This document shows positions 1 through 64,000 of a stretch of 64,000 nucleotides of DNA, piece after piece. Each line of letters starts with the position of its first letter. The stretch's first letter is position 1. Made by a program: the position numbers and the translations under genes. This DNA is from Sipunculus nudus (Eukaryota > Annelida > Sipuncula > Golfingiida > Sipunculidae): positions 13,890,664 through 13,954,663 of the forward strand of contig CM049315.1 in NCBI GenBank assembly GCA_026874595.1. Direction: 5' to 3'. Below the pieces are notes generated by a model. That model was not told where the DNA came from. It did no database searches and was given only the letters and a program-made list of their open reading frames with translations.

Positions 1-1140
1 TCTATAGCATGATTTCCATAAACGACTATATAGCATTATTTCGGAAAGGTAAACCTTCAAGGCAGAGATTGAACAAAGGCATGGTAACTCGCTCTTTGCT
101 GAGATAAAAAAGTAAACTTTTATCGAAGTGTATCATGACGCTGGCTGTATTTTGAAAAGAAGTTCTCCTGTTCCCACTTTAATAACTGCCTAATGATATA
201 CATGTAATTGTATCGCGGTATTTCGCTAACGATATGATAGACGATACGACACATATGGGGTATATTGCAGTTTAGATTCAAAGCAAATTGTCCTTCTTTT
301 TTTAAAACCACTAACCAAATTAACTCCCATAAGTTTTTTCTTGACAATACTGCCCAACACGGTTCGGACTAATGAATTGGCATTATCTGATAAAATTATC
401 TTGTGTATTATCTGATTAAATATCGTCAATGCATTGATTCAGTGGCATCCGACGATATGGATACTTTATTTGACTTTGTATTGGTGCAACGGTATATATT
501 AAAACGCATATATATATATATATATATATTATATTAAACCATACTAAATACGCAAAACCATTTTAAAAGAAGAAGCTTTGTAACAATTGTTACAATGAGC
601 AGGGGTAATATATATTTGCGATAGCCATAAGACTAATAAATGTCATAGTATTTAAGACACATTTGATCAAATACTAATATAAAATACAAATATATACCAT
701 TTTTTAATGTTTTCCCTTTTTTCTTTTATATTTAATCTGAAAGCTCCCACAGTTATAACTCCAATAAAAAGGTCGAGAATCTTACTTGATATAAGTATAT
801 ACTTCAAACGTACTTCTCTATTTAGTTTGTCTTAACATCCACTTAGGTGATGTATTTCTGCATTTTAAGAGTCTTATTTGATAGTTGATTAACCAATTTA
901 AAAAAATTAAAATATTTGAACTCATATGTTCAACAATTTAGAGGAAAAGTTAACAAAATTAAATCTAAATCTTAAAAACTACACAATCCAAAGTTCTATA
1001 ATCTACCAAAGTGTACATACTGTGAATAAATATTACCGGATCAAAAGTTCAAATTTATAATTTCTTCTAAGTCGGATGAAAGGTCATATGATTTAATTGA
1101 ATCCATTGCAAGCATGAAAGTAAAATACACAGACAAAACG
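1..1140. other. AT-rich DNA, no gene seen
   Basis: Only short chance frames and a small (AT)n near 510-530. Nothing recognisable. Confidence 0.6.
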
Positions 1141-1154
1141 GTACCTGTTCTTAC

Positions 1155-1347
1155 ACAGAGAAGACCGACAATGGCTGGGTAGTATAGGTAAACAGGTGAT
1201 CGTAACCCCGTCAGTTCCATGACTATTCCTGTCCGCGGCGTTTTCCAGACTGTCCAGCTCATCGATATCAATCCGCATGACAACACGGTTAACAACCCCA
1301 AGGCCAAGACTGACAGAAATACCGGTTAACATGTGGCGCTTTGCCAT
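1155..1347 (-). CDS. Possible coding exon of an unknown gene
   Basis: This block has a much higher CpG density than the AT-rich DNA around it and ends at a good donor (CTCTGT|GTAAGAAC). Two frames are open. One begins ATG at 1,347 (MAKRHMLTGISVSLG...). The other, if entered at the acceptor-like TTTCTGTCAG (1,310), reads a hydrophobic segment LALGLLTVLSCGLIS followed by MSWTVWKTPRTG, like a membrane span plus loop. I cannot assign a family or decide between frames. Confidence 0.28.
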
Positions 1348-1359
1348 ACATCGACCTCA

Positions 1360-2240
1360 TACCAGTCACTGACTTTTTTGTATTGGTTTTTCTAAATAGC
1401 GGACAAGTGAAATTAGTATACAATGATACTTGATATATTCTTTCTTACACTTTTTAAAAATTTTATTTATTTAAAAGGACATATATGAAATATTTGCCGG
1501 TTGAAAGAAAATTTAAATTATTTTTGTAATCGTTTATTGTTAAATCTTTTTATAAAATAAGCTGAATTGTCAAATATTTCTTGATGCAAAATGTTAAATT
1601 AGTTTGATTTTTATTTATTTTCTACTTTTAGTTTGTTTATTTAAAGATTTAATTTAAATGTTGATCTTTTATATTTTATATTATATTTTAATTACTTACA
1701 ATTGTTTCGATTAGTTTCGATTGTATAATAAAATGTGTAAACGAATTATAATGTTTATTCTTAAGTGCTATCATCTGCATGTAATATTCACCATACAAAA
1801 AAAACCATATATTTATAAACCGCCCGATATATATCCTTGATGCAACATTTACCAACTGTCACAAGGTATATGAAGGCTACGTGGTATCGTTGGGCTAAAT
1901 GACACAGCAAAAGTTATATTAACCAAACTCCATCCCTCCTGGCAAGACAATGTCGAGGAAAAACGACTACAACATGTACACACTGAAATAAAGAACCAGA
2001 ATTGTTACAAAGGAGTCCATTTGTCATTTTATCCAGCACGACAGATGTTTTAATTAAGCACAATCGATCACCATGTGTCGTCCATCGATCTTACATTATT
2101 CTGTGAGCGGTATATTCTCTCAACGCTTGAACCGTATACTTCTTATTAAATCAACACTCGGAGTAGGATAGAAAAGACTTCCCTCTGATCCGAGCATAAT
2201 ATTTTTTAACAACAAGGTACCTGTTTAAGCCAATAGCGTC
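1360..2240. other. AT-rich DNA, no gene seen
   Basis: No repeats with clear ends and no supported exon. Confidence 0.6.
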
Positions 2241-2244
2241 ATGT

Positions 2245-2285
2245 GAAACCAGAAGCACTGGGACTTGAACCCATGTTACCATCGA
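2245..2285 (-). repeat. tRNA-like B-box remnant
   Basis: The minus strand contains ATGGGTTCAAGTCCCAG, similar to the 14.6 kb arms. It lies immediately before the family A head. Confidence 0.3.
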
Positions 2286-2710
2286 TATAACGAGTGGCCC
2301 ATGCATGGGCCATGATACTTAGCTGGTGATGCATGTATTAATTATTATGTTATGATCTGTTGGAAAATTTTTGTTAAGGAACCTTGAACAATGGGTGCAT
2401 GAATTCCAGAACGCCCAGAATCATATTTTTGCCCATAGAAAAATGTTAAAGTGATCTTGTTTAAGGATTCCATGAAGATTTTACCAGGAACTCTATAGTT
2501 TAAACTACAACATGTGTCCATCTGACATAAAGGGTACTCAAATCGTGTTCTTACACTGAATACACAGAATAATTGTTACAGTGACCTTATTTTGTATCTC
2601 CAAGGAGACAATTGACCTCCCTTTACATTAAGAATGACATTTCTACATCCAACAGTTTGGCTTTCTGCATGACTGCTCAAATGTTTTTCTTCTCTTAGCT
2701 CACAGAATAT

Positions 2711-2725
2711 AGGTCACGGTGACCT
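2711..2725. promoter_or_regulatory. Perfect AGGTCA-n3-TGACCT palindrome (estrogen-response-element type) in family A
   Basis: Reads AGGTCACGGTGACCT, an exact inverted repeat of the nuclear-receptor half site with a 3-bp spacer. It lies in a tandem unit of a family A repeat. Binding is not implied by sequence alone. Confidence 0.5.
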
Positions 2726-3305
2726 AATTTCAAGATTCAAAGGAGACATGCAATGGACCTACCTGGATGTCATCCAGGTTCTATGCCCAATAGTAAAGTT
2801 ATGTTATCTTCACGATTGTCTGAGTGGTCATAATCATGTTTTGGCCAGTCGCTTGCAGAATTTAGGTCACCATGAAAAAGTTTCAGATTTCCATGGACAT
2901 CTGCCCAGAACCCTCTTGGATATTGTGTAAGAAGTTTTTAGGTCAAATGGTTACAATTTGTGCCCTGTCTGACTGATCAAAATCATGTTTTTGGCCAGAA
3001 GCTCGCAGGATATGGGTCACTATGACCTAATGTCAAGTTTCAAAGGAGATTTGCCCCACAGTTCCATGGATATTATGTTAGAAAATTCTAGGGCTACAAT
3101 GTGTGCTCTGTTAGACTGTCTCGGTGTTCAGACTCATGCTTTCGGCCAGTATTTCGCAGAATGTAAGTCACCATGACATAGTTTTAGGTTTCCAAGAAAA
3201 TTTTGACCAGAACCTCCCTGGATGTTGCAATGTAAGCCAAACGGATATTCTTTGAGCTTATCAGGGTGCTAAAATCATGTGTTCTTCCTCAAGCTCGAAT
3301 AGTGT

Positions 3306-3320
3306 AGGTCACAGTGACCT
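3306..3320. promoter_or_regulatory. Perfect AGGTCA-n3-TGACCT palindrome in family A
   Basis: Reads AGGTCACAGTGACCT, at the equivalent place in another unit of the same repeat. Other units carry one-sided decayed versions (for example near 3,016). Confidence 0.5.
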
Positions 3321-5035
3321 AATGTAATGTTTCCAAAGACATTTACCCAGGATCTTCCTGGTTTACAGATATAATTTGGGCCCTGTCTAACTCCTATATA
3401 ACTCTTGATGTTGCGTGAGAAGATTCTAGGCCTAACGGAAACAGCCCATCTGACTACCAGGGGGCTAAAATTATGTTTTTCTTCCTATAGCTCGCATAAT
3501 ATAAGTCATGTTTTTCCAAGGACATTTACCCAGGACCTCCCCGAAAGTCACATTTACAAATTCCTGGCAAATGGATACAATTTGTGCCCTGTCTGACCGT
3601 CTGGTTGCTCAAAATCATGTTTTCGGTCTGTAGCTTGCAAAATATGTCACGGTCACCTTATTTCAGGTTTCTGAAAAGATTTGTCAAGGAACTCCCTGGA
3701 TATGTAATTAAAAGTTTCTTTATCCAACGGTTACAGTTTGTGCCCTGTTAACTTCCAGTTTGCTTCATTTGAAGGTCTCACAAATAGAGTAAAATGCATA
3801 AAAATAAAAAATTTATAGTTGGCGCCACCAGTTTTCAGGGACTGACGAAACTGTCCATGATTAATATGCATGGGCAAAGTCATTGCAATCAAGGTGTTAG
3901 TTTTTGAGATACAAGGGATTTTGTATAAAATTTTCAATCATTCTGGGGTTCACAAACAAGCCCCATAACCCATACTATATAGGTCGCAGTTACCTAATTT
4001 TAGGTGTCCTAGGAGATTTCTAAAGGACCTCCCTTCATGATAAGTCAGAATATTCCAGGTCCAGCGGTTACGATTTGTGCTATGTTAACGGCCGGCCGGA
4101 CGATGGACAAAGAAGATTCGTTGTAGCTCAGACGACTCAGCCAGCAGAGCTAAAAACAATTTTACCGAACGTGTACATGTACATAAATATTCCATGGCAT
4201 AAATCTGTTTGATTTTTAAGCTAAAGTGTTGAATAGCCAGTTCGTTTGTGAGCATATCATAACTAACATCAAACCCACCGACGTTATATTTACTTAGCTT
4301 GATATAATTAATTTCGAACTTGAAATTGCATAACCACACTGATACGTTATGTTGCTGTCTGACCCACAACCATACACAGTGACAAAGCCGGAGTATGAAT
4401 GGCTGTGTGACGCCATATCGGTGGGCCGTGTTTGGAAATGAATGTGCCGGTGGTGATACGTCGAATATATAATCTTTATTGAGAACCAGGGATGATTGTT
4501 GCACAGGGCTCAGTTACGGTTGGTCTCACTGCGGCTTGACTAAAAAAGACACGGCATCAATAAGATTCCAGGTCAGTTTGTATGATCTGGCCCCTATGAG
4601 ATTGCATGGGTAATCTACAGACACTTTGGCTCCCAATGTTTTTCTCAAAATATAAAATTGGATCAAACATGTATGGTAATAAATGCAACGGATTAATATG
4701 TTGAGGTTAGGAAAAGCTATGTCATATATATAATAGATATAATCAAGTTATGTGTCAAGTTATGTATTGGCAGCGGCAGAAGCGTCAATATAGGGGAGGA
4801 TGGGGGTATATATACCCCCCACTTTTTGGCAAGGGGGGATGGCCAATGTTATCATCCCCCTAACTTTTCTGAGTATAATATTGCAGATGAAATATATTAA
4901 TAAATAGAATTAAAGACTTTGGATCCATTTACTAGATAATGTTATATCTAAACCTTGCTTTGAATTACAAAAACTTATTTTCTATTACAATATTATAATT
5001 ATTTGAAATATGATTAACATGGGTATGTTTATTTA

Positions 5036-5052
5036 TATATATATATATAATC

Positions 5053-5124
<72 letters not shown>
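5036..5124. repeat. (AT)n microsatellite
   Basis: Nearly pure AT dinucleotide for about 90 bp, followed by a short (TG)n at 5,160. It creates the apparent YIYIY frame on the minus strand. Confidence 0.9.
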
Positions 5125-5127
<3 letters not shown>

Positions 5128-6464
5128 GAATATGTCACTCAGAGACGCTGAAAAAGGTATATGTGTGTGTGTGTATAAATATACAAAGTCATCCCCCCCC
5201 CACCCTGGAAGAAAAATTGACGCCACTGGGCAGCGGCGGTTCAAGCTATTAAAAACCAAGGTCCACTCACGAATTGACTGTCGAAGAAAAGGCCACAGTC
5301 TGAAGAATTTCCTACTTATAGCTGGCACAATATATCGAGGAGAGGGTAACGTTGATTTAGTTTACGTATCTGAGGATTATATTACAATGACAGGGTCGGG
5401 TCCAAGCACGTGTGATCTTCACGGCTATCGACCACCGCTTGCATAACCAGTACGCGGTGCGAAAAGTTTCTTGTCCAAATTCCTCAAATTTATCTGCCTC
5501 AAACTAAAATCTGAAGGCCAATACCAGTGTAGAATTTAATATGCTTTTTTTTAATTTCGTAAATTTAAACCCACGTGACTTGCTATAATAAGCATTAGCT
5601 AAGTATATTATAGCGTACGTGCGCCCAGAGGTTCTTTTCTTTGCTGACCTATCATTATTGGGATGATAAGGTAATAGTATAGACAGGTAAGCTGAATATA
5701 TATATATACACATCCTATCCGGCACATAATAAATGTATGGCATTACCACTTGCCTAATACAGTTACATAGTTACCCACAGAAACACATATGATAACAGAC
5801 AAAAAACACATGCTCGAGAATATCCATCAAATCATTATTCTCGTATGATAACGGTGATACTCTACTACCAGTTTCATATAACTCAACGAAACCCGCTTGA
5901 TCAAATGATTTGCAAGACCTATTGGTATTTTATGATTTACTCATGCGACAAAAAACATCCTGCACACACACACACACATACATACACAAAACAAGAAATT
6001 CCGTTTTGATAAGAAAAAAACAAAATCAAAGGTAGGCGACCGAAAATAGCATTGAAAATAGTATTGAATTTAATGTATTTACCCCAAGAAAACTACTATT
6101 TAATTAAACGTTTTAATAATTATTGCTCAACTGTATTCTACAACTTAATCTCTCCAACATATAACAGCAGGAGAGGCAGTTAACGGTTTCGAGACAGAAA
6201 TACACATATATCATGTTCTACTCCCACCTTAATAAGATGTCGAGCAACTGAAAAATTCATTAAGTCGTGGTTAACCTAACAAACCATTGAAAAGAATCAA
6301 TATTGTTCTGTGAAACCTTGTGCAGACACTGACAGACGAACGACAAGGACCATCTATTGGCTGATGGGGTTCCCATGCGCACGAGATGGGCACCAAGTTA
6401 CTTTTATATGAATGAAATAGACCATGGGACATGGGTAGACTTTTGTTAACCTGGTAATAATTAA

Positions 6465-6495
6465 AACAAGGTCTACAGGCCTAATGCCAACCTGT
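6465..6495 (+). mobile_element. Isolated element head, fourth type
   Basis: AACAAGG, then GTCTACAGGCCT, then AATGC and AACCTGT. It nearly matches the head at 18,788 but no matching 3' end was found. Confidence 0.35.
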
Positions 6496-8151
6496 TCAAT
6501 GGGATATACATAAGGTAAAATGCTTCCAATTATGAACTACATCAAAGATGCATGAGAGGTAATATGAGAGTAAAATACAAAACTATGAATGTTGTCAGCC
6601 AGTCTCAAAATGATCAATAAACTTATTTAAGATATAAGAATTACGTAATATTAGTAACTGATTACAATGTGTAACAGCAGTCAAAGCTATAAATTTAAAT
6701 AACCTTTTTAGCCCAAATACATGACCTTCAGAGTTATCATCACTGTCAATAAATATATTTATGAAATAACTTTACCAATTTTTCTTAAAAATGCAATGAT
6801 TCATTTACTCAAGTTGAATTATTTTTTCACAAGGAATCATAAATTATATGAGCAGAATGAGTTGGTTTATTATGAATAAAAATTTGAACAGAATTGAATG
6901 CTTAACAAATGGTTTAAATGAAAATATTGCAGAAATTAAAGGTCTTAATTTTCATCAAAATTAACTAAAATAAAAGTGCTAACATTTTTTTCATGCTTTC
7001 TTATTAAAGATTCTACACTTTTATTTTTTTAATTAATATTAATTTTAATAAGGTTGATAAAATGAAGTTGTTCCTTTTGTCATATCATCTGCAGTGTCTG
7101 CACTACTGCTGATAACAAAACTTTGATTTCACTAAAGCAAACTAAAGTAATACATCACGCAGTGGAAGATGAATGAGCAAATGAGGTCCAACTCTTAAAA
7201 TTATCACTTAAAATGTTGTTACATGTATATAGGCCCCCTATTCATAAGAAGTATCACTTTGCAAACCGATGTGTTAATCAGGTCATCAGAGGTCAAAAGG
7301 TCACGAAACTAGGGCATAACTGGAAATTTTATATCTCTTAGGAATACATGTTCTAACACAAAGAAAGCATGAACTAACAGAGAAGCAATCAGTATGACAT
7401 CCGTGTACAACTACAAGTGCCTTTCTTTAATAATATTATTTTCATAAGTACCAAAGCTTACACATTTGAGGTTTCCCCCTCCTAAGAGGGTATAATGGTG
7501 GTCTTTGTGCTGAGTTTATAATCTTTCACAGTTTACTTATATGTACCACGGTTATGATTCATCAAGTTTTGATTGTTGGTGCAGCTTATACTCACGGTCA
7601 AGACAGTCATCAAAACGACCTCTGTATGTATGTGCTGGGAGTTGAATCGTTCAGTCTTGGATATAGTTCAGTCTTGGATATAGATTCTGCGACCATTTGT
7701 ATGCCTCACATGCTTGATTAATTTCAGGACGTCATTGTGTAATCAGAAACGTTGATTATTGTAAAGCCAGCGGAAACTATACGTTAAAATCTCTGCTGCC
7801 GTTTAGCCAACTAATCATTGAACAGAATAAACAATAGAAACAACAAGGAGAAGGAATAAAAGGCCTGCAGAGTTTTGTAAAACTATGAGTTGTGTTTCCA
7901 TCACATGTAATAAAGACATTTGACTTGGTTACAAAAATCACTCAGCGGGGTTATTTTATTATGAACGATGCAAATAGAAACCATACATCTGTAGGTGGAA
8001 ATCATGACAACCAGAAATCTGGTCATTTGTCTAGGATTCAATTTCCGCTCACGGAACTATCTTAATCAAAGGACCACGCGCACCTGGACTCTTTTATATA
8101 TAATGCCGTCGTCCCACTGTCCGTTTTTTTCTGGGTCGGTCGACTTTTCTC

Positions 8152-9297
8152 TCACAAGCGCTTGAATTTTGGTCTGTGGGAAGACAAAATTTGAAGAATT
8201 AGTTCTTACGAAATTCGGATCAACAAAAATTAGAAGAGTCTCACATTTTTAGACTGAATCTCTGAGGACTTGATGATCCGATTTTCATCACACCTAACTT
8301 GTATACTGTCAGGTGTATGAGTCCGTTATACGAACCGTACAGTATGACAGTGTCCACCAGTTCGGGACGGACGTATTTCCAGAGTTTTGGGAAACACTGC
8401 ATATAGGACGACGACATAAGTATAATACTGATGTAAACTGTTATTAATAAACTTAAAAAACATCCCCTATCCTTTACTGAGCAGAAACCAGTTAATTTTG
8501 CATGCAAACAAAGATGTGTACATGAAAAGACACAAGGCTGGAATCCTCGTTTTCAATCTGCCAAGTCTCTATCATGACTAGCCTCGCGTAGATGTTTCTC
8601 TCAACTCGTCACTGAAAAAAAACCGATCAGATGGTGACAACAGATTCTACTCTCCAGCTTTGTGGAAATCAGTTTAGCAATATTTGCGTTATCCTGCTAA
8701 CAGGCAAACAAAGAGACCCGGATGAAGACATCACCTCCTTTTTTGAGGTAAAAATGTTGATTTTAAAAAGTTGCAGCAATGGAGGGAAGTGAGCGTTTTT
8801 GAGGAAAACCGTTAATAAACGAACGCTGCATGTACATCCTTCTTTAAAACTGCTTTGGCCAATACTGTGTAGAGGGTATCAGTAAACCGACCTTACTAAA
8901 CCATCCACCTTTCAGCCCAATCAATCGTGCTTGTTCTGCTCTCGGTGTTCAAGTGTCAGAGAATATTAAGAGTATTCATTAAAGACGACACGACCTTGAA
9001 GCTTGCCGTTTGATGCCAAAACTGCTCTCCATAACAAATATGCGGGCATTTCCAACCGTAAGATCGAAGTCAGGCTTTCCCCCGAACGTTCCTTGGATCA
9101 TATATTGAAGGTTTTGCCAGATCTCCTTAAGGTACTTGTTTACCTTTCGGCTTTATGCGCAGTCTGTTGGTAAAATCGTGTGTGGGATTGTCTGCTCTGA
9201 TCCTTAAAAACCAGGTCTGATCCGGAGCAATATCGGTCAGAACCAATGAAAAATCTTCCCTTGAAGTTACGATAACCAGGTTTGAGGAAACACGAGG
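8152..9297 (-). CDS. Unidentified gene end, three candidate exons (9144-9297, 8245-8437, 8152-8173)
   Basis: Three minus-strand open blocks join in phase. The first follows acceptor TTATGACTGTAG, gives 51 codons including REDFSLVLTDIAPDQTWFLR, and ends with donor AAAG|GTAAAC. The second follows ATTAATAACAG, encodes a hydrophobic start (YISIILMSSS) then LWKYVRPELVDTVILYGSYN, and ends AAAAAT|GTGAGA. The third follows TCTTCCCACAG and gives PKFKRL then TGA. The product would hold a soluble segment and one or two membrane-like stretches. I do not recognise the family. The 706-bp intron between the first two blocks is also open in several frames on both strands, so decayed or non-coding sequence remains possible. 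Confidence 0.3.
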
Positions 9298-9497
9298 CTA
9301 CAGTCATAAGTTAAACGATTTCAAGAGTGTTCATCATTTTTAAATAAGAACTGTAATGCCTTACCTTTTTATTCCATCTTAATTTTGCTTAAGGATAATC
9401 TTCAGTTATTCGCGACCATGAACGGAGATGTCTTATTGACAGGTTTCTCATATCTTAAGTGGAATTATGTTATTTTGTATTAACTGTTAAATCAAGG

Positions 9498-11857
9498 CTC
9501 CGTATAACTTATAAGCAGCACATATAATAAAAGAGTTTAACTTTTTATTAAAATTTAATAACAAATACTGTGCCAATAAAAATATTTTTATTTAAAAAAT
9601 AATAAGAAAAAAATTATATGATATTTTTAAATAAAATATAACTGAAATGATTATTAAAATAATATTATAGAATATATCCATGAATGCATTCATTAATACA
9701 TTTTGAAAGTATCTGCACTGGTATTAAAATACTTTTGTTTTTACCTGAATTCCCCTTCTTATGCAATAAATTTTTTTAATACAGTACATATTCATATTCG
9801 TATTCAAATACATTTGCAAAGCATTTGCACCATGTCTAGTATTTATTCAGTTTTAGCCAAACAATGATGTTGGGAATCCAGAATATACAAAATTCACAAA
9901 TTTAAATAATGATCATAAGTACCTGGTTTTATGGCTTTTATTTATATTAAAAAAAATAAATGTAATGTATTCACTTTGGCTACTTTCACATTAATCTACA
10001 CACTAGACACAGTAGGAATCTAAATTAATATTATCAACTGCATCTTTGTCTATCATTAATTTCCTTCATATGATCCCTAATAATTAGTAATGAAAATTAT
10101 GATTTATTTTTTTTATCATTAAAACTGAGATGAAAAATACCATAGGTGACTGCATGGTGTTATTTGGAATAACATTGACATTGACATTCTATCCATCCAT
10201 GCATGATTCTTACATCATCATCATTTCCTGTTACTCATCAACTAACAAATTTCTTTTTTATTAATTTTTCTTTAATTTGTTGTTAAAAACCAATAAAAAT
10301 TTATTAATTTATTGTTTATTGTTATGTTTTTTTCAAAACAACTACTAGATGAGTTGGGTTGGACACCTGGATCAATTGTGGCTGGGCTTTAGCTGCCTGG
10401 CTCCCCCAGTATATGCCTTGCCTCGAGCGTGCATAATTTGCTGAAAGGTCAACAAGGTCAACATACAGGTGATTTTTGGGCCAATTTCTTTCAGCTTTCT
10501 AAACTACAAAGATGAAATCCTTATGTGTGCATGATATGAAAATTATGTCAACAGTACTCTCAGGAAACAAACGTGCCATGGTCAAACTTGGGCAAAATTA
10601 TATTTTATACTAATAACTTATGAAATTTAAAAAATTCTGAACTAATTTTGGGTATTCAATTGAATCTTGATTAAATAATGATTAAACATCCCTGACAAAA
10701 AATTTCTAGCTTCAGCAATCCTCTTGTAAAGGGATTAAATATATTTCTTGATTTTTTAAAAAGTGAATTATGTTTGGGCTAAAAACTTAAAACAATTACG
10801 CAATACTGACATCATTTCTGGCATGTGCATAGCTAATGTATAGAAAAATAAGTATATTATATATGATCAAAGTCAGATCAGTGGTTTTGATATTAGGCAG
10901 TCTTAAAGTGTAACAATGGGTTTTTAAATGAAAAAAGTTTTTCATTAATATTTCGAAGGAATTAAGTCCTCGTGACCAAATTCTTGGCATGGTAGGAGAT
11001 TTTGGAGACATCTAACAATATGCCAAATTTAAGGAACTTAGAGCTGAAGCTGGGGAGCTGAGCTCTAGCAAACTGCAAAACACTAACTTGATGTAAACAA
11101 TTTGTGACATGGTGCTTGAAAACCTGAATAAAATCTACAGTTTTTGATCAACTGGTTTCAAATTTTTGGTGTTAACAGTTAAAACGCTAACAAAAACATG
11201 CTTTGAAAATTAAATCCACAGCAGTTACAGGAAAAAAACATGCCTTGGTCAAAGTTGGGGAAAATTAAAGGTACAATTTTTTTATTTTTGCTAATATTTT
11301 AAAAAATTTAAAAGATTTTGATCGAATTTTTTTAATACAATTCGATTTTTATAAATGAAAGTTATATTACTGGAAAAAAGTGCTTAGATTTAACAAGTTT
11401 CATGTTAAGTGATCAAATTTCTTTCCTGATTATTTACAAAATGCATAATGTTTGGGCTCATAACTTTTTTAAATTGTATAATACAGACCTAATTTCTGGC
11501 ATGTACATAGGAACAATCTAGAGGATTATCTATGGCAAATATGAGGAAAAAAAGATGAGTGGTTTTGGTATTAGGCAGTCCTGAAGTGTGAAAATATGTT
11601 TTTAATAAAAAATTGAGGTTTTACCTTAATTTCTCAAAGGAACAAAGTCGCAATGACCCAGTTTTCGGCTTGGTAGGAGATCTTGGAGGCATTTAACATT
11701 ATGCCACATTTTGGATTCCTAGGTCTTACGGTTTCAAAACGTGCCACATCTATGGACAGATGGACAGACGGACGGACAGATGGACGGACAGATGGACGGA
11801 TGACGGACAATGGACCACGACTATAACTCAGATGACTTAAAGTCAGCTGAGCTAAAA
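9498..11857 (+). mobile_element. Family B element, 5'-truncated, 2.36 kb
   Basis: Aligns along nearly its whole length with 58,560-60,985, from the shared 'ataacttataagcag' stretch to the end. It has the same two internal units, a degenerate GGAC tract at 11,757-11,805 and the 3' hairpin at 11,825-11,853 (arms AACTCAG/CTGAGCT, TGACT/AGTCA). No AACAAGG head is seen, so the 5' end is lost. Confidence 0.65.
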
Positions 11858-11869
11858 AGGAGGCAAAGC

Positions 11870-12540
11870 AATACCCCTCCCCCCCCCCAAGTATTGCAAA
11901 CTATTTAAGGTCTGCACAGGAGAGCACACTGTTTACTGGAGAATATAAGTACTTATTATATATTTCCTTATATTTTTGGGTGCGGGGGGAGGGGGGGGAG
12001 GGGGTTTGGTCGAATCGCCTATGAATGAGTACACCTGTCGTTGATGACGTCGGACTGGTGTTCCAATACACTAAGCTTTGAAGGTTACTGTGCAGTATCG
12101 GAAGAGCAGAGCCCAAATAATTAGAGTGAGTTTTCACGTGGCTTCCTTGTAAAGGTGTATAATAGCTCAAGTTTGTGTCACACTGCTCTGTAGTTCCAGT
12201 TAGCTGCAAAGTTTTGAAAGATATGAGTACAGTTTCAAAGGATTTGATGATATCATATTGTGAAAAAAAGTGCTACTGTAATATAAGCAAAAATTTTAAT
12301 GTTAGTAGAAATAATTTTTGTATGACATGATGTTGACTAAAAAATTCAGTGACCTCTATTGTTAATCAAAAAGAATTAATCGTGAATATGAAGTCTTTAG
12401 CATCAACCGTTTCAAAACTATATATTTCTTGGCATTGCAGGTGCCATAGTATCCCAGACAATTAATAACCCCCACTCTCCCATTCAAGAATAGGCCTCCA
12501 TCTTCAGAAACATATACTGACACTTGACAAGCAATCATGG
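11870..12540. other. Non-coding DNA with C- and G-runs
   Basis: Holds a C-run near 11,880 and a G-run at about 11,983-12,003; otherwise unremarkable. Confidence 0.5.
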
Positions 12541-13060
12541 TTTCTTCAGGTGTGACCTTCAAAACCAGGCTCAAGGTCACAAATTATGAAAGAAAGTATC
12601 TTATATATCAGTAGATTTGAACTTGAGGGTCAACTTGAGAAAAAATATTTTTTACCATAGGACGGGTCGTGATCCCAATTTATATGTACCTCATCCCACA
12701 ACCCATATCTATGCATATGCATAATATCAAAGAAATTTGTCCATTAGTTTTTTAATTATAATGCTCACAGTACTGTCAAGTGGCAATGAAGGGGGTATTT
12801 AAAGCAGTAAAAACAAGAAAAGGACAAAAGTTGGCGCCACCTGTCTCCTGCAGACAACAAAGCTATCCAAGATCTTCAGTCAATTTGTATTTTTTAAGAA
12901 TGCCTGCATTTGATAATAAGATATTTAAGATTTTGTGTGATTTTCAACATATATGGACTTATTCAAGGTAAAGGTTACTCTCCTAGTAAAGGTCATGAAC
13001 CCATTTTAAATAGGCTTCATCCTTTCACCCATATCTATGCAGATGTCATTTGGTAAAGAA
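12540..13060 (+). repeat. Interspersed repeat shared with 42.54-43.11 kb
   Basis: Shares 'ctgtcaagtgg', 'aaaacaagaaaag', 'gacaaagctatcca', 'ttgtgtgattttcac' and 'ggacatatacaaggt'-like blocks in order with the 42.5 kb copy. The plus 63-codon frame here is not conserved in the other copy. Confidence 0.45.
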
Positions 13061-14230
13061 CAGTGAAATCTAAATGAGCTTAGATTAATGACAGGTTTAA
13101 AGTGAAAACTGCTACTGTGTCTCTAGTGTATAGTAGGAAAAGTCCAAGCAGGCCTGATAAACCAAAGATCCACCACATCTGCATGTCTGCTCAATGACTT
13201 ATTGGTATACAAGAAATATTTCCATACTGCAAAAGAAGTGCTGAACACGGTCATGATAATTAATCATTCGTTAAAATTCTTTCCTTGCATCTTTTAATAA
13301 AAGCAGGAGAATCTAGTGTCAAAATAACAGCATGATTGTTTAAGAATGCCAGCCTTGCCAACCAAGTGGTACAGGGCTGTGATTGTGCACACCAACTGAT
13401 CCTTCTCTGTCCTAAAAACACAGTCCAGAATTCTCTAACTGCCAAGTTACAAGTCAGGGCCAAAGAAAACCTTTTTTAATCTTTCTCTGGGTATTGTAAA
13501 AAAAACAAATAAGAACTTTACTTTAAGTACATAAATAAATAATATTGCCATATTTTGTGTTTGATATAACTAACTGGCATAATCTTTTATATTTAAACCT
13601 TATATTTAACAGGATAAAGAATGAATTATTATTACAATAGTAATAATTTATATATATATATATATAATATAAAAAAACACTTATTTCCTATAGATTAAAT
13701 ACAGTGAATATATTGCAGTACATATCACAATACACTACCACATATTGCAATATATCCCACAAAGTTTGTGGGCCCTATTAACCATAGTAAACAATTAAAG
13801 TAATAAACATTTGACAGTTTAAAACTTTATATCCTTTATGGTTACCACTATAACATCAATGTTTGACCAACTCATTTGCACAAAAATATCTGACCTGGCT
13901 GAAAAAGCAGGACCAGTCCATTCATTTTATTGATATACTGGCAAAAGGAAATGAAGTACAAGTAAATCTAGTATGAATTAATACCTATACATTTCATTTT
14001 TGTTCCCGGATTCCATTCCGTGGTAATTCACATAGGTAGACTAAGGGAATCATATTCTTTTATAAAATGTCATCACACTTGCAGTGTAGATGGCACAGGA
14101 CTATAATGAACTCAAGTATAATGTTGTTTATTATTTTTTTTCAGATTTTTGTCAAATTTTTAATATATTTTATATATGAAACCCTCACAAATATTGGTCT
14201 ATCAATATAATCCGTTGAAAATCAGTACTG
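13060..14230. other. AT-rich DNA downstream of GATB
   Basis: Short (AT)n near 13,650-13,670. No coding sequence supported on either strand. Confidence 0.5.
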
Positions 14231-14255
14231 GAAAAAGCATGTGGCAGTAAACTCG

Positions 14256-14261
14256 TTTATT
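14256..14261 (-). terminator. GATB: Probable GATB polyadenylation signal AATAAA
   Basis: The plus strand reads tttatt, so the minus strand reads AATAAA about 190 nt after the GATB stop codon. This is a typical spacing for a short animal 3' UTR. A second copy lies near 14,127. No cDNA evidence is available to choose between them. Confidence 0.45.
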
Positions 14262-14451
14262 TCAGGTAAAACTGGATGATTTATCCCGGAAAGGATATTC
14301 CTCTCCATATAGGTACCATCCTGTTCTTACTAAGTTTGTCTGCTGCTAATTTGGCAATTTATAAAGATGCAGTCAAATTTAGAGGTTCTTTACATATATG
14401 CATGATTTCTTACTGCTTTGCCACAAAGTGTGATGTAGTTAAATATACATG

Positions 14452-14589
14452 CTATTCTTCTGGACTGTCCAATAACTTCTGAAGTATTTTACTTGTCAGT
14501 TGAGGGTCCATTTTGCCATTTGATTCCCTCAACACCTGTCCCACAAGGAAATGAAACACCTTTTTCTTGCCAGACTTGTACTGCTTCAC
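14452..14589 (-). CDS. GATB: GATB terminal exon, residues 459-503 and stop
   Basis: Acceptor CTTTATTATTCAG, then [19 protein letters not shown] and [18 protein letters not shown], stop TAG. The K-x-Y-K-x-G-K...FLVGQV pattern followed by a short DPxL helix is the classic GatB C-terminus that contacts the tRNA elbow in bacterial structures. The gene length and phase are right only if this exon is included. Confidence 0.94.
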   Translation of the reverse strand: MKQYKSGKKKVFHFLVGQVLRESNGKMDPQLTSKILQKLLDSPEE

Positions 14590-17500
14590 CTGAATAATAA
14601 AGTACAAAGAGACATTGTTAAGACAACAAATTGCTTAGGGGAAACATTGGGCCAATCCGGGATTCGAACCCATGTTGGTGGCACACATGTCGGGCATTCC
14701 ATCCACTTCGCCAGTAAAGCAAGCATCACTAGTGAGACAGTTGGGTCTGCTTTTATGTCCCCCCCCCCCCCACCACAACCCCTCTTAAGAGCGTTCTGCT
14801 ATCAGAACAAGACTAATTATCCCAGGAGTCACACTTTGGTGAGCTTATTCCATGGGCCACAAAGTTTACCATCATCCCGGACAAGCCCCCATTTTGTTAC
14901 GAATACAAATTGCTCAGGGAAAATATTAGGCCGATCCTGGATTCAAACCCATGTTGGTGGTGCACATGTCTGGCGTTCCAACTATCTCACTAGTGAAGCT
15001 TGCTTTTCTGGCGAGACGAACACCGGACATGTGCGCCACTAACATGGTTTCGAATCCGGGATCGGCCCAATATTTTCCCCTGAGTAATTTGTCTTTGTAA
15101 CAACATTAATACTGACCAACACACAAACAGAAGGTTCAACTTATAAGTATTTGTTAGTTCCAACAGAGCTTATATACAGACCTGTCACGTTTCTGAATTT
15201 CAAATTTCTACCTTCAGTGTAGATAAAGTTGGAGCTCGATTACCATTGATGGTAACTGAGCTCCAATTGGATCTACCTTCAGTGGAAACAAGCAAATATG
15301 CCTTGCTAACACATAGAAGAATAACTAACATATATCTTTCTCTGCTGACCAACTTAGTTTATAACAAAAAACAGAAAACAAGTGACCCTTAGGCCATGAT
15401 GTTCAACTGACAAGCATGACATTAGCACAGTAAATTCCATGGCAATCCACCATGCCTTAGGTATTGAATCATTGAAGCTATTGTATGAATTGTTCACTCA
15501 AAATATTATGGTGAAACATCAGATCAGTAAATTATATTTGTAAGCAGCTGGTTGGGCCAATCATTCAAATTTTGCATGATAAGAAGTACATTATTTTAAA
15601 TTTGGCAAATTGTTTTGATTTAAGGTAATCTTTGTTCAACAGCATACACACTCATATAAGTCTGACTGGATTCATATTTTGCCTGCACTGCTTTCAAAAT
15701 ATAGGTCCTTGTGATGTAATTTATGGTTTGCAAGGAAATTTCTATAGAGCATCTATGATATCAAGAATTCAACATGTTTCTAGGTTTAATGGTTTGACTT
15801 ACACCTTGCACATGTAACCTCAGATTAGACTATTGAGGCAAAGGACATTGACAAGGTCCCATTGCTGTATCTCAGGATTTTTGAAAGTCAGCTAAGCTTA
15901 CAAAAGGACCAATGGGTCACGGAGCCCACCTGAATTTGCCTATGACAGATACTGGTAAATATCAAATTCTGGTTGACAGAAAAGAGGTTACAGTTTTTAT
16001 TATATTTTTAGGCTTGAAAATGTGAATCCCAATGTTAAAGTAACTTGGCAATATTATTTATAAGTCTTTCCTGCATGTAAAGTTTCCACTCTTAGTCCCA
16101 AACACATGTGAAATTGCTTGTGCTCCTACAATGATTGAACATGCAACAGAAAAACATTTTTTTTTATGTCTCAGCTAAGCTGAAAAACTGATATCAGAAA
16201 CATAAAAATGTTTGTGTAAAATTTCATATACATAAAAGATTGACTGATTTGTGGCTAAAGCTGATATAGTATTATTGACTAAAGTATTAGTTTGATAAGT
16301 CCAGACACACAACAAAATGTACAATCAAGAGTTTATAATTTTCTTTTATATGTCTAGATGTTTCAAAATATCAGATTTAAGTCATTTCAGTTCAATGCAG
16401 CTGCATCAAAATGCTATTGCTTTCCTTAAAATGTCCTTTAGAGTGTTATAAAAAGGGTATTACCTTAGAAATTAAATCAGTTGTTGTCTTGTTGAGGTTA
16501 GAAACTTCTGCATCCAATCAGATGCACAAAATGAAACTTGTTGTCCCTTGGTTACACAACAGCATGTCCCACTCTACTAACAACGCACCTCACTATGTAT
16601 TATGCCTGATCTATCAGATCTTCAACTGACTTTCTTGTTTTGTATTTCCTCGATCTGTTAATGGCTTTGAAGGTTTAACTTTAACGTTTCGGACTTTCTT
16701 GCCCCAGATCTTTGCCCCTGCCCGGCTGATCTGACGTTTTTGGCCTAGAACATTTACGCAGCTCTTCCAAGCTTTTGTCTCCTGGTCAGGCATTGAGATA
16801 CGTAGAACTTATGTTAATTAATTTTTTTTATAAAGTAGATAATATCCTCTTACTCTGGATAAAGTTGTATATCTGTTGCTGGATTACTAAGAGAGTTCTT
16901 GAGGAGAGTTTATAAATCCACTGGACTGGTAAAACCTTGGAAATACTGTCAATCCAAGAAATGGCAAATCTCCAGTAGTTACCAGTAGTATTTCTGTTTG
17001 TTTAGACTAGTCCTGTGCAACTGAATGGTGACTGAATAAAGAATGCTCTTTGAGTGAAGAATCCCTTCTGTGTATTATCAGGGAAGCAACTGACAGTGAT
17101 GTAACTTTACAAGTCTTATATAGGGATCAGGGACTGATGATATTTAGCCAATCACTGGGCAATTTTCTGCTCATACAGACATCAAAGCGTGTATAACAAG
17201 CATGAATACTTTAATTAAAGTGTTCAGAGGAAACCAATCAACGCATGGTATACATTTAGAGTGCATGGCAGGTACACTAATGAACCATGCATTGATCAGA
17301 ACAGAGAACTCAGTCAACTGGAATAAACTACCATAATGATGAACATGGGTTACTGCGTTATACAATTGATGACATTGATAATTCAGTTTAAATATTTCAC
17401 AATAAAGGATTTCGTAATACATTTTGACATGTATTTTTGTGTTATCTGTATTGGTTAGTCTTTTAAGGCAAAGGGTTATTTTATGGTTGGTTCTCCATCT

Positions 17501-20500
17501 TTGAACCAGGATTGAGAGAGACTAGCTTGAGTATATGTTGGGTATGTAATCACAAGTGACAAACAGTCCATATAAAATCTCCTTGGAAACCTGAAATTAG
17601 GTCACTGTGACCTATATCCTTCAAACTAAAGGGCTTGTAAGTACCCTCCAGAATAATCAAAACTTTGATACAAATCCTCCAATATCTTGATTATTTATGC
17701 ATGGATTGTCATGAATCTTGCCTTGAATACTGTGGTTGCCTTTTTGCTGGCAAGTGTTTTAATTTCGCAGTATTTAAGCCTGGCTAAGAAGAAGCCAACC
17801 ACCGTATTGACCATGACTAGTTTTGTCAGTGTTGGTGCCAACTATATTTTTCTGATTTTTACAAATATTTTTCAATTTTTTTCACTATAAAATGACAACA
17901 AATCATGTAAGTTTCTCAGCTGTGATTCCATCTAGTGTCCCAAAACCTGGTGTGTTTATTAATCACAAGTGGATGCCCTATAGTAATCAACCTGTATGTC
18001 TGTCTGTTTGTCTAGCTGTCTGTATGTCCATCCATCAATAAACTAGAATTTGATTCCAGATGATAACTCCAGATTGGACTGACATATGGATTTAAACTTG
18101 ACTTACATATGGCAGGGCAGGTGTGCTTGACATGGTGTATGAAAACTTGAATAAAAGCTACTCTTTTCAATCAATTCCTTTGAAATTTCAGATTTAAAAG
18201 ATTAAATCCATATGAATATATGCTGTGAACATTAAATCAAAAGTGCTAACAGGGAAAAATGTGCCTTGGCCAAATTTTGACCAAATTTCAGGTATTGATT
18301 TTTCTTTATGCTACAAACTTAAAAAAAATTGCAAAAATCAGATCTAATTTTAGATAAACAGTTGAATCTTGATTAAATAAAATTATATACCTGAAAAAGT
18401 CTCTAGCTTCAGCTATTCTTATGTTAAGTGAGTAAATATATTTCTTGATTTTTTACAACACTTTACACAATACTTACCTAATTTTGGTATGTACATAGAA
18501 AACACAGATCAGTGGTTTTGATATTAGGCAGTCATGAAGTGTAAGAATGGGTTTATAATGAAAAACGGAGTTTTTTCTAAATATGCCGAAGGAACAAAGT
18601 TCCCATAATCCAATTTTCTGTATGGTAGGAGATTTTGGGAACATCTAACTGTATGCAAATTTTGGATTTGTAGGTCAAAAAATTTCAAAACATGCCCTGT
18701 TACTGGCCAGATGGACAACGGACGAAGGACCATGACTGTCACTCAGATGACTTATAGTCAGCTGAGCTAAAAATGTTTAATCATAAGAACAAGGCCTACA
18801 GGCCTAATGCAAACCTGTGCAGAGTTTGGGAGTATGAATGGAGGTTTATTTTTTAAATTTTAATACTGATCCTTTTAAGTCCTGCATATCTACCTTAGTC
18901 ATTATGGTTTCAGCAAAATGGACATTTCGAACCTGCAAGTTTCAGACTAGGACATTTTAAAACTAGAATATAGGTAGTCGACAAGCGACTATGTGTATCC
19001 GCAGAAATCAGAGTGGGACGGGTGAAGTAAGCATGAATTAAGTGGCAAGGGGAATAGAGTGAGGTGTGTTGCACATTAGCATGGATGTCTGCAGCGTAAA
19101 CTTGAATGTAGGTGGTGCCACCTGTCATAAAATCGAGAAAATTGTCCAGGATGTATAAACCTGCAAAATTTCAGGTGGATAAGTCAAACCACTGCTGAAA
19201 TATGAGTGATTTTATCCCAAGGCAGTTGAACAGATGGACGGTGTTCATTAGTGGTTGCAGGTGGCACCACAAGTTTTGCTTATGATGAAGAGCTATGTGA
19301 GATCTATAAACAAGCAAAATTTTGGCCCAATCGGTCGAACGGTTCCCAAGATATGAGCTTGGATGTCTGCAGAGTAAACATGAATGTAGGTGGCACCAAC
19401 TGTCATAAAATCGAGAAAGCTTTCCAGGATGTATAAACCTGCAAAATTTCAGGTGGAGAAGTCAAACTACTGCTGAGATATGAGTGATTTTATGCCAAGG
19501 CAGATGAACAGATGGATGCTGTGCATAAATCGTTGCAGGTGGCACCACCGGTTTTGCCTATGATGAAGAACTATGTGAGATCTATACACATGCAAAATTT
19601 TGGCCCAATCAGTCAAACCGTTCCTGAGATATGAGCTTGGATGTCTGCAGAGTAAACATGAATGTAGGTGGCGCCTTCTGTCATAAAATCGAGAAAGCTT
19701 TCCAGGATGTATAAACCTGCAAAATTTCAGGTGAAGAAGTCAAACTACTGCTGAGATATGAGTGATTTTATGCCAAGGCAGATGAACAGATGGATGCTGT
19801 GCATAAATCATTGCAGGTGGCACCATCAGTTTTGCCTATGATGAAGAGCTATGTGAGATCTATACACATGCAAAATTTTGGCCCAATCAGTCAAACCGTT
19901 CCTGAGATATGAGCTTGGATGTCTGCAGAGTAAACATCAATGTAGGTGGCGCCAACCGTCATAAAATCAAGAAAGCTGTCCAGGATGTATAAACCTGCAA
20001 ATTTTCAGGTGGAAAAGTCACACCACTGCTGAGATATGAGTGATATCATCCCAAGGCAGATGAACAGATGGACACTGTGCAAAAATGGTTGCAGGTGGTG
20101 CCACCAGTTTTGCCTATGATGAAGAGCTATGTAAGATCTATACACATGCAAAATTTTGGCCCAATCAGTCAAACGGTTCCCGAGATATGAGCTTGGATGT
20201 CTGCAGAGTAAACATGAATGTAGGTGGCGCCACCTATCATAAAATCGAGAAAGCTGTCCAGGATGTATAAACCTGCAAAATTTCAGGTGGAGAAGTCAAA
20301 CCACTGCTGAGATATGAGTGATTTTATCCAAAGGCAGATGAACAGATGGATGCTGTGCAAATATGGTTGCAGGTGCATTTTTAGTGTATGTTATAAAGCT
20401 ATCAAAGGGCTACATTTGTGCAAAATTTTAGCCTGATCAGTCAAACGGTTCCCGAGATATGCGGGTTTATGTGTGAAACAGACGCATAAATGGACGCTAG

Positions 20501-23500
20501 GCAATGAGGAAAGGCCAGAGGTCAACCAAAAATGAGGGCGCAGCAGTTCACATGTGACCTGATGATAAACCCAATTTGCTTAAAATGCAAACCAAGTTTT
20601 TTCAAACAGTTGAAAGAAATAGTTCCAATAATCTGTGAATTCTGCATCTAAACATTGTGCCTAGACATCTAGACTCTGTGTCTAGAGGTCTAGACACATT
20701 GTCTAGACACCCCCCCCCCCCAGCCAGGTTAGTTGCCATGGTGATGTCTGGACCCCACCTGTTTGTACTGAGTGACCTCTTCACTTGGCTGCTGAAAGTC
20801 AGCATGTTGTCAAATCTGTTTTCAAATACAGAAAGCCTTTTTCAATTGGCTACAATGCTTTTTTAAAACCGTATTTACCCAATCTATTTTTATAAAACTG
20901 GCAGAACCCTATCATTGAATAATTCTTGTAAAGTTTAAACCAATCAGCGTAACAGTTTCATCATAAATCAGTGTATAAGCCGTTTAAAATTACATTTTTG
21001 TTTGTAAAAAAACACATCAATGTAGGTGGCACCACCAATACCTCAAAATCAGTAATGACATATGTGACAAACATTGGGATATAATTTGGTGATTATAGCT
21101 CTAGCCGTTTCTGAGATTTTAATTTTAGTGTGCTTTTTTGGACAGATGACTAAGTTCAACCTCCTGAAACTCAGCCAAAAATCTCCAAACTGGAACCATT
21201 TGAACAAAATTGAGAGAGATTGTTCCAGGGATCATTTCTGTGAAATATTGGACAATTTGGCTGGACAGTTTCAGAGGAGAAGATTTTTAAAGGTTTTTAA
21301 GCTTTTTTGCTATAAAATCTAAATTAATGCAGATACCCAATAATAAGCTGCAGGGCACCAAGTTTCACATGTGACTAATTCTTACATGTAATTTGGAGCT
21401 GCTAGCTCTGACGGTTTCTGACTTACAGCCATGGACTGGAAAGCCAGCCCTGGACGGTGGACGGCTGATGGACGACGCTGCGCCATCGCTTAAGCTCACA
21501 GGTTCGCTAAAAAAATACATGTAGCCAGGCACGAATCATAGCAATCCATGCATTGATTATAGAGCTAGCATTTGTATCACATTTTTTTATTATTCTGGGG
21601 TGCACAAACAAGCCCCATAACTAGGAGGATATACACCAACCTAATTTCAGCTATCCAACAGGGAATTCCATCACCTCAATGAATGTATAGTGAAATGTTT
21701 CTTTGTCAAATGGTTAAGATTTGTGCAAAGTCAAGGCATGCATAGTTGGATGGAGGAACGACAAGGGGTGTCGCTATAGTGAACTGAGTTTACAATGGAT
21801 GCATGGGTTACACTGTCCAGTGTCTCAAACTTAAAACACATGATGTTGTAAATGCACACTTGCTTAAACTATGAAAGACAGATATTTATCATGGTCTAAC
21901 AATCCAGGTCAGGTAAGCCTAAAATGGGAGAAAAGATGATACATGAAAAAAAACCCAATTTTTTTACTATGAAACCAGGATCATTATAAAATAAACTGCC
22001 AGAGCAGAGACTGCCAACTTCACCAAAATTCTGAAACACAAGATCATTATATAGAAGAACCATGTGTCATGGCTCACCAATTCTGCAAAGCTCTGCTCAG
22101 AACAAGGGCAGCTATAGTCAGGTGACAACTGAGCATGTTTATCCTTTGAAACTTCATATGCAAAGCTTTTCCTTATACAAGTGAATGACAAAAGTCTTAA
22201 TCTACCCTAATTTGTGATGGTAAAAAGCAAAATTTCATCAAAATTGAAGACCTGTTCATTACCACTGCAGAGGAATAACAAAAATATAATATCCAAAGGC
22301 AGTGGTAAAATATATGTGTTCATATTTCTACATACAGTTTAGTGATGATGAGGTCATAATCATGCCAGCTGACAAAATTAAAATGGTACAAGTGGCTCAT
22401 GGGCCATGATGCTTAGCTGAATTCAAGGAGCCTTAAACAATGGGTAAAATGAATCTTTGAGTGCTCAAAATCATGCATTTTGCCTACAGACCTTAGATAT
22501 AGGTTACGTTGACCTTATTCTATATCCATCTGCTACCATTTGTGCCAATCTGACCAAAAGTCAAATGTTCTTTCTCACAGCTCACAGAAAAATGGTCACA
22601 GTGACATTCCAGGTATCCAATGAGATTTTGTATGGACCTCCCTGAAAGTCATGTTTGAGGATTCTAGGCCAAATGGATACAATGAGTGCTTAAAAATCAT
22701 GTTTTTTTCCCCTTATTTGCATTATATGGGTCACCATGACCTAATTTTAGGTTTCCAGGGAGATTTGCCTTCGACAAATACTAGGTCTAGTGTTACTGTT
22801 TGTGTCCTTTTAACAGCAAGACCACTTTATTTGAAGGTCTTAAAAATAGAGAAAAACAATGCTTAAACAAGGGACCTATGGGTCACGGCGCTCAGCTGAT
22901 CATGATTGAACTATAAATGTATCACCATTGTGATACTATATTTAGTCGACAAACCTTATGAATATCATGGACCTATTAGGCTATTATAAAGGAATATAAT
23001 GTAATATGCGAGTAAATCATGTATGAAATTACCTGACTGATGGATTAATATGGAGTAAATATAGTGGTTTATTTTTTATTTATTTGGGAGCTGTTGAAAA
23101 TAGCAATATATTTGAGCAAATATGAATGCAATGACAGTACACTAAGCAGTGGTAGAATGATGATAAGGCTATTTGTTGAAGGATCTATGGTGTATAGAAA
23201 TCCGCAAGATTTCAATTTGACATATATAATGTTATTATTAACTATGCTGAAGAGTGGATTTATGAATTGTGACTGTATGACATGATATCTCTTAGGTCTT
23301 GACAAGGTACATTATATTGATGCCCACCACATCTACATATTACACAATATTGGCATAATTTCTGGCACGTACATAGGCAACAAACAGTTATACAATTTAT
23401 AAAAATATGAATATATCTGATTCAACTTGTTCTCGTTTACTGAGGCTGACATTGGGATGGGGTTCGGAGAAGGAAACAGTGTGGGCAGCAAGGAGGGTTG

Positions 23501-26500
23501 GATGTAGAGAGAAAAGGAGATAGAGAGAGAGGGAGGGAGCATTCAACAGTACTTAAACACCTGGAAGGTTAAAATCTAAAATATTATGAAATGTAGATAA
23601 AGTCTGAGAGAAAGAGGTAATCTAGGCTATGGTTGGTTGATATGATTGAAGAAATTGTTGCAAATAATATTTTAAGATCTGACCTTGCGCTTTCATTGGA
23701 TACCTTTTTGACAGGCTGTTGACAGTTCAACATTTTACACATTTGTCTAATGAGATCCATTTTTTTAAATTTAAACTTTAATTAAACTGTTTTTTCTATT
23801 TTATGATATGTATACAGTTGCTATAAAATCCCCACTCCACAGGCGGAAGGACTTGATGGAGGGGGGGGGGGGTTACGATGGGAGTTACTAAGCCTCTGTC
23901 TCTCTGTATATATTTTCTTCAAATTATTAAATTTTATGCTATAGCAATAGCACTATTGTTGACAGTGCGAAGGAGCAAGGACTTAGTGGGGTGGGGGAAG
24001 GGGATGGTGGGAGTTACAATACCCTTGCATATACGTACAGGATATGAAATTTAATTAATCAAAGCTTACAGGAAAAAAAAGTTTATTCATAATTATTAAA
24101 TATTTAAAACAGGCAAGAAAGCTAGAGAAACAAAGCAAATAATTTTAATTCCCATTCTTCTGAGCCAGGAAATTATGAACAATTTTTACATAAATTCCCT
24201 TTTTTATAACATCATTTTTTTCCAGGTTTGAAAATGTAACTATACATTTAGAGTATAACATATATATGTGAATATTTCAGTTGATTCACATTTCTTAATT
24301 GCATCAACATATATATCTAATAAATTAGGTTTATAGTACCTGTCAACATAATGGGGTGGAGGGAGGAAGGGAGGCATAAGGGTGAGAGAGAGAGAAAGAG
24401 AGAGAGAGAGAAAGAGAGCTAGAAAGAGAGAAAGGGAAAGAGAGAGGAGAAAGGCTCTCTGGTAATTACTGCCTGACCCAGCCTGACCCAGACACTCACA
24501 GAAGCAGTAGGCAAGGAGTGAAGGTGTTATGTAACAGCCTGGAACACTGTTAACCAATGACTTGATGTAAACATTCAAGACATGGTGCTATAAATATGGG
24601 TCACTGTGCTCAGCTGAAGTTGGCCATGAAGGTAAAAATCTAAAATAATAATGGAGATCAAGTCTAAGATGAAAAGGTAATATATGCCATGGCTGGTTGA
24701 CATGTTTGGTTTGTATTGATGAGTGAGAAATTGTTGCAAATAATATTTAGTGACCAAACCATGCATTCTCTAATGTCAAAATTGAAGCATGTGAGCTGTT
24801 TGTGAACATAAGATGTATATTATTACCATGATCATTGGCTGGCTTTTTGATAGTTTGTTGACAGTTCAGTAGTTTACACATTTGCTCAATTGGATCTATT
24901 TTACATAATATATATTATTAAATATATGTATTTTTATTTTATAAAATGTATACAGTTGAAATATAACTGATGTCTCCAGTCCCCAGATGCAAGAACCTGT
25001 TGGTGTTGGGGGGGGGGGGGGAGGGGGAGGGCTGGAATGATGGGAGTTACAACATCTCTGTATTAACATAGTCTATATACATATAGGATTTCCACTTAAT
25101 TCAACAATACTTACAGGATTAAATAGTCCATTCACAATTACATAATATTTAAAAAAGGAAAGACAGACTGTTAGACAAACAAAGCTGATAATATATTTTA
25201 ATATTTTAAAGTTTTTCATCTGCAATATTACACATCTGAATACATAAGTTGCTTTCAAATTTCAGACTTTAATGGCTTAAATCCATACACATACAGCATA
25301 TGAAAGTTATTTCAACAGTGCTTAAAGGAAAAATTTCATAATTAGTATATATATTTAATGATAATTGAGAGATGATGGACAGACAAGAGCTGATCACTTT
25401 ATGTTCCATTCTCCTGGGGCAAGAATATGTTTCAATATTAGATCTTAATTTTTTCTAATCCAATTATCTTTCAAATTGAAAAAAATTGTACACATTTGCA
25501 ATAATAACTAATGTCCCAGTGCACAGGTGACGGTGAGGTGCTAAGGATCAATGACAGCTGGGCCGGGGGGGGGGGGGGGGGGGGGAAGAGATGGGATTAA
25601 CAACACTTTTGCATAAACATTCAGGGCAAACAAAGCCTGATCTCCAATTCTGCTGAGGCTCGAAAATAATGAACACATGTTTGTATTAGATCCTCATTTT
25701 TTTATTTTAAGTTTAATTTGTATACATTTCCAATATAACATATATTTCTGAATATAAACGTTGATTCATAATTCTAAATTGCATCATCATAAATCTCAAT
25801 CTTGTCATGTAACACCACATCATGCATACAAATGTATATTTATATATTCATGGGGGGGGGGGGGGAGGGGGTGTGATATGAGAACAATTGTACACCTGTC
25901 ACAGCAGGGGATCTCCCCCAGTGACTGAAACAAATCAGGAACCCTGGCATAGCTGACTTCCAGTGACCTGGAGTGGCCTACCTGCATCTGGAACAAAGCA
26001 AGTGACTACAATAGACCCTCAAGATAAAATTCAATAACTAGCCTAATTTTCAACCTTTTAGTTTCAAATTTCAGATTTAAACACATTAAATACTTATGTT
26101 TACATTCTGAGAAAATTAAATCAACAGTACTCACAGGGAAAAAATGTGCCATGGTCAAAGTTGGGTAAAATTTCAGGTACTGATTTTATGTTTATGCTAA
26201 TAACTTATAAAATTTACAAAATACAGATCTAATTTTGGGTATACAATTGAATCTTAATTAAACAAAGTTATATACTTTAAAAAAATTCTCTAGCTTCAAT
26301 AATTTTCATGAAACCTGAGTAAATATTTTTCCTGATTTTTTACAAAGTCAATTTTGTTTGGGCACATAACTTAAAACAATTACGCAATACTGACATCATT
26401 TCTGGCATGTGCATAGCGAATGTATAGAAAAATATGTATATTATATATGATCAAAGTCAGATCAGTGGTTTTGATACTAGGCAGTCCTGAAGTGTAACAA

Positions 26501-29500
26501 AGGGTTTTTAATGAAAAAATGAAGTTTTTCATTAATATCTCGAAGGAATTAAGTTCTGGTGACCAAATTCTTGGCATGGTAAGGGATTTTGGAGACATCT
26601 TACTGTATGCCTAATTTAAGGAACTTAGAGCTGAAGCTGGGGAGCTGAGCTCTAGCAAACTGCATAACACTAGGTTGAAGTAAACAATATGTGACATGGT
26701 GCTTGAAAACTTGAATAAAATCTACAGTTTTTGATCAACTGGTTTCAAATTTTAAATGTTAACAGTTGAAATGCTAACAAAAACATGCTTTGAAAATTAA
26801 ATCCACAGCAGTTACAGGAAAAAAACGTGCCATGGTCAAAGTTGGGCAAAGTTTAAGGTACCAATTTTTTATTTTTGCTAATATTTCAAAAAATTTAAGA
26901 GATTTTGATCAAATTTTGGGTATACAATTTAATTTTGATTAATAAAAGTTATATTACTGGAAAAAAGTGCTTAGCTTTAACATGTTTTGTGTTAAGTGAT
27001 CAAATTTTTTTCCTGATTATTTACAAAATGCATTATGTTTGGGCCCATAACTTTTTTAAATTATATAATACAGACCCAATTTCTGGCATGTACATAGGAA
27101 CCATATAGAGGATTATTTATGGTAAATATGAGGAAAAACAGATGAGTAGTTTTGATATTAGGCAGTCCTGAAGTGTGAAAATAGGATTTTAATAAAAAAT
27201 TGAGGTTTTTCCTTAATTTCTCAAAGGAACGAAGTCGCAAAGACCCAGTTTTCGGCTTGGTAGGAGATCTTGGGGACATCTAACATTATGCTGAATTTTG
27301 GGTTCCTAGGTCTAACGGTTTCAAAACGTGCCACATCTACGGACGGACGGACGGCACTACTTACCACAGCCACATTACGAGCCTTTTGTGTGTCACTGAC
27401 ATTGTGGGCCTTTGTGTGTGTACAAAACACCCTTAGGAGACTACCATTCAGTGTACACACCAGAGCCACATTGTGAGCCTTGCTGTCAATACACTGTGGG
27501 CTTACCACAGAAACCACTGTCTACACATTGTGAGCCTTGCAGTCAATACACTGTGGGCTTACCACAGCAACCTCTGTCTACACATTGTGAGCTTTCCTGT
27601 CAATACACTGTGGGCTTACCACAGCAACAACTGTCTACACATTGTGAGACTTTCTGTCAATACACTGTGGGCTTACCACAGCAACCACTGTCTACACATT
27701 GTGAGCCTTGCTGTCAATACACTTTGGGCTCACCACAGCAACCACCATCTACACATTATGAGCCTGTATAATTGTTAACTTAGTCTCTATGAGCTTGCAA
27801 CATTGTAACCTATATCCCTGCATTCTGGGCCTATATTATAGTGACATTGGTCTGTACCCTGTGAGCCAGTATCACTGCAACTTTTATCCATACATTTTGG
27901 GCCTCTAATTTTAACTTTTTTTGGACTCTGTGGACCTGTAACTACACAGCCTCTGCCCATGCTCTCTCAGCCTTCAGTCTTTGCATTCTATATTTCTTCA
28001 CTCCAATATTCCAGTGATCATTGTACACTAAGCCTATTATCTTGTTTTAATTTGGGTCTCTACTCTGTGAGCCTGAAATATGGTAACCAATATCCATGTG
28101 TGGTGGGCCTATCAGGGATGTAATAATACACTTCAAGGTTATCAATCAATACTGGTCTTAAAAAAAGGATCACAAGATAATACACAATACCATGTGCATT
28201 ACTTTGTTCCAAAAGATTTATGGGGGAAAAATGTGTTTTCTCATAACGAAGGCCTTTTTTCCATGACAAAACAATTAAATTTAAAACCTTTGTCAGAAAA
28301 ATATTAAACAGGCCTTCAATGAGAAGGATGGCAGAGGAGTCAAAAGCTGAATGAAACTTTCGAACATCCAATGACACTGGCAACAAGATAAAGAATAGCA
28401 ATTCTTTAAAGTGAACACAGAGTTTAATCACTTGTAAAATCAATACAAGTCTTGATGCATGCATCACAATATTATACACAATACCATATATGTATTTTTG
28501 TTTACAGAAAGATTTACTGGAAACATTTTAAATGTTTTCTCGGAAAAAAAGGTCTTTTTGCATTTCAAAACTGAATAACATTAAAAGCCTTTGACAGAAA
28601 AATATTAAGACCTTAGACCGTCAAATAAAACTTCCAGTAAGATAAGGAAAAGCAATTCTTTTATGTGAACAAATATATTAATCAATTATAAAACGTATTA
28701 AGATCAGTTCCATGACAATGAGACAAACATGAAAATTCAAATTTACTAATAAATGCATCTTTCACACACATTCTGAAAAGAGGCAAAACTGTTCAGTTTT
28801 AAAAAAACTTATCTTCAAAAATGTCTTAGAAATCCTATTATGAAGTCAATGTATTTTAAAAATATTAATTATATTAAAATTGTGAGATCAAATTCTCTCA
28901 TCTCTACAATTTTTAAATAAGTTACATAAAACCTGTTTTGGTCATTTAGTCTTAAAAACTTAATCAATTACTCTGACAATTTTAGTATCCTTGGATAAAG
29001 ATGAATTAGTGTTTGGCACTAATTATTTTACACTACTTAGCATTCATTCCATAACCAAATATATTTAAAAAGTTAAATCACATAAAAGGGAGTGGTCACA
29101 TAAAGTTCCAATTTTAAAATCTCTTTTATAACCTTAAATGCTTCAAATAAGTGCAGTTACTCAAAAATCTTATAATCAATTAATAAAAATAAAATGGTTA
29201 CAGAATGATAAAATGATCAGTGCAAGTATCCTGAAACACAATTTAAACAGTCTCATTACCCAACAATTGAAAAGCAAGGTATACCTTGTGGGCCTATTGA
29301 ATATTTAGTACGAACCATCACTGTGTCTAACATTCTGAGCTTCCATTTTGTCCAAGCTTGTGGGCCTACAGATCATACTACCTACCACATCTAACACTGT
29401 GCATTCTACATTCTTGGCAGAACAAATGTGTTCATTCTTGTGGGCCTACAGAATATTTAGTACCTACCATCACTGTGTCTAACATTATGGGCTAAACATT

Positions 29501-32500
29501 TATGTCCAAGCTTGTGGGCCTACAGATAATACTACCTTCTACAAATATCATTGTGCATCCAACATTCAGAGCTTCAATCTGGTTCTTACTTGTGGGCCTA
29601 CAGAATATTTAGTACCTACCATCACGTGTCAAACATTCTGAGCTTCCATTTTGTCCAAGCTTGTGGGCCTACAGATCATACTACCTACCACATCTATCAC
29701 TGTGCATTCTACATTCTTGGCAGAACAAATCTGTTCATTCTTGTGGGCCTACAGAATATTTAGTACCTACCATCACTGTGTCCAACATTATGGGCTAAAC
29801 ATTTATGTCCAAGCTTGTGGGCCTACAGATAATACTACCTTCCACAAATACCATTGTGCATCCAACATTCAGAGCCTTCAATCTGGTTCTTACTTGTGGG
29901 CCTACAGAATATTTAGTACCTACCATCACTGTGGGTCTAACATTCTGAGCTTCCATTTTGTCCAAGCTTGTGGGCCTGCATGCCATACTGGCTTCCACAA
30001 CTATCACTTTCCATTCTACATTCTGGGCAGAACAAATGTGTTCCTTCTTGTGGGCCTACATTATTCTCATGTTCTTGCATATCTGTCAGTCACTGGTGGC
30101 ATAATACTCTGGGCTTACATTTATCGCTTTACTGTTCACAATATGTTCAATTTGCAATGGACATTGACACCTTAACTCCCTATTTGGCTTAATTGTTTAA
30201 GGTCAAATATAAATGTTACATTTTTAGGTTATACTTCTATGATTTTTGTTATTTCCTCATGAATATCTATTAATTATTAACTGTTTGCCCATAAAGCTGG
30301 ACAGATGAAATTTAAATAAGGACTTTTAAAACATAACTCATGATTTCAAAGTAAAAATTCATGAAATTATGCAAAATAATGTGAGACCACATTATTTCAG
30401 TAATATTACAAAATTATGCTGTGTGTTTACTTTCTTCAAATATTGCTTCCTGGCAGCAGATTTTACCAATAATGGACATTATTATGCAGACAAATATAAT
30501 TATTGATCTATTCAAACGTTTAAAAAATTATATGTATATTTGTCACATTTTCAATGAATATTTGCCTATGCTCTACCTTTATCTTCCTTTGAAATTTATT
30601 CAGTTTTCTCAATTGAACAGGTGTAGACATTTTACTGTCTATAAAAGGCCATTTTCCTAAAGGTAAACATTTATTTATTTTTCATTCTTAGTTATAAAAG
30701 TCTATTTAATTTAAATATCATGAGACAAATAATATTCAGTTTTAGGACTCATTCATTTTCAAACTTGTACATGTATAATTTTTATGTTAATTGTATTTCT
30801 TTAATCTAAATTACCTAGACCTGCTATGAACTAGATGCAAATGGCCATTTTCCTTATTTATCTCCATATTCACTTTCTCCAGAGGTATGGTGTAGATATT
30901 ACAGTAATATTTATGCTAACTTTAAATTCATGAGGTACCTCATTGTCCAAATTCCTGACTTTGTTAATAGGTATTATATGAATTATGAACCTGGTGCAAT
31001 TCATCTCCGAATCAATTGTTGAAATTTTCATAAATATAAAATGAAAATTAGGCAAATAATTACATGTTAAAAATATTATAGTGTAAATTTTTAAAAATAA
31101 ATCTGAACAGTAAAAGATAATTACACCTAAAGCATTAAGATTATTCACCCCGACAGCTATCAGTGTGTCCAACATTCTAAGCCTTGAAATGTGTCCCTTC
31201 TTTGGGCCTTCAGGCCTTTTATTTACTCATCACCACCATCACTGTTGGTCCAACATTCTGGGCTTACATTTATGTGCAAGCTTGTGGGCTTACAGTTATT
31301 TTTACCTGTCACAACTACCATTTTGGGTCCAAATGTCTGGGCATAAAAATTAACTAGAAAATTTCAGCCCGATCGGTCTAATGAGTACAGAGATATGGGG
31401 GTTTATGTGTGAACACAGACGCATAGATGGACGCAGAGCACAGAGGAGAGGTCAGAGGTCAAAACAAAATTTGGGCTCAGCAGTTCACAGACCTGAAAAA
31501 AATCACGAGTTTAGTAAAATTCCACTCAGTGGTTACGGTCTCCAGACATCTAACAGCAGCGTGGAGAGATGAAAACATAGTATCCGCAAAACTATTCTAT
31601 TAAACCTACCGAGTGTGCCTAAGTTGTTGGCGGTAATGATATATTACAATATTGTTAGCGATAAAAACGAATTACGTTATGTTGTGTACGCCACGCAACA
31701 TTTTTAACATAATCATCACGAATTAAAAAAATAATTTATAAAGCGAAAGTTTTATAATATATTGACAAAAAATGAAAATAATGCATAGGACGTCGGGGGG
31801 GGGGGGGTCAGCTGGTACATCATACCAGGGCTCGAAGGGCCTGAACGGGGCCCAGGCAGTCCAAGAATTTTCTTTAGAGCACAATAATGTTTTAAAATAA
31901 ATAATTTTTTGGTTACACTCATATAATTTTGAAAAAAAATCTAGCCTTAGACGACCCATGCTGGCCTTGATGTGCTTTATTTCATTGGGGCCCGGGGAAT
32001 AATTGGGTTGCATATATAGTGGCCAGTTAAACGCCTGGGAATTAAAGTATTCTCATTTGTTATTTGTATTAGCTAGTATACAGACTTTAGTTTTTTTTAT
32101 AATCATGGTGATTTATTTTGCAATGGTAATATGGTTGTGTAATATTGATTATTCTCAACAATCCGGATGAAAATTGGCTTGGACTGTTAAAAATTTTTTA
32201 AAAAAATTGTGAATAATCAATTTAAGAATGCATCGTGACAGCTCCATTAATTTCCCTTATTATCACCCATGCAGGCTGTTGTGAAAACATCATCATGTGT
32301 CATTCTGAAAATCCTATTTTTTGGACTTATTAAGTTTCATTTCCAAATTTAATGCATTCTAAAATTATTACTGTACAAAACCACACACTTTTTATTAGCA
32401 GTTATGTCTGCTTGTGGTCAAATAAAAAATAATTCTTAGCAATGGTTTGGCCCCGCTTGGATTCTCGTGTGGCAGCAATGGAGCATGAATAGACTGTCAA

Positions 32501-35500
32501 ATTAATGACCGATTCAGTTAAATCTAGAACAATTTATATTTTATTTTGACAATAATTCAACAAAAAATTGTTTATTTTCGAATCAAATGCAACCCACATC
32601 AGACACACAGAGTATAAGCTGCAGACGGTCTATCACCTTCCATGAGGTCACCATATTGTTGTCTTTCTGAGCTAGCCGCCGTGCTTTTGGTGCGCTTGCA
32701 TGCGATAATTTAAATCTATATTTTAACATCATAGGTCGATAGTAGACACGATATCGATCATTTTGATATATTTTTGCATAATTCAATACAATTACAACCA
32801 AATTAATGATGGATTTTTTTATTCACATTGTATTCAAGCAGCTCTTCAAATATAAACATGATTTTTATACCAATTAAACTGAAGCTTAGAATCTGTACTA
32901 TTTCGTGGGGAGGACTATTTCGCTGATCAGCGCCAGTTATGAATATTCAATACAAGGTCTTATCAGAAGGACCACTTAATTTAAAATGGCTTGTTATGTA
33001 TTCAATTTGATCCTGAATGTAAATTAAATATGCAAAAAAATGGAAGCATTAGTTCATATGCGATACATATAACGTTAAGGACTAAAAACTCATGTATTAA
33101 ACGTGCTTCCCGGCTTATCTAATTTGTTAACGGTATTAATCACCATAAAATGTGACAAAACGGCATACATTGATGGGATATAAGATTGGACGGGATCCTA
33201 AAAACTCCCGATGTCACAAGTGGGACGCTTACTACGGATTATTTTAAAACTGGAAAAAATTACAAAACAGCTTAGAATGTTCTGTGACTTCTGTGACAAA
33301 TTTATTCAGGATACTGGTTCCCCAAGAATCAGCTGCTGGACTAAGTATGGTAGGGGGATTCGCCACTGTGGCGAGGAGTAAACAAAAAGACTTTGCCACT
33401 GAGACTGGGAACTCGCTAAATGTGATGTGGCGAGCCCTAATGCGACACAGTAAAGTTCACATAGTATATTCAGTCTTTATGCTTCACATTTTATTTCACA
33501 TTGCCTGTGTTAATATTTCAATTAATGTGAAATGAAATAAATACTGAGTAAAATGTGGTTTTTGTTGCTATAATTTGCTAACAAACTAGGCCTATAATAT
33601 TTGCAGTATGTCCCCACACACATTTACATTTCTGGTATGTTTTTATCACAAAATCTATCGCATAGCAGAATAGCTAGCAAAATAATGTATAACTGTATAG
33701 CAAGCTCATTGTCAAAATAATAATGGAAATTACTGAATATCACTCTGAAAAAGCGCATGCATTAATTAAGGTAAATTTCACCTGCCATACCCAATTAAAA
33801 CTGTTGAGTCTAATGTGTTGTGAAATGAGGTAAGAAGGAAATTCTTACATATACACCTGCAAAATATCTAATTTGATAAATCAGCACTCTATTGTAAGCT
33901 CATTGTTATAATGTTAAAACTAAAATAATAATGGAAACTAGATAAAGCCTCCCCTGCAGGAGTCCTGAGTGATGAAGTGTGAAAAAAACTGAAATGGTCA
34001 CATGTGTATTAGAGAGACTCTTTTTATCATGTTTAAAAGGTTGCTTCCTGTTTGCGATATAGATGAAACTAGATGTGTCGGAACGACACGAATGCCCCCG
34101 CCTGGGGCAAATTAGAAACGTTTGTTAAATTTTTAAAAAATTTTTAATTTCAGGAGGTGTCATATGGTCAAAAGTAGGTCAACAAGGGCAAAATGCAAAC
34201 TCGATCTGTTACGGGTCATTATCAAGCAACACACCAAAAATCAGGCCAGTATCTGCAGGCACTGTGAAAAAAAGTCCATACATATGCATTTTCCATAAAA
34301 ATTTCTGTCTTTCATGAAATTTTCTATGTTTAGGAGCCGTAAGACAATGAAAAGTAGGTCAACCGGGATGAAACGCGAACTCGATCTGCAACTGTAATTA
34401 TCTGCCCACACATAAAAAATCAGGGTGGTATCTGCAGGCATTGAGGAAAAAAAGTTGGTACATATGCATCTGTTATGAAAATTTCTATTTTTCATGAAAC
34501 TTTCTATGTTAAGGAGCAGTCAAATGGTCAAAAGTAGGTCAACTGAGACAAAACAAGAACTTGATCTGTAACTGGTCATTATCTGCCTACACACCAAAAA
34601 TCAGGCCCGTACGTGCAGGCACTGCGAAAAAAAGGCCGTACATGTGCACTTTTGTATGAAATTTTCTATGTTAGACCACCGTGAAACGGTCAAAAGTAGG
34701 TCAACTGGGACAAAACATAATCTCGATCTGTAACTGGTCATTATCTGCCTACACACCAAAAATCAGGCCAATATCTGCAGGTATTGCAAAAAAAAAGTCA
34801 GTACATGTGTATTTGTCATGAAAATTTATATTTTCATGAAATTTTCTATGTTCAGGAGCCGTAAAACAGTCAAAAGTAGGTCAACTGGGACAAAACGCGA
34901 ACTCGATCTGTAACTGGTCATTATCTGCCACCACACCAAAAATCAGGCCAATATCTGCAGGCACTGCGTAAAAAAGTCCGTACATGTGTATTTGTCATGA
35001 AAATTTATATTTTTCATAATTTTCTAAGTTAAGGAGCCGTAAAATGGTCAAAAGTAGGTCAACTGGGACGAAACGTGAACTCAATCTGTAACTGGTCATT
35101 ATCTGCCTACACACAAAAAAATCAGGCCAATATCTGCAGGTATTTTGAAAAAAAGTCTGTACATGTATATTTGTCATGAAAATTTATATTTTTCATGAAA
35201 TTTTCTAAGTTTAGGAGCCGTAAAATGGTCAAAAGTAGGTCAACCGGGAGGAAACGCAAACTCAATCTGTTAGTGGTCATTATCTTCCCATACACCAAAA
35301 ATCAGGCCAATATCTGCAGGCATTGCCAAAAAAAGTCTGTACATGTGTATTTGTCATGAAAATTTCTATTTTTCATGAAATTTTCTAAGTTTAGGAGCCG
35401 TAAAACGGTCAAAAGTAGGTCAATCGGGACGAAACGCAAACTCTATCTGTAACTGGTCATTATCTGCCCACACACCAAAAATCAGGCCAATATCTGCAGG

Positions 35501-38500
35501 CATTGCGAAAAAAAGTCTGTACAACTGTTTTATTTCGGAAGGACGGACATGGGTAAAACTATATGCCCCGGCCACTTTGTGGCGGGGGCATAATAAAAAA
35601 TTAATTTGCAATACAAGTTAAAAAGAATTTCTCTTTGAATCAACTGTAAACAAAAAACGTGCAGTCAAGCTAGCCTATTGAAGTAATTCATGGTTCAGAA
35701 CTGGGCTGGCCCAGTTTAAATTAGTCCACCACAGGTCTGTTTTCTTGACAGGCCTTGATCAAAATTTTAATCTGGGCTGGCCCAGATTAAAATAACCCAG
35801 ATCAGATCTCAATCGTGAAGTCTTCAACTCAGGATTATAATCTGGACCAGGTCAGTTCAAAATTTTGATTGGATTAAAATTGTGATTTGGGCCAATCCAG
35901 ATCCAAATTTGAATCTGGGCTGGCCCAGTTTTAAAAAGGACAAGATTCTAATGTGGGCTTCATATATATAACTAGAAAAGAAAATGTTTATAAAACATAT
36001 GCTCCAGCAGCAGCCAGTTTCCTAAGGTGAATACCATTATTATTAAATATGAGAGACATATCTGTAAGCATTCTGAATGTTTAAGGCCCTAAGAAAAACT
36101 TTAATATAAACTTTAACATTCTATGACAGACATACCGACTGACGTACTGACTGATGGAAAAACTAACACTAAATCCCCCATCAGAAGGTGGGGGCATAAA
36201 AATGTGTGTGTGTGTATACATGTAGACTCACACACACACATATATATATATATGCATTATATGTGTATATATATGTGTATGTGTTAGTCTGTGTATGTAT
36301 GTATGTTGTTAAGCCACTTCCAAAAATAAACCTTAAATTGTAAAATATACAGAAATTGTTCATAAAAATATTCATAAACACACTAGAATTTTTGCACATC
36401 AAAAGATTATAAATATGAAATAAGGACTTAGAATTTAAAAAAAAAAATTCTTAACCTGCATGTTTGAATCTGCACTATAGTTTGTAAATGAACCATCTAT
36501 GCTGCAAAACAGACATATGATTATTTTTCATCAACATATTATGGCTCATAACAGCACAGGGTTCATACACTTCCAGCAAATCAAAATTTCATGACTTTTT
36601 CATGACTTTTTCAGGACCTGCGACAAAAAAAATCATGACTTTTCCTTGTCACTTTGAGATGAAAATGTTACTTAGGAAACTGTTGATGCAGATCATCCTT
36701 GATCATTATTATATGAAGAATAAAGCTTAAAGAAAACATATATAGTTCATATATTTCAATATATATTTAAGAGTCATTGTGATAAAAATGTGGATTTTTT
36801 TTTATTTTCCTCTCCTTTGTTAAAAAAAATATTTACACAGGCATTAGGATATTAAACCATAAATTTGTACACGGAATGGTAAGGAAAAACAAGCCAGTTT
36901 AATAGTTCAGTCTTGCAATGTGTTTTTTTTTTTTTTTTTTTGATTCAATGTTTATGAAAACAGTTTAATATTGAGAGTGAAATATAACACCTGACAAGCT
37001 TTCAAACTGTCATTTAAATTACTTTCAAACACAGAGATGTAACAACCCAAGAGTCAATCAGGGTGGTATATGGTGTCACATAACATACACTGTTTAATTG
37101 GGGTTAACAAGAACTGCACCATTTACTTTGATGTATTACTATTTGAAATTATTCATTGTAAAGTTATCAGTTTGATATATTGAAGAAAAAAGAAAGATCT
37201 TAATTAATTTAACCATCTTAAAGAGGTCCAGTGACATTAGTTAGTAATACTGGATGACTGTGAACCTGTCACTTTAATATGAGCTCATGCTGGCATTTAA
37301 TTCCCCTATTATCGCTCACATAACGCTTACGGTTAACTGAGAAATATTTTGAATTATCATGTCCCTGTCTACATATTCATGGAAAATAATATCTTCTCAA
37401 TTACTGTTTAAAAAATAAGTAAAACTACACCTATATAAGGGTTGGCCGGTTCTTAAGCAGTCAAGTCCAGTTATAACATCCCTTAATTGCCGTCAGCCAT
37501 GAGGCATGAACGTCTGCACCGCCGCGCACATTTACACGCTGTGTACAGGACATAGCGTTGAAATAGAGCCAGTTGTAGGAAGATTTATTTTCGAAAAAAA
37601 TATGGGATATTACAGTAAATTTTAACCACCGCGCAAATTTCAGCTAGTTAAATAATACATATTAATTAGAAGCATGCAACAATTTTTTGCACCGGAAAAT
37701 ACCATCAAAGTTACCGGGGAGTAAAAAGGCGGGAAAACTTTGGCGCTCTTGGTTTCGTTTACTCATTCCATTGAAGAAGACCGTGGCTCTTTTTTTCAGC
37801 TGCATCTGTCAGGACAATATCTTAATCAATCCTCCATTTTTGATTATTAAACCTTAAATATTTTTTTAACTCAGCGATTTTTTTATCAGACCGGCTTGTG
37901 TATTCATAACGTCCCGTCAGTTCTACTGACAGGAGTACGGGCCGAATCAGTGAATACAGGTGTAGGCGGCAACGGTTTCCCGCCAAACCACCTGGAATGC
38001 CCAGGCTAAGAAATGTTACACGTGCATACACGAGACCTCATTGGCATTTTTGATAAGACTTTCTACAAGTATATATAATATTAATCCGTTTTTGTTTAGT
38101 AATGAACTTTAAGAGATACAAGAATGCTTGGAGTATGGGCATTATTATAAATTGGCGATGCAACAGAAGGCCCGGGAGGGCAGGGATTAGGCATTAAAAC
38201 TTGGTAGACTCCCGGAAAACGGGAGTGTTGGAATCTCTAACTGGATTAAAATGATGCCATCGTAATGACTATAAGAGCAACATTCTGTTATTTATACCTT
38301 TCTGAAAATTACAGCATATTCTACTTTTCTTTCATTTTAAAATCTAATTTTTTAAATTGCAATTTTCAACACACGACAGTCTTTCGTCACTGAAAATTAT
38401 GTAAAAAGAATATTTATTTATGATTTAACATCTTAAACTCATAGGCTTAAGTGATTATTTTTTATTGCAAACGACAGTGAAATACCCACCACTTTTATTC

Positions 38501-41500
38501 GTCTCATATGTATAGGCCCCTACGTATCATTTTAAGCTTCTCCGCAGGCCCTGTGATGTCAAAATGCATTTGAACAAAACTCGCCATTGCTGTGATAACT
38601 CCGCTAAAGAAAAGCTTATAATTCGGTTCGTTTGGTATCCTACGAACAATACATAATTCTTGAAATTGTGTATCTTGATCGCATGTTTAGCTGAAAGAAG
38701 ACTGCCCGGGCATATTTTTACTAAAGTATTCGTAGGAATGGCATGACGGCAATGGGGGAATGACCGCCCATGCAGCGAAGCCAAAAGAAGTATACGCTCA
38801 TCGAGCAGCTACAGGTTGCTGCGGTCAAGATAGGGAAGAGCGGATGCCAACCTAATTTGCAACAGCACTAAGGGGAGAAATGCCCAGGTGCAATCTGGTT
38901 TCGGTGGTTTTCATGTATCACGTATACGTTCAATCTTTAATAAAAATAATAAAGTTGATACAAAATATTTTTAAACAGTAAGAAAATGAAAAATCATGAT
39001 TTTTTCATGACTTTTGCGAATTTAAAAAAAAAAATCATGACTTTTTAAGTACTGATTTTTAAAATCACAAAAATAATGACTTTTTAAGGACGTACGAACC
39101 CTGCAGCATGTTCATGGAATCAAAGCTTTGGTCGATACTCTCCTTAATTTCTCTTAAAATTGCTCACATACGATTCACTTTAGCGTCAGTCAAAGTGATA
39201 TTTTAAAAACATTTCGTTACACAAAATTACCCAAAATATTTGATTAACTAAATTATACGCTAATTCTCGAGAAATTATAACATTATAAGTTAGATCACCT
39301 ATTCTCTACTTACTCTACTTATCCCCGGTCACGCTGGCCGACTGAACTGTCAGTTTTCAAAACCGTCGTACTTACCCCGGCCACGAAATAATTGAATGCG
39401 CAAAAAAATAGTTCCTTCTAATTAAAAACCATTTCACCAGCGAATAGAGAATGTTATGGGCTATCATAATCAGGATGACGATTTTTATCATCAATATTCT
39501 GATAATTTTGCTTTATTTCACTCATTCAGAATCGAGTAATACGCAACGGGAGGCCCGCAAGGCAAAGAGTATTTTAACCTCCTTATACAGAGAAAATTGC
39601 TGATATGTCATGACAAATTTTCATATCATAGGAAAGGTTAACATTTAAAGATTATATACTTTAAGTTTAATGTTTATACCATGAACCGTTATTAATTATG
39701 AGCAATTAAAAATCTAAAAGTAGTATTAATTTTGCGTTTTCCTCAATATCGTGCCCCACAGAAAACTGCTGCGATGTTAGCCAATGTTTGGTAAACACAA
39801 CCTACAGGCACTGATCCGTAAACAGTCCTCACGAACCTCTATGAAAATTATATTCACTAAGACAGCCACGCTATGCCTTGTCTTGCGGGCTATGATGTTG
39901 ATAATTACCATTTCGTTTGCAATGCATGCCACGGCCTCGGGGCTTCCTCGCTTTGGGTTCGTCCTCAATTTTCAGTCTAGGCATTGCGCATGCATCATTG
40001 GGCCGATAAGTGCACGGCAAAAAAAAAAAAAAACAACAACCGACCGTCTTCTGCTGTAAATATCTCGCTCGAAATATCATATTATCTGCTAGGCCTACAC
40101 TTGACGTACTCAAAACTTAATCTGAATAAACTTATATCGAGTCACGGAAATAAGCAAACAGTTATAATATTTTGACCGTACACTGCACCGTAAAGTAGTA
40201 GTCCCTCTCTGTGAGACGTCGCAAATTTTCCCGCCAAAATCATCCCGCATCGTCTTAGAAAATTGCTTTTACTTCAAAATACTTAAATTTTTATTACCTT
40301 TTGATATATAAATTTTTAGTTCCCTTCAAACATTTACAAATAACATAACAATTCTTTTTATTCACATACATTTTAATGTGGAAATCAAGTTAAATAAATG
40401 TCCGTACCTTATGAGCTTTAAACCACGTGACCTGTCACTCCATCCAGCCTCCGCAAGATGGCGCCACCTGAAATACTTGTCCATCAATGTGGACTTGGAC
40501 AACTTGGACAAATCAAGAAAAAATCGTCCATACCCTTGTGAACTTAACTATGTTTAAATGACTCACAATGTCAACTTGTACACACGGAACAAACCCCCCT
40601 TGTGAGACTAGTCTCACTAGGAAAATTAGGCTCACAATGTCACTTTCTACCTACAATTAGGCTCACAATGTGCCTGCTGTAAGAACGGACAGACGGACGG
40701 ACGACGGACAATGGACCACGACTATAGCTCAGATGACTTATAGTCAGCTGAGCTAAAAATAGAAAAAAATACAGTTGGTGCCACAAGTCTGAATGAACTG
40801 ATGAAACACTCCATGAAAAATATGCATTGAAAGTATCATGGTGATCAATACATTAGCTATGCAGAAAGCAGAGCTTTAGTGTCTACTTTTAAATTCTTCT
40901 AGGGGTATTTACAAGCCACACTGCTTTGAGTATATGGGTAACAGAAACCTAATTTCAAGTTTCCTAGGAGATTCTTTTCAAGGAACTCCCAGGATGGCAA
41001 AATAGATGATTCTAGGTCTAACAGTTATGATTTGTGCCCTGTTAACAGATGACTGTTTCATTTGAAGGTCTTAAAAATAGAGAAAACAATGCATAAAAAA
41101 TTGGAAAAAATACAGTTGTTGTCCCAAGTCTGCAGGAACACTGCATTATAAATGTGCATTGAAAGTATCATTGCGATCAATACATTAGTTATTCCGATGG
41201 CAGTTACTGGAGCTTTAGTACCAACTATCAACTAATTCTTCTGCAGGGTATTTACTTAAGAGCCCCATAGCTAGGAGGATATGGGTAACAGAGACCTAAC
41301 TTCAGGTTTCAAAGGAAATTTCACATGGACATCCCTGGATGCTGGAAGATTTAAGATTTAATGGTTAAGATTTGTGCCCTATTAACAGCCAGACCACTTC
41401 ATTTGAGGTCTTAAAAATAGAGAAAAACAATGTGTAAAAAATAGAAAAAATACAATTGGTGCCACAAGTCTGCAGGAACTGATGAAACACTCCATGAAAA

Positions 41501-44500
41501 ATATGCATTGAAAGTATCATGGTGATCAATACATTAGCTATGCAGAAAGCAGAGCTTTAGTATCTACTTTTTAATTCTTCTAGGGGTATTTACAAGCCAC
41601 ATTGCTTTGAGTATATGGGTAACAGAGACCTAATTTCAAGTTTCCTAGGTTTCTTTCAAGGAACTCCCAGGATGGCAAGATAGATGATTCTAGGTCTAAC
41701 AGTTATGATTTGTGCCCTGTTAACAGATGACTGTTTCATTTGAAGGTCTTAAAAATAGAGAAAACAATGCATAACAAATAGGAAAAAATACAGTTGGTGC
41801 CCCAAGTCTGCAGGGACACTGCATTATAAATGTGCATTGAAAGTATCACTGTGATCAATACATTAGTTATTCATTTACTGGAGCTTTGGTACAAACTATC
41901 AACTAATTCTTCTGCAGGGTATTTACTTAAGAGCCCCATAGCTAGGAGGATATGGGTAACAGAGACCTAACTTCAGGTTTCAAAGGAAATTTCACATAGA
42001 CATCCCTGGATGCTGGAAGATTTTAGATTTAATGGTTACGATTTGTGCCTTATTAACAGCCAAACCACTTCATTTGAGGTCTTAAAAGTAGAGAAAACAA
42101 TGCATAATATTTTGATAAAAAAAAATACAGATAGCACCACCAGTCTGCAGGAACTGATGAAACAATCCATGATCAATATGTATGCAAAAATCATGTAAAT
42201 CAATCCATCAGTTATACAGATACTGGAGTTCTTGGATTCAGTTTTTAATTATTCAGGGGGGTTACTTTCGAGCCCCATAAAGGATAAGGGTAACAGAGAC
42301 CTAGTGTCAGGTTTCCAAGGAGATTTTTTCATGGACCTTCATTGTCTAATGGTTATGATTTGAGTATTAACGGATTGACAACTGACAAAGTGTGATCCCT
42401 ATAGCTTAGATGATTTTCAGTCAGCTGAGCAAAATAAACCAAAAATATTTGTATGTAACATTATTTTAGGAAAAACACCACTACAAATATAAAACATAAC
42501 TAAAAATTTCTGGCACCAGAGGTGCAATAGTTCCCCATACAATTAAGGCATATCCCCTTAAAAAAATAGCACTGTCAAGTGGTGATTATCGGGGTATTAA
42601 AAAGTGCGAAAACAAGAAAAGTATAATAGGTAGAGTCATCAGTCTCTGTAAAATGACAAAGCTATCCATGAGCTCCAGTCAAGCTGATTTTTTTATCAAC
42701 CCATGCAAGGTTTTTTTTGTATATACAGTGGAACCTCACAATTACGACCACCTTGGGGACTGATCAAAGTGGTCGTAATTTAGGGGTGGTCGTATTTGCG
42801 AAACTCTAAATAACATGGATCGTATATGCGGGACCAAGAAATTTGGTCGTAATTGTGAGGTGGTCGCAATTGCGGGGTGGTCGCAAGGCGGGGTTCCACT
42901 GTATATAAGAATTTGTGTGATTTTCACCAAAAAATGGACATATACAAGGTCAAGATCACTCTCCTTATATATGCTTCCTTGTTTCACAGATATCTATACA
43001 CATATCAAGTTTGATAAAAGATCTGTGAAATATATTTTGACTTATCATGCCCACAAGATATAACTCTGGCAGTAGCAGCAGGATTGTGTTAAAACCATAG
43101 TATCCCTGACTTTTTTGATGCATACAATTATAATTTGATATGAAATTCCTAAAACTAGAGACCCTAGGGTCTCAACACTCAGCTTAATTTGTCTATAAGG
43201 ATAGGTTTATAATTTTTTTTTTAAATATGGGTCCTGCGATCAGTTTGAAGCCAACCTCTCTACCCAGAGTTTTCATCCATAAACTAATTTGTCAATGGAT
43301 GGGCCCTGTGACCTTGGACCTAGTGACCCCAAAATCAAATGAACCTTCCCCTATTGGCAGGTGTGCCACATAGAAGACAGAATGTTTTGGATAAAAAGTT
43401 TGGCTTAAAATGCATCCACAATCTTCTAAATATGCGAGTCCTGTGACCTTAATCTTTGACCCTAAAATCAAAAGAGTTCTTCACTTAGAGGTTGGCCTTA
43501 TATAAGTCAAGTTTGAAATCTATATGTCATACCAAACTGGAGGTATGATTAGGAAACAAATTTTACAGACATACAGAGAGACAAACAGGCAGATATACAG
43601 GGTGATTAATATAAGGCATCGGCCCTAATAAACAACATAAGGTTTCAGGACACAGATGAATCCACAGTTGCATATCTGATTGTATCAATATAATTTGGCA
43701 GGACACTAGATTAAACCATAGCTGAGAACCTCAAATAATTACTGTCATTTTTGGGTCTGAAAAACAGAAAAAAATTGTAAAAATAAGAAAAAAAAACAGG
43801 TTTTAGGGAACTGACGAAACTATTCATGATCAATATTCAAGGCAAGATTGATGCATTAATTATCAAGATACTGGAGGGTTTGTATCAAATTTGTTATTAT
43901 TCTGGGGGGTACTTACAAGCCTAATAGCTCAGAAGATATAGGTCACACTGACCTAATTATAGGTTTCCCACTAGAGTTTTCATTACCTCCCTGGATGTGC
44001 AGGTAGAAATTTCTAGGTGCAGCGCTTACAATTTGTGCCCTGCTTATGGATGGCTGGATGGCCAGACAGACGTCTGACAAAGAGCTCAGTTGACTTTCAG
44101 TCAGCTAAGCTAAAAACTGTTATATGCCCATGAGTAATACGAAATGTAGATTTCCATAACAGAAATTACATTGTAAAACCTATCAGAATCTCCCTTTTTA
44201 ATACAGATATAAGTCAATCACATGTGTTTGATATGACAAATCAATAGAACATATCATCTTAGTTCCTAAAACTTGTTCTTGAAAACTTTAGTCACAAGGA
44301 CTAAAAATAAATTCTGAGTGTATTTCTCTTTTATGTTTGATGAAATAACAAAATCAGGTCCTAAGCAAAATATATATGGCATTTATTTACTGCTAAAAGC
44401 TGTCAAATCTACTTACAGCCTTCTGGTTGCTGCTCAGAACCTGCTCAGCCAGCTGCCTGATCTGCTCAGGATCTGTAATGAGCAGCCAGTCGTTTTCAAC

Positions 44501-47500
44501 CACTACCTGACGTGGAGTTTTGGTTTCTCCCTCTACCACCAGATGGAGCACCTGTCAATGTATAAGTTATTAATATTTTTTTCTAGTAAACTGAATATAT
44601 TTATAAGGTAAAATATGCTTCTTTCTTTTATTTTTCTTGGTGAAATCCTCTCTCTTTCTATTTGGTATTTTTTTATCACCGATTTAGTCGCTGGTGGTGT
44701 CACATAAAAGCAAACATATCAATCTTTATCATATGTTCATCTATCTCTGTATCTATCTCTGTATCTATATCAGTATCTAGAAGTATTTACAGTTATATTA
44801 GTATAAATATGCATCACTTTCTCTCACTCTCCTTTTATACACGCACACAGGCACCTAGATTCACTTGTCCTTCTCCTGCTTATACCTGCTGAGTACCAAA
44901 TACTCCTGATATGGACTACCTGATGTGGAATACTTTTTTTATTGTCTCCCCCTAACCCCCCCCCCCCCCCCCCTTGGAGTTGAAGACAATGGGGGAATGA
45001 ATCCTGTTTTTCTATATAGATTTTAAGTGTAACACTACATGTAACCATTATTTAGTTGTGTAGTGTGATTTTCAGAAAAGCATTTGGCAATTGTGCGTCT
45101 GTTGTGTGCAACAATGTTTCTTAATGTGGCGTACCTGGAAGTAAAAAAATATGATCTACAGAAGAAAAGTATGTTTCATCAGGTATTTTTGTTCCCAAGA
45201 ACAGGATTCACAGATGCACACATACACACACATCAGTATCTCTATCTCTATACTGTGAATATAATTGAAGATGATACCTTTTTGGCTGTTCCTGATGATA
45301 TCTCCCCCTGACTCAGCATGTCAACTATCTCTCCCATGTCACTGGAGGTGATGCAGCTTGAAAGGAAGGAATAAGGGTCAATATTTTATAGCTTATTTAT
45401 ATGCAGGTAACATGTAATACAGCAGGAAAATACCAAATAAAAAACATGTATGAGCTCGTATAAATCTACTTTTTCTAAGTGCACATTTGTACATCTTCCA
45501 AAAAGAGGAGCCCCTGTCTCCAGATTGTGACCTTCATCTTAAAGTCCATGTACAGTGGTTATACACTAAAATCACTCTGTTGCAGGGATTACTTGGTTTC
45601 AACACAAGGCAGCTAGCACTGGGCTATAAATGTGCAGCATTTTTAATCTTCTAAAGTTTTAACCTATGAGCCTATCAGTTGAAACACAACATATTGATGT
45701 CCATATCTGTACATGTATCTGACTGCATACTTAATATTAAATCTTTTCAACAAATAAAGTCTTTACCAGAAACCATGTCAACATGTTTGGATGATAATTT
45801 TTAATAGAAGTGAGTTGATGTAAAAAATTCTGAAATGAGTTTATTGACCACCAACTGTCAATAGCTCACAGAGTATATAAATATGAGGTCAAAAGTTATC
45901 TATAAAAAAAAATTCTCAAACAATAATCATGGAAAATACACAAACCAAAATCCAGGATCAGACTATGACTGAAAATAATATAAAGACTTATCACTAATAA
46001 AATATAAGAGAACTACCTGTCCTGTATATCAATTTCCTCCTTGTTTAATATTCCCAGCAGCTCATTCAGCATCAGGTTAATGGTGGGCTTGACTGCTCTC
46101 TGACCTCCCGCCATAACTTCTTCAAAGAAGGCAGACAGGCTGTCATCATTCTAAAATGTAGGTTAAAAATAACATCAACGTTCTTCCAAAATCATGTCCT
46201 TAATAACCCTAAAAATACCAATAAAACAAGCAACCTATGAGTCATGATACTCAGCTGATTGGAAAATTTTGCCATAACATTCACAACTGTGTATTATTTT
46301 TTTAAGAACTCTGTTATATTGTTCAAACTGTTGATGATGAGTGGGAAATATGTTTGAGACAGATCCTTAATCTTTAAATTTTATCATTCATAGTCAGGTC
46401 TAAGATTTGGGAGTTAACTGATAACACTAACATCATGCAGTCTCATAATCCATTCTGAACATGTGTATAAAACTAGAATACAGGTAGTCAACAAATGACG
46501 GGTGAAGTGAGGCATGGATCGAGTGGCAAGGGGAAATAGAGTTACATGTGTTACATATTAGAATGGATGTCTACCACATAAACATGATTGTATATAGCGC
46601 CACCTGTTATTTGAATGAGAAACTATCCAAGATGTATACACATGCAAAATTTCAGGTGGAAAAGTCGAACCACTGCAGAGATATGAGTGACTTAATCCCA
46701 CAGCAGACAAACAGATGGACGCTGTGCAAAAATGGCAGCAGGTGGCGCGACCATTTTTGTGTATGTTATAAAGCTATCCGAGGGCTACATTTGTGTATAT
46801 TTTTTTTCCTGATTAGTCAAACGGTTCCCAGAGATATGAGCTTGGATGTCTGCAGCATGAACGTGAATGAAGCTGGCACCACCTTTCATAAAATCAAGTA
46901 AGCTATCCAGGATGTATACACATGCCGAATTACAGGTAATTTTTTCAAACCACTGCAGAGATATGAGTGATTTTAACCAAAGGCAGACAAACATATGGAT
47001 GCTGTGCAAAAATTGCAGCAGGTGGCGCCACCATTTTTTGTGTATGTTATAAAGCTATCCATGGGCTACATTTGTGTAAATTTTTTTTCCTGATTAGTCA
47101 AATGGTTCCCGAGATATGAGCTTGGATGTCTGCTGAACATGTATGTAGGTGGCGCCACCTGTCAAAAATTAAAAAAGCTATGTAGGATGTATACGCATGA
47201 TGAATTTCAGGTTAATTAGTCAAACCACTGCAGAGATATGAGTAATTTTAACCAAAGGCAGATGAACAGATGGACACTGTGCAAACATGGTTGCAGGTGG
47301 CGCCAACATTTTTTGTGTATGTTATAAAGCTATCCAAGGGCTACATTTGTACAAATTTTTTTCCTGATCTGTCTAACGGTTCCCGAGATATGTGGGTTTA
47401 TGTGTGGAAACAGATGCACAAATGGACACTGGGCAGAGAGGAAAGGTCAGAGGTCAAGGCCAATTGGTTAGGAACCAGTTCACATGTGACTCGATAATTG

Positions 47501-50500
47501 GTGTAAGTTTCGGGAAAATCAGTTTAGTAGTCTCAGAGGAGTTCTCTGGAAACGAACGCGGCAGTGGCGGAACCTGGTCAAAAACATAGTATCTGCAAAA
47601 CTTCGTTTAGGCGGATACAATTATCAAAAACATATATTGCACCACTGGTCTCACAAAAAAAGAAGAAGCTTTCTATGATGTCTTTTGCCAGTTTATTTCA
47701 ATGCAATTCAGGAATTTATCACTGAGATAATTTTAATATGAGTTTTTAGTAAAAAAGACATAGTGACATATCACATTTGTAAGTCAAATTTTAAAGAAAT
47801 ACTTGGCCTAATTTTTTTCAAACAATCCATATTGCCCAGAAATAGGTCTGACACATGTAATCCATATCAACTTTAATATCTTAAGTCAAAATTGTATCAT
47901 GTATATCAACTGTAATTTTGTATCAATTTTACTCATTATGAGCCAATTGTTGTGAAATATCAAAATTTGTGACATTTTTAATGCACTGATAGGCTAATTC
48001 TATGCATATTTTTCATGCTGTCAGGTAAATATGTGTTCAAGAGGCACAATAATTCAATTTTTAAGGTCCAATCAAGTTTTGTTTAACAGCCTTGAACACT
48101 CAGAAAATTCTTGACTTTTAATGTGCTCAAAATTATGTTTTAGCAGTGAATATAGGTAATGGTGACCTAATTTCAGGTTTCAAGGTATATTTACCCAGAA
48201 CCTCCTTGATCTTGAGTCATAAGTTTCTGGGTCAAACAGTTATAATTTGTGCCCTGCTAACAGATGGCTGACCATCAGAAGGGCAACACACAAAGAACCA
48301 TCACCATAGGTCAGCATATATTGAAAATCAGCTGAGATTTAACTGCCATATTAATCATAATGGCACACCAGTGATGAAAGGACGAAAGAGGGATTACAAA
48401 GTATACCCATGTGTTTTGAATTTTCTCTTAAAAAGAATTGTCCATTATTGTTAAATTAATATGAAAACTACAGTTCTTACTTTTGGTACTGCTCAGTGCA
48501 TATAAAGAGCACTTTATGACCTTCATAAATCATTCCTTAAGAAAACTGAAGAAGAGTGTCACATTATCAAGAAAAACACTTGTAATTAACTTATATTTGG
48601 AACAAACACTTGTACAGTCCTCAACAACTGTTGTGTATGCGCATGCTGACCCCTACAAAATATGAATGATCTGTGATGACCTCTACTGATAGAAAGTTTT
48701 ACTAGTGTATAATCAAGTCTGGAAGACTGGGAATTTTTTTAATGATGGATATTCAATACAACAGGATGCTGTGTACACTAATGATGATAAAGCTATGTAG
48801 TCTAATTACCACAAGAATAACACTGTGTTCCACTGACAGGCTGTACTGTTCTTGTAGTCTGCTTCTCTTCTGTTCAGGCAGTTCTGGCATCCCTTCTTGT
48901 AGCTCATCAATATTAATGACCTGGTCACTGGGCAGGTCAGAGGGCACTGTGGCTGTGGTGTACAAATGCAAAGGAGGCAGGTTTGGTTCTGGCATGAAGC
49001 GGTAGTCTTGTATCTTCTCCTTGTCTCGCATTGCTATAGTTTCCCTACATGGATTGTAAGACAAATAGATCAACCACAACACCATACCTAGTAACCTAAG
49101 TCACCATGTCATTTTCATTATCTATATGGTGGTGTGGCAGTTCTGCATAGCTGTATCTTTACATATACTTCCAATACAGCTTCTAGCTGAAACATGTTAC
49201 TGTAACTTGGACAGGGCATAACCAGAAAAGAGAACTAGAGAAGAAAGAAAGAAAGAGGGACAGAGAGAAGAAAGAAGAGGGGAAAAAAGAAATGAGAGAA
49301 AATTATGAAGAAAGAGAGAGAGAGAGGGAGAAAAAGTGAGACAGAGAGAGAGACACACAGACATAGGAGAATGTATGTTGATAAACATTTATCAGGTTTT
49401 CCTACACTACTACTATTTATATATTCACTAAGGCAAAAGCATTACACTAATTACTCACCCTGTCTCAAAATCAAATGACCTGGTTTCATTGATAACTTCT
49501 TGACCAGCTTCTAAGAGACCAATGTGTCGCTCAATCTCATATTCTACAATGACAAAAGTCAATAATGTAGCACCTGCACACAAAGACAGATTGTCTGCTT
49601 ACATTTATTATCACCATTATGGTTGGCTTTTTTTGTGAATTTTGTATTCCTGTCATTTGTGTGTTGCCTTATAGTGTATGGAATTTTACAAGATGTTATA
49701 ACACTTAACCATTCCCACAGACAGACTTGCTTACTGTTAGCAGGCCATCAACATGGCTCCTGCTCCATGTTTGTAATCAAAGCATAGCAGAATGTCCCCT
49801 TACAAAATCCTTTTTGAAGAACGTTTTATTTTTACTTTTTGAATGATACAATAAAAGAGTAATTTCTCCGACCCTTGAAATCAACATCAATATTTTTTTA
49901 ATGTTTTTTGGTGGAGGTGACCGCCTCAAACTTTAATGCTGGTTTAACTAGGTACTCTGTGCATCTGCAAGAATCCATTCTAGTTGCAGACTCTGTGACA
50001 GGCAGGAAACACATGATTATCCTGGTGTTATCTGGAACCTCCAAAAGATGCACCTGTTTGTGAGTGAAACACGACTGTGGGTTACAGTCTCCCCATTAAG
50101 CATGCAGAGAGCTCATACTGGGCGGGAGTTCACTGTGAAAAATCCCACCACTCCCCATTGCTTAGGTTTATCCTGACAACAGACTGAATATTCTTACCAA
50201 TGGCTTTTGATACATATCTTATGCTGTTAAGGTTTTTCACTTCACTTCTAACTCCTAGTGGCTCCCCCTGCAGGTTGACTGACACATTAGCATCAACTCG
50301 AAGATTTCCCTCTGAAAGGTAATACAAAAAAATATATATGGGATATTTAAGTAATTCTGTAATGTTGAAGAATAACTGTTAACTTAAATACTAAACAAAA
50401 TGTAACCTTATATCAGAATGCTGAGCGTATCAGTTACCTTTAGATCTCTATCTAAACATGAATGTCAAGAAAAAAAGTGTCATGTAATTTTACACTGTAC

Positions 50501-53500
50501 AGTTTTAACACCACTGACATGCTTCTTTCCACCACAAAAAAGAAAGAACAACCTTCCCTCATGCGTCACATATTTTTAAAAAGTTTGTTAAGATTTTAAT
50601 ATGAATATTTTAAGTGAATTAATGATTTTCACAATTTTCATGCAAGTCAACCTGAGCCATATTAAACAATAAAAATAACTTCATCAATGAGATATGAGGT
50701 CAAAGGTCACCCTATAAGGTCTGAGTGGATGGCCTTTGACCTATTTGTACCTGCCATATTACACTGGCATGTTCCAAGGCTCTTAAGTATCAGCTGTAGC
50801 TCCTTAACAAAAGCTGCTGCTTCTGCAGCGCTGTGAAAGTCTGGTGCAGTCACAATCTCCATCAGGCCCATACCTTCAATATAAAATGTCAACTCAAGAA
50901 ATGAGATCTGAGACTGTATAAAAGATAGAAAACTATGGCAAGTATGAAACATATCAACATAGTCTTATGTGGAAGGGTAACATACATTAGTATGGGTTGG
51001 CTGAGAAATGCCAGACTGGTAAATGCCATGGCAATTCCCAGAAAAAGATGGCACTGACAATACCTCCTCTGGCAAATAGGTGGCAATTAAATGGCAAATA
51101 CAAAAATGCCTTATTTTCCATGTTTATTACTGTAAATAATATCTACAAACTACACAGATCTACAAAATGTTAAGAACTGCTCAATACAGGTAAAATGGGA
51201 TTCATCTGCAACAGCAGACTTAAAAGGACTACAACAGTACTTTGCAAAATTATAGTAATACTTTATTATAGTGTGATAAATGTCTTCAATTTAGTTCAAA
51301 AGAAATCACAAATTAAGAAACAATATATTTCTTTGGGGCTTATATATATATATATTTTAATGTACATATAACTGTGCCTGAACTTATAAAGTTTTATCTG
51401 TATCTGTTGGTACTGGAAGGTGTCTCACTGCTTAGCAATAACCTTCCAGGACAAATTTGGTGCACAAATGAATTTAAACTTACTTATGATAAGCTGTTAG
51501 TGCTACTTCAAACTGTTCACCTGTTTTACTGATGATAATTTCATCTGGTAGCTGGTTCCAGTCTATTAAAGTTTATGGAATATAAGAATGTTTATATTTT
51601 AGTACTGGACTCAAGTACTTAATTATTGCCTTTTGAGTGTGGTCTTTGTTGGTGTTTTAATGAAAGGATATAGCAATTCAGCAGAGAATGCTGCTAGACC
51701 ATTTTTTAACTTTTTTTTAAAAATTTTTTTGGTGGAGGTAACCACCTCCATTTGTTGAATGCTTGCTTAACTAAGTATTATGTACATCTATAGATTTCCA
51801 TTCAAGTTTTGGACTACGTGACAGGGGCTTACACGCTATAATTCTGGCGTCAACCAGGCTTGGTGTATCACACCTGTGGGTCCTGGGTGTGTGTCATCCC
51901 CACTGCTGGGTCTAAACACTGAGGAATGCTCAAAAGGCGTATTTGTTTGTGAGTGAAACACAACTGTTGGGCACAGTCTCCCCATTAAACCTGCCGAGCA
52001 CTCACCCTTGGGTGGGGGGGGGGGGGCCTACCCTAAAAGATATCATCGCCTCGGCTGAGATTCAAACTCACAATCTCCCGGCTTTGAGCCCTGTGCTCTA
52101 CCCCTGAGCCACAGAAGCCAATACCATTTACAATCATGATAAGAAAAATAATGATTAGTCTCTTCTCCAGTGTATAAGGGTTTGCCACTCCAATTCTTGT
52201 CACCATTTTCTTACCTGCTCTGTTGAGATCAATCAGACTATGCCCTTCGTCCGGGTCATGGAGACTTTTACCACTGTCCTGCTCAAGCTGTAACTGAATG
52301 ATCCTGGCTTCTTTGTAGACTGGTTTCTTGCTCACACCGGGGTTGTAAATAATGTACTTGACTATTCCATTTTTAGCAATAGGCTCCCTCTGCTGAGTGA
52401 TCTGATAGCCTGCCTTTATAGAAAAATATACAAAATTTTTATCTGTCTATTCCTTTGTGACATCTGCAAGATCAACATGTTTACAGGCATTCTACAGGTA
52501 TATGTAAATAAATACCAGACAGCATGGTTTTTCATGTTACTTATTATTTTATGAGTACATTTCAACTTATCTAATTACCAGGGTTGGCAAGTTTTAGGCA
52601 GGAAGGTTTTACCCATCAGTTATAACCTGGTTAAAACTGCCCCACCTAAAACAGGTTTTAGGCTGGTTTTAGGCACCAAAAGTGCCTAAAACCTACATTT
52701 GTTAAAATTTTTGATATAAAGATTTATAAAACTACCAAACTGGCTGGGGTGATGCAGCCACAAGGCTAATTTGCTGGGCTTCTGGAAGGTTTCAGGTACC
52801 AGTATTAGTAATGCATGATTTCCTGTTGGCCACATCATGCAGTCTTCAAAGAGCTTTATAGGTTTCTTGAGCATTAGACCATGATTGTGTGGCACATAGT
52901 TTCACTGGCCAAGGTAATTTCATTATCAGGACCCACAGGGCATATCCATTATTATATAGACAATAAGTATGTGCAAAAAATCTTAGAGTTTGACAAGGGA
53001 TGACCTAGCAAAGGGAATAAACAACTAGTGGAAATTCTTCTTCATTATCAGATAATGTAAAAGATATTATCATATTTTTAGTTTAGGCTAGCATATAAGA
53101 TCTGTTATAATTTATAGAATCAATCCTTTGCTTTTTGCCATATGAAGATACAGGCACAAAAAAAACATACGTGATGTTAGTGAGACTACTCTACAATATA
53201 AAAGACTATTCATCAGTATAAATGGGACAACTTTTTAAGTTTGGGAAAACTTTTTACACATATATCACAAAATTTAATCCCAAGGTTGTGATCAAAAAGA
53301 CAATCAAAGTATCTGGTTATAAGCTTACAGTATGAGCATTCTTTTATAAATTGGCAGTAATTGCATGCAAAGGTGGGAGATCTCAGACCATGACTTGGGG
53401 ATACAAGCTAAAACTGTCAGAGAATAGTGTTCATATGGAAAACCTGAAGTAGTGTTGTATTCATTTGTTTCTTTTTTTGTATCATGGTTTAATTTTTTTA

Positions 53501-55240
53501 GTTTGAAAATAAAGTGTTCCTCACTAATTATTTTGTTGAGCATAATTCTTTAATGCATTTAGCTTTGTAACAATAAAACATAGTTAAAATGCAAGTCATA
53601 GGTGGGGGTAAGTAAGGTTTTAGGCAGTTAAAGGCAGTTTTAGGCAGGTTGTAACCTATTTTAGGCAGTTAAAGGCAGGTTTTAGGCTCTTCCCTGCCAA
53701 AAACAGGTTTTTGGCAGCCTAAAACCCAACCCTGCTAATTAAATCACTTTTCACTGCACTCTTTGCATGAATATTGGAGATTTCAAACTGGTCAAAAAAT
53801 GAAATGTAGCTTCCATTAGTGGTTGGTCACAGAGTGCTAACAAGGACATTTTATTTTATCCTGAGCCCTTAATACTGAATGTTGTTTCCTCATTTACATG
53901 TACTTTATCAAATACAAATCAGCCTAGATCAGCTGTAACACTCCAAGAAATAGTGCCTTTTGAAAAATTGTAGTCCCATCCTGAATAAACATTTGAGAGT
54001 ATTAAACATGAGGAAAAAAAAGAATAAATATTATAATAGGAAATACTCACTGGTAAATCTGCATAAAAGTAGTGTTTTCTGTCAAACTTTGACACTAAAT
54101 TAACTTCACAATTCAAGGCAAAAGCTGTCAACACACCAGCCTCCACACACCTACGATTTATGACCTGTAAGCAAAGTAAATAATTAAAATTAGGGGGCTG
54201 CCTGGCAAAAATGAACCCATGCAGTGTCTTTCATGTCTCTGACAATCCAGTGTTTATACTAACAGTAACACAACACAACTTGACTGAATTTGATCTTGTT
54301 TTTTTTTAAGCAACAACAAAAATAAGCTTGGCTTTTGAATTAAAAAAAACTATGATCATATTCAGATTGGGAATTAAAGTGAAAAATAATAAAGCAGAAA
54401 CCAATGACAGTCTCACAGTTCTAATAAGTACATATTTAAATTTCAACATCAACAGATATATGGCATGTAAAAAGGCAGTTGAAAACAAAAATACTTTACC
54501 ATATTAGTGGAGCATCATATGTATAATATAATATGCTGGATTTTGCCAACCTTACTACTTACTCATCCATCTCTTGAAGGCTTAAGGTGTGTTTCTATGT
54601 GTGTGTATATGCGTTTAGGTGTGAAAAAGTGCTCAATATGATTTTTTAACTAGGGTGTTTCCATGTGTCCATCAGTGTATATTTGCATGTGTATGTATGT
54701 GTGACACGCATGGGGTCTGCATGAATTCAGGGATTCTGGGTAAAATGACGTCACTAGTGTCTTTTTGAGTAAGACCTGCTAGATCCTCTGTACAAATATA
54801 TGTCTGCCAGTTCACATATATATGCTCACATGGAAACACATCTACTTTTTCATGCATATACGCACATAGTGTTAAAGGTCAAAACATTCTTAAGTAAGTA
54901 AGAATGACGAAATGGTCTTGAGTTGTCTTACAACACTTCAAAACGTGTGCATTACAAATCTCAAGTGAACACTGAAGCCATAACTATTTATCAAAACCTA
55001 CAATAGGGCTTTATTTAACCAGTCATATCTGTCAGGATGATAACTGAAGCGTCTATTTGTAATCAAAGGCTAATATTACTTACAGGTAATGTCCCAGGTA
55101 AAGCTGCATCCAGGTAAGCCACCTGAGAGTTGATTGGTGCGGCAAACTCTGTACCTGCACCAGAGAACAGCTTGGAGTTGGTGTTTATCTGTGCATGTAT
55201 CTCCAGTCCTATCACAGGCCGCCATTTTCTAAGCTTGACT
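14452..55240 (-). CDS. GATB: GATB: mitochondrial glutamyl-tRNA(Gln) amidotransferase subunit B (11 exons, N-terminus outside window)
   Basis: GatB is the tRNA-binding and kinase-like subunit of GatCAB. In mitochondria GatCAB converts mischarged Glu-tRNA(Gln) to Gln-tRNA(Gln): GatB activates the glutamyl group with ATP and transfers ammonia released from glutamine by GatA. The joined exons read 503 residues without a stop. Family landmarks in order: VIGLEIHAQ (about residues 8-16; its Glu/His belong to the metal-binding active site of the family), [20 protein letters not shown] (78-97), [11 protein letters not shown] (about 132-142), [13 protein letters not shown] (152-164), LRVDANVSV (201-209), EVKNLNS (222-228), [20 protein letters not shown] (270-289), then the helical tail domain ending with FLVGQV (472-477). 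All reading phases match across the ten introns, so the gene looks functional. Human GATB is about 557 residues, so roughly 50 N-terminal residues, including the mitochondrial presequence, lie upstream. Identification is by conserved motifs from knowledge of the family. Confidence 0.94.
14626..15092. mobile_element. Fold-back array of three B-box-bearing arms next to the GATB last exon
   Basis: Arms at 14,905-14,979 and 15,018-15,092 are 75-nt inverted copies around a 38-bp spacer. A third arm at 14,626-14,699 repeats the left one. The minus strand of the arms reads ATGGGTTCGAATCCCGG, a tRNA B box. The 163-codon plus frame across it is an artefact. Confidence 0.6.
15100..17560. other. GATB intron 10, unique-looking stretch
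   Basis: Apart from the hairpin at 15,229-15,266 and the decayed family A piece, nothing recognisable. Short frames here lack splice signals. Confidence 0.5.
15632..15935 (+). mobile_element. Decayed family A piece and head
   Basis: Shows remnants of the unit ('aatataggtccttgtgatgt', 'ttctaggtttaatggtt') followed by a head-like AAAGGACCAATGGGTCACGG at about 15,903. Coding capacity here is not credible. Confidence 0.35.
17560..17650 (-). mobile_element. Family A fragment, reverse orientation
   Basis: A short inverted piece carrying 'ccttggaaacctgaaattag' and a perfect nuclear-receptor palindrome. Most other copies face the plus strand. Confidence 0.4.
17599..17613. promoter_or_regulatory. 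Perfect AGGTCA-n3-TGACCT palindrome in an inverted family A fragment
   Basis: Reads AGGTCACTGTGACCT in the short reverse-oriented family A fragment at 17.56-17.65 kb. Confidence 0.5.
18125..18772 (+). mobile_element. Family B fragment, 3' unit and end
   Basis: One core unit followed by a short GGAC-like stretch and the terminal hairpin ending CTGAGCTAAAAA. It lies directly before a fourth type of element head at 18,788. Confidence 0.55.
18788..18825 (+). mobile_element. Element head, fourth type, with AGGCC-TACA-GGCCT hairpin
   Basis: AACAAGG overlaps a perfect AGGCC/GGCCT hairpin with loop TACA (18,792-18,805), followed by AATGCAAACCTGT. It has the same head grammar as the other families with a different stem sequence. 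It is placed between a family B end and the family C head. Confidence 0.4.
18959..20565 (+). mobile_element. Family C element: head plus about 280-bp tandem units
   Basis: Head AACTAGAATATAGG, hairpin TAGTCG/CGACTA (18,975-18,991) and subterminal GTATCCGC (18,995-19,002). About five units of roughly 280 bp follow, each with 'gatgaacagatggatgctgt', 'ggtggcaccacc' and 'gagatatgagcttggatgtc'. The usual 3' hairpin is missing: homology stops after 'cagttcacatgtgacc'. Two 61-codon frames starting MVAGG are tandem-repeat artefacts. Confidence 0.6.
20990..21512 (+). mobile_element. Degenerate tandem-core element end
   Basis: Contains 'aatgtaggtggcaccaccaa' (C-like) and further unit-like sequence. 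It ends GGACGGTGGACGG...AAGCTCACAGGTTCGCTAAAAAAA, a decayed AGC...GCT hairpin after a GGAC-like stretch. It is probably a related element; its ends are not certain. Confidence 0.35.
21590..21740 (+). mobile_element. Family A fragment
   Basis: Shares 'tattctggggtgcacaaaca', 'agccccataactaggaggat' and 'gacctaatttc'-like segments with the other copies. It is too short and decayed to define ends. Confidence 0.4.
22386..22902 (+). mobile_element. Family A fragment plus a clean 5' head
   Basis: 22,386-22,425 is a head (TGGCTCATGGGCCATGATGC, then TTAGCTGA) followed by family A core to about 22,862. A second, well-preserved head follows at 22,866-22,902: AACAAGG, GACC/GGTC mini-hairpin, GCTCAGCTGA at 22,890-22,899. 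Neither is followed by a 3' hairpin here. Confidence 0.5.
23380..25900 (+). repeat. Diverged tandem duplication with G-runs
   Basis: Segments recur after about 1.07-1.14 kb: 'aaaatctaaaata', 'gaaattgttgcaaataatat' (23,655 and 24,728) and 'tgttgacagttca' then 'tttacacattt' (23,722 and 24,857). 'gatgggagttac' next to a G12-G14 run also recurs. A third, weaker copy extends to about 25,620. No coding sequence is seen. Confidence 0.5.
24380..24450. repeat. (AG)n microsatellite, interrupted
   Basis: GAGA/GAAAGA tract of about 70 bp. Similar tracts lie near 23,510-23,540. Confidence 0.8.
26030..27355 (+). mobile_element. Family B element lacking its 3' hairpin
   Basis: Both core units align with the 9.5 kb and 58.3 kb copies. 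The element runs into a short GGAC tract at 27,339-27,354 and then changes abruptly into an unrelated minisatellite instead of the usual GACAATGGACCACGACT hairpin end. Confidence 0.6.
27360..28115 (+). repeat. 57-bp minisatellite (D), clean at 27,467-27,770
   Basis: Just over five copies of a 57-bp unit with 'cattgtgagccttgctgtca', 'atacactgtgggcttacc' and 'acagcaacc'. Degenerate units continue on both sides ('tgcattctgggcctatatt'). Because 57 is divisible by 3, two plus frames stay open and give 19-residue peptide repeats. I see no start context, splice sites or homologous protein, so coding is unlikely. Confidence 0.7.
28120..28710 (+). repeat. Two diverged tandem copies of a unit of about 310 bp
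   Basis: 'acacaataccat', 'ttttctc', 'cctttgtcagaaaaatatta' and 'agcaattctttaaagtgaac' recur in order after about 310-320 bp. No protein is recognised in the minus 139-codon frame that crosses it. Confidence 0.5.
29281..30150 (+). repeat. Minisatellite E with a four-subunit, 304-bp higher-order unit
   Basis: The word TTGTGGGCCTACAG recurs every 70-83 bp (29,439; 29,511; 29,589; 29,660; 29,742; 29,815; 29,894). Positions four apart differ by 303-305 bp and are nearly identical, defining a tetramer. The 174-codon open frame is a by-product. Confidence 0.65.
30160..31145. other. AT-rich intronic spacer between two E satellite blocks
   Basis: No repeat or gene recognised. Confidence 0.5.
31150..31345 (+). 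repeat. Outlying units of minisatellite E
   Basis: 'gtccaacattctgggcttac' and 'caagcttgtgggcttacag' match the 29.3-30.1 kb array. About 1 kb of AT-rich single-copy-looking DNA separates the two blocks. Family C sequence follows directly. Confidence 0.5.
31338..31600 (+). mobile_element. Family C 3' fragment
   Basis: Aligns with the last 250 bp of the 46.5-47.6 kb copy from 'gtttatgtgtg' to 'catagtatccgcaaaact'. The second hairpin arm is lost. Confidence 0.5.
31610..34060. other. Intronic DNA, no gene supported
   Basis: Contains a G13 run (31,795-31,807) and a small inverted repeat TTCGCCACTGTGGCGAG near 33,359. The 83-codon plus frame at 33,284 is not recognised. Confidence 0.5.
34066..35596 (+). 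mobile_element. Family F element: eight tandem units of about 180 bp between complementary ends
   Basis: Head AACTAGAT, perfect hairpin GTGTCG/CGACAC with loop GAA (34,075-34,089), then TGCCCCCGCC (34,093-34,102). Eight units follow, each marked by 'aaaagtaggtcaac', spaced about 180 bp. The 3' hairpin at 35,562-35,592 has outer arms TATGCCCC/GGGGCATA, inner GCCAC/GTGGC and loop TTT. It includes GGCGGGGGCA, the exact complement of the 5' motif. The end layout equals families A/B and C although the core is unrelated. Confidence 0.65.
35600..36550. other. Intronic DNA with repeated TGGGCTGGCCCAG-like words
   Basis: Between 35,700 and 35,960 the palindromic word CTGGGCTGGCCCAG or close relatives appears several times. 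An (AC)/(AT) tract lies at 36,205-36,300. Confidence 0.5.
36557..39103. mobile_element. hAT-like element, about 2.5 kb, CpG-bearing core
   Basis: Left end CAGGGTTCATAC and right end GTACGAACCCTG are inverted repeats (one mismatch). Both subterminal zones repeat TCATGACTTTTT. CAGCA flanks each end directly, a 5-bp duplication; most hAT elements make 8 bp, so the subgroup is unsure. The interior is less AT-rich, carries E2F-like motifs and has no intact transposase frame (an 85-codon minus frame at 38,527-38,784 is not recognised). Confidence 0.5.
37728..37987. promoter_or_regulatory. Three E2F-like sites inside the 36.6-39.1 kb transposon
   Basis: GGCGGGAAAA at 37,728-37,737 is directly followed by TTTGGCGC at 37,739-37,746, and TTTCCCGCCAAA lies at 37,976-37,987. 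All three fit the E2F/DP consensus. They sit in a CpG-bearing core bounded by the hAT-like ends. Confidence 0.3.
39909..39984 (-). CDS. Possible first exon of a gene nested in GATB intron 10
   Basis: Starting at ATG 39,984 the minus strand reads [19 protein letters not shown], a basic stretch with an AT-hook-like KPRGRG core. It then reaches a moderate donor AAATG|GTAATT. A consensus E2F site lies about 240 bp upstream (40,227-40,239). No convincing downstream exon was found, and the overlapping frames are also open, so this is only a candidate. Confidence 0.2.
40227..40465. promoter_or_regulatory. Cluster of promoter-like motifs inside the giant intron
   Basis: TTTCCCGCCAAAA at 40,227-40,239 is a full E2F consensus. 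CACGTG (E-box) lies at 40,424-40,429. CAAGATGGCG at 40,454-40,463 matches the YY1-type start-site motif. The area is less AT-rich than its surroundings. Motif matches alone do not prove activity, and the GATGGCGCCACC stretch also resembles part of the family C core. Confidence 0.25.
40560..40680 (-). repeat. Short D-like minisatellite, reverse orientation
   Basis: 'ttaggctcacaatgt' appears twice 38 bp apart and matches the reverse complement of the D unit (cattgtgagcct). As at 27.36 kb, it lies directly against a GGAC tract. Confidence 0.4.
40725..40753 (+). mobile_element. Family A/B 3' terminal hairpin with GGAC tract
   Basis: A perfect example of the end: outer arms AGCTCAG/CTGAGCT, one A/G mismatch, inner arms TGACT/AGTCA, loop TAT, then AAAAA. 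It is preceded by GGACAGACGGACGGACG from 40,685. What precedes the tract is a short minisatellite, not a family B core. Confidence 0.6.
40760..42436 (+). mobile_element. Family A tandem array with two-unit higher-order repeat
   Basis: Units of about 340 bp start at each 'acagttggtgcc' (40,766; 41,111; 41,451; 41,789; 42,126). Units 1 and 3 are nearly identical, as are 2 and 4, so the array grew as a dimer of about 680 bp. It ends with AGCTTAG...CTGAGC and an inner TGATT/AGTCA stem at about 42,403-42,430. Confidence 0.6.
42540..43110 (+). repeat. Interspersed repeat, second copy, split by a MITE
   Basis: The same ordered blocks as 12.54-13.06 kb, interrupted at 42,726-42,901 by the CAGTGGAACC MITE. 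Confidence 0.45.
42726..42901. mobile_element. TA-flanked mariner/pogo-like MITE, 176 bp
   Basis: Ends CAGTGGAACC/GGTTCCACTG flanked by TA on both sides, with internal repeats of TGGTCG(T/C)AATT. It splits an older repeat: the flanks continue the 12.5-13.1 kb type sequence on both sides, so the insertion is younger than that repeat. Confidence 0.65.
43225..43630 (+). repeat. Short tandem pair ('cctgtgaccttgg...cccaaaatcaaa')
   Basis: Two diverged copies, about 120 bp apart, of a unit containing 'cctgtgacctt' and 'accc(c/t)aaaatcaaa'. Probably another interspersed repeat. Confidence 0.35.
43770..44117 (+). mobile_element. Family A copy, 3' end intact
   Basis: One unit with a perfect AGGTCA-n3-TGACCT palindrome and the hairpin at 44,083-44,111 (AGCTCAG/CTAAGCT, TGACT/AGTCA, loop TTC). 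It lies in GATB intron 10, about 300 bp downstream of the penultimate exon's donor. Confidence 0.55.
43940..43954. promoter_or_regulatory. Perfect AGGTCA-n3-TGACCT palindrome in family A
   Basis: Reads AGGTCACACTGACCT in the family A copy that ends with the hairpin at 44,083-44,111. Confidence 0.5.
44417..44551 (-). CDS. GATB: GATB penultimate exon, residues 414-458
   Basis: Exactly 45 codons in phase 0; acceptor ACATTGACAG, donor AAGGCT|GTAAGTAGA. It encodes [17 protein letters not shown] and ends [12 protein letters not shown]. In other GatB proteins this runs straight on into the KxYKxGK segment, which here is the exon at 14.5 kb. No exon is therefore missing between them, and the intervening intron is 29,827 bp. 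Confidence 0.93.
45278..45356 (-). CDS. GATB: GATB exon, residues 387-413 (tail domain)
   Basis: A 79-nt exon with acceptor CCTTCCTTTCAAG and donor AAAAAG|GTATCA. It encodes [20 protein letters not shown] followed by SSGTAKK, which lines up with the '[20 protein letters not shown]' type segment of animal GATB. Confidence 0.93.
46017..46150 (-). CDS. GATB: GATB exon, residues 343-387 (tail domain)
   Basis: Acceptor CTACATTTTAG and donor GACAG|GTAGTT. It encodes [16 protein letters not shown] and [14 protein letters not shown], the helical domain typical of GatB after the catalytic core. The preceding 2,659-bp intron carries a family A fragment and a complete family C element. Confidence 0.93.
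46467..47618 (+). mobile_element. Family C element with both ends, 1.15 kb
   Basis: Head AACTAGAATACAGG, about three core units, then a 3' hairpin at 47,589-47,618: outer arms GTATCTGC/GCGGATAC, inner arms AAAC/GTTT, loop TTC. GCGGATAC is the exact complement of the GTATCCGC subterminal motif seen in the 18.96 kb copy. It lies in the GATB intron between the exons at 46.0 and 48.8 kb. Confidence 0.6.
48050..48345 (+). mobile_element. Family A fragment
   Basis: Recognisable 'ggtgacctaatttcaggttt' and 'ataatttgtgccctgctaac' stretches with a decayed hairpin end. It sits in the 2.66-kb GATB intron. Confidence 0.45.
48810..49044 (-). CDS. GATB: GATB exon, residues 265-342
   Basis: Acceptor ATCCATGTAG and donor CTTGTG|GTAATT (less canonical after GTAA). 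It encodes [20 protein letters not shown], which closes the catalytic domain, then a variable linker and the start of the helical tail domain ([18 protein letters not shown]). An in-frame ATG upstream at 49,085 is intronic and is not a start. Confidence 0.95.
49245..49355. repeat. (AG)n-rich tract in GATB intron
   Basis: Purine-rich GAAAGA/GAGAGA sequence between the exons at 49.04 and 49.46 kb. No effect on the splice sites is visible. Confidence 0.8.
49459..49543 (-). CDS. GATB: GATB exon, residues 236-264
   Basis: An 85-nt exon with acceptor GTCATTGTAG and donor ACAGG|GTGAGT. It encodes [14 protein letters not shown] and [12 protein letters not shown], matching the family segment that follows the KNLNS motif. 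It ends with two bases of a Gly codon that is completed by the next exon. Confidence 0.94.
49885..50165 (-). mobile_element. SINE copy, tRNA head lost
   Basis: Same body as the 51.7 kb copy ('ggtggaggtgaccgcctc', 'gtttgtgagtgaaacacgac'), but it stops before the tRNA-like head. It ends about 30 bp from the GATB exon at 50,198. Confidence 0.6.
50198..50311 (-). CDS. GATB: GATB exon, residues 198-235
   Basis: Acceptor TATTACCTTTCAG and donor ATTG|GTAAGA; the codon for Glu198 is split across the upstream intron. It encodes [22 protein letters not shown] and IRYVSKAI, which are among the most conserved GatB stretches. A truncated SINE copy lies about 30 bp downstream in the next intron. Confidence 0.95.
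50751..50873 (-). CDS. GATB: GATB exon, residues 157-197
   Basis: Acceptor ATTGAAG and donor GCAG|GTACAA; phase 1 at both ends. It encodes [13 protein letters not shown], then a helix-rich segment [20 protein letters not shown], matching the bacterial and human GatB core. The upstream intron (1,341 bp) contains a SINE, the downstream one is 439 bp. Confidence 0.95.
51715..52120 (-). mobile_element. tRNA-derived SINE in GATB intron
   Basis: On the minus strand the head reads GTGGCTCAGGGGTAGAGCAC (A-box-like) and then GTGAGTTTGAATCTC (B-box-like), about the spacing of a tRNA. The body shares 'ggtggaggtaaccacctc', 'tttgtgagtgaaacacaact' and 'cagtctccccattaa' with the copy at 49.9 kb. A G13 run (52,014-52,026) is inside it. 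Confidence 0.65.
52215..52413 (-). CDS. GATB: GATB exon, residues 91-156
   Basis: Starts in phase 0 after TATAAAG and ends one base into a Gly codon at GCAG|GTAAGA. It encodes [16 protein letters not shown], then [17 protein letters not shown] and SLIDLNRA. The LEQDSGK motif holds a conserved acidic residue of the GatB active site. The acceptor has a weak pyrimidine tract, but it is the only site that keeps the DLP-AGYQ junction seen across the family. Confidence 0.94.
52579..53734. mobile_element. hAT-like non-autonomous element, 1.16 kb
   Basis: Ends CAGGGTTGG.../...CCAACCCTG, with subterminal repeats of TTTTAGGCAG. Flanks CTAATTAC and CTAATTAA form an 8-bp target duplication with one change, as expected for hAT. 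It lies in the 1.6-kb GATB intron without touching splice sites. Confidence 0.65.
54051..54164 (-). CDS. GATB: GATB exon, residues 53-90
   Basis: Exactly 38 codons, phase 0 at both ends, with acceptor TTGCTTACAG and donor CCA|GTGAGTATT. It encodes [10 protein letters not shown] and ends at [11 protein letters not shown], the substrate-site segment that continues as AGYQITQQ in the next exon. The upstream intron is 919 bp and the downstream intron 1,637 bp; the latter carries a hAT-like element. Confidence 0.95.
55084..55240 (-). CDS. GATB: GATB exon with GLEIHAQ motif (residues 1-52 of visible protein)
   Basis: Acceptor CCTCTCTTTCAG precedes it and donor CCT|GTAAGTAAT follows. The first base completes a codon split with an upstream exon (that exon ends with two codon bases). 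It encodes [17 protein letters not shown], then the KLFSGAG and [10 protein letters not shown] segments, all hallmark N-terminal GatB catalytic-domain sequence. There is no start codon or presequence in frame here, so at least one more 5' exon exists. Confidence 0.95.
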
Positions 55241-55643
55241 CTGAAAGAGAGGGAGTGGAGTCATATACAGGAGGACTGTACTTAATAAGCAAATAAATAA
55301 CATTAGATCTGGCCCAGATATACATCAGAAATGTAGTTAACACTCTTTACTTAAACAATTAAATACATAAATATTTCTAATGTGCTAGACTACCGGTATA
55401 TGCAAAGTAAGACATTATTGTTAACTATGCAGTCCACGGAATAGCTCCTGCAACCTTTTGCCTAAAACTTTTCAGACTGTCTCCTTGTTCAAACAAGGGA
55501 CCCACGAGTCACATCGCTCAGCTGAAGTTTGAAATTTTAGCAAATGCAAAATATGCTGATTTCTATTGTAATGTTTTTCATATATATTAGCATATGTGTA
55601 GCTAAGAGTAAGAAGAAATGGCCCTCCTACTTGGTTCTAAATA

Positions 55644-56751
55644 CAGTTAAGCCCACTTTGTGTCATATCGGTTAATAGAAAATCCTGTTTATTGTCACAT
55701 AAATCTGAAATCCCAAACCATTTCCTATAAAAACAATGGTAAATCTGACAGTTTAATATCATGGAATATTGTAATAATCCCGTTTATTGTCATGCTTGGA
55801 ACCCTTGACAGTGATACCAGTTCGCAGTTGATATCACATCAAACCCCGACACGGCAATCAACAAGGCCAAGAGCCTAAAATCGGTCAGGCGTATCAAACG
55901 ATCGCATCTCCCACCTGTGTTCGGCAGGCAAATGCAATGATGCATGCTGGTCACTCCCCATCACTTAGCTAATTAACATCTTAAGATACCACAGTAATCC
56001 AGATCATTGCGTTTCTTCGAAGATTAAAAAGGGCAATGTTTTCAAACACATATCATACATAATTATCTCCTGGCCTTTGAAAGGCCGCTGTTTACATCTC
56101 AGTGACATTTCGCCAAGATGATATGAAGCACAAGCTCTAAACGTTGCTTACGACTGGAAATCCCATTTAAGGGTCATTGAAAAGCTGGAGGTTTTGTGAG
56201 CACTGGAGAAGATACCCGGTCAAAAACCTCAATCGCGGCGAAACTTCAGAAAGTTGACAATGGCATGACTATGTCCGCTCCCTGAACAGTCCTATCATAA
56301 AGACGGTCATGGAAGTTTGAGTCATCAATAAGATATCCAGAAAATAAGGCGCAATAGTTGGGGAAAGAATTATTTAGTAAAATAGTTTGTTATAAATAAC
56401 GTTATAACTGTGCCGCATATTTCCAGATATTTTACTTCATGACCCAGACGCTACGTCTCTTTCTGTTGTCAAGTCAGATTTTTGCCAGTTATTGCGGCAT
56501 GCGGCACAAAACTTACAGGAAATAAATTGTCAGTTGTGCATAAACGTAATTTGATATGCCGTTGTGCATTAAAAATATTCATTAACTTTTCTGTTTCCTG
56601 TTTATTGACGATTTATTTAATATCATTTGAGCCATAACGCTTCTTCTATGACTCAAAATGTATCGATGTTTAAGCCCGGATAATGTCACATCCTGGTTAT
56701 TATCATAATTTATGCATGCACCAACGATATGACAGTAAGCGGGCTTGACTG
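55644..56751. mobile_element. TA-flanked mariner/pogo-like element, 1.1 kb
   Basis: The left end CAGTTAAGCCCACTTTGTGT and the right end (reverse complement CAGTCAAGCCCGCTTACTGT) match, followed by TCATATCG in both. TA flanks each side. The interior has no transposase frame; the internal 'cctgtttattgtcaca'-type motif recurs. It lies just upstream of the first visible GATB exon. Confidence 0.6.
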
Positions 56752-57344
56752 TATATGATTGCAAAACTTAAACTCTGACAAGACTGTCAAGAAGAAAAAC
56801 AGTAAAAGTTTTGAAATACTGTGATGCATATGAAAATTTACAGATGGACAGGCAAGTGGACAGATGGACTGATATCTTTATTTCATTTTCAGGGGAATAA
56901 TGCATTTAAGTTAATATTATACCCTATTTTTTAGTTTATCCACTTTTTCCATTAATAGTTTTTATCAGATTCGTATTTTTTTAATAAACAAATTTTATAA
57001 ATTTATAATAAAATATATCTGAAAATATAAGTAAAAATATCAGAATTGCAAATTTTATTATTTATCCAGAGTATAGCTCACACCAGGTAACATTATGCAT
57101 ACACATATATTTTATTTTTTTTTAAATCACAAATGTTTAAACTGAATTTAAAAGAGAATTTGCCACAACAGGGCATCTTGAAGATTATTCCTTGAATTAC
57201 TATTAACAAGTTTTGGAGTTTTCAGTACATGCTTAATTTTATTCACCAAAATAAAAGATTCAGTAAATTGGATAAAATAAAAACATCTTTTCAAATAAAG
57301 TATACACTGTTGGTTGAATGAGGGACAAACAATATCATTAGGCT

Positions 57345-57692
57345 AATTTTACGCCTAATTTTTTGTATGTCAATAGAAAATATATATGGAAGAATATGCA
57401 TACTAAATATGATCAAAAACAGATCATTGATTTTGATATTAGGCAGTCTTGAAGTTTAACAACGGGTTTTTAATGGAAAACAGAAGTTTTTCCTTAATAT
57501 CTCGAAGAAACCATGTCCTAGTGACACAATTTTCTGGAGGTTAGGAGATTTTTGGGACATCCATTAGTATGCAAAAATATTCGATTCGTAGGTCCAATGG
57601 TTTCAAAACGGGCCCTGTTAATGGCCAGATGGAAGACAGACAAAGGACCATGACTATAGCTTAGATGACTTATAGTCAGCTGAGCTAAAAAT
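57345..57692 (+). mobile_element. Family B fragment, 3' end only
   Basis: Shares the 'ttgatattaggcagtc' segment and the terminal hairpin (AGCTTAG/CTGAGCT, TGACT/AGTCA, loop TAT) with the other copies. The GGAC tract is reduced to a few units. Confidence 0.55.
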
Positions 57693-58341
57693 ATTCTGGA
57701 AAACATGCGGGCTCGGGTAATGGTACAGACTGCACATGTTCTGATTGGGAGAGTTGCCAAAAGTTTGCAAGTCATGTACATTTTGCACTTGTCAAGTGAC
57801 TGACTGTTTACATAGCCCGTGGTTACAATGTCTCTGCTCATGATTATTCATTGAAGGTATATGCGATTCAGGTAACATGGAGTTTAGGTCAGGTCATCCA
57901 AACTGTATAGCTTGTACTGCCACCCCAACATCTCAAGAATACAACATCAATGTTTGGGTGGTAGGCCGCTGCTAAGAATGTCAGTGATACAAGGTAGTGG
58001 ATACTGTTACTGTTTATGGTATATACCCGCACCCCCCCCCCCCCCTTCCTTGGTTGCTCTAATTCATACAAAGTGACATTTTGTAATCTGTTAAATAATT
58101 TCCTACTACTGCAAATATTAAATAAATGTTAGGGCATTTTTTACCCTTGAATTTATTGTATCAATAGAAATTTCACACCTGAAGAAATGACAAATAAACA
58201 TTTATGAGATCTGCCTTCAAACACCAGGCTTGGTGAGTAATGCAACACTTCTGAATTATCACATGAGAAGACAGGTAGAAATTAGAATAAACACTTAGGA
58301 GCATGTATAGAATCCAGTCTACATGGGAGAACTTAAAAAAA

Positions 58342-60985
58342 AACAAGGGACCTATGGGTCACGACGCTCAGCTGTTATATATGATAAGAAAATATTATTT
58401 AGAAATGAGGCACATGCTGGTTTTGTGTGGTAATAAATATAAGCTGTATTATGAGTTGTTGTTGTTTAGCTTATGTATGATTTTGATAGTACCTTTGGAG
58501 ACAGGGAAGAGGATTGATTTCATTTATTTTATTAACAAATGGAGTATTACTGTCACACAGATTTTGACTTGGCCATATAACTTATAAGCAGAACATATAA
58601 TATAAGAGTTTAACTATTTATTAAAAAAATTACAAATATTGTCCAAAATATAATTTTTATTAAAAATAATAAGAGAATCATATGATTTTTTAAAATGAAA
58701 TATAACTGATATGATTATTAAAATAATATTAAAGAATATATTCATGAATGCATTCATGAATACATTTTGAAAGTATTTGCACGAGTATTCATATACTTTC
58801 ATTTTTTCCTGAATTCCCATTCTCTATGCAAGAAATTTTATAATGGAGTACATAATCATATTCGTATTTAAATACAATTACAAAGTATTCGCACCATGTC
58901 TGGTATTTATTCAGTTTTCACCAAACAATGATGTTGAGAATCCAGAATATACAAAATTCACACATTTAAATAATGATCATAAGTACCTGGTTTTATGGCT
59001 TTTATTTATATTAAAAAATAACTGTAAAAAATTCATTTTGGACTAATTTCACATCAATGTACACACTAGACACAGTAGGAATCTAGGTTAATATTATCAA
59101 CTGCATCTTTGTCTATCATTAATTTCCTTCATATAATCCTTAATGATTAGTAATGAATAATATGATTTACTTCTTTATCATTAAAAATGAACTGAAAAAT
59201 GCCATAGGTGACTGCATGGTGTTATTTGGAATATGTGACATTCTACCCATCGATACAAGATTCTTATATCATCAGAAACTGCTAGTTAATTTCCTGTTAT
59301 TATAAACTAACAAATTCCTTTTCTATTTTTCTTTAATTTGTTATTTAAAACCAATATAAATTTATTAATTTATTGTTTATTGTTATGTTGTTGGTTAAAA
59401 CTACTAGATGAGTTGGGTTGAACACCTGGATCAACTGTGGCTGGCCATAAGCTGCCTGGATTCTCCCCTCAAGCGTGCATAATTTGATGAAAGGTCAACA
59501 AGGTCAACATACAGGTGACTCAAGAGGGGCTGGAGAGAGCCAAAGTCTGACAGGGTCTCATAAAAAACATTAATAAAAGCTACAATATTTGGCAAATTTC
59601 TTTCAGCTTTCTAAACTAAAAAGCTGAAATCCTTATGTGTGCATGATATGAAAATTATATCAACAGTGCTCACAGGAAACAAACGTGCCATGGTCACAGT
59701 TGGGCAAAATTTAAGGTACTAATTTTATATTTATACTAATAACTTATAAAATTTGAAAAATTCATAACTAATTTTGGGTATTCAATTGAATCTTGATTAA
59801 ATAATGTTACATCCCTGACAAAAAAGATCTCTAGCTTCAGCAATTCCCTTGTTAAGGGAGTAAATATATTTCTTGATTTTTTACAAAGTGCATTATGTTT
59901 GGGCCCATAACTTAAAAAAAATACACAATACTGACATCATTTCTGGCATGTGCATAGTGAATGTATAGAAAAATATGTATATTATATATGATCAAAGTCA
60001 GATCAGTGGTTTTGATATTAGGCAGTCTTAAAGTGTAACATTGGGTTTTTAATGGAAAAATGAAGTTTTTCATTGATATCTCGAAGGAATTAAGTCCTAG
60101 TGACCAAATTCTTGGCATGGTAGGGGATTTTGGAGAAATCTAACTGTATGCCAAATTTAAGGAACTTAGAGCTGAAGCTCGGGAGCTGAGCTCTAGCAAA
60201 CTGCATAACACTAGCAATATGTGACATGGTGCTTGAAAACTTGAATAAAATCTACAGTTTTTGATCAACTGGTTTCAAATTTTTTGTTTTAACAGTTGAA
60301 ATGGTAACAAAAACATGCTTTGAAAATTAAATCCACAGCAGTTACAGGAAAAAAACGTGCCATGGTCAAACTTGGGCAAAATTTAAGGTACCAATTTTAT
60401 ATTTTTGCCAATATTTAAAAAAATTTGAAAGATTTTGATCTAATTTTTGGTATACAATTAAATTTTGATTAATAAAAGTAATATTACTGGAAAAAAAGTG
60501 CTTAGCTTTAACAAGTTTTGTGTTAAGTGATAAAATTTCTTTCCTGATTATTTACAAAATGCATTATGTTTGGGCCCATAACTTTTTAAAATTAAATAAT
60601 ACAGACCTAATTTCTGGCATGTACATAGGAATTATATAGAGGATTATTTATGGGAAATATGAGGAAAAAAAGATGAGTAGTTTTGATATTAGGCAGTCCT
60701 AAAGTGTGAAAATAGGTTTTTAATAAAAAATTGAGGTTTTTCCTTAATTTCTCAAAGGAATGAAGTCGCAAAGACCCAGTTTTCGGCTTGGTAGGAGATC
60801 TTGGGGACATCTAACATTATGCTGAATTTTGGATTCCTAGGTCTTATGGTTTCAAAACGTGCCACATCTACGGACGGACGGACGGACGGACGGACGGACG
60901 GACGGACGGACGGACAGACGGACGGACGACGGACAATGGACCACGACTATAGCTCAGATGACTGATAGTCAGCTGAGCTAATAAT
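58342..60985 (+). mobile_element. Complete family B element (Helentron/Pearl-like, non-autonomous), 2.6 kb
   Basis: Head AACAAGG with a small GACC/GGTC hairpin, then GCTCAGCTG at 58,366-58,374. The core has a long 5' part and two diverged tandem units of roughly 670 bp. A (GGAC)n/(ACGG)n tract follows at about 60,871-60,932. The 3' hairpin is at 60,951-60,979: outer arms AGCTCAG/CTGAGCT, inner arms TGACT/AGTCA, loop GAT. Its 3' arm contains CAGCTGAGC, the exact complement of the 5' motif. No Rep/helicase frame is visible, so it must be mobilised in trans. The architecture matches bivalve Pearl/HINE elements; assignment to Helentrons is inferred. Confidence 0.7.
60871..60932 (+). repeat. (GGAC)n tract of the complete family B element
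   Basis: About 15 units of GGAC with few interruptions, immediately before the terminal hairpin. It is the longest such tract in the window. Confidence 0.9.
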
Positions 60986-61216
60986 AAAGTTTCTTGGAGT
61001 ATTCTGTGTTACTTATTATGTTTATAAAGCTATTTATCTGATGAGATTAACTTGACGAAAGTGGCTTAACTGCCAGCAGAGGAAATTTAATTATCTTGCC
61101 CTCAGTTGAGATACTAGGCTCAACTGTCGGAAAAAGGATATATGTATGCTCTTTTTGGAAGTGGGTATATATACATCTGCATGCATATATTTTTGTGTGT
61201 ACCTTGGTATGAATAA

Positions 61217-61242
61217 AGATATATATATATATATATATATAG
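61217..61242. repeat. (AT)n microsatellite
   Basis: Short pure AT run. Confidence 0.8.
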
Positions 61243-61886
61243 TAAATTTGAGAGGTCATGTTTGCGAAGTAGTATTTCATGCGGAGCGTATGGATGCTGT
61301 GCCTATGGTATGCCTCACTGATATCATGACTTCCGTATTTTATTCCTTGCATCATGTTGGCTTATGTTGGTTGATGTAAAATGGAGTAATAGGGGTAATG
61401 TTTTGGAGATAAGTTAAAAAATAATATTTATAAATAATATATACCTATTAATTACGTTTTTTTATTCGATGTGCTTCGTGCGGAATTTTCCTGCCTGGAT
61501 TATTTGGCTTAGTGCGACCCTGGCCTGAGCCTACGGTGTCACGTGACATGACTGATACTGGTAAAGCCCACCGCGTAATCACTTAAGGTTTTGCTTAGCA
61601 ATAATTTATTAAGCACTGACACTGTTATTTTCTATTCTTTCAATTATGAAACCTTTGTTTGTTCTTACACCTTTGTTTAGCGTGCGTTTTGTTTTTGCAA
61701 ACATGCTACTGTTACTTAATTAAGTACCGACACCATTGAATCATGTCAATCAACATCAGAGTTTATGGCGTCTTTGATGATAACCTTGTTCCGTTGCAAT
61801 GAAAGAATGCATAATTATCACATAGGGATGATTTGTTAATAACTTAGAATGAAGTGCACAACGTATACCACTCACGAGGCGAATTA

Positions 61887-62529
61887 AGGTGGTTTTCCAT
61901 AAGTGCGTAGTCCGTATCCGTAGTCCATATGCGCAGTCCACAAGCGTAGTCCGCAAAAATCGCTTTGTAGACTTTTTAACAGGGCCATTTCCATTCATCC
62001 CCATGAGTAGTACTTATGCGTAGTCTGTATGTGTAGTCCGATTCCACACGCTGCTGGGAGCGATTTTTGCGCACTACGCATACCAATCATCGTGTCGATT
62101 TCAGGTTTATTATAGAGTTTTCCCATTCAGGCCGTGCTGTATGCACAGTCTCTATGTCCAGCTGGCATGAATGTCATTTCTTACATCAGTTTTCCGGAAA
62201 CCAAACATATTGGCATTTGGCTGAATTTTGTTTTCCTTTCTTTATCACAGACAACATGTTTTTATATGATTGAAGCGTAAACATCTCTGTCACTTATAAA
62301 TTATAACTAATTATGATCTTTAAAACATTTTATTATTTCAGTTTTATTGTTTTAACTTTTGATGCAAATATATACAAATGTACAATACAAATATGGTGAA
62401 ATGGCTTGCAAAAAGGAAAAACTTGGAGTACGGACTACGCATACACGTACTTATGGAAAACGAACTTTGCGGATACGGACTACGCATACGGACTACGGAT
62501 ACGGACTACGCACTTATGGAAAACCACCT
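61887..62529. mobile_element. PIF/Harbinger-like MITE, 643 bp, perfect 40-bp inverted repeats
   Basis: The left end AGGTGGTTTTCCATAAGTGC (continuing to 61,926) is the exact reverse complement of 62,490-62,529 over 40 bp. TTA directly flanks both sides (61,884-61,886 and 62,530-62,532), as expected for the 3-bp TWA duplication of PIF/Harbinger. Subterminal DNA repeats CGTAGTCCGTAT-like words. There is no transposase frame. Confidence 0.75.
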
Positions 62530-63039
62530 TTAGGTTAACATTTTCTTTCCATCTATCACATATTAGGTTAGTACCGCGGCCGCCTGTGAGGCTCTGGCTC
62601 TGTGCGACCATGCCTTGCCAACACAGGTCACACGAAGCAACCACTCAAGCATACCAGGTCACGTGAGGGGGGTCGCAGGAAGGTGCCCTCTTCGTACTAC
62701 CCCCCGGTCGCAGGAAGGTCTGCCTTTTTTATTTCCAGAAGGTTTATAGTAAAGTTGACAATTTTGTTTTGACTAAGGTTAAATTCAACATGGTGTCTGG
62801 CCTGTGAAAGCGTAACTCATGTCGATTTGATTTGCTACACATCTGCCTCGTTGAGGGAATTTCTTAATATAAGGGTAAGAGCATCCTTATATTCTTATTC
62901 ATCTTTTGGAGCCACTATATATAGGACGCAGGCTTCGCTTGTATTGAGGAACATATAAATAAAATTGTCACCTCTCTAACCCTATTTTAACTGCTACTTT
63001 TCCCTGTAGATGTCCCTACACTCAACTCTTCTAACATAA

Positions 63040-63140
63040 ACAACTACTAAGCATCAGAAGTCGCCTGAATCGGGAATTGAACCTACAATCTCTGGACTAT
63101 GAGCCCTACACGCTACTAAGTGAGCCGTGAAGACGAGGTA
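63040..63140 (-). mobile_element. tRNA-like SINE head
   Basis: The minus strand carries GGTTCAATTCCCG, a perfect Pol III B box, with CGGCTCACTTAGTAG upstream as a decayed A box. It is not a real tRNA: the stems do not close and no acceptor stem is seen. Confidence 0.45.
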
Positions 63141-63990
63141 CCAGCAGGAGCAAGTTTTGTTCATTTTTATCTGCGATTGAAGAGGCATCTATCGCAAAAA
63201 TGGGAAACCATTAACTATTTTAACAGGAAAATTAAGCTTTAGGTGAGGGCTCCGCCCCCACACCCCGTTCAGACTGGGAACCCAGGTTCCCCGGACCCGT
63301 CCTCCTCTAATATAATAAACTCCAGCTATGAGCAAAATTAAATACAGGCATTCTGAGGAAAATGATATGTATCAGCCTTTTCCAGGAAACAATTTATTAT
63401 GCGACACCTGTTTTACTGGCAGTAGTATGTATACGAGAACTATATGTTCGCATATATTTTCCTCCTGTTATGGTGGAGCGCACGTTCTATAGTGGTACCA
63501 GATTATCCGTGGGGGCCGGGTTTTACACACTGCCCCTTATCCTTGAGTGCATGCATTAAACCCGAGGCAAGTCTGGAACTTGAACACGGACAGTATTGGG
63601 CGATAATAGAGTATACATGAACTTTCCTTCTTTACGGTTTAATCATGGAAAGAATTATATTTAGAAAAAATTGATCTTATCTCACTCTGGTTTCTTCCTC
63701 TTTGCTGTGGCATAGTTTGCAAGAAATCTGACTCTGCAGTATGTTATTCGTTGAAAATATCTCCGCAACAGAGCAGACGGCATTCTAGACAGACCCAGAA
63801 AACGCGGAGAATTCGCGGAGAGATGGAGAATTTGCGGAGAGTTTTTATATGCAATGATACTTTTAAATACACTTTAAATCACTTAAAATCTCCAAATATA
63901 TTACACTTAACATTTTTGCGCACTGTTAAATTACCGAAATAATTGAAAAACCTGTATATAACTGAGCATTTTATGCTTAAAAATGTGGAC
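63140..63990. other. DNA between the SINE head and the window-edge donor
   Basis: Repeated 'gcggaga' words near 63,800-63,840. No exon supported. Confidence 0.5.
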
Positions 63991-63994
63991 TCAC

Positions 63995-64000
63995 CCCCAG
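63995..64000 (-). CDS. Possible end of GATB exon 1 at the window edge
   Basis: On the minus strand the window begins CTGGGG|GTGAGTCC, a near-perfect vertebrate-type splice donor at 63,994. An upstream GATB exon is required, and its last codon must be split after two bases. The six bases seen are compatible with that but cannot prove it. If right, the first intron is about 8.75 kb. It could equally be an unrelated gene or a chance match. Confidence 0.25.

Follow-up and report, generated by a model that had tools for sequence, protein, structure and literature searches.

Several repeat families in a 64,000-nucleotide window (the whole stretch of Sipunculus nudus DNA analysed) have different cores and yet seem to end alike. 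We asked what these ends are and whether a single machinery could have produced them. The first-pass annotation had proposed a common grammar: a head (AACWAGR), a small hairpin and a motif at one end, and at the other a two-tier hairpin that carries the complement of the motif, as one trans-acting, Helentron-like rolling-circle machinery would produce. The repeats are very probably HINEs, that is, non-autonomous Helentrons (Helitron2 group), which would be moved in trans via rolling circle by a Helentron Rep/helicase/endonuclease. The common folded-end design is real, but it belongs to a known kind, with precedents in oysters and flies; a few details at most may be new.

The anatomy is of Helentron type (Table 1). 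Complementary subterminal repeats (subTIRs) are present in the families, an inverted repeat (IR) adjoins the 5' subTIR in A, C and F, forming a 5' hairpin that D lacks, and a palindrome adjoins the 3' subTIR at the opposite end (stems of 4–6 bp in the A, C, D and F heads). HINE subTIRs are asymmetric and complementary over about 11–15 bp; such repeats were found here, A being slightly under 11 with a longest exact stretch of 9–10. Targets are T-rich or TT and lack a duplication (A and C empty sites; F by eye and from its flanks). As expected of HINEs, none of the 20 window ORFs of at least 100 codons matched Rep, helicase or endonuclease at E 0.1. A/T-run insertion without duplication, tandem cores, and Rep-helicase-endonuclease ORFs in the same genome also support a Helentron-like character. 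Published convention runs opposite to the first-pass 5'/3' orientation: what the latter calls the "3' two-tier hairpin" corresponds to the HINE 5' subTIR plus IR, and its "head and mini-hairpin" to the 3' palindrome end. The minus strand of the elements corresponds to the published HINE 5' to 3' orientation and the first-pass plus strand to its complement; "head" and "tail" keep the first-pass sense below.

Table 1. Helentron-type elements and element ends in the window
Feature	Position	Strand	Remarks
D-type palindrome end on different core	6465..6505	-	only ~41 bp in common with D
A hairpin end of further A copy (core 10476-11858)	11824..11854	-	
A hairpin end of further A copy (core from ~18128)	18739..18769	-	
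HINE family D	18788..21508	-	contains C head (18961) and 278-bp C array; 11-bp subTIR pairing, one mismatch; two-tier hairpin absent
Family C end kept inside D (first-pass C head)	18961..19002	-	also in L071, L072, L073
Family B element, 338-bp units	21514..42434 (approximate limits)	-	split by A insertion; A-type hairpin end ~42402-42432
HINE family A, both ends	22866..40754	-	inserted in family-B element; interrupted by 13.3-kb insert (27354-40684)
A HINE 3' end (first-pass head)	22866..22899	-	subTIR', small palindrome GACC/GGTC, CCTTGTT terminus
A HINE 5' end (first-pass tail)	40725..40755	-	hairpin 8 bp / C.T mismatch / 5 bp / 3-nt loop, contains subTIR
HINE family F, both ends	34067..35592	-	hairpin 35562-35592; palindrome end 34067-34102
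B-type HINE, diverged A-type ends	43153..44114	-	
B-type HINE	46225..48341	-	head 46225, decayed hairpin end near 48328; C copy inside
Stand-alone HINE family C copy	46471..47625	-	hairpin end 47589-47618 kept; other end's motif deleted
HINE family A copy, both ends	55492..57691	-	perfect 10-nt subTIR match
HINE family A copy, both ends	58342..60984	-	9-nt match; ACGG microsatellite adjoins hairpin

Two other identities were considered and rejected. A canonical Helitron (Helitron1) has 5'-TC, CTRR-3', a hairpin ~11 bp from the 3' end and insertion between A and T; the ends here are T/subTIR and YCTWGTT, and a 5' hairpin and subTIRs are present. TIR transposons and MITEs, moved by a cut-and-paste transposase, have terminal inverted repeats and target duplications. 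Short inverted repeats do lie near both ends here, and the bivalve Pearl element was described as a MITE (PMC7492417; this and the other papers below are cited from partial texts). However, the repeats are subterminal and asymmetric, insertion is into A/T runs and the aligned empty sites show no duplication; we consider cut-and-paste movement highly improbable.

Could the end structures arise by chance in AT-rich repeats? Some of the proposed grammar behaves as if they did. As a marker by itself AACWAGR is not enriched (46 seen versus 45.5 expected), head plus small hairpin (5 on the plus strand, 0 on the minus) lies within the shuffle range (mean 0.93 per strand, maximum 6), and for several head modules folding does not exceed that of shuffles (z A -0.95, C -1.5, D -1.0), being clearly better in F only (z -5.4). 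The F value is helped by a second hairpin in the F motif. The tails behave differently. Loosely defined two-tier hairpins numbered 28 in the window (13 + 15 per strand, summed, so that many hairpins are read twice and some are not element ends) versus a mean of 5.75 (range 1–8) in 20 dinucleotide shuffles counted alike. The strict form (8 bp, 1x1 mismatch, 5 bp, 3-nt loop) gave 4 matches per strand, representing 5 distinct hairpins, every one an A or F end; in 400 shuffles its mean was 0.04 and its maximum 2. The joint pattern, in which head, small hairpin and motif find their complement in a downstream two-tier hairpin, gave 4 matches, all on the plus strand, and 0 in each of 20 shuffles. Two of the four are element ends (F; A 58,342/60,980) and the other two join a head to an internal palindrome (26,625; 60,166). 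Scanning viral contigs and prokaryote genomes for the pattern gave 0 matches. The tail and joint controls, with the boundaries found in other copies, refute chance for the complete elements of A, C and F, and we give it practically no credence.

Nor is the two-tier hairpin present at the end of every family. Tail hairpins folded better than shuffles in A (z -5.4), F (z -4.7) and, moderately, C (z -2.5; 6/200 shuffles fold as well) but not in D (z +0.46). The claim that the outer arm is the exact complement of the motif is off by one base in the A copy at 58,342 (GCTCAGCTGT). Within one copy, the longest exact end-to-end complements are 10, 10 and 9 nt in A, 11 in F and 13 in L074, a complete C copy elsewhere in the genome; for D they are 8 in the window copy, as part of an 11-bp pairing with a single mismatch, and 10 in L073.

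We then compared the claimed ends with the boundaries of other copies in the 1.43-Gb genome. They coincided at both ends of F and D and at the tails of A and C. All 40 F copies scored among 1161 candidates begin at window positions 34060–34068, 21 of them at 34066. The 21 F copies that we examined (20 genomic plus that of the window) all begin AACTAG, and their left flanks differ except in L009, which has the window flanks. The base before the head is A in 20/21; after the tail we found AAA in 12/15, ATA in 2/15 and AAC in 1/15, and 6/21 copies lack a recognisable tail. A tails end at 60985–60995 and C tails at 47620–47636, in 39 other scored copies each. L071–L073 and the window diverge before the D head AACAAGG, and L072, L073 and the window after the tail GCTAAAAA; the D search itself (40 scored of 1607 candidates) speaks to copy number more than to boundary, the query beginning 3 bases before the head. 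For the A and C heads the boundary evidence is that of the empty sites. We obtained these for A in B, for C in E61 versus E60 and, by eye, for F in A (L021 versus window 58606): all have A/T-run targets and no target duplication (F by eye). At A 22866–40754, the joined flanks (22796–22865 and 40755–40860) agree with an intact B unit in 93.6% of 173 columns spanning the junction, without duplication.

Families C and D required a correction. The first-pass annotation had paired the C motif with the C tail, but the motif (18,995) sits within element D and the tail (47,589) belongs to another copy; at the head of that copy (46,471) the motif was lost in a deletion of ~30 bp, and no C copy in the window has both motif and tail. 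The annotation had also taken a fourth head type (18,788; 6,465) to announce further families. D is indeed real and bounded at both ends, but its tail is without the hairpin. With a C end inside and new ends outside, D resembles the product of a read-through that replaced the ends. In L073, a deletion lies just after the retained C end.

Families A and B have a common end sequence and different cores. By eye, divergence in the A/B copies at 43153 and 4139 takes the form of decay, not of compensation; between families, the three unrelated sequences align solely through the structure itself. Common ends could reflect descent: a single ancestral element would have had its core replaced, and the grammar would be inherited rather than constrained. 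The likeness of A and B ends over different cores and the common core of C and D fit this. On the contrary, the A, C, F and D subTIRs look unrelated, yet each complements the repeat at its own other end, and a single hairpin geometry recurs in A, C and F. Simple descent does not yield unrelated paired subTIR sequences; we regard it as unlikely. Structure and pairing may instead be selected, which would agree with the compensatory changes reported for two Helitron2 elements, Helitron-1N1_CQu and -1N2_CQu (PMC3627910).

How might such ends work in a HINE? On the minus strand, the element begins after a T or T-run with the subTIR, which in A, C and F folds with the adjoining IR into an imperfect hairpin; its other end consists of the complementary subTIR', then a short palindrome and, at a T, YCTWGTT. 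On single-stranded DNA, the imperfect 5' hairpin would tell the HUH Rep where to start and which strand is the correct one. Once replication arrived at the far end, subTIR and subTIR' would pair, open the hairpin and fix the end point, a pairing switch proposed in PMC3627910. Ignoring the cost of bringing the ends together, DNA energies for duplex/hairpin are -14.5/-10.2, -14.2/-5.1 and -13.6/-10.2 in three A copies, -18.3/-12.7 in F and -17.4/-10.0 in C. On the subTIR arm of A, C and F alike, the 8-bp outer stem is followed directly by a C, which is mismatched or bulged in the hairpin and paired in the subTIR duplex. Tentatively, the hairpin may be kept imperfect at this one place as a strand-discriminating point for the Helentron HUH Rep and as the seed of a built-in switch by which the start hairpin gives way to the stop duplex; comparably, TnpA(REP), a bacterial HUH enzyme, requires a bulge (PMC8266576). 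It is also conceivable, if somewhat doubtful, that the 5' hairpin is unimportant and that subTIR–subTIR' pairing and the 3' palindrome suffice: D has many copies, and the hairpin is absent in those examined. D has complementary ends, so the hairpin is not strictly needed; against its being unimportant stands the one hairpin geometry of A, C and F despite unrelated sequence.

We wondered whether the genome holds an autonomous partner. Helitron_like_N gave 143 matches, and three open reading frames (2235, 2249 and 2426 aa; loci L059, L060 and L062) contain Rep, PIF1 helicase, OTU and C-terminal Exo_endo_phos, thus combining in one protein the Rep, helicase and apurinic-like endonuclease of autonomous Helentrons. 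No autonomous element with the ends studied here was found: for A, C, D and F each, 0/39 listed places (of 778–2358 candidates) lie within 30 kb of 128 Rep places. Across 41 Rep-region loci (181 kb), an F tail (L056) and a C copy (L066) do lie near Rep genes, but at L056 Rep is outside the F element and the L066 copy is a nested insertion. A single trans-acting machinery is a conjecture that the 39 listed places per family do not support.

Two candidate ends of autonomous elements were rejected. A look-alike hairpin, "G" (L069:761; C11:50376164), resembled an autonomous end 9.1–9.9 kb from Rep domains at three loci. With more flank it was dropped: the C7 copy and a further Rep-linked C17 copy run past the T-run, the C2 copy begins at the T-run, and many other copies are tandem arrays of ~60–70 bp. 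A candidate Helentron 3' end (E59 15704, with an 11-nt partner at 4008) was dropped because homology to another copy extends beyond the partner.

Among the closest known systems is Cg_HINE of Crassostrea gigas (PMC7492417). These elements have a 5' subTIR, complementary IR and microsatellite (GTCY/GTCC/GTCK in several), a tandem array, and a 3' subTIR plus palindrome, inserted at T-rich/TT sites with no TSD; all these modules were also found here. Some Cg_HINE families are unrelated in all modules and others have common flanks and unrelated arrays. The bivalve Pearl elements CvA/CvE/CvG are also close, as likened by description rather than sequence (PMC11136912, PMC7492417). DINE-1/HINE-Mo and Helentrons resemble our repeats in subTIRs, an IR adjoining the 5' subTIR (DINE-1), a 3' stem-loop, TT insertion with variable T number and a Rep/helicase/endonuclease partner; the DINE-1/HINE-Mo partner has the same ends, whereas none such was found here (PMC4067079). 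Helitron2 elements with ATIRs are alike in that the 5'-ATIR forms the 5' hairpin, the 3'-ATIR precedes the 3' hairpin, changes are compensatory, and ATIR pairing is proposed to destroy the 5' hairpin so that replication ends (PMC3627910).

Three details may be new. In A, C and F one base, next to the 8-bp outer stem, stays unpaired in the hairpin and pairs end-to-end; the partial text of PMC3627910 does not mention a fixed unpaired position, and Cg_HINE subTIR–IR distances are said to be 1–12 bp, whereas in the hairpins of A, C and F the unpaired position separates the 8-bp outer stem from an inner stem of 4–5 bp with a 3-nt loop. D and C have one core with two end pairs, whereas a Cg_HINE array cluster keeps one specific flank pair (PMC7492417). 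By hand tally, 16/17 HINE insertions in the window are oriented the same way.

Start and stop recognition by Helitron2/Helentron enzymes is not settled in the literature available to us. Four multi-copy end types and open Helentron reading frames in one genome provide a natural mutational series, with like geometry, differing sequence and, in D, no hairpin. This series makes both the pairing switch of PMC3627910 and the mismatch-recognition model directly testable.

Interspersed repeats with tandem cores are abundant in the window (C10:13890664-13954663, 64 kb of a 1.43-Gb genome in 153 contigs), and the end motifs that the first-pass annotation described for families A, C and F are present. 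We compared these motifs with chance. The AACWAGR head was not enriched as a mark by itself (46 observed versus 45.5 expected), and heads followed by a small hairpin (5 on the plus strand, 0 on the minus strand) were no more frequent than shuffles allow (0.93 per strand on average, 6 at most). Two-tier hairpins, built from an outer stem, an unpaired position, an inner stem and a loop, did exceed chance (28 versus 5.75 in 20 shuffles), and under a strict geometry they occurred 4 times per strand versus 0.04 on average in 400 shuffles. The joint head-tail structure gave 4 matches versus 0 in shuffles, although 2 of the 4 pair with internal palindromes and not with ends. It is the tails and the joint structure, rather than the heads, that stand out from chance. 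The A core is divided in two, at 11038, 26625 and 60166, by an internal palindrome that resembles a fossil end (TTAGAGCTGAAGCT..AGCTGAGCTCTAG). At 15886-15920 a tail-to-head junction (AGTCAGCTAAGCTTACAAAAGGACC) joins a decayed tail to a decayed head with no gap between them.

End features in the window (window positions) and Helentron protein loci elsewhere in the genome
Feature	Head	Hairpin tail	Locus	Remark
Family A	22866, 55492, 58342	40725, 57657, 60950		diverged heads and tails additional
Family C	18961	47589		
Family F	34067	35562		
Helentron protein ORFs (2235-2426 aa)			L059, L060, L062	

The anatomy of the window's repeats is the published anatomy of HINEs, the non-autonomous Helentrons of the Helitron2 group. 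Their described layout comprises a 5' subterminal repeat (subTIR), a complementary inverted repeat (IR), a microsatellite (GTCY/GTCC in several), tandem repeats, and a 3' subTIR with a palindrome; insertion is T-rich and without TSD, and one group is described as unrelated in every module (PMC7492417). Much the same layout is reported for DINE-1 and mite HINEs (PMC4067079), similar ends for fungal elements (PMC5148889), and a common structure with different sequences for the pearl elements CvA, CvE and CvG (PMC11136912). For Helitron2, ATIRs, a 5' hairpin and compensatory changes have been described, together with a proposal that ATIR pairing destroys the hairpin when replication ends (PMC3627910). 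Earlier papers thus already contain the end grammar, compensatory changes and the switch model. The published convention places the window elements on the minus strand and makes the tail the 5' end and the head the 3' end, which reverses the orientation first assigned. The microsatellite adjoining the A two-tier hairpin, ACGG on the plus strand and GTCC-type on the minus strand, agrees with this orientation.

The feature is real and well delimited, and belongs to a known kind. Copies elsewhere in the genome have boundaries that coincide with both ends of F and D and with the tails of A and C, as the first reading had implied. Matches to F begin at window positions 34060-34068, 21 of the 40 scored places (1161 candidates) at 34066. 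We compared 20 fetched F copies and the window copy, all chosen by their match to the head, so the head is present in 21/21. Their left flanks differ, except that L009 and the window have theirs in common, and the base preceding the head is A in 20/21. A tail recognisable at ≤3 mismatches was found in 15/21, followed by AAA (12), ATA (2) or AAC (1). The 6/21 without one are a copy truncated inside the tail (L013), a copy with a degraded tail (L021) and four with no tail found within the fetched stretch (L020, L024, L027 and L028). At the tails, 39 other scored C copies stop at 47620-47636 (2358 candidates) and 39 other scored A copies at 60985-60995 (778 candidates). For D, loci L071-L073 and the window diverge upstream of AACAAGG; after GCTAAAAA, divergence is immediate in L072, L073 and the window. 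The genome search with D scored 40 of 1607 candidates; its query starts only 3 bases ahead of the head, so the result shows abundance rather than a boundary.

The A element at 22866-40754 is inserted in a family-B unit: over 173 columns its joined flanks match an intact B unit at 93.6% (80.9% for a second B unit), and this empty-site alignment shows a single A-run and no duplication. The ACGG microsatellite of this element is broken by a 13.3-kb segment (27354-40684), within which the F element 34067-35592 is nested. This segment also carries inverted subterminal motifs (CACATTGTGAGCC / GGCTCACAATGTG) and holds 57-bp and 154-bp tandem arrays. Elsewhere, a C copy is present in Helentron locus E61 and absent from its relative E60, and the F copy L021 sits, by eye, at an A-run of an A element. 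A search of the window for a paralogous empty site of the C copy at 46471 found none.

The C head at 18961, first taken as a free end, lies inside element D (18788-21508), the fourth head type; L071-L073 also keep this head and the same 173-bp outer segment. C and D have a common core and different ends. The D ends are complementary over 11 bp, one of them mismatched, in the window and over 10 exact bp in L073, but the D 5' end is no better folded than shuffled sequence (z +0.46). Thus, of the end grammar proposed as shared, 4/4 families have paired subTIRs and a small palindrome at the 3' end, but only 3/4 the two-tier hairpin. The simplest reading would be that read-through beyond the C 3' end reached a new terminator and that a new 5' end was gained as well.

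The genome has at least 143 Helitron_like_N matches (150 scored of 195 candidates). The Helentron domain set (DUF6570, OTU, Rep, PIF1 helicase and C-terminal Exo_endo_phos) is present in three open reading frames, which are 2235, 2249 and 2426 aa long; the L059 and L062 proteins have an additional STPRs repeat match that stays under its cut-off. Of the 39 places listed per family (A, C, D and F), 0 lay within 30 kb of any of 128 Rep places. Among 41 fetched Rep loci (181 kb), one F tail lies ~1 kb from a Rep domain (L056), in an element that points away from Rep, so that Rep is outside it; one C copy (L066) is the nested copy of the E61/E60 case. A hairpin repeat (L069:755-880) occurs near several Helentron Rep genes and on contig C139, where several copies recur with a period of ~4669 bp and ~60-70-bp tandem sub-copies.

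By hand tally, 16 HINE insertions or fragments between 2200 and 61000 share one orientation and 1 (17566-18113) is opposite (two-sided binomial ~3e-4, post hoc and ignoring nesting). Among the places listed genome-wide, orientation is not strongly skewed (A 17:22, C 19:20, D 19:20, F 14:25), and both orientations have been reported for oyster HINEs (PMC7492417). Exons of a split GatB-like gene (PF02934) lie between repeats at 48756-54230 on the minus strand; together with the size of the genome they point to a eukaryotic host.

On the HINE strand, the 5' hairpin reads TAGCTCAG-C-TGACT in A, TATGCCCC-C-GCCAC in F and GTATCCGC-C-AAAAC in the C family (L074). The base C following the 8-nt outer stem opposes T in A, C in F and nothing in the C family, and in all three families this base belongs to the part that pairs with the opposite end of the element. 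In the C copy of the window, a 1x2 internal loop occupies this position. The mismatch is identical in 14/15 F tails, the remaining one having another mismatch, and 8/15 differ at one other place of the hairpin (6 stem, 2 loop); given these changes and the close relatedness of F copies, its retention is not in itself evidence of selection. By computed energy, the duplex between the two ends was stronger than the hairpin in 5/5 comparisons, and likewise in 5/5 on the plus strand with a composite C. We liken the fixed unpaired position to the conserved bulge that the bacterial HUH enzyme TnpA(REP) is reported to require, and whose repair hurts activity; another group of TnpA(REP)-type enzymes uses perfect palindromes (PMC8266576).

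What is added here is the particular families and how they are nested, an apparent end replacement between D and C, and the unpaired position that is fixed in the hairpin. The last is a detail that may be new: among the 10 titles listed, of 1,259 on Helentron or HINE stem mismatches, none concerned it, although this does not prove absence. From the duplex energies and the TnpA(REP) bulge requirement, in a small sample of three families, we propose that the hairpin defect may serve strand choice or Rep recognition and would let the far end displace the hairpin.
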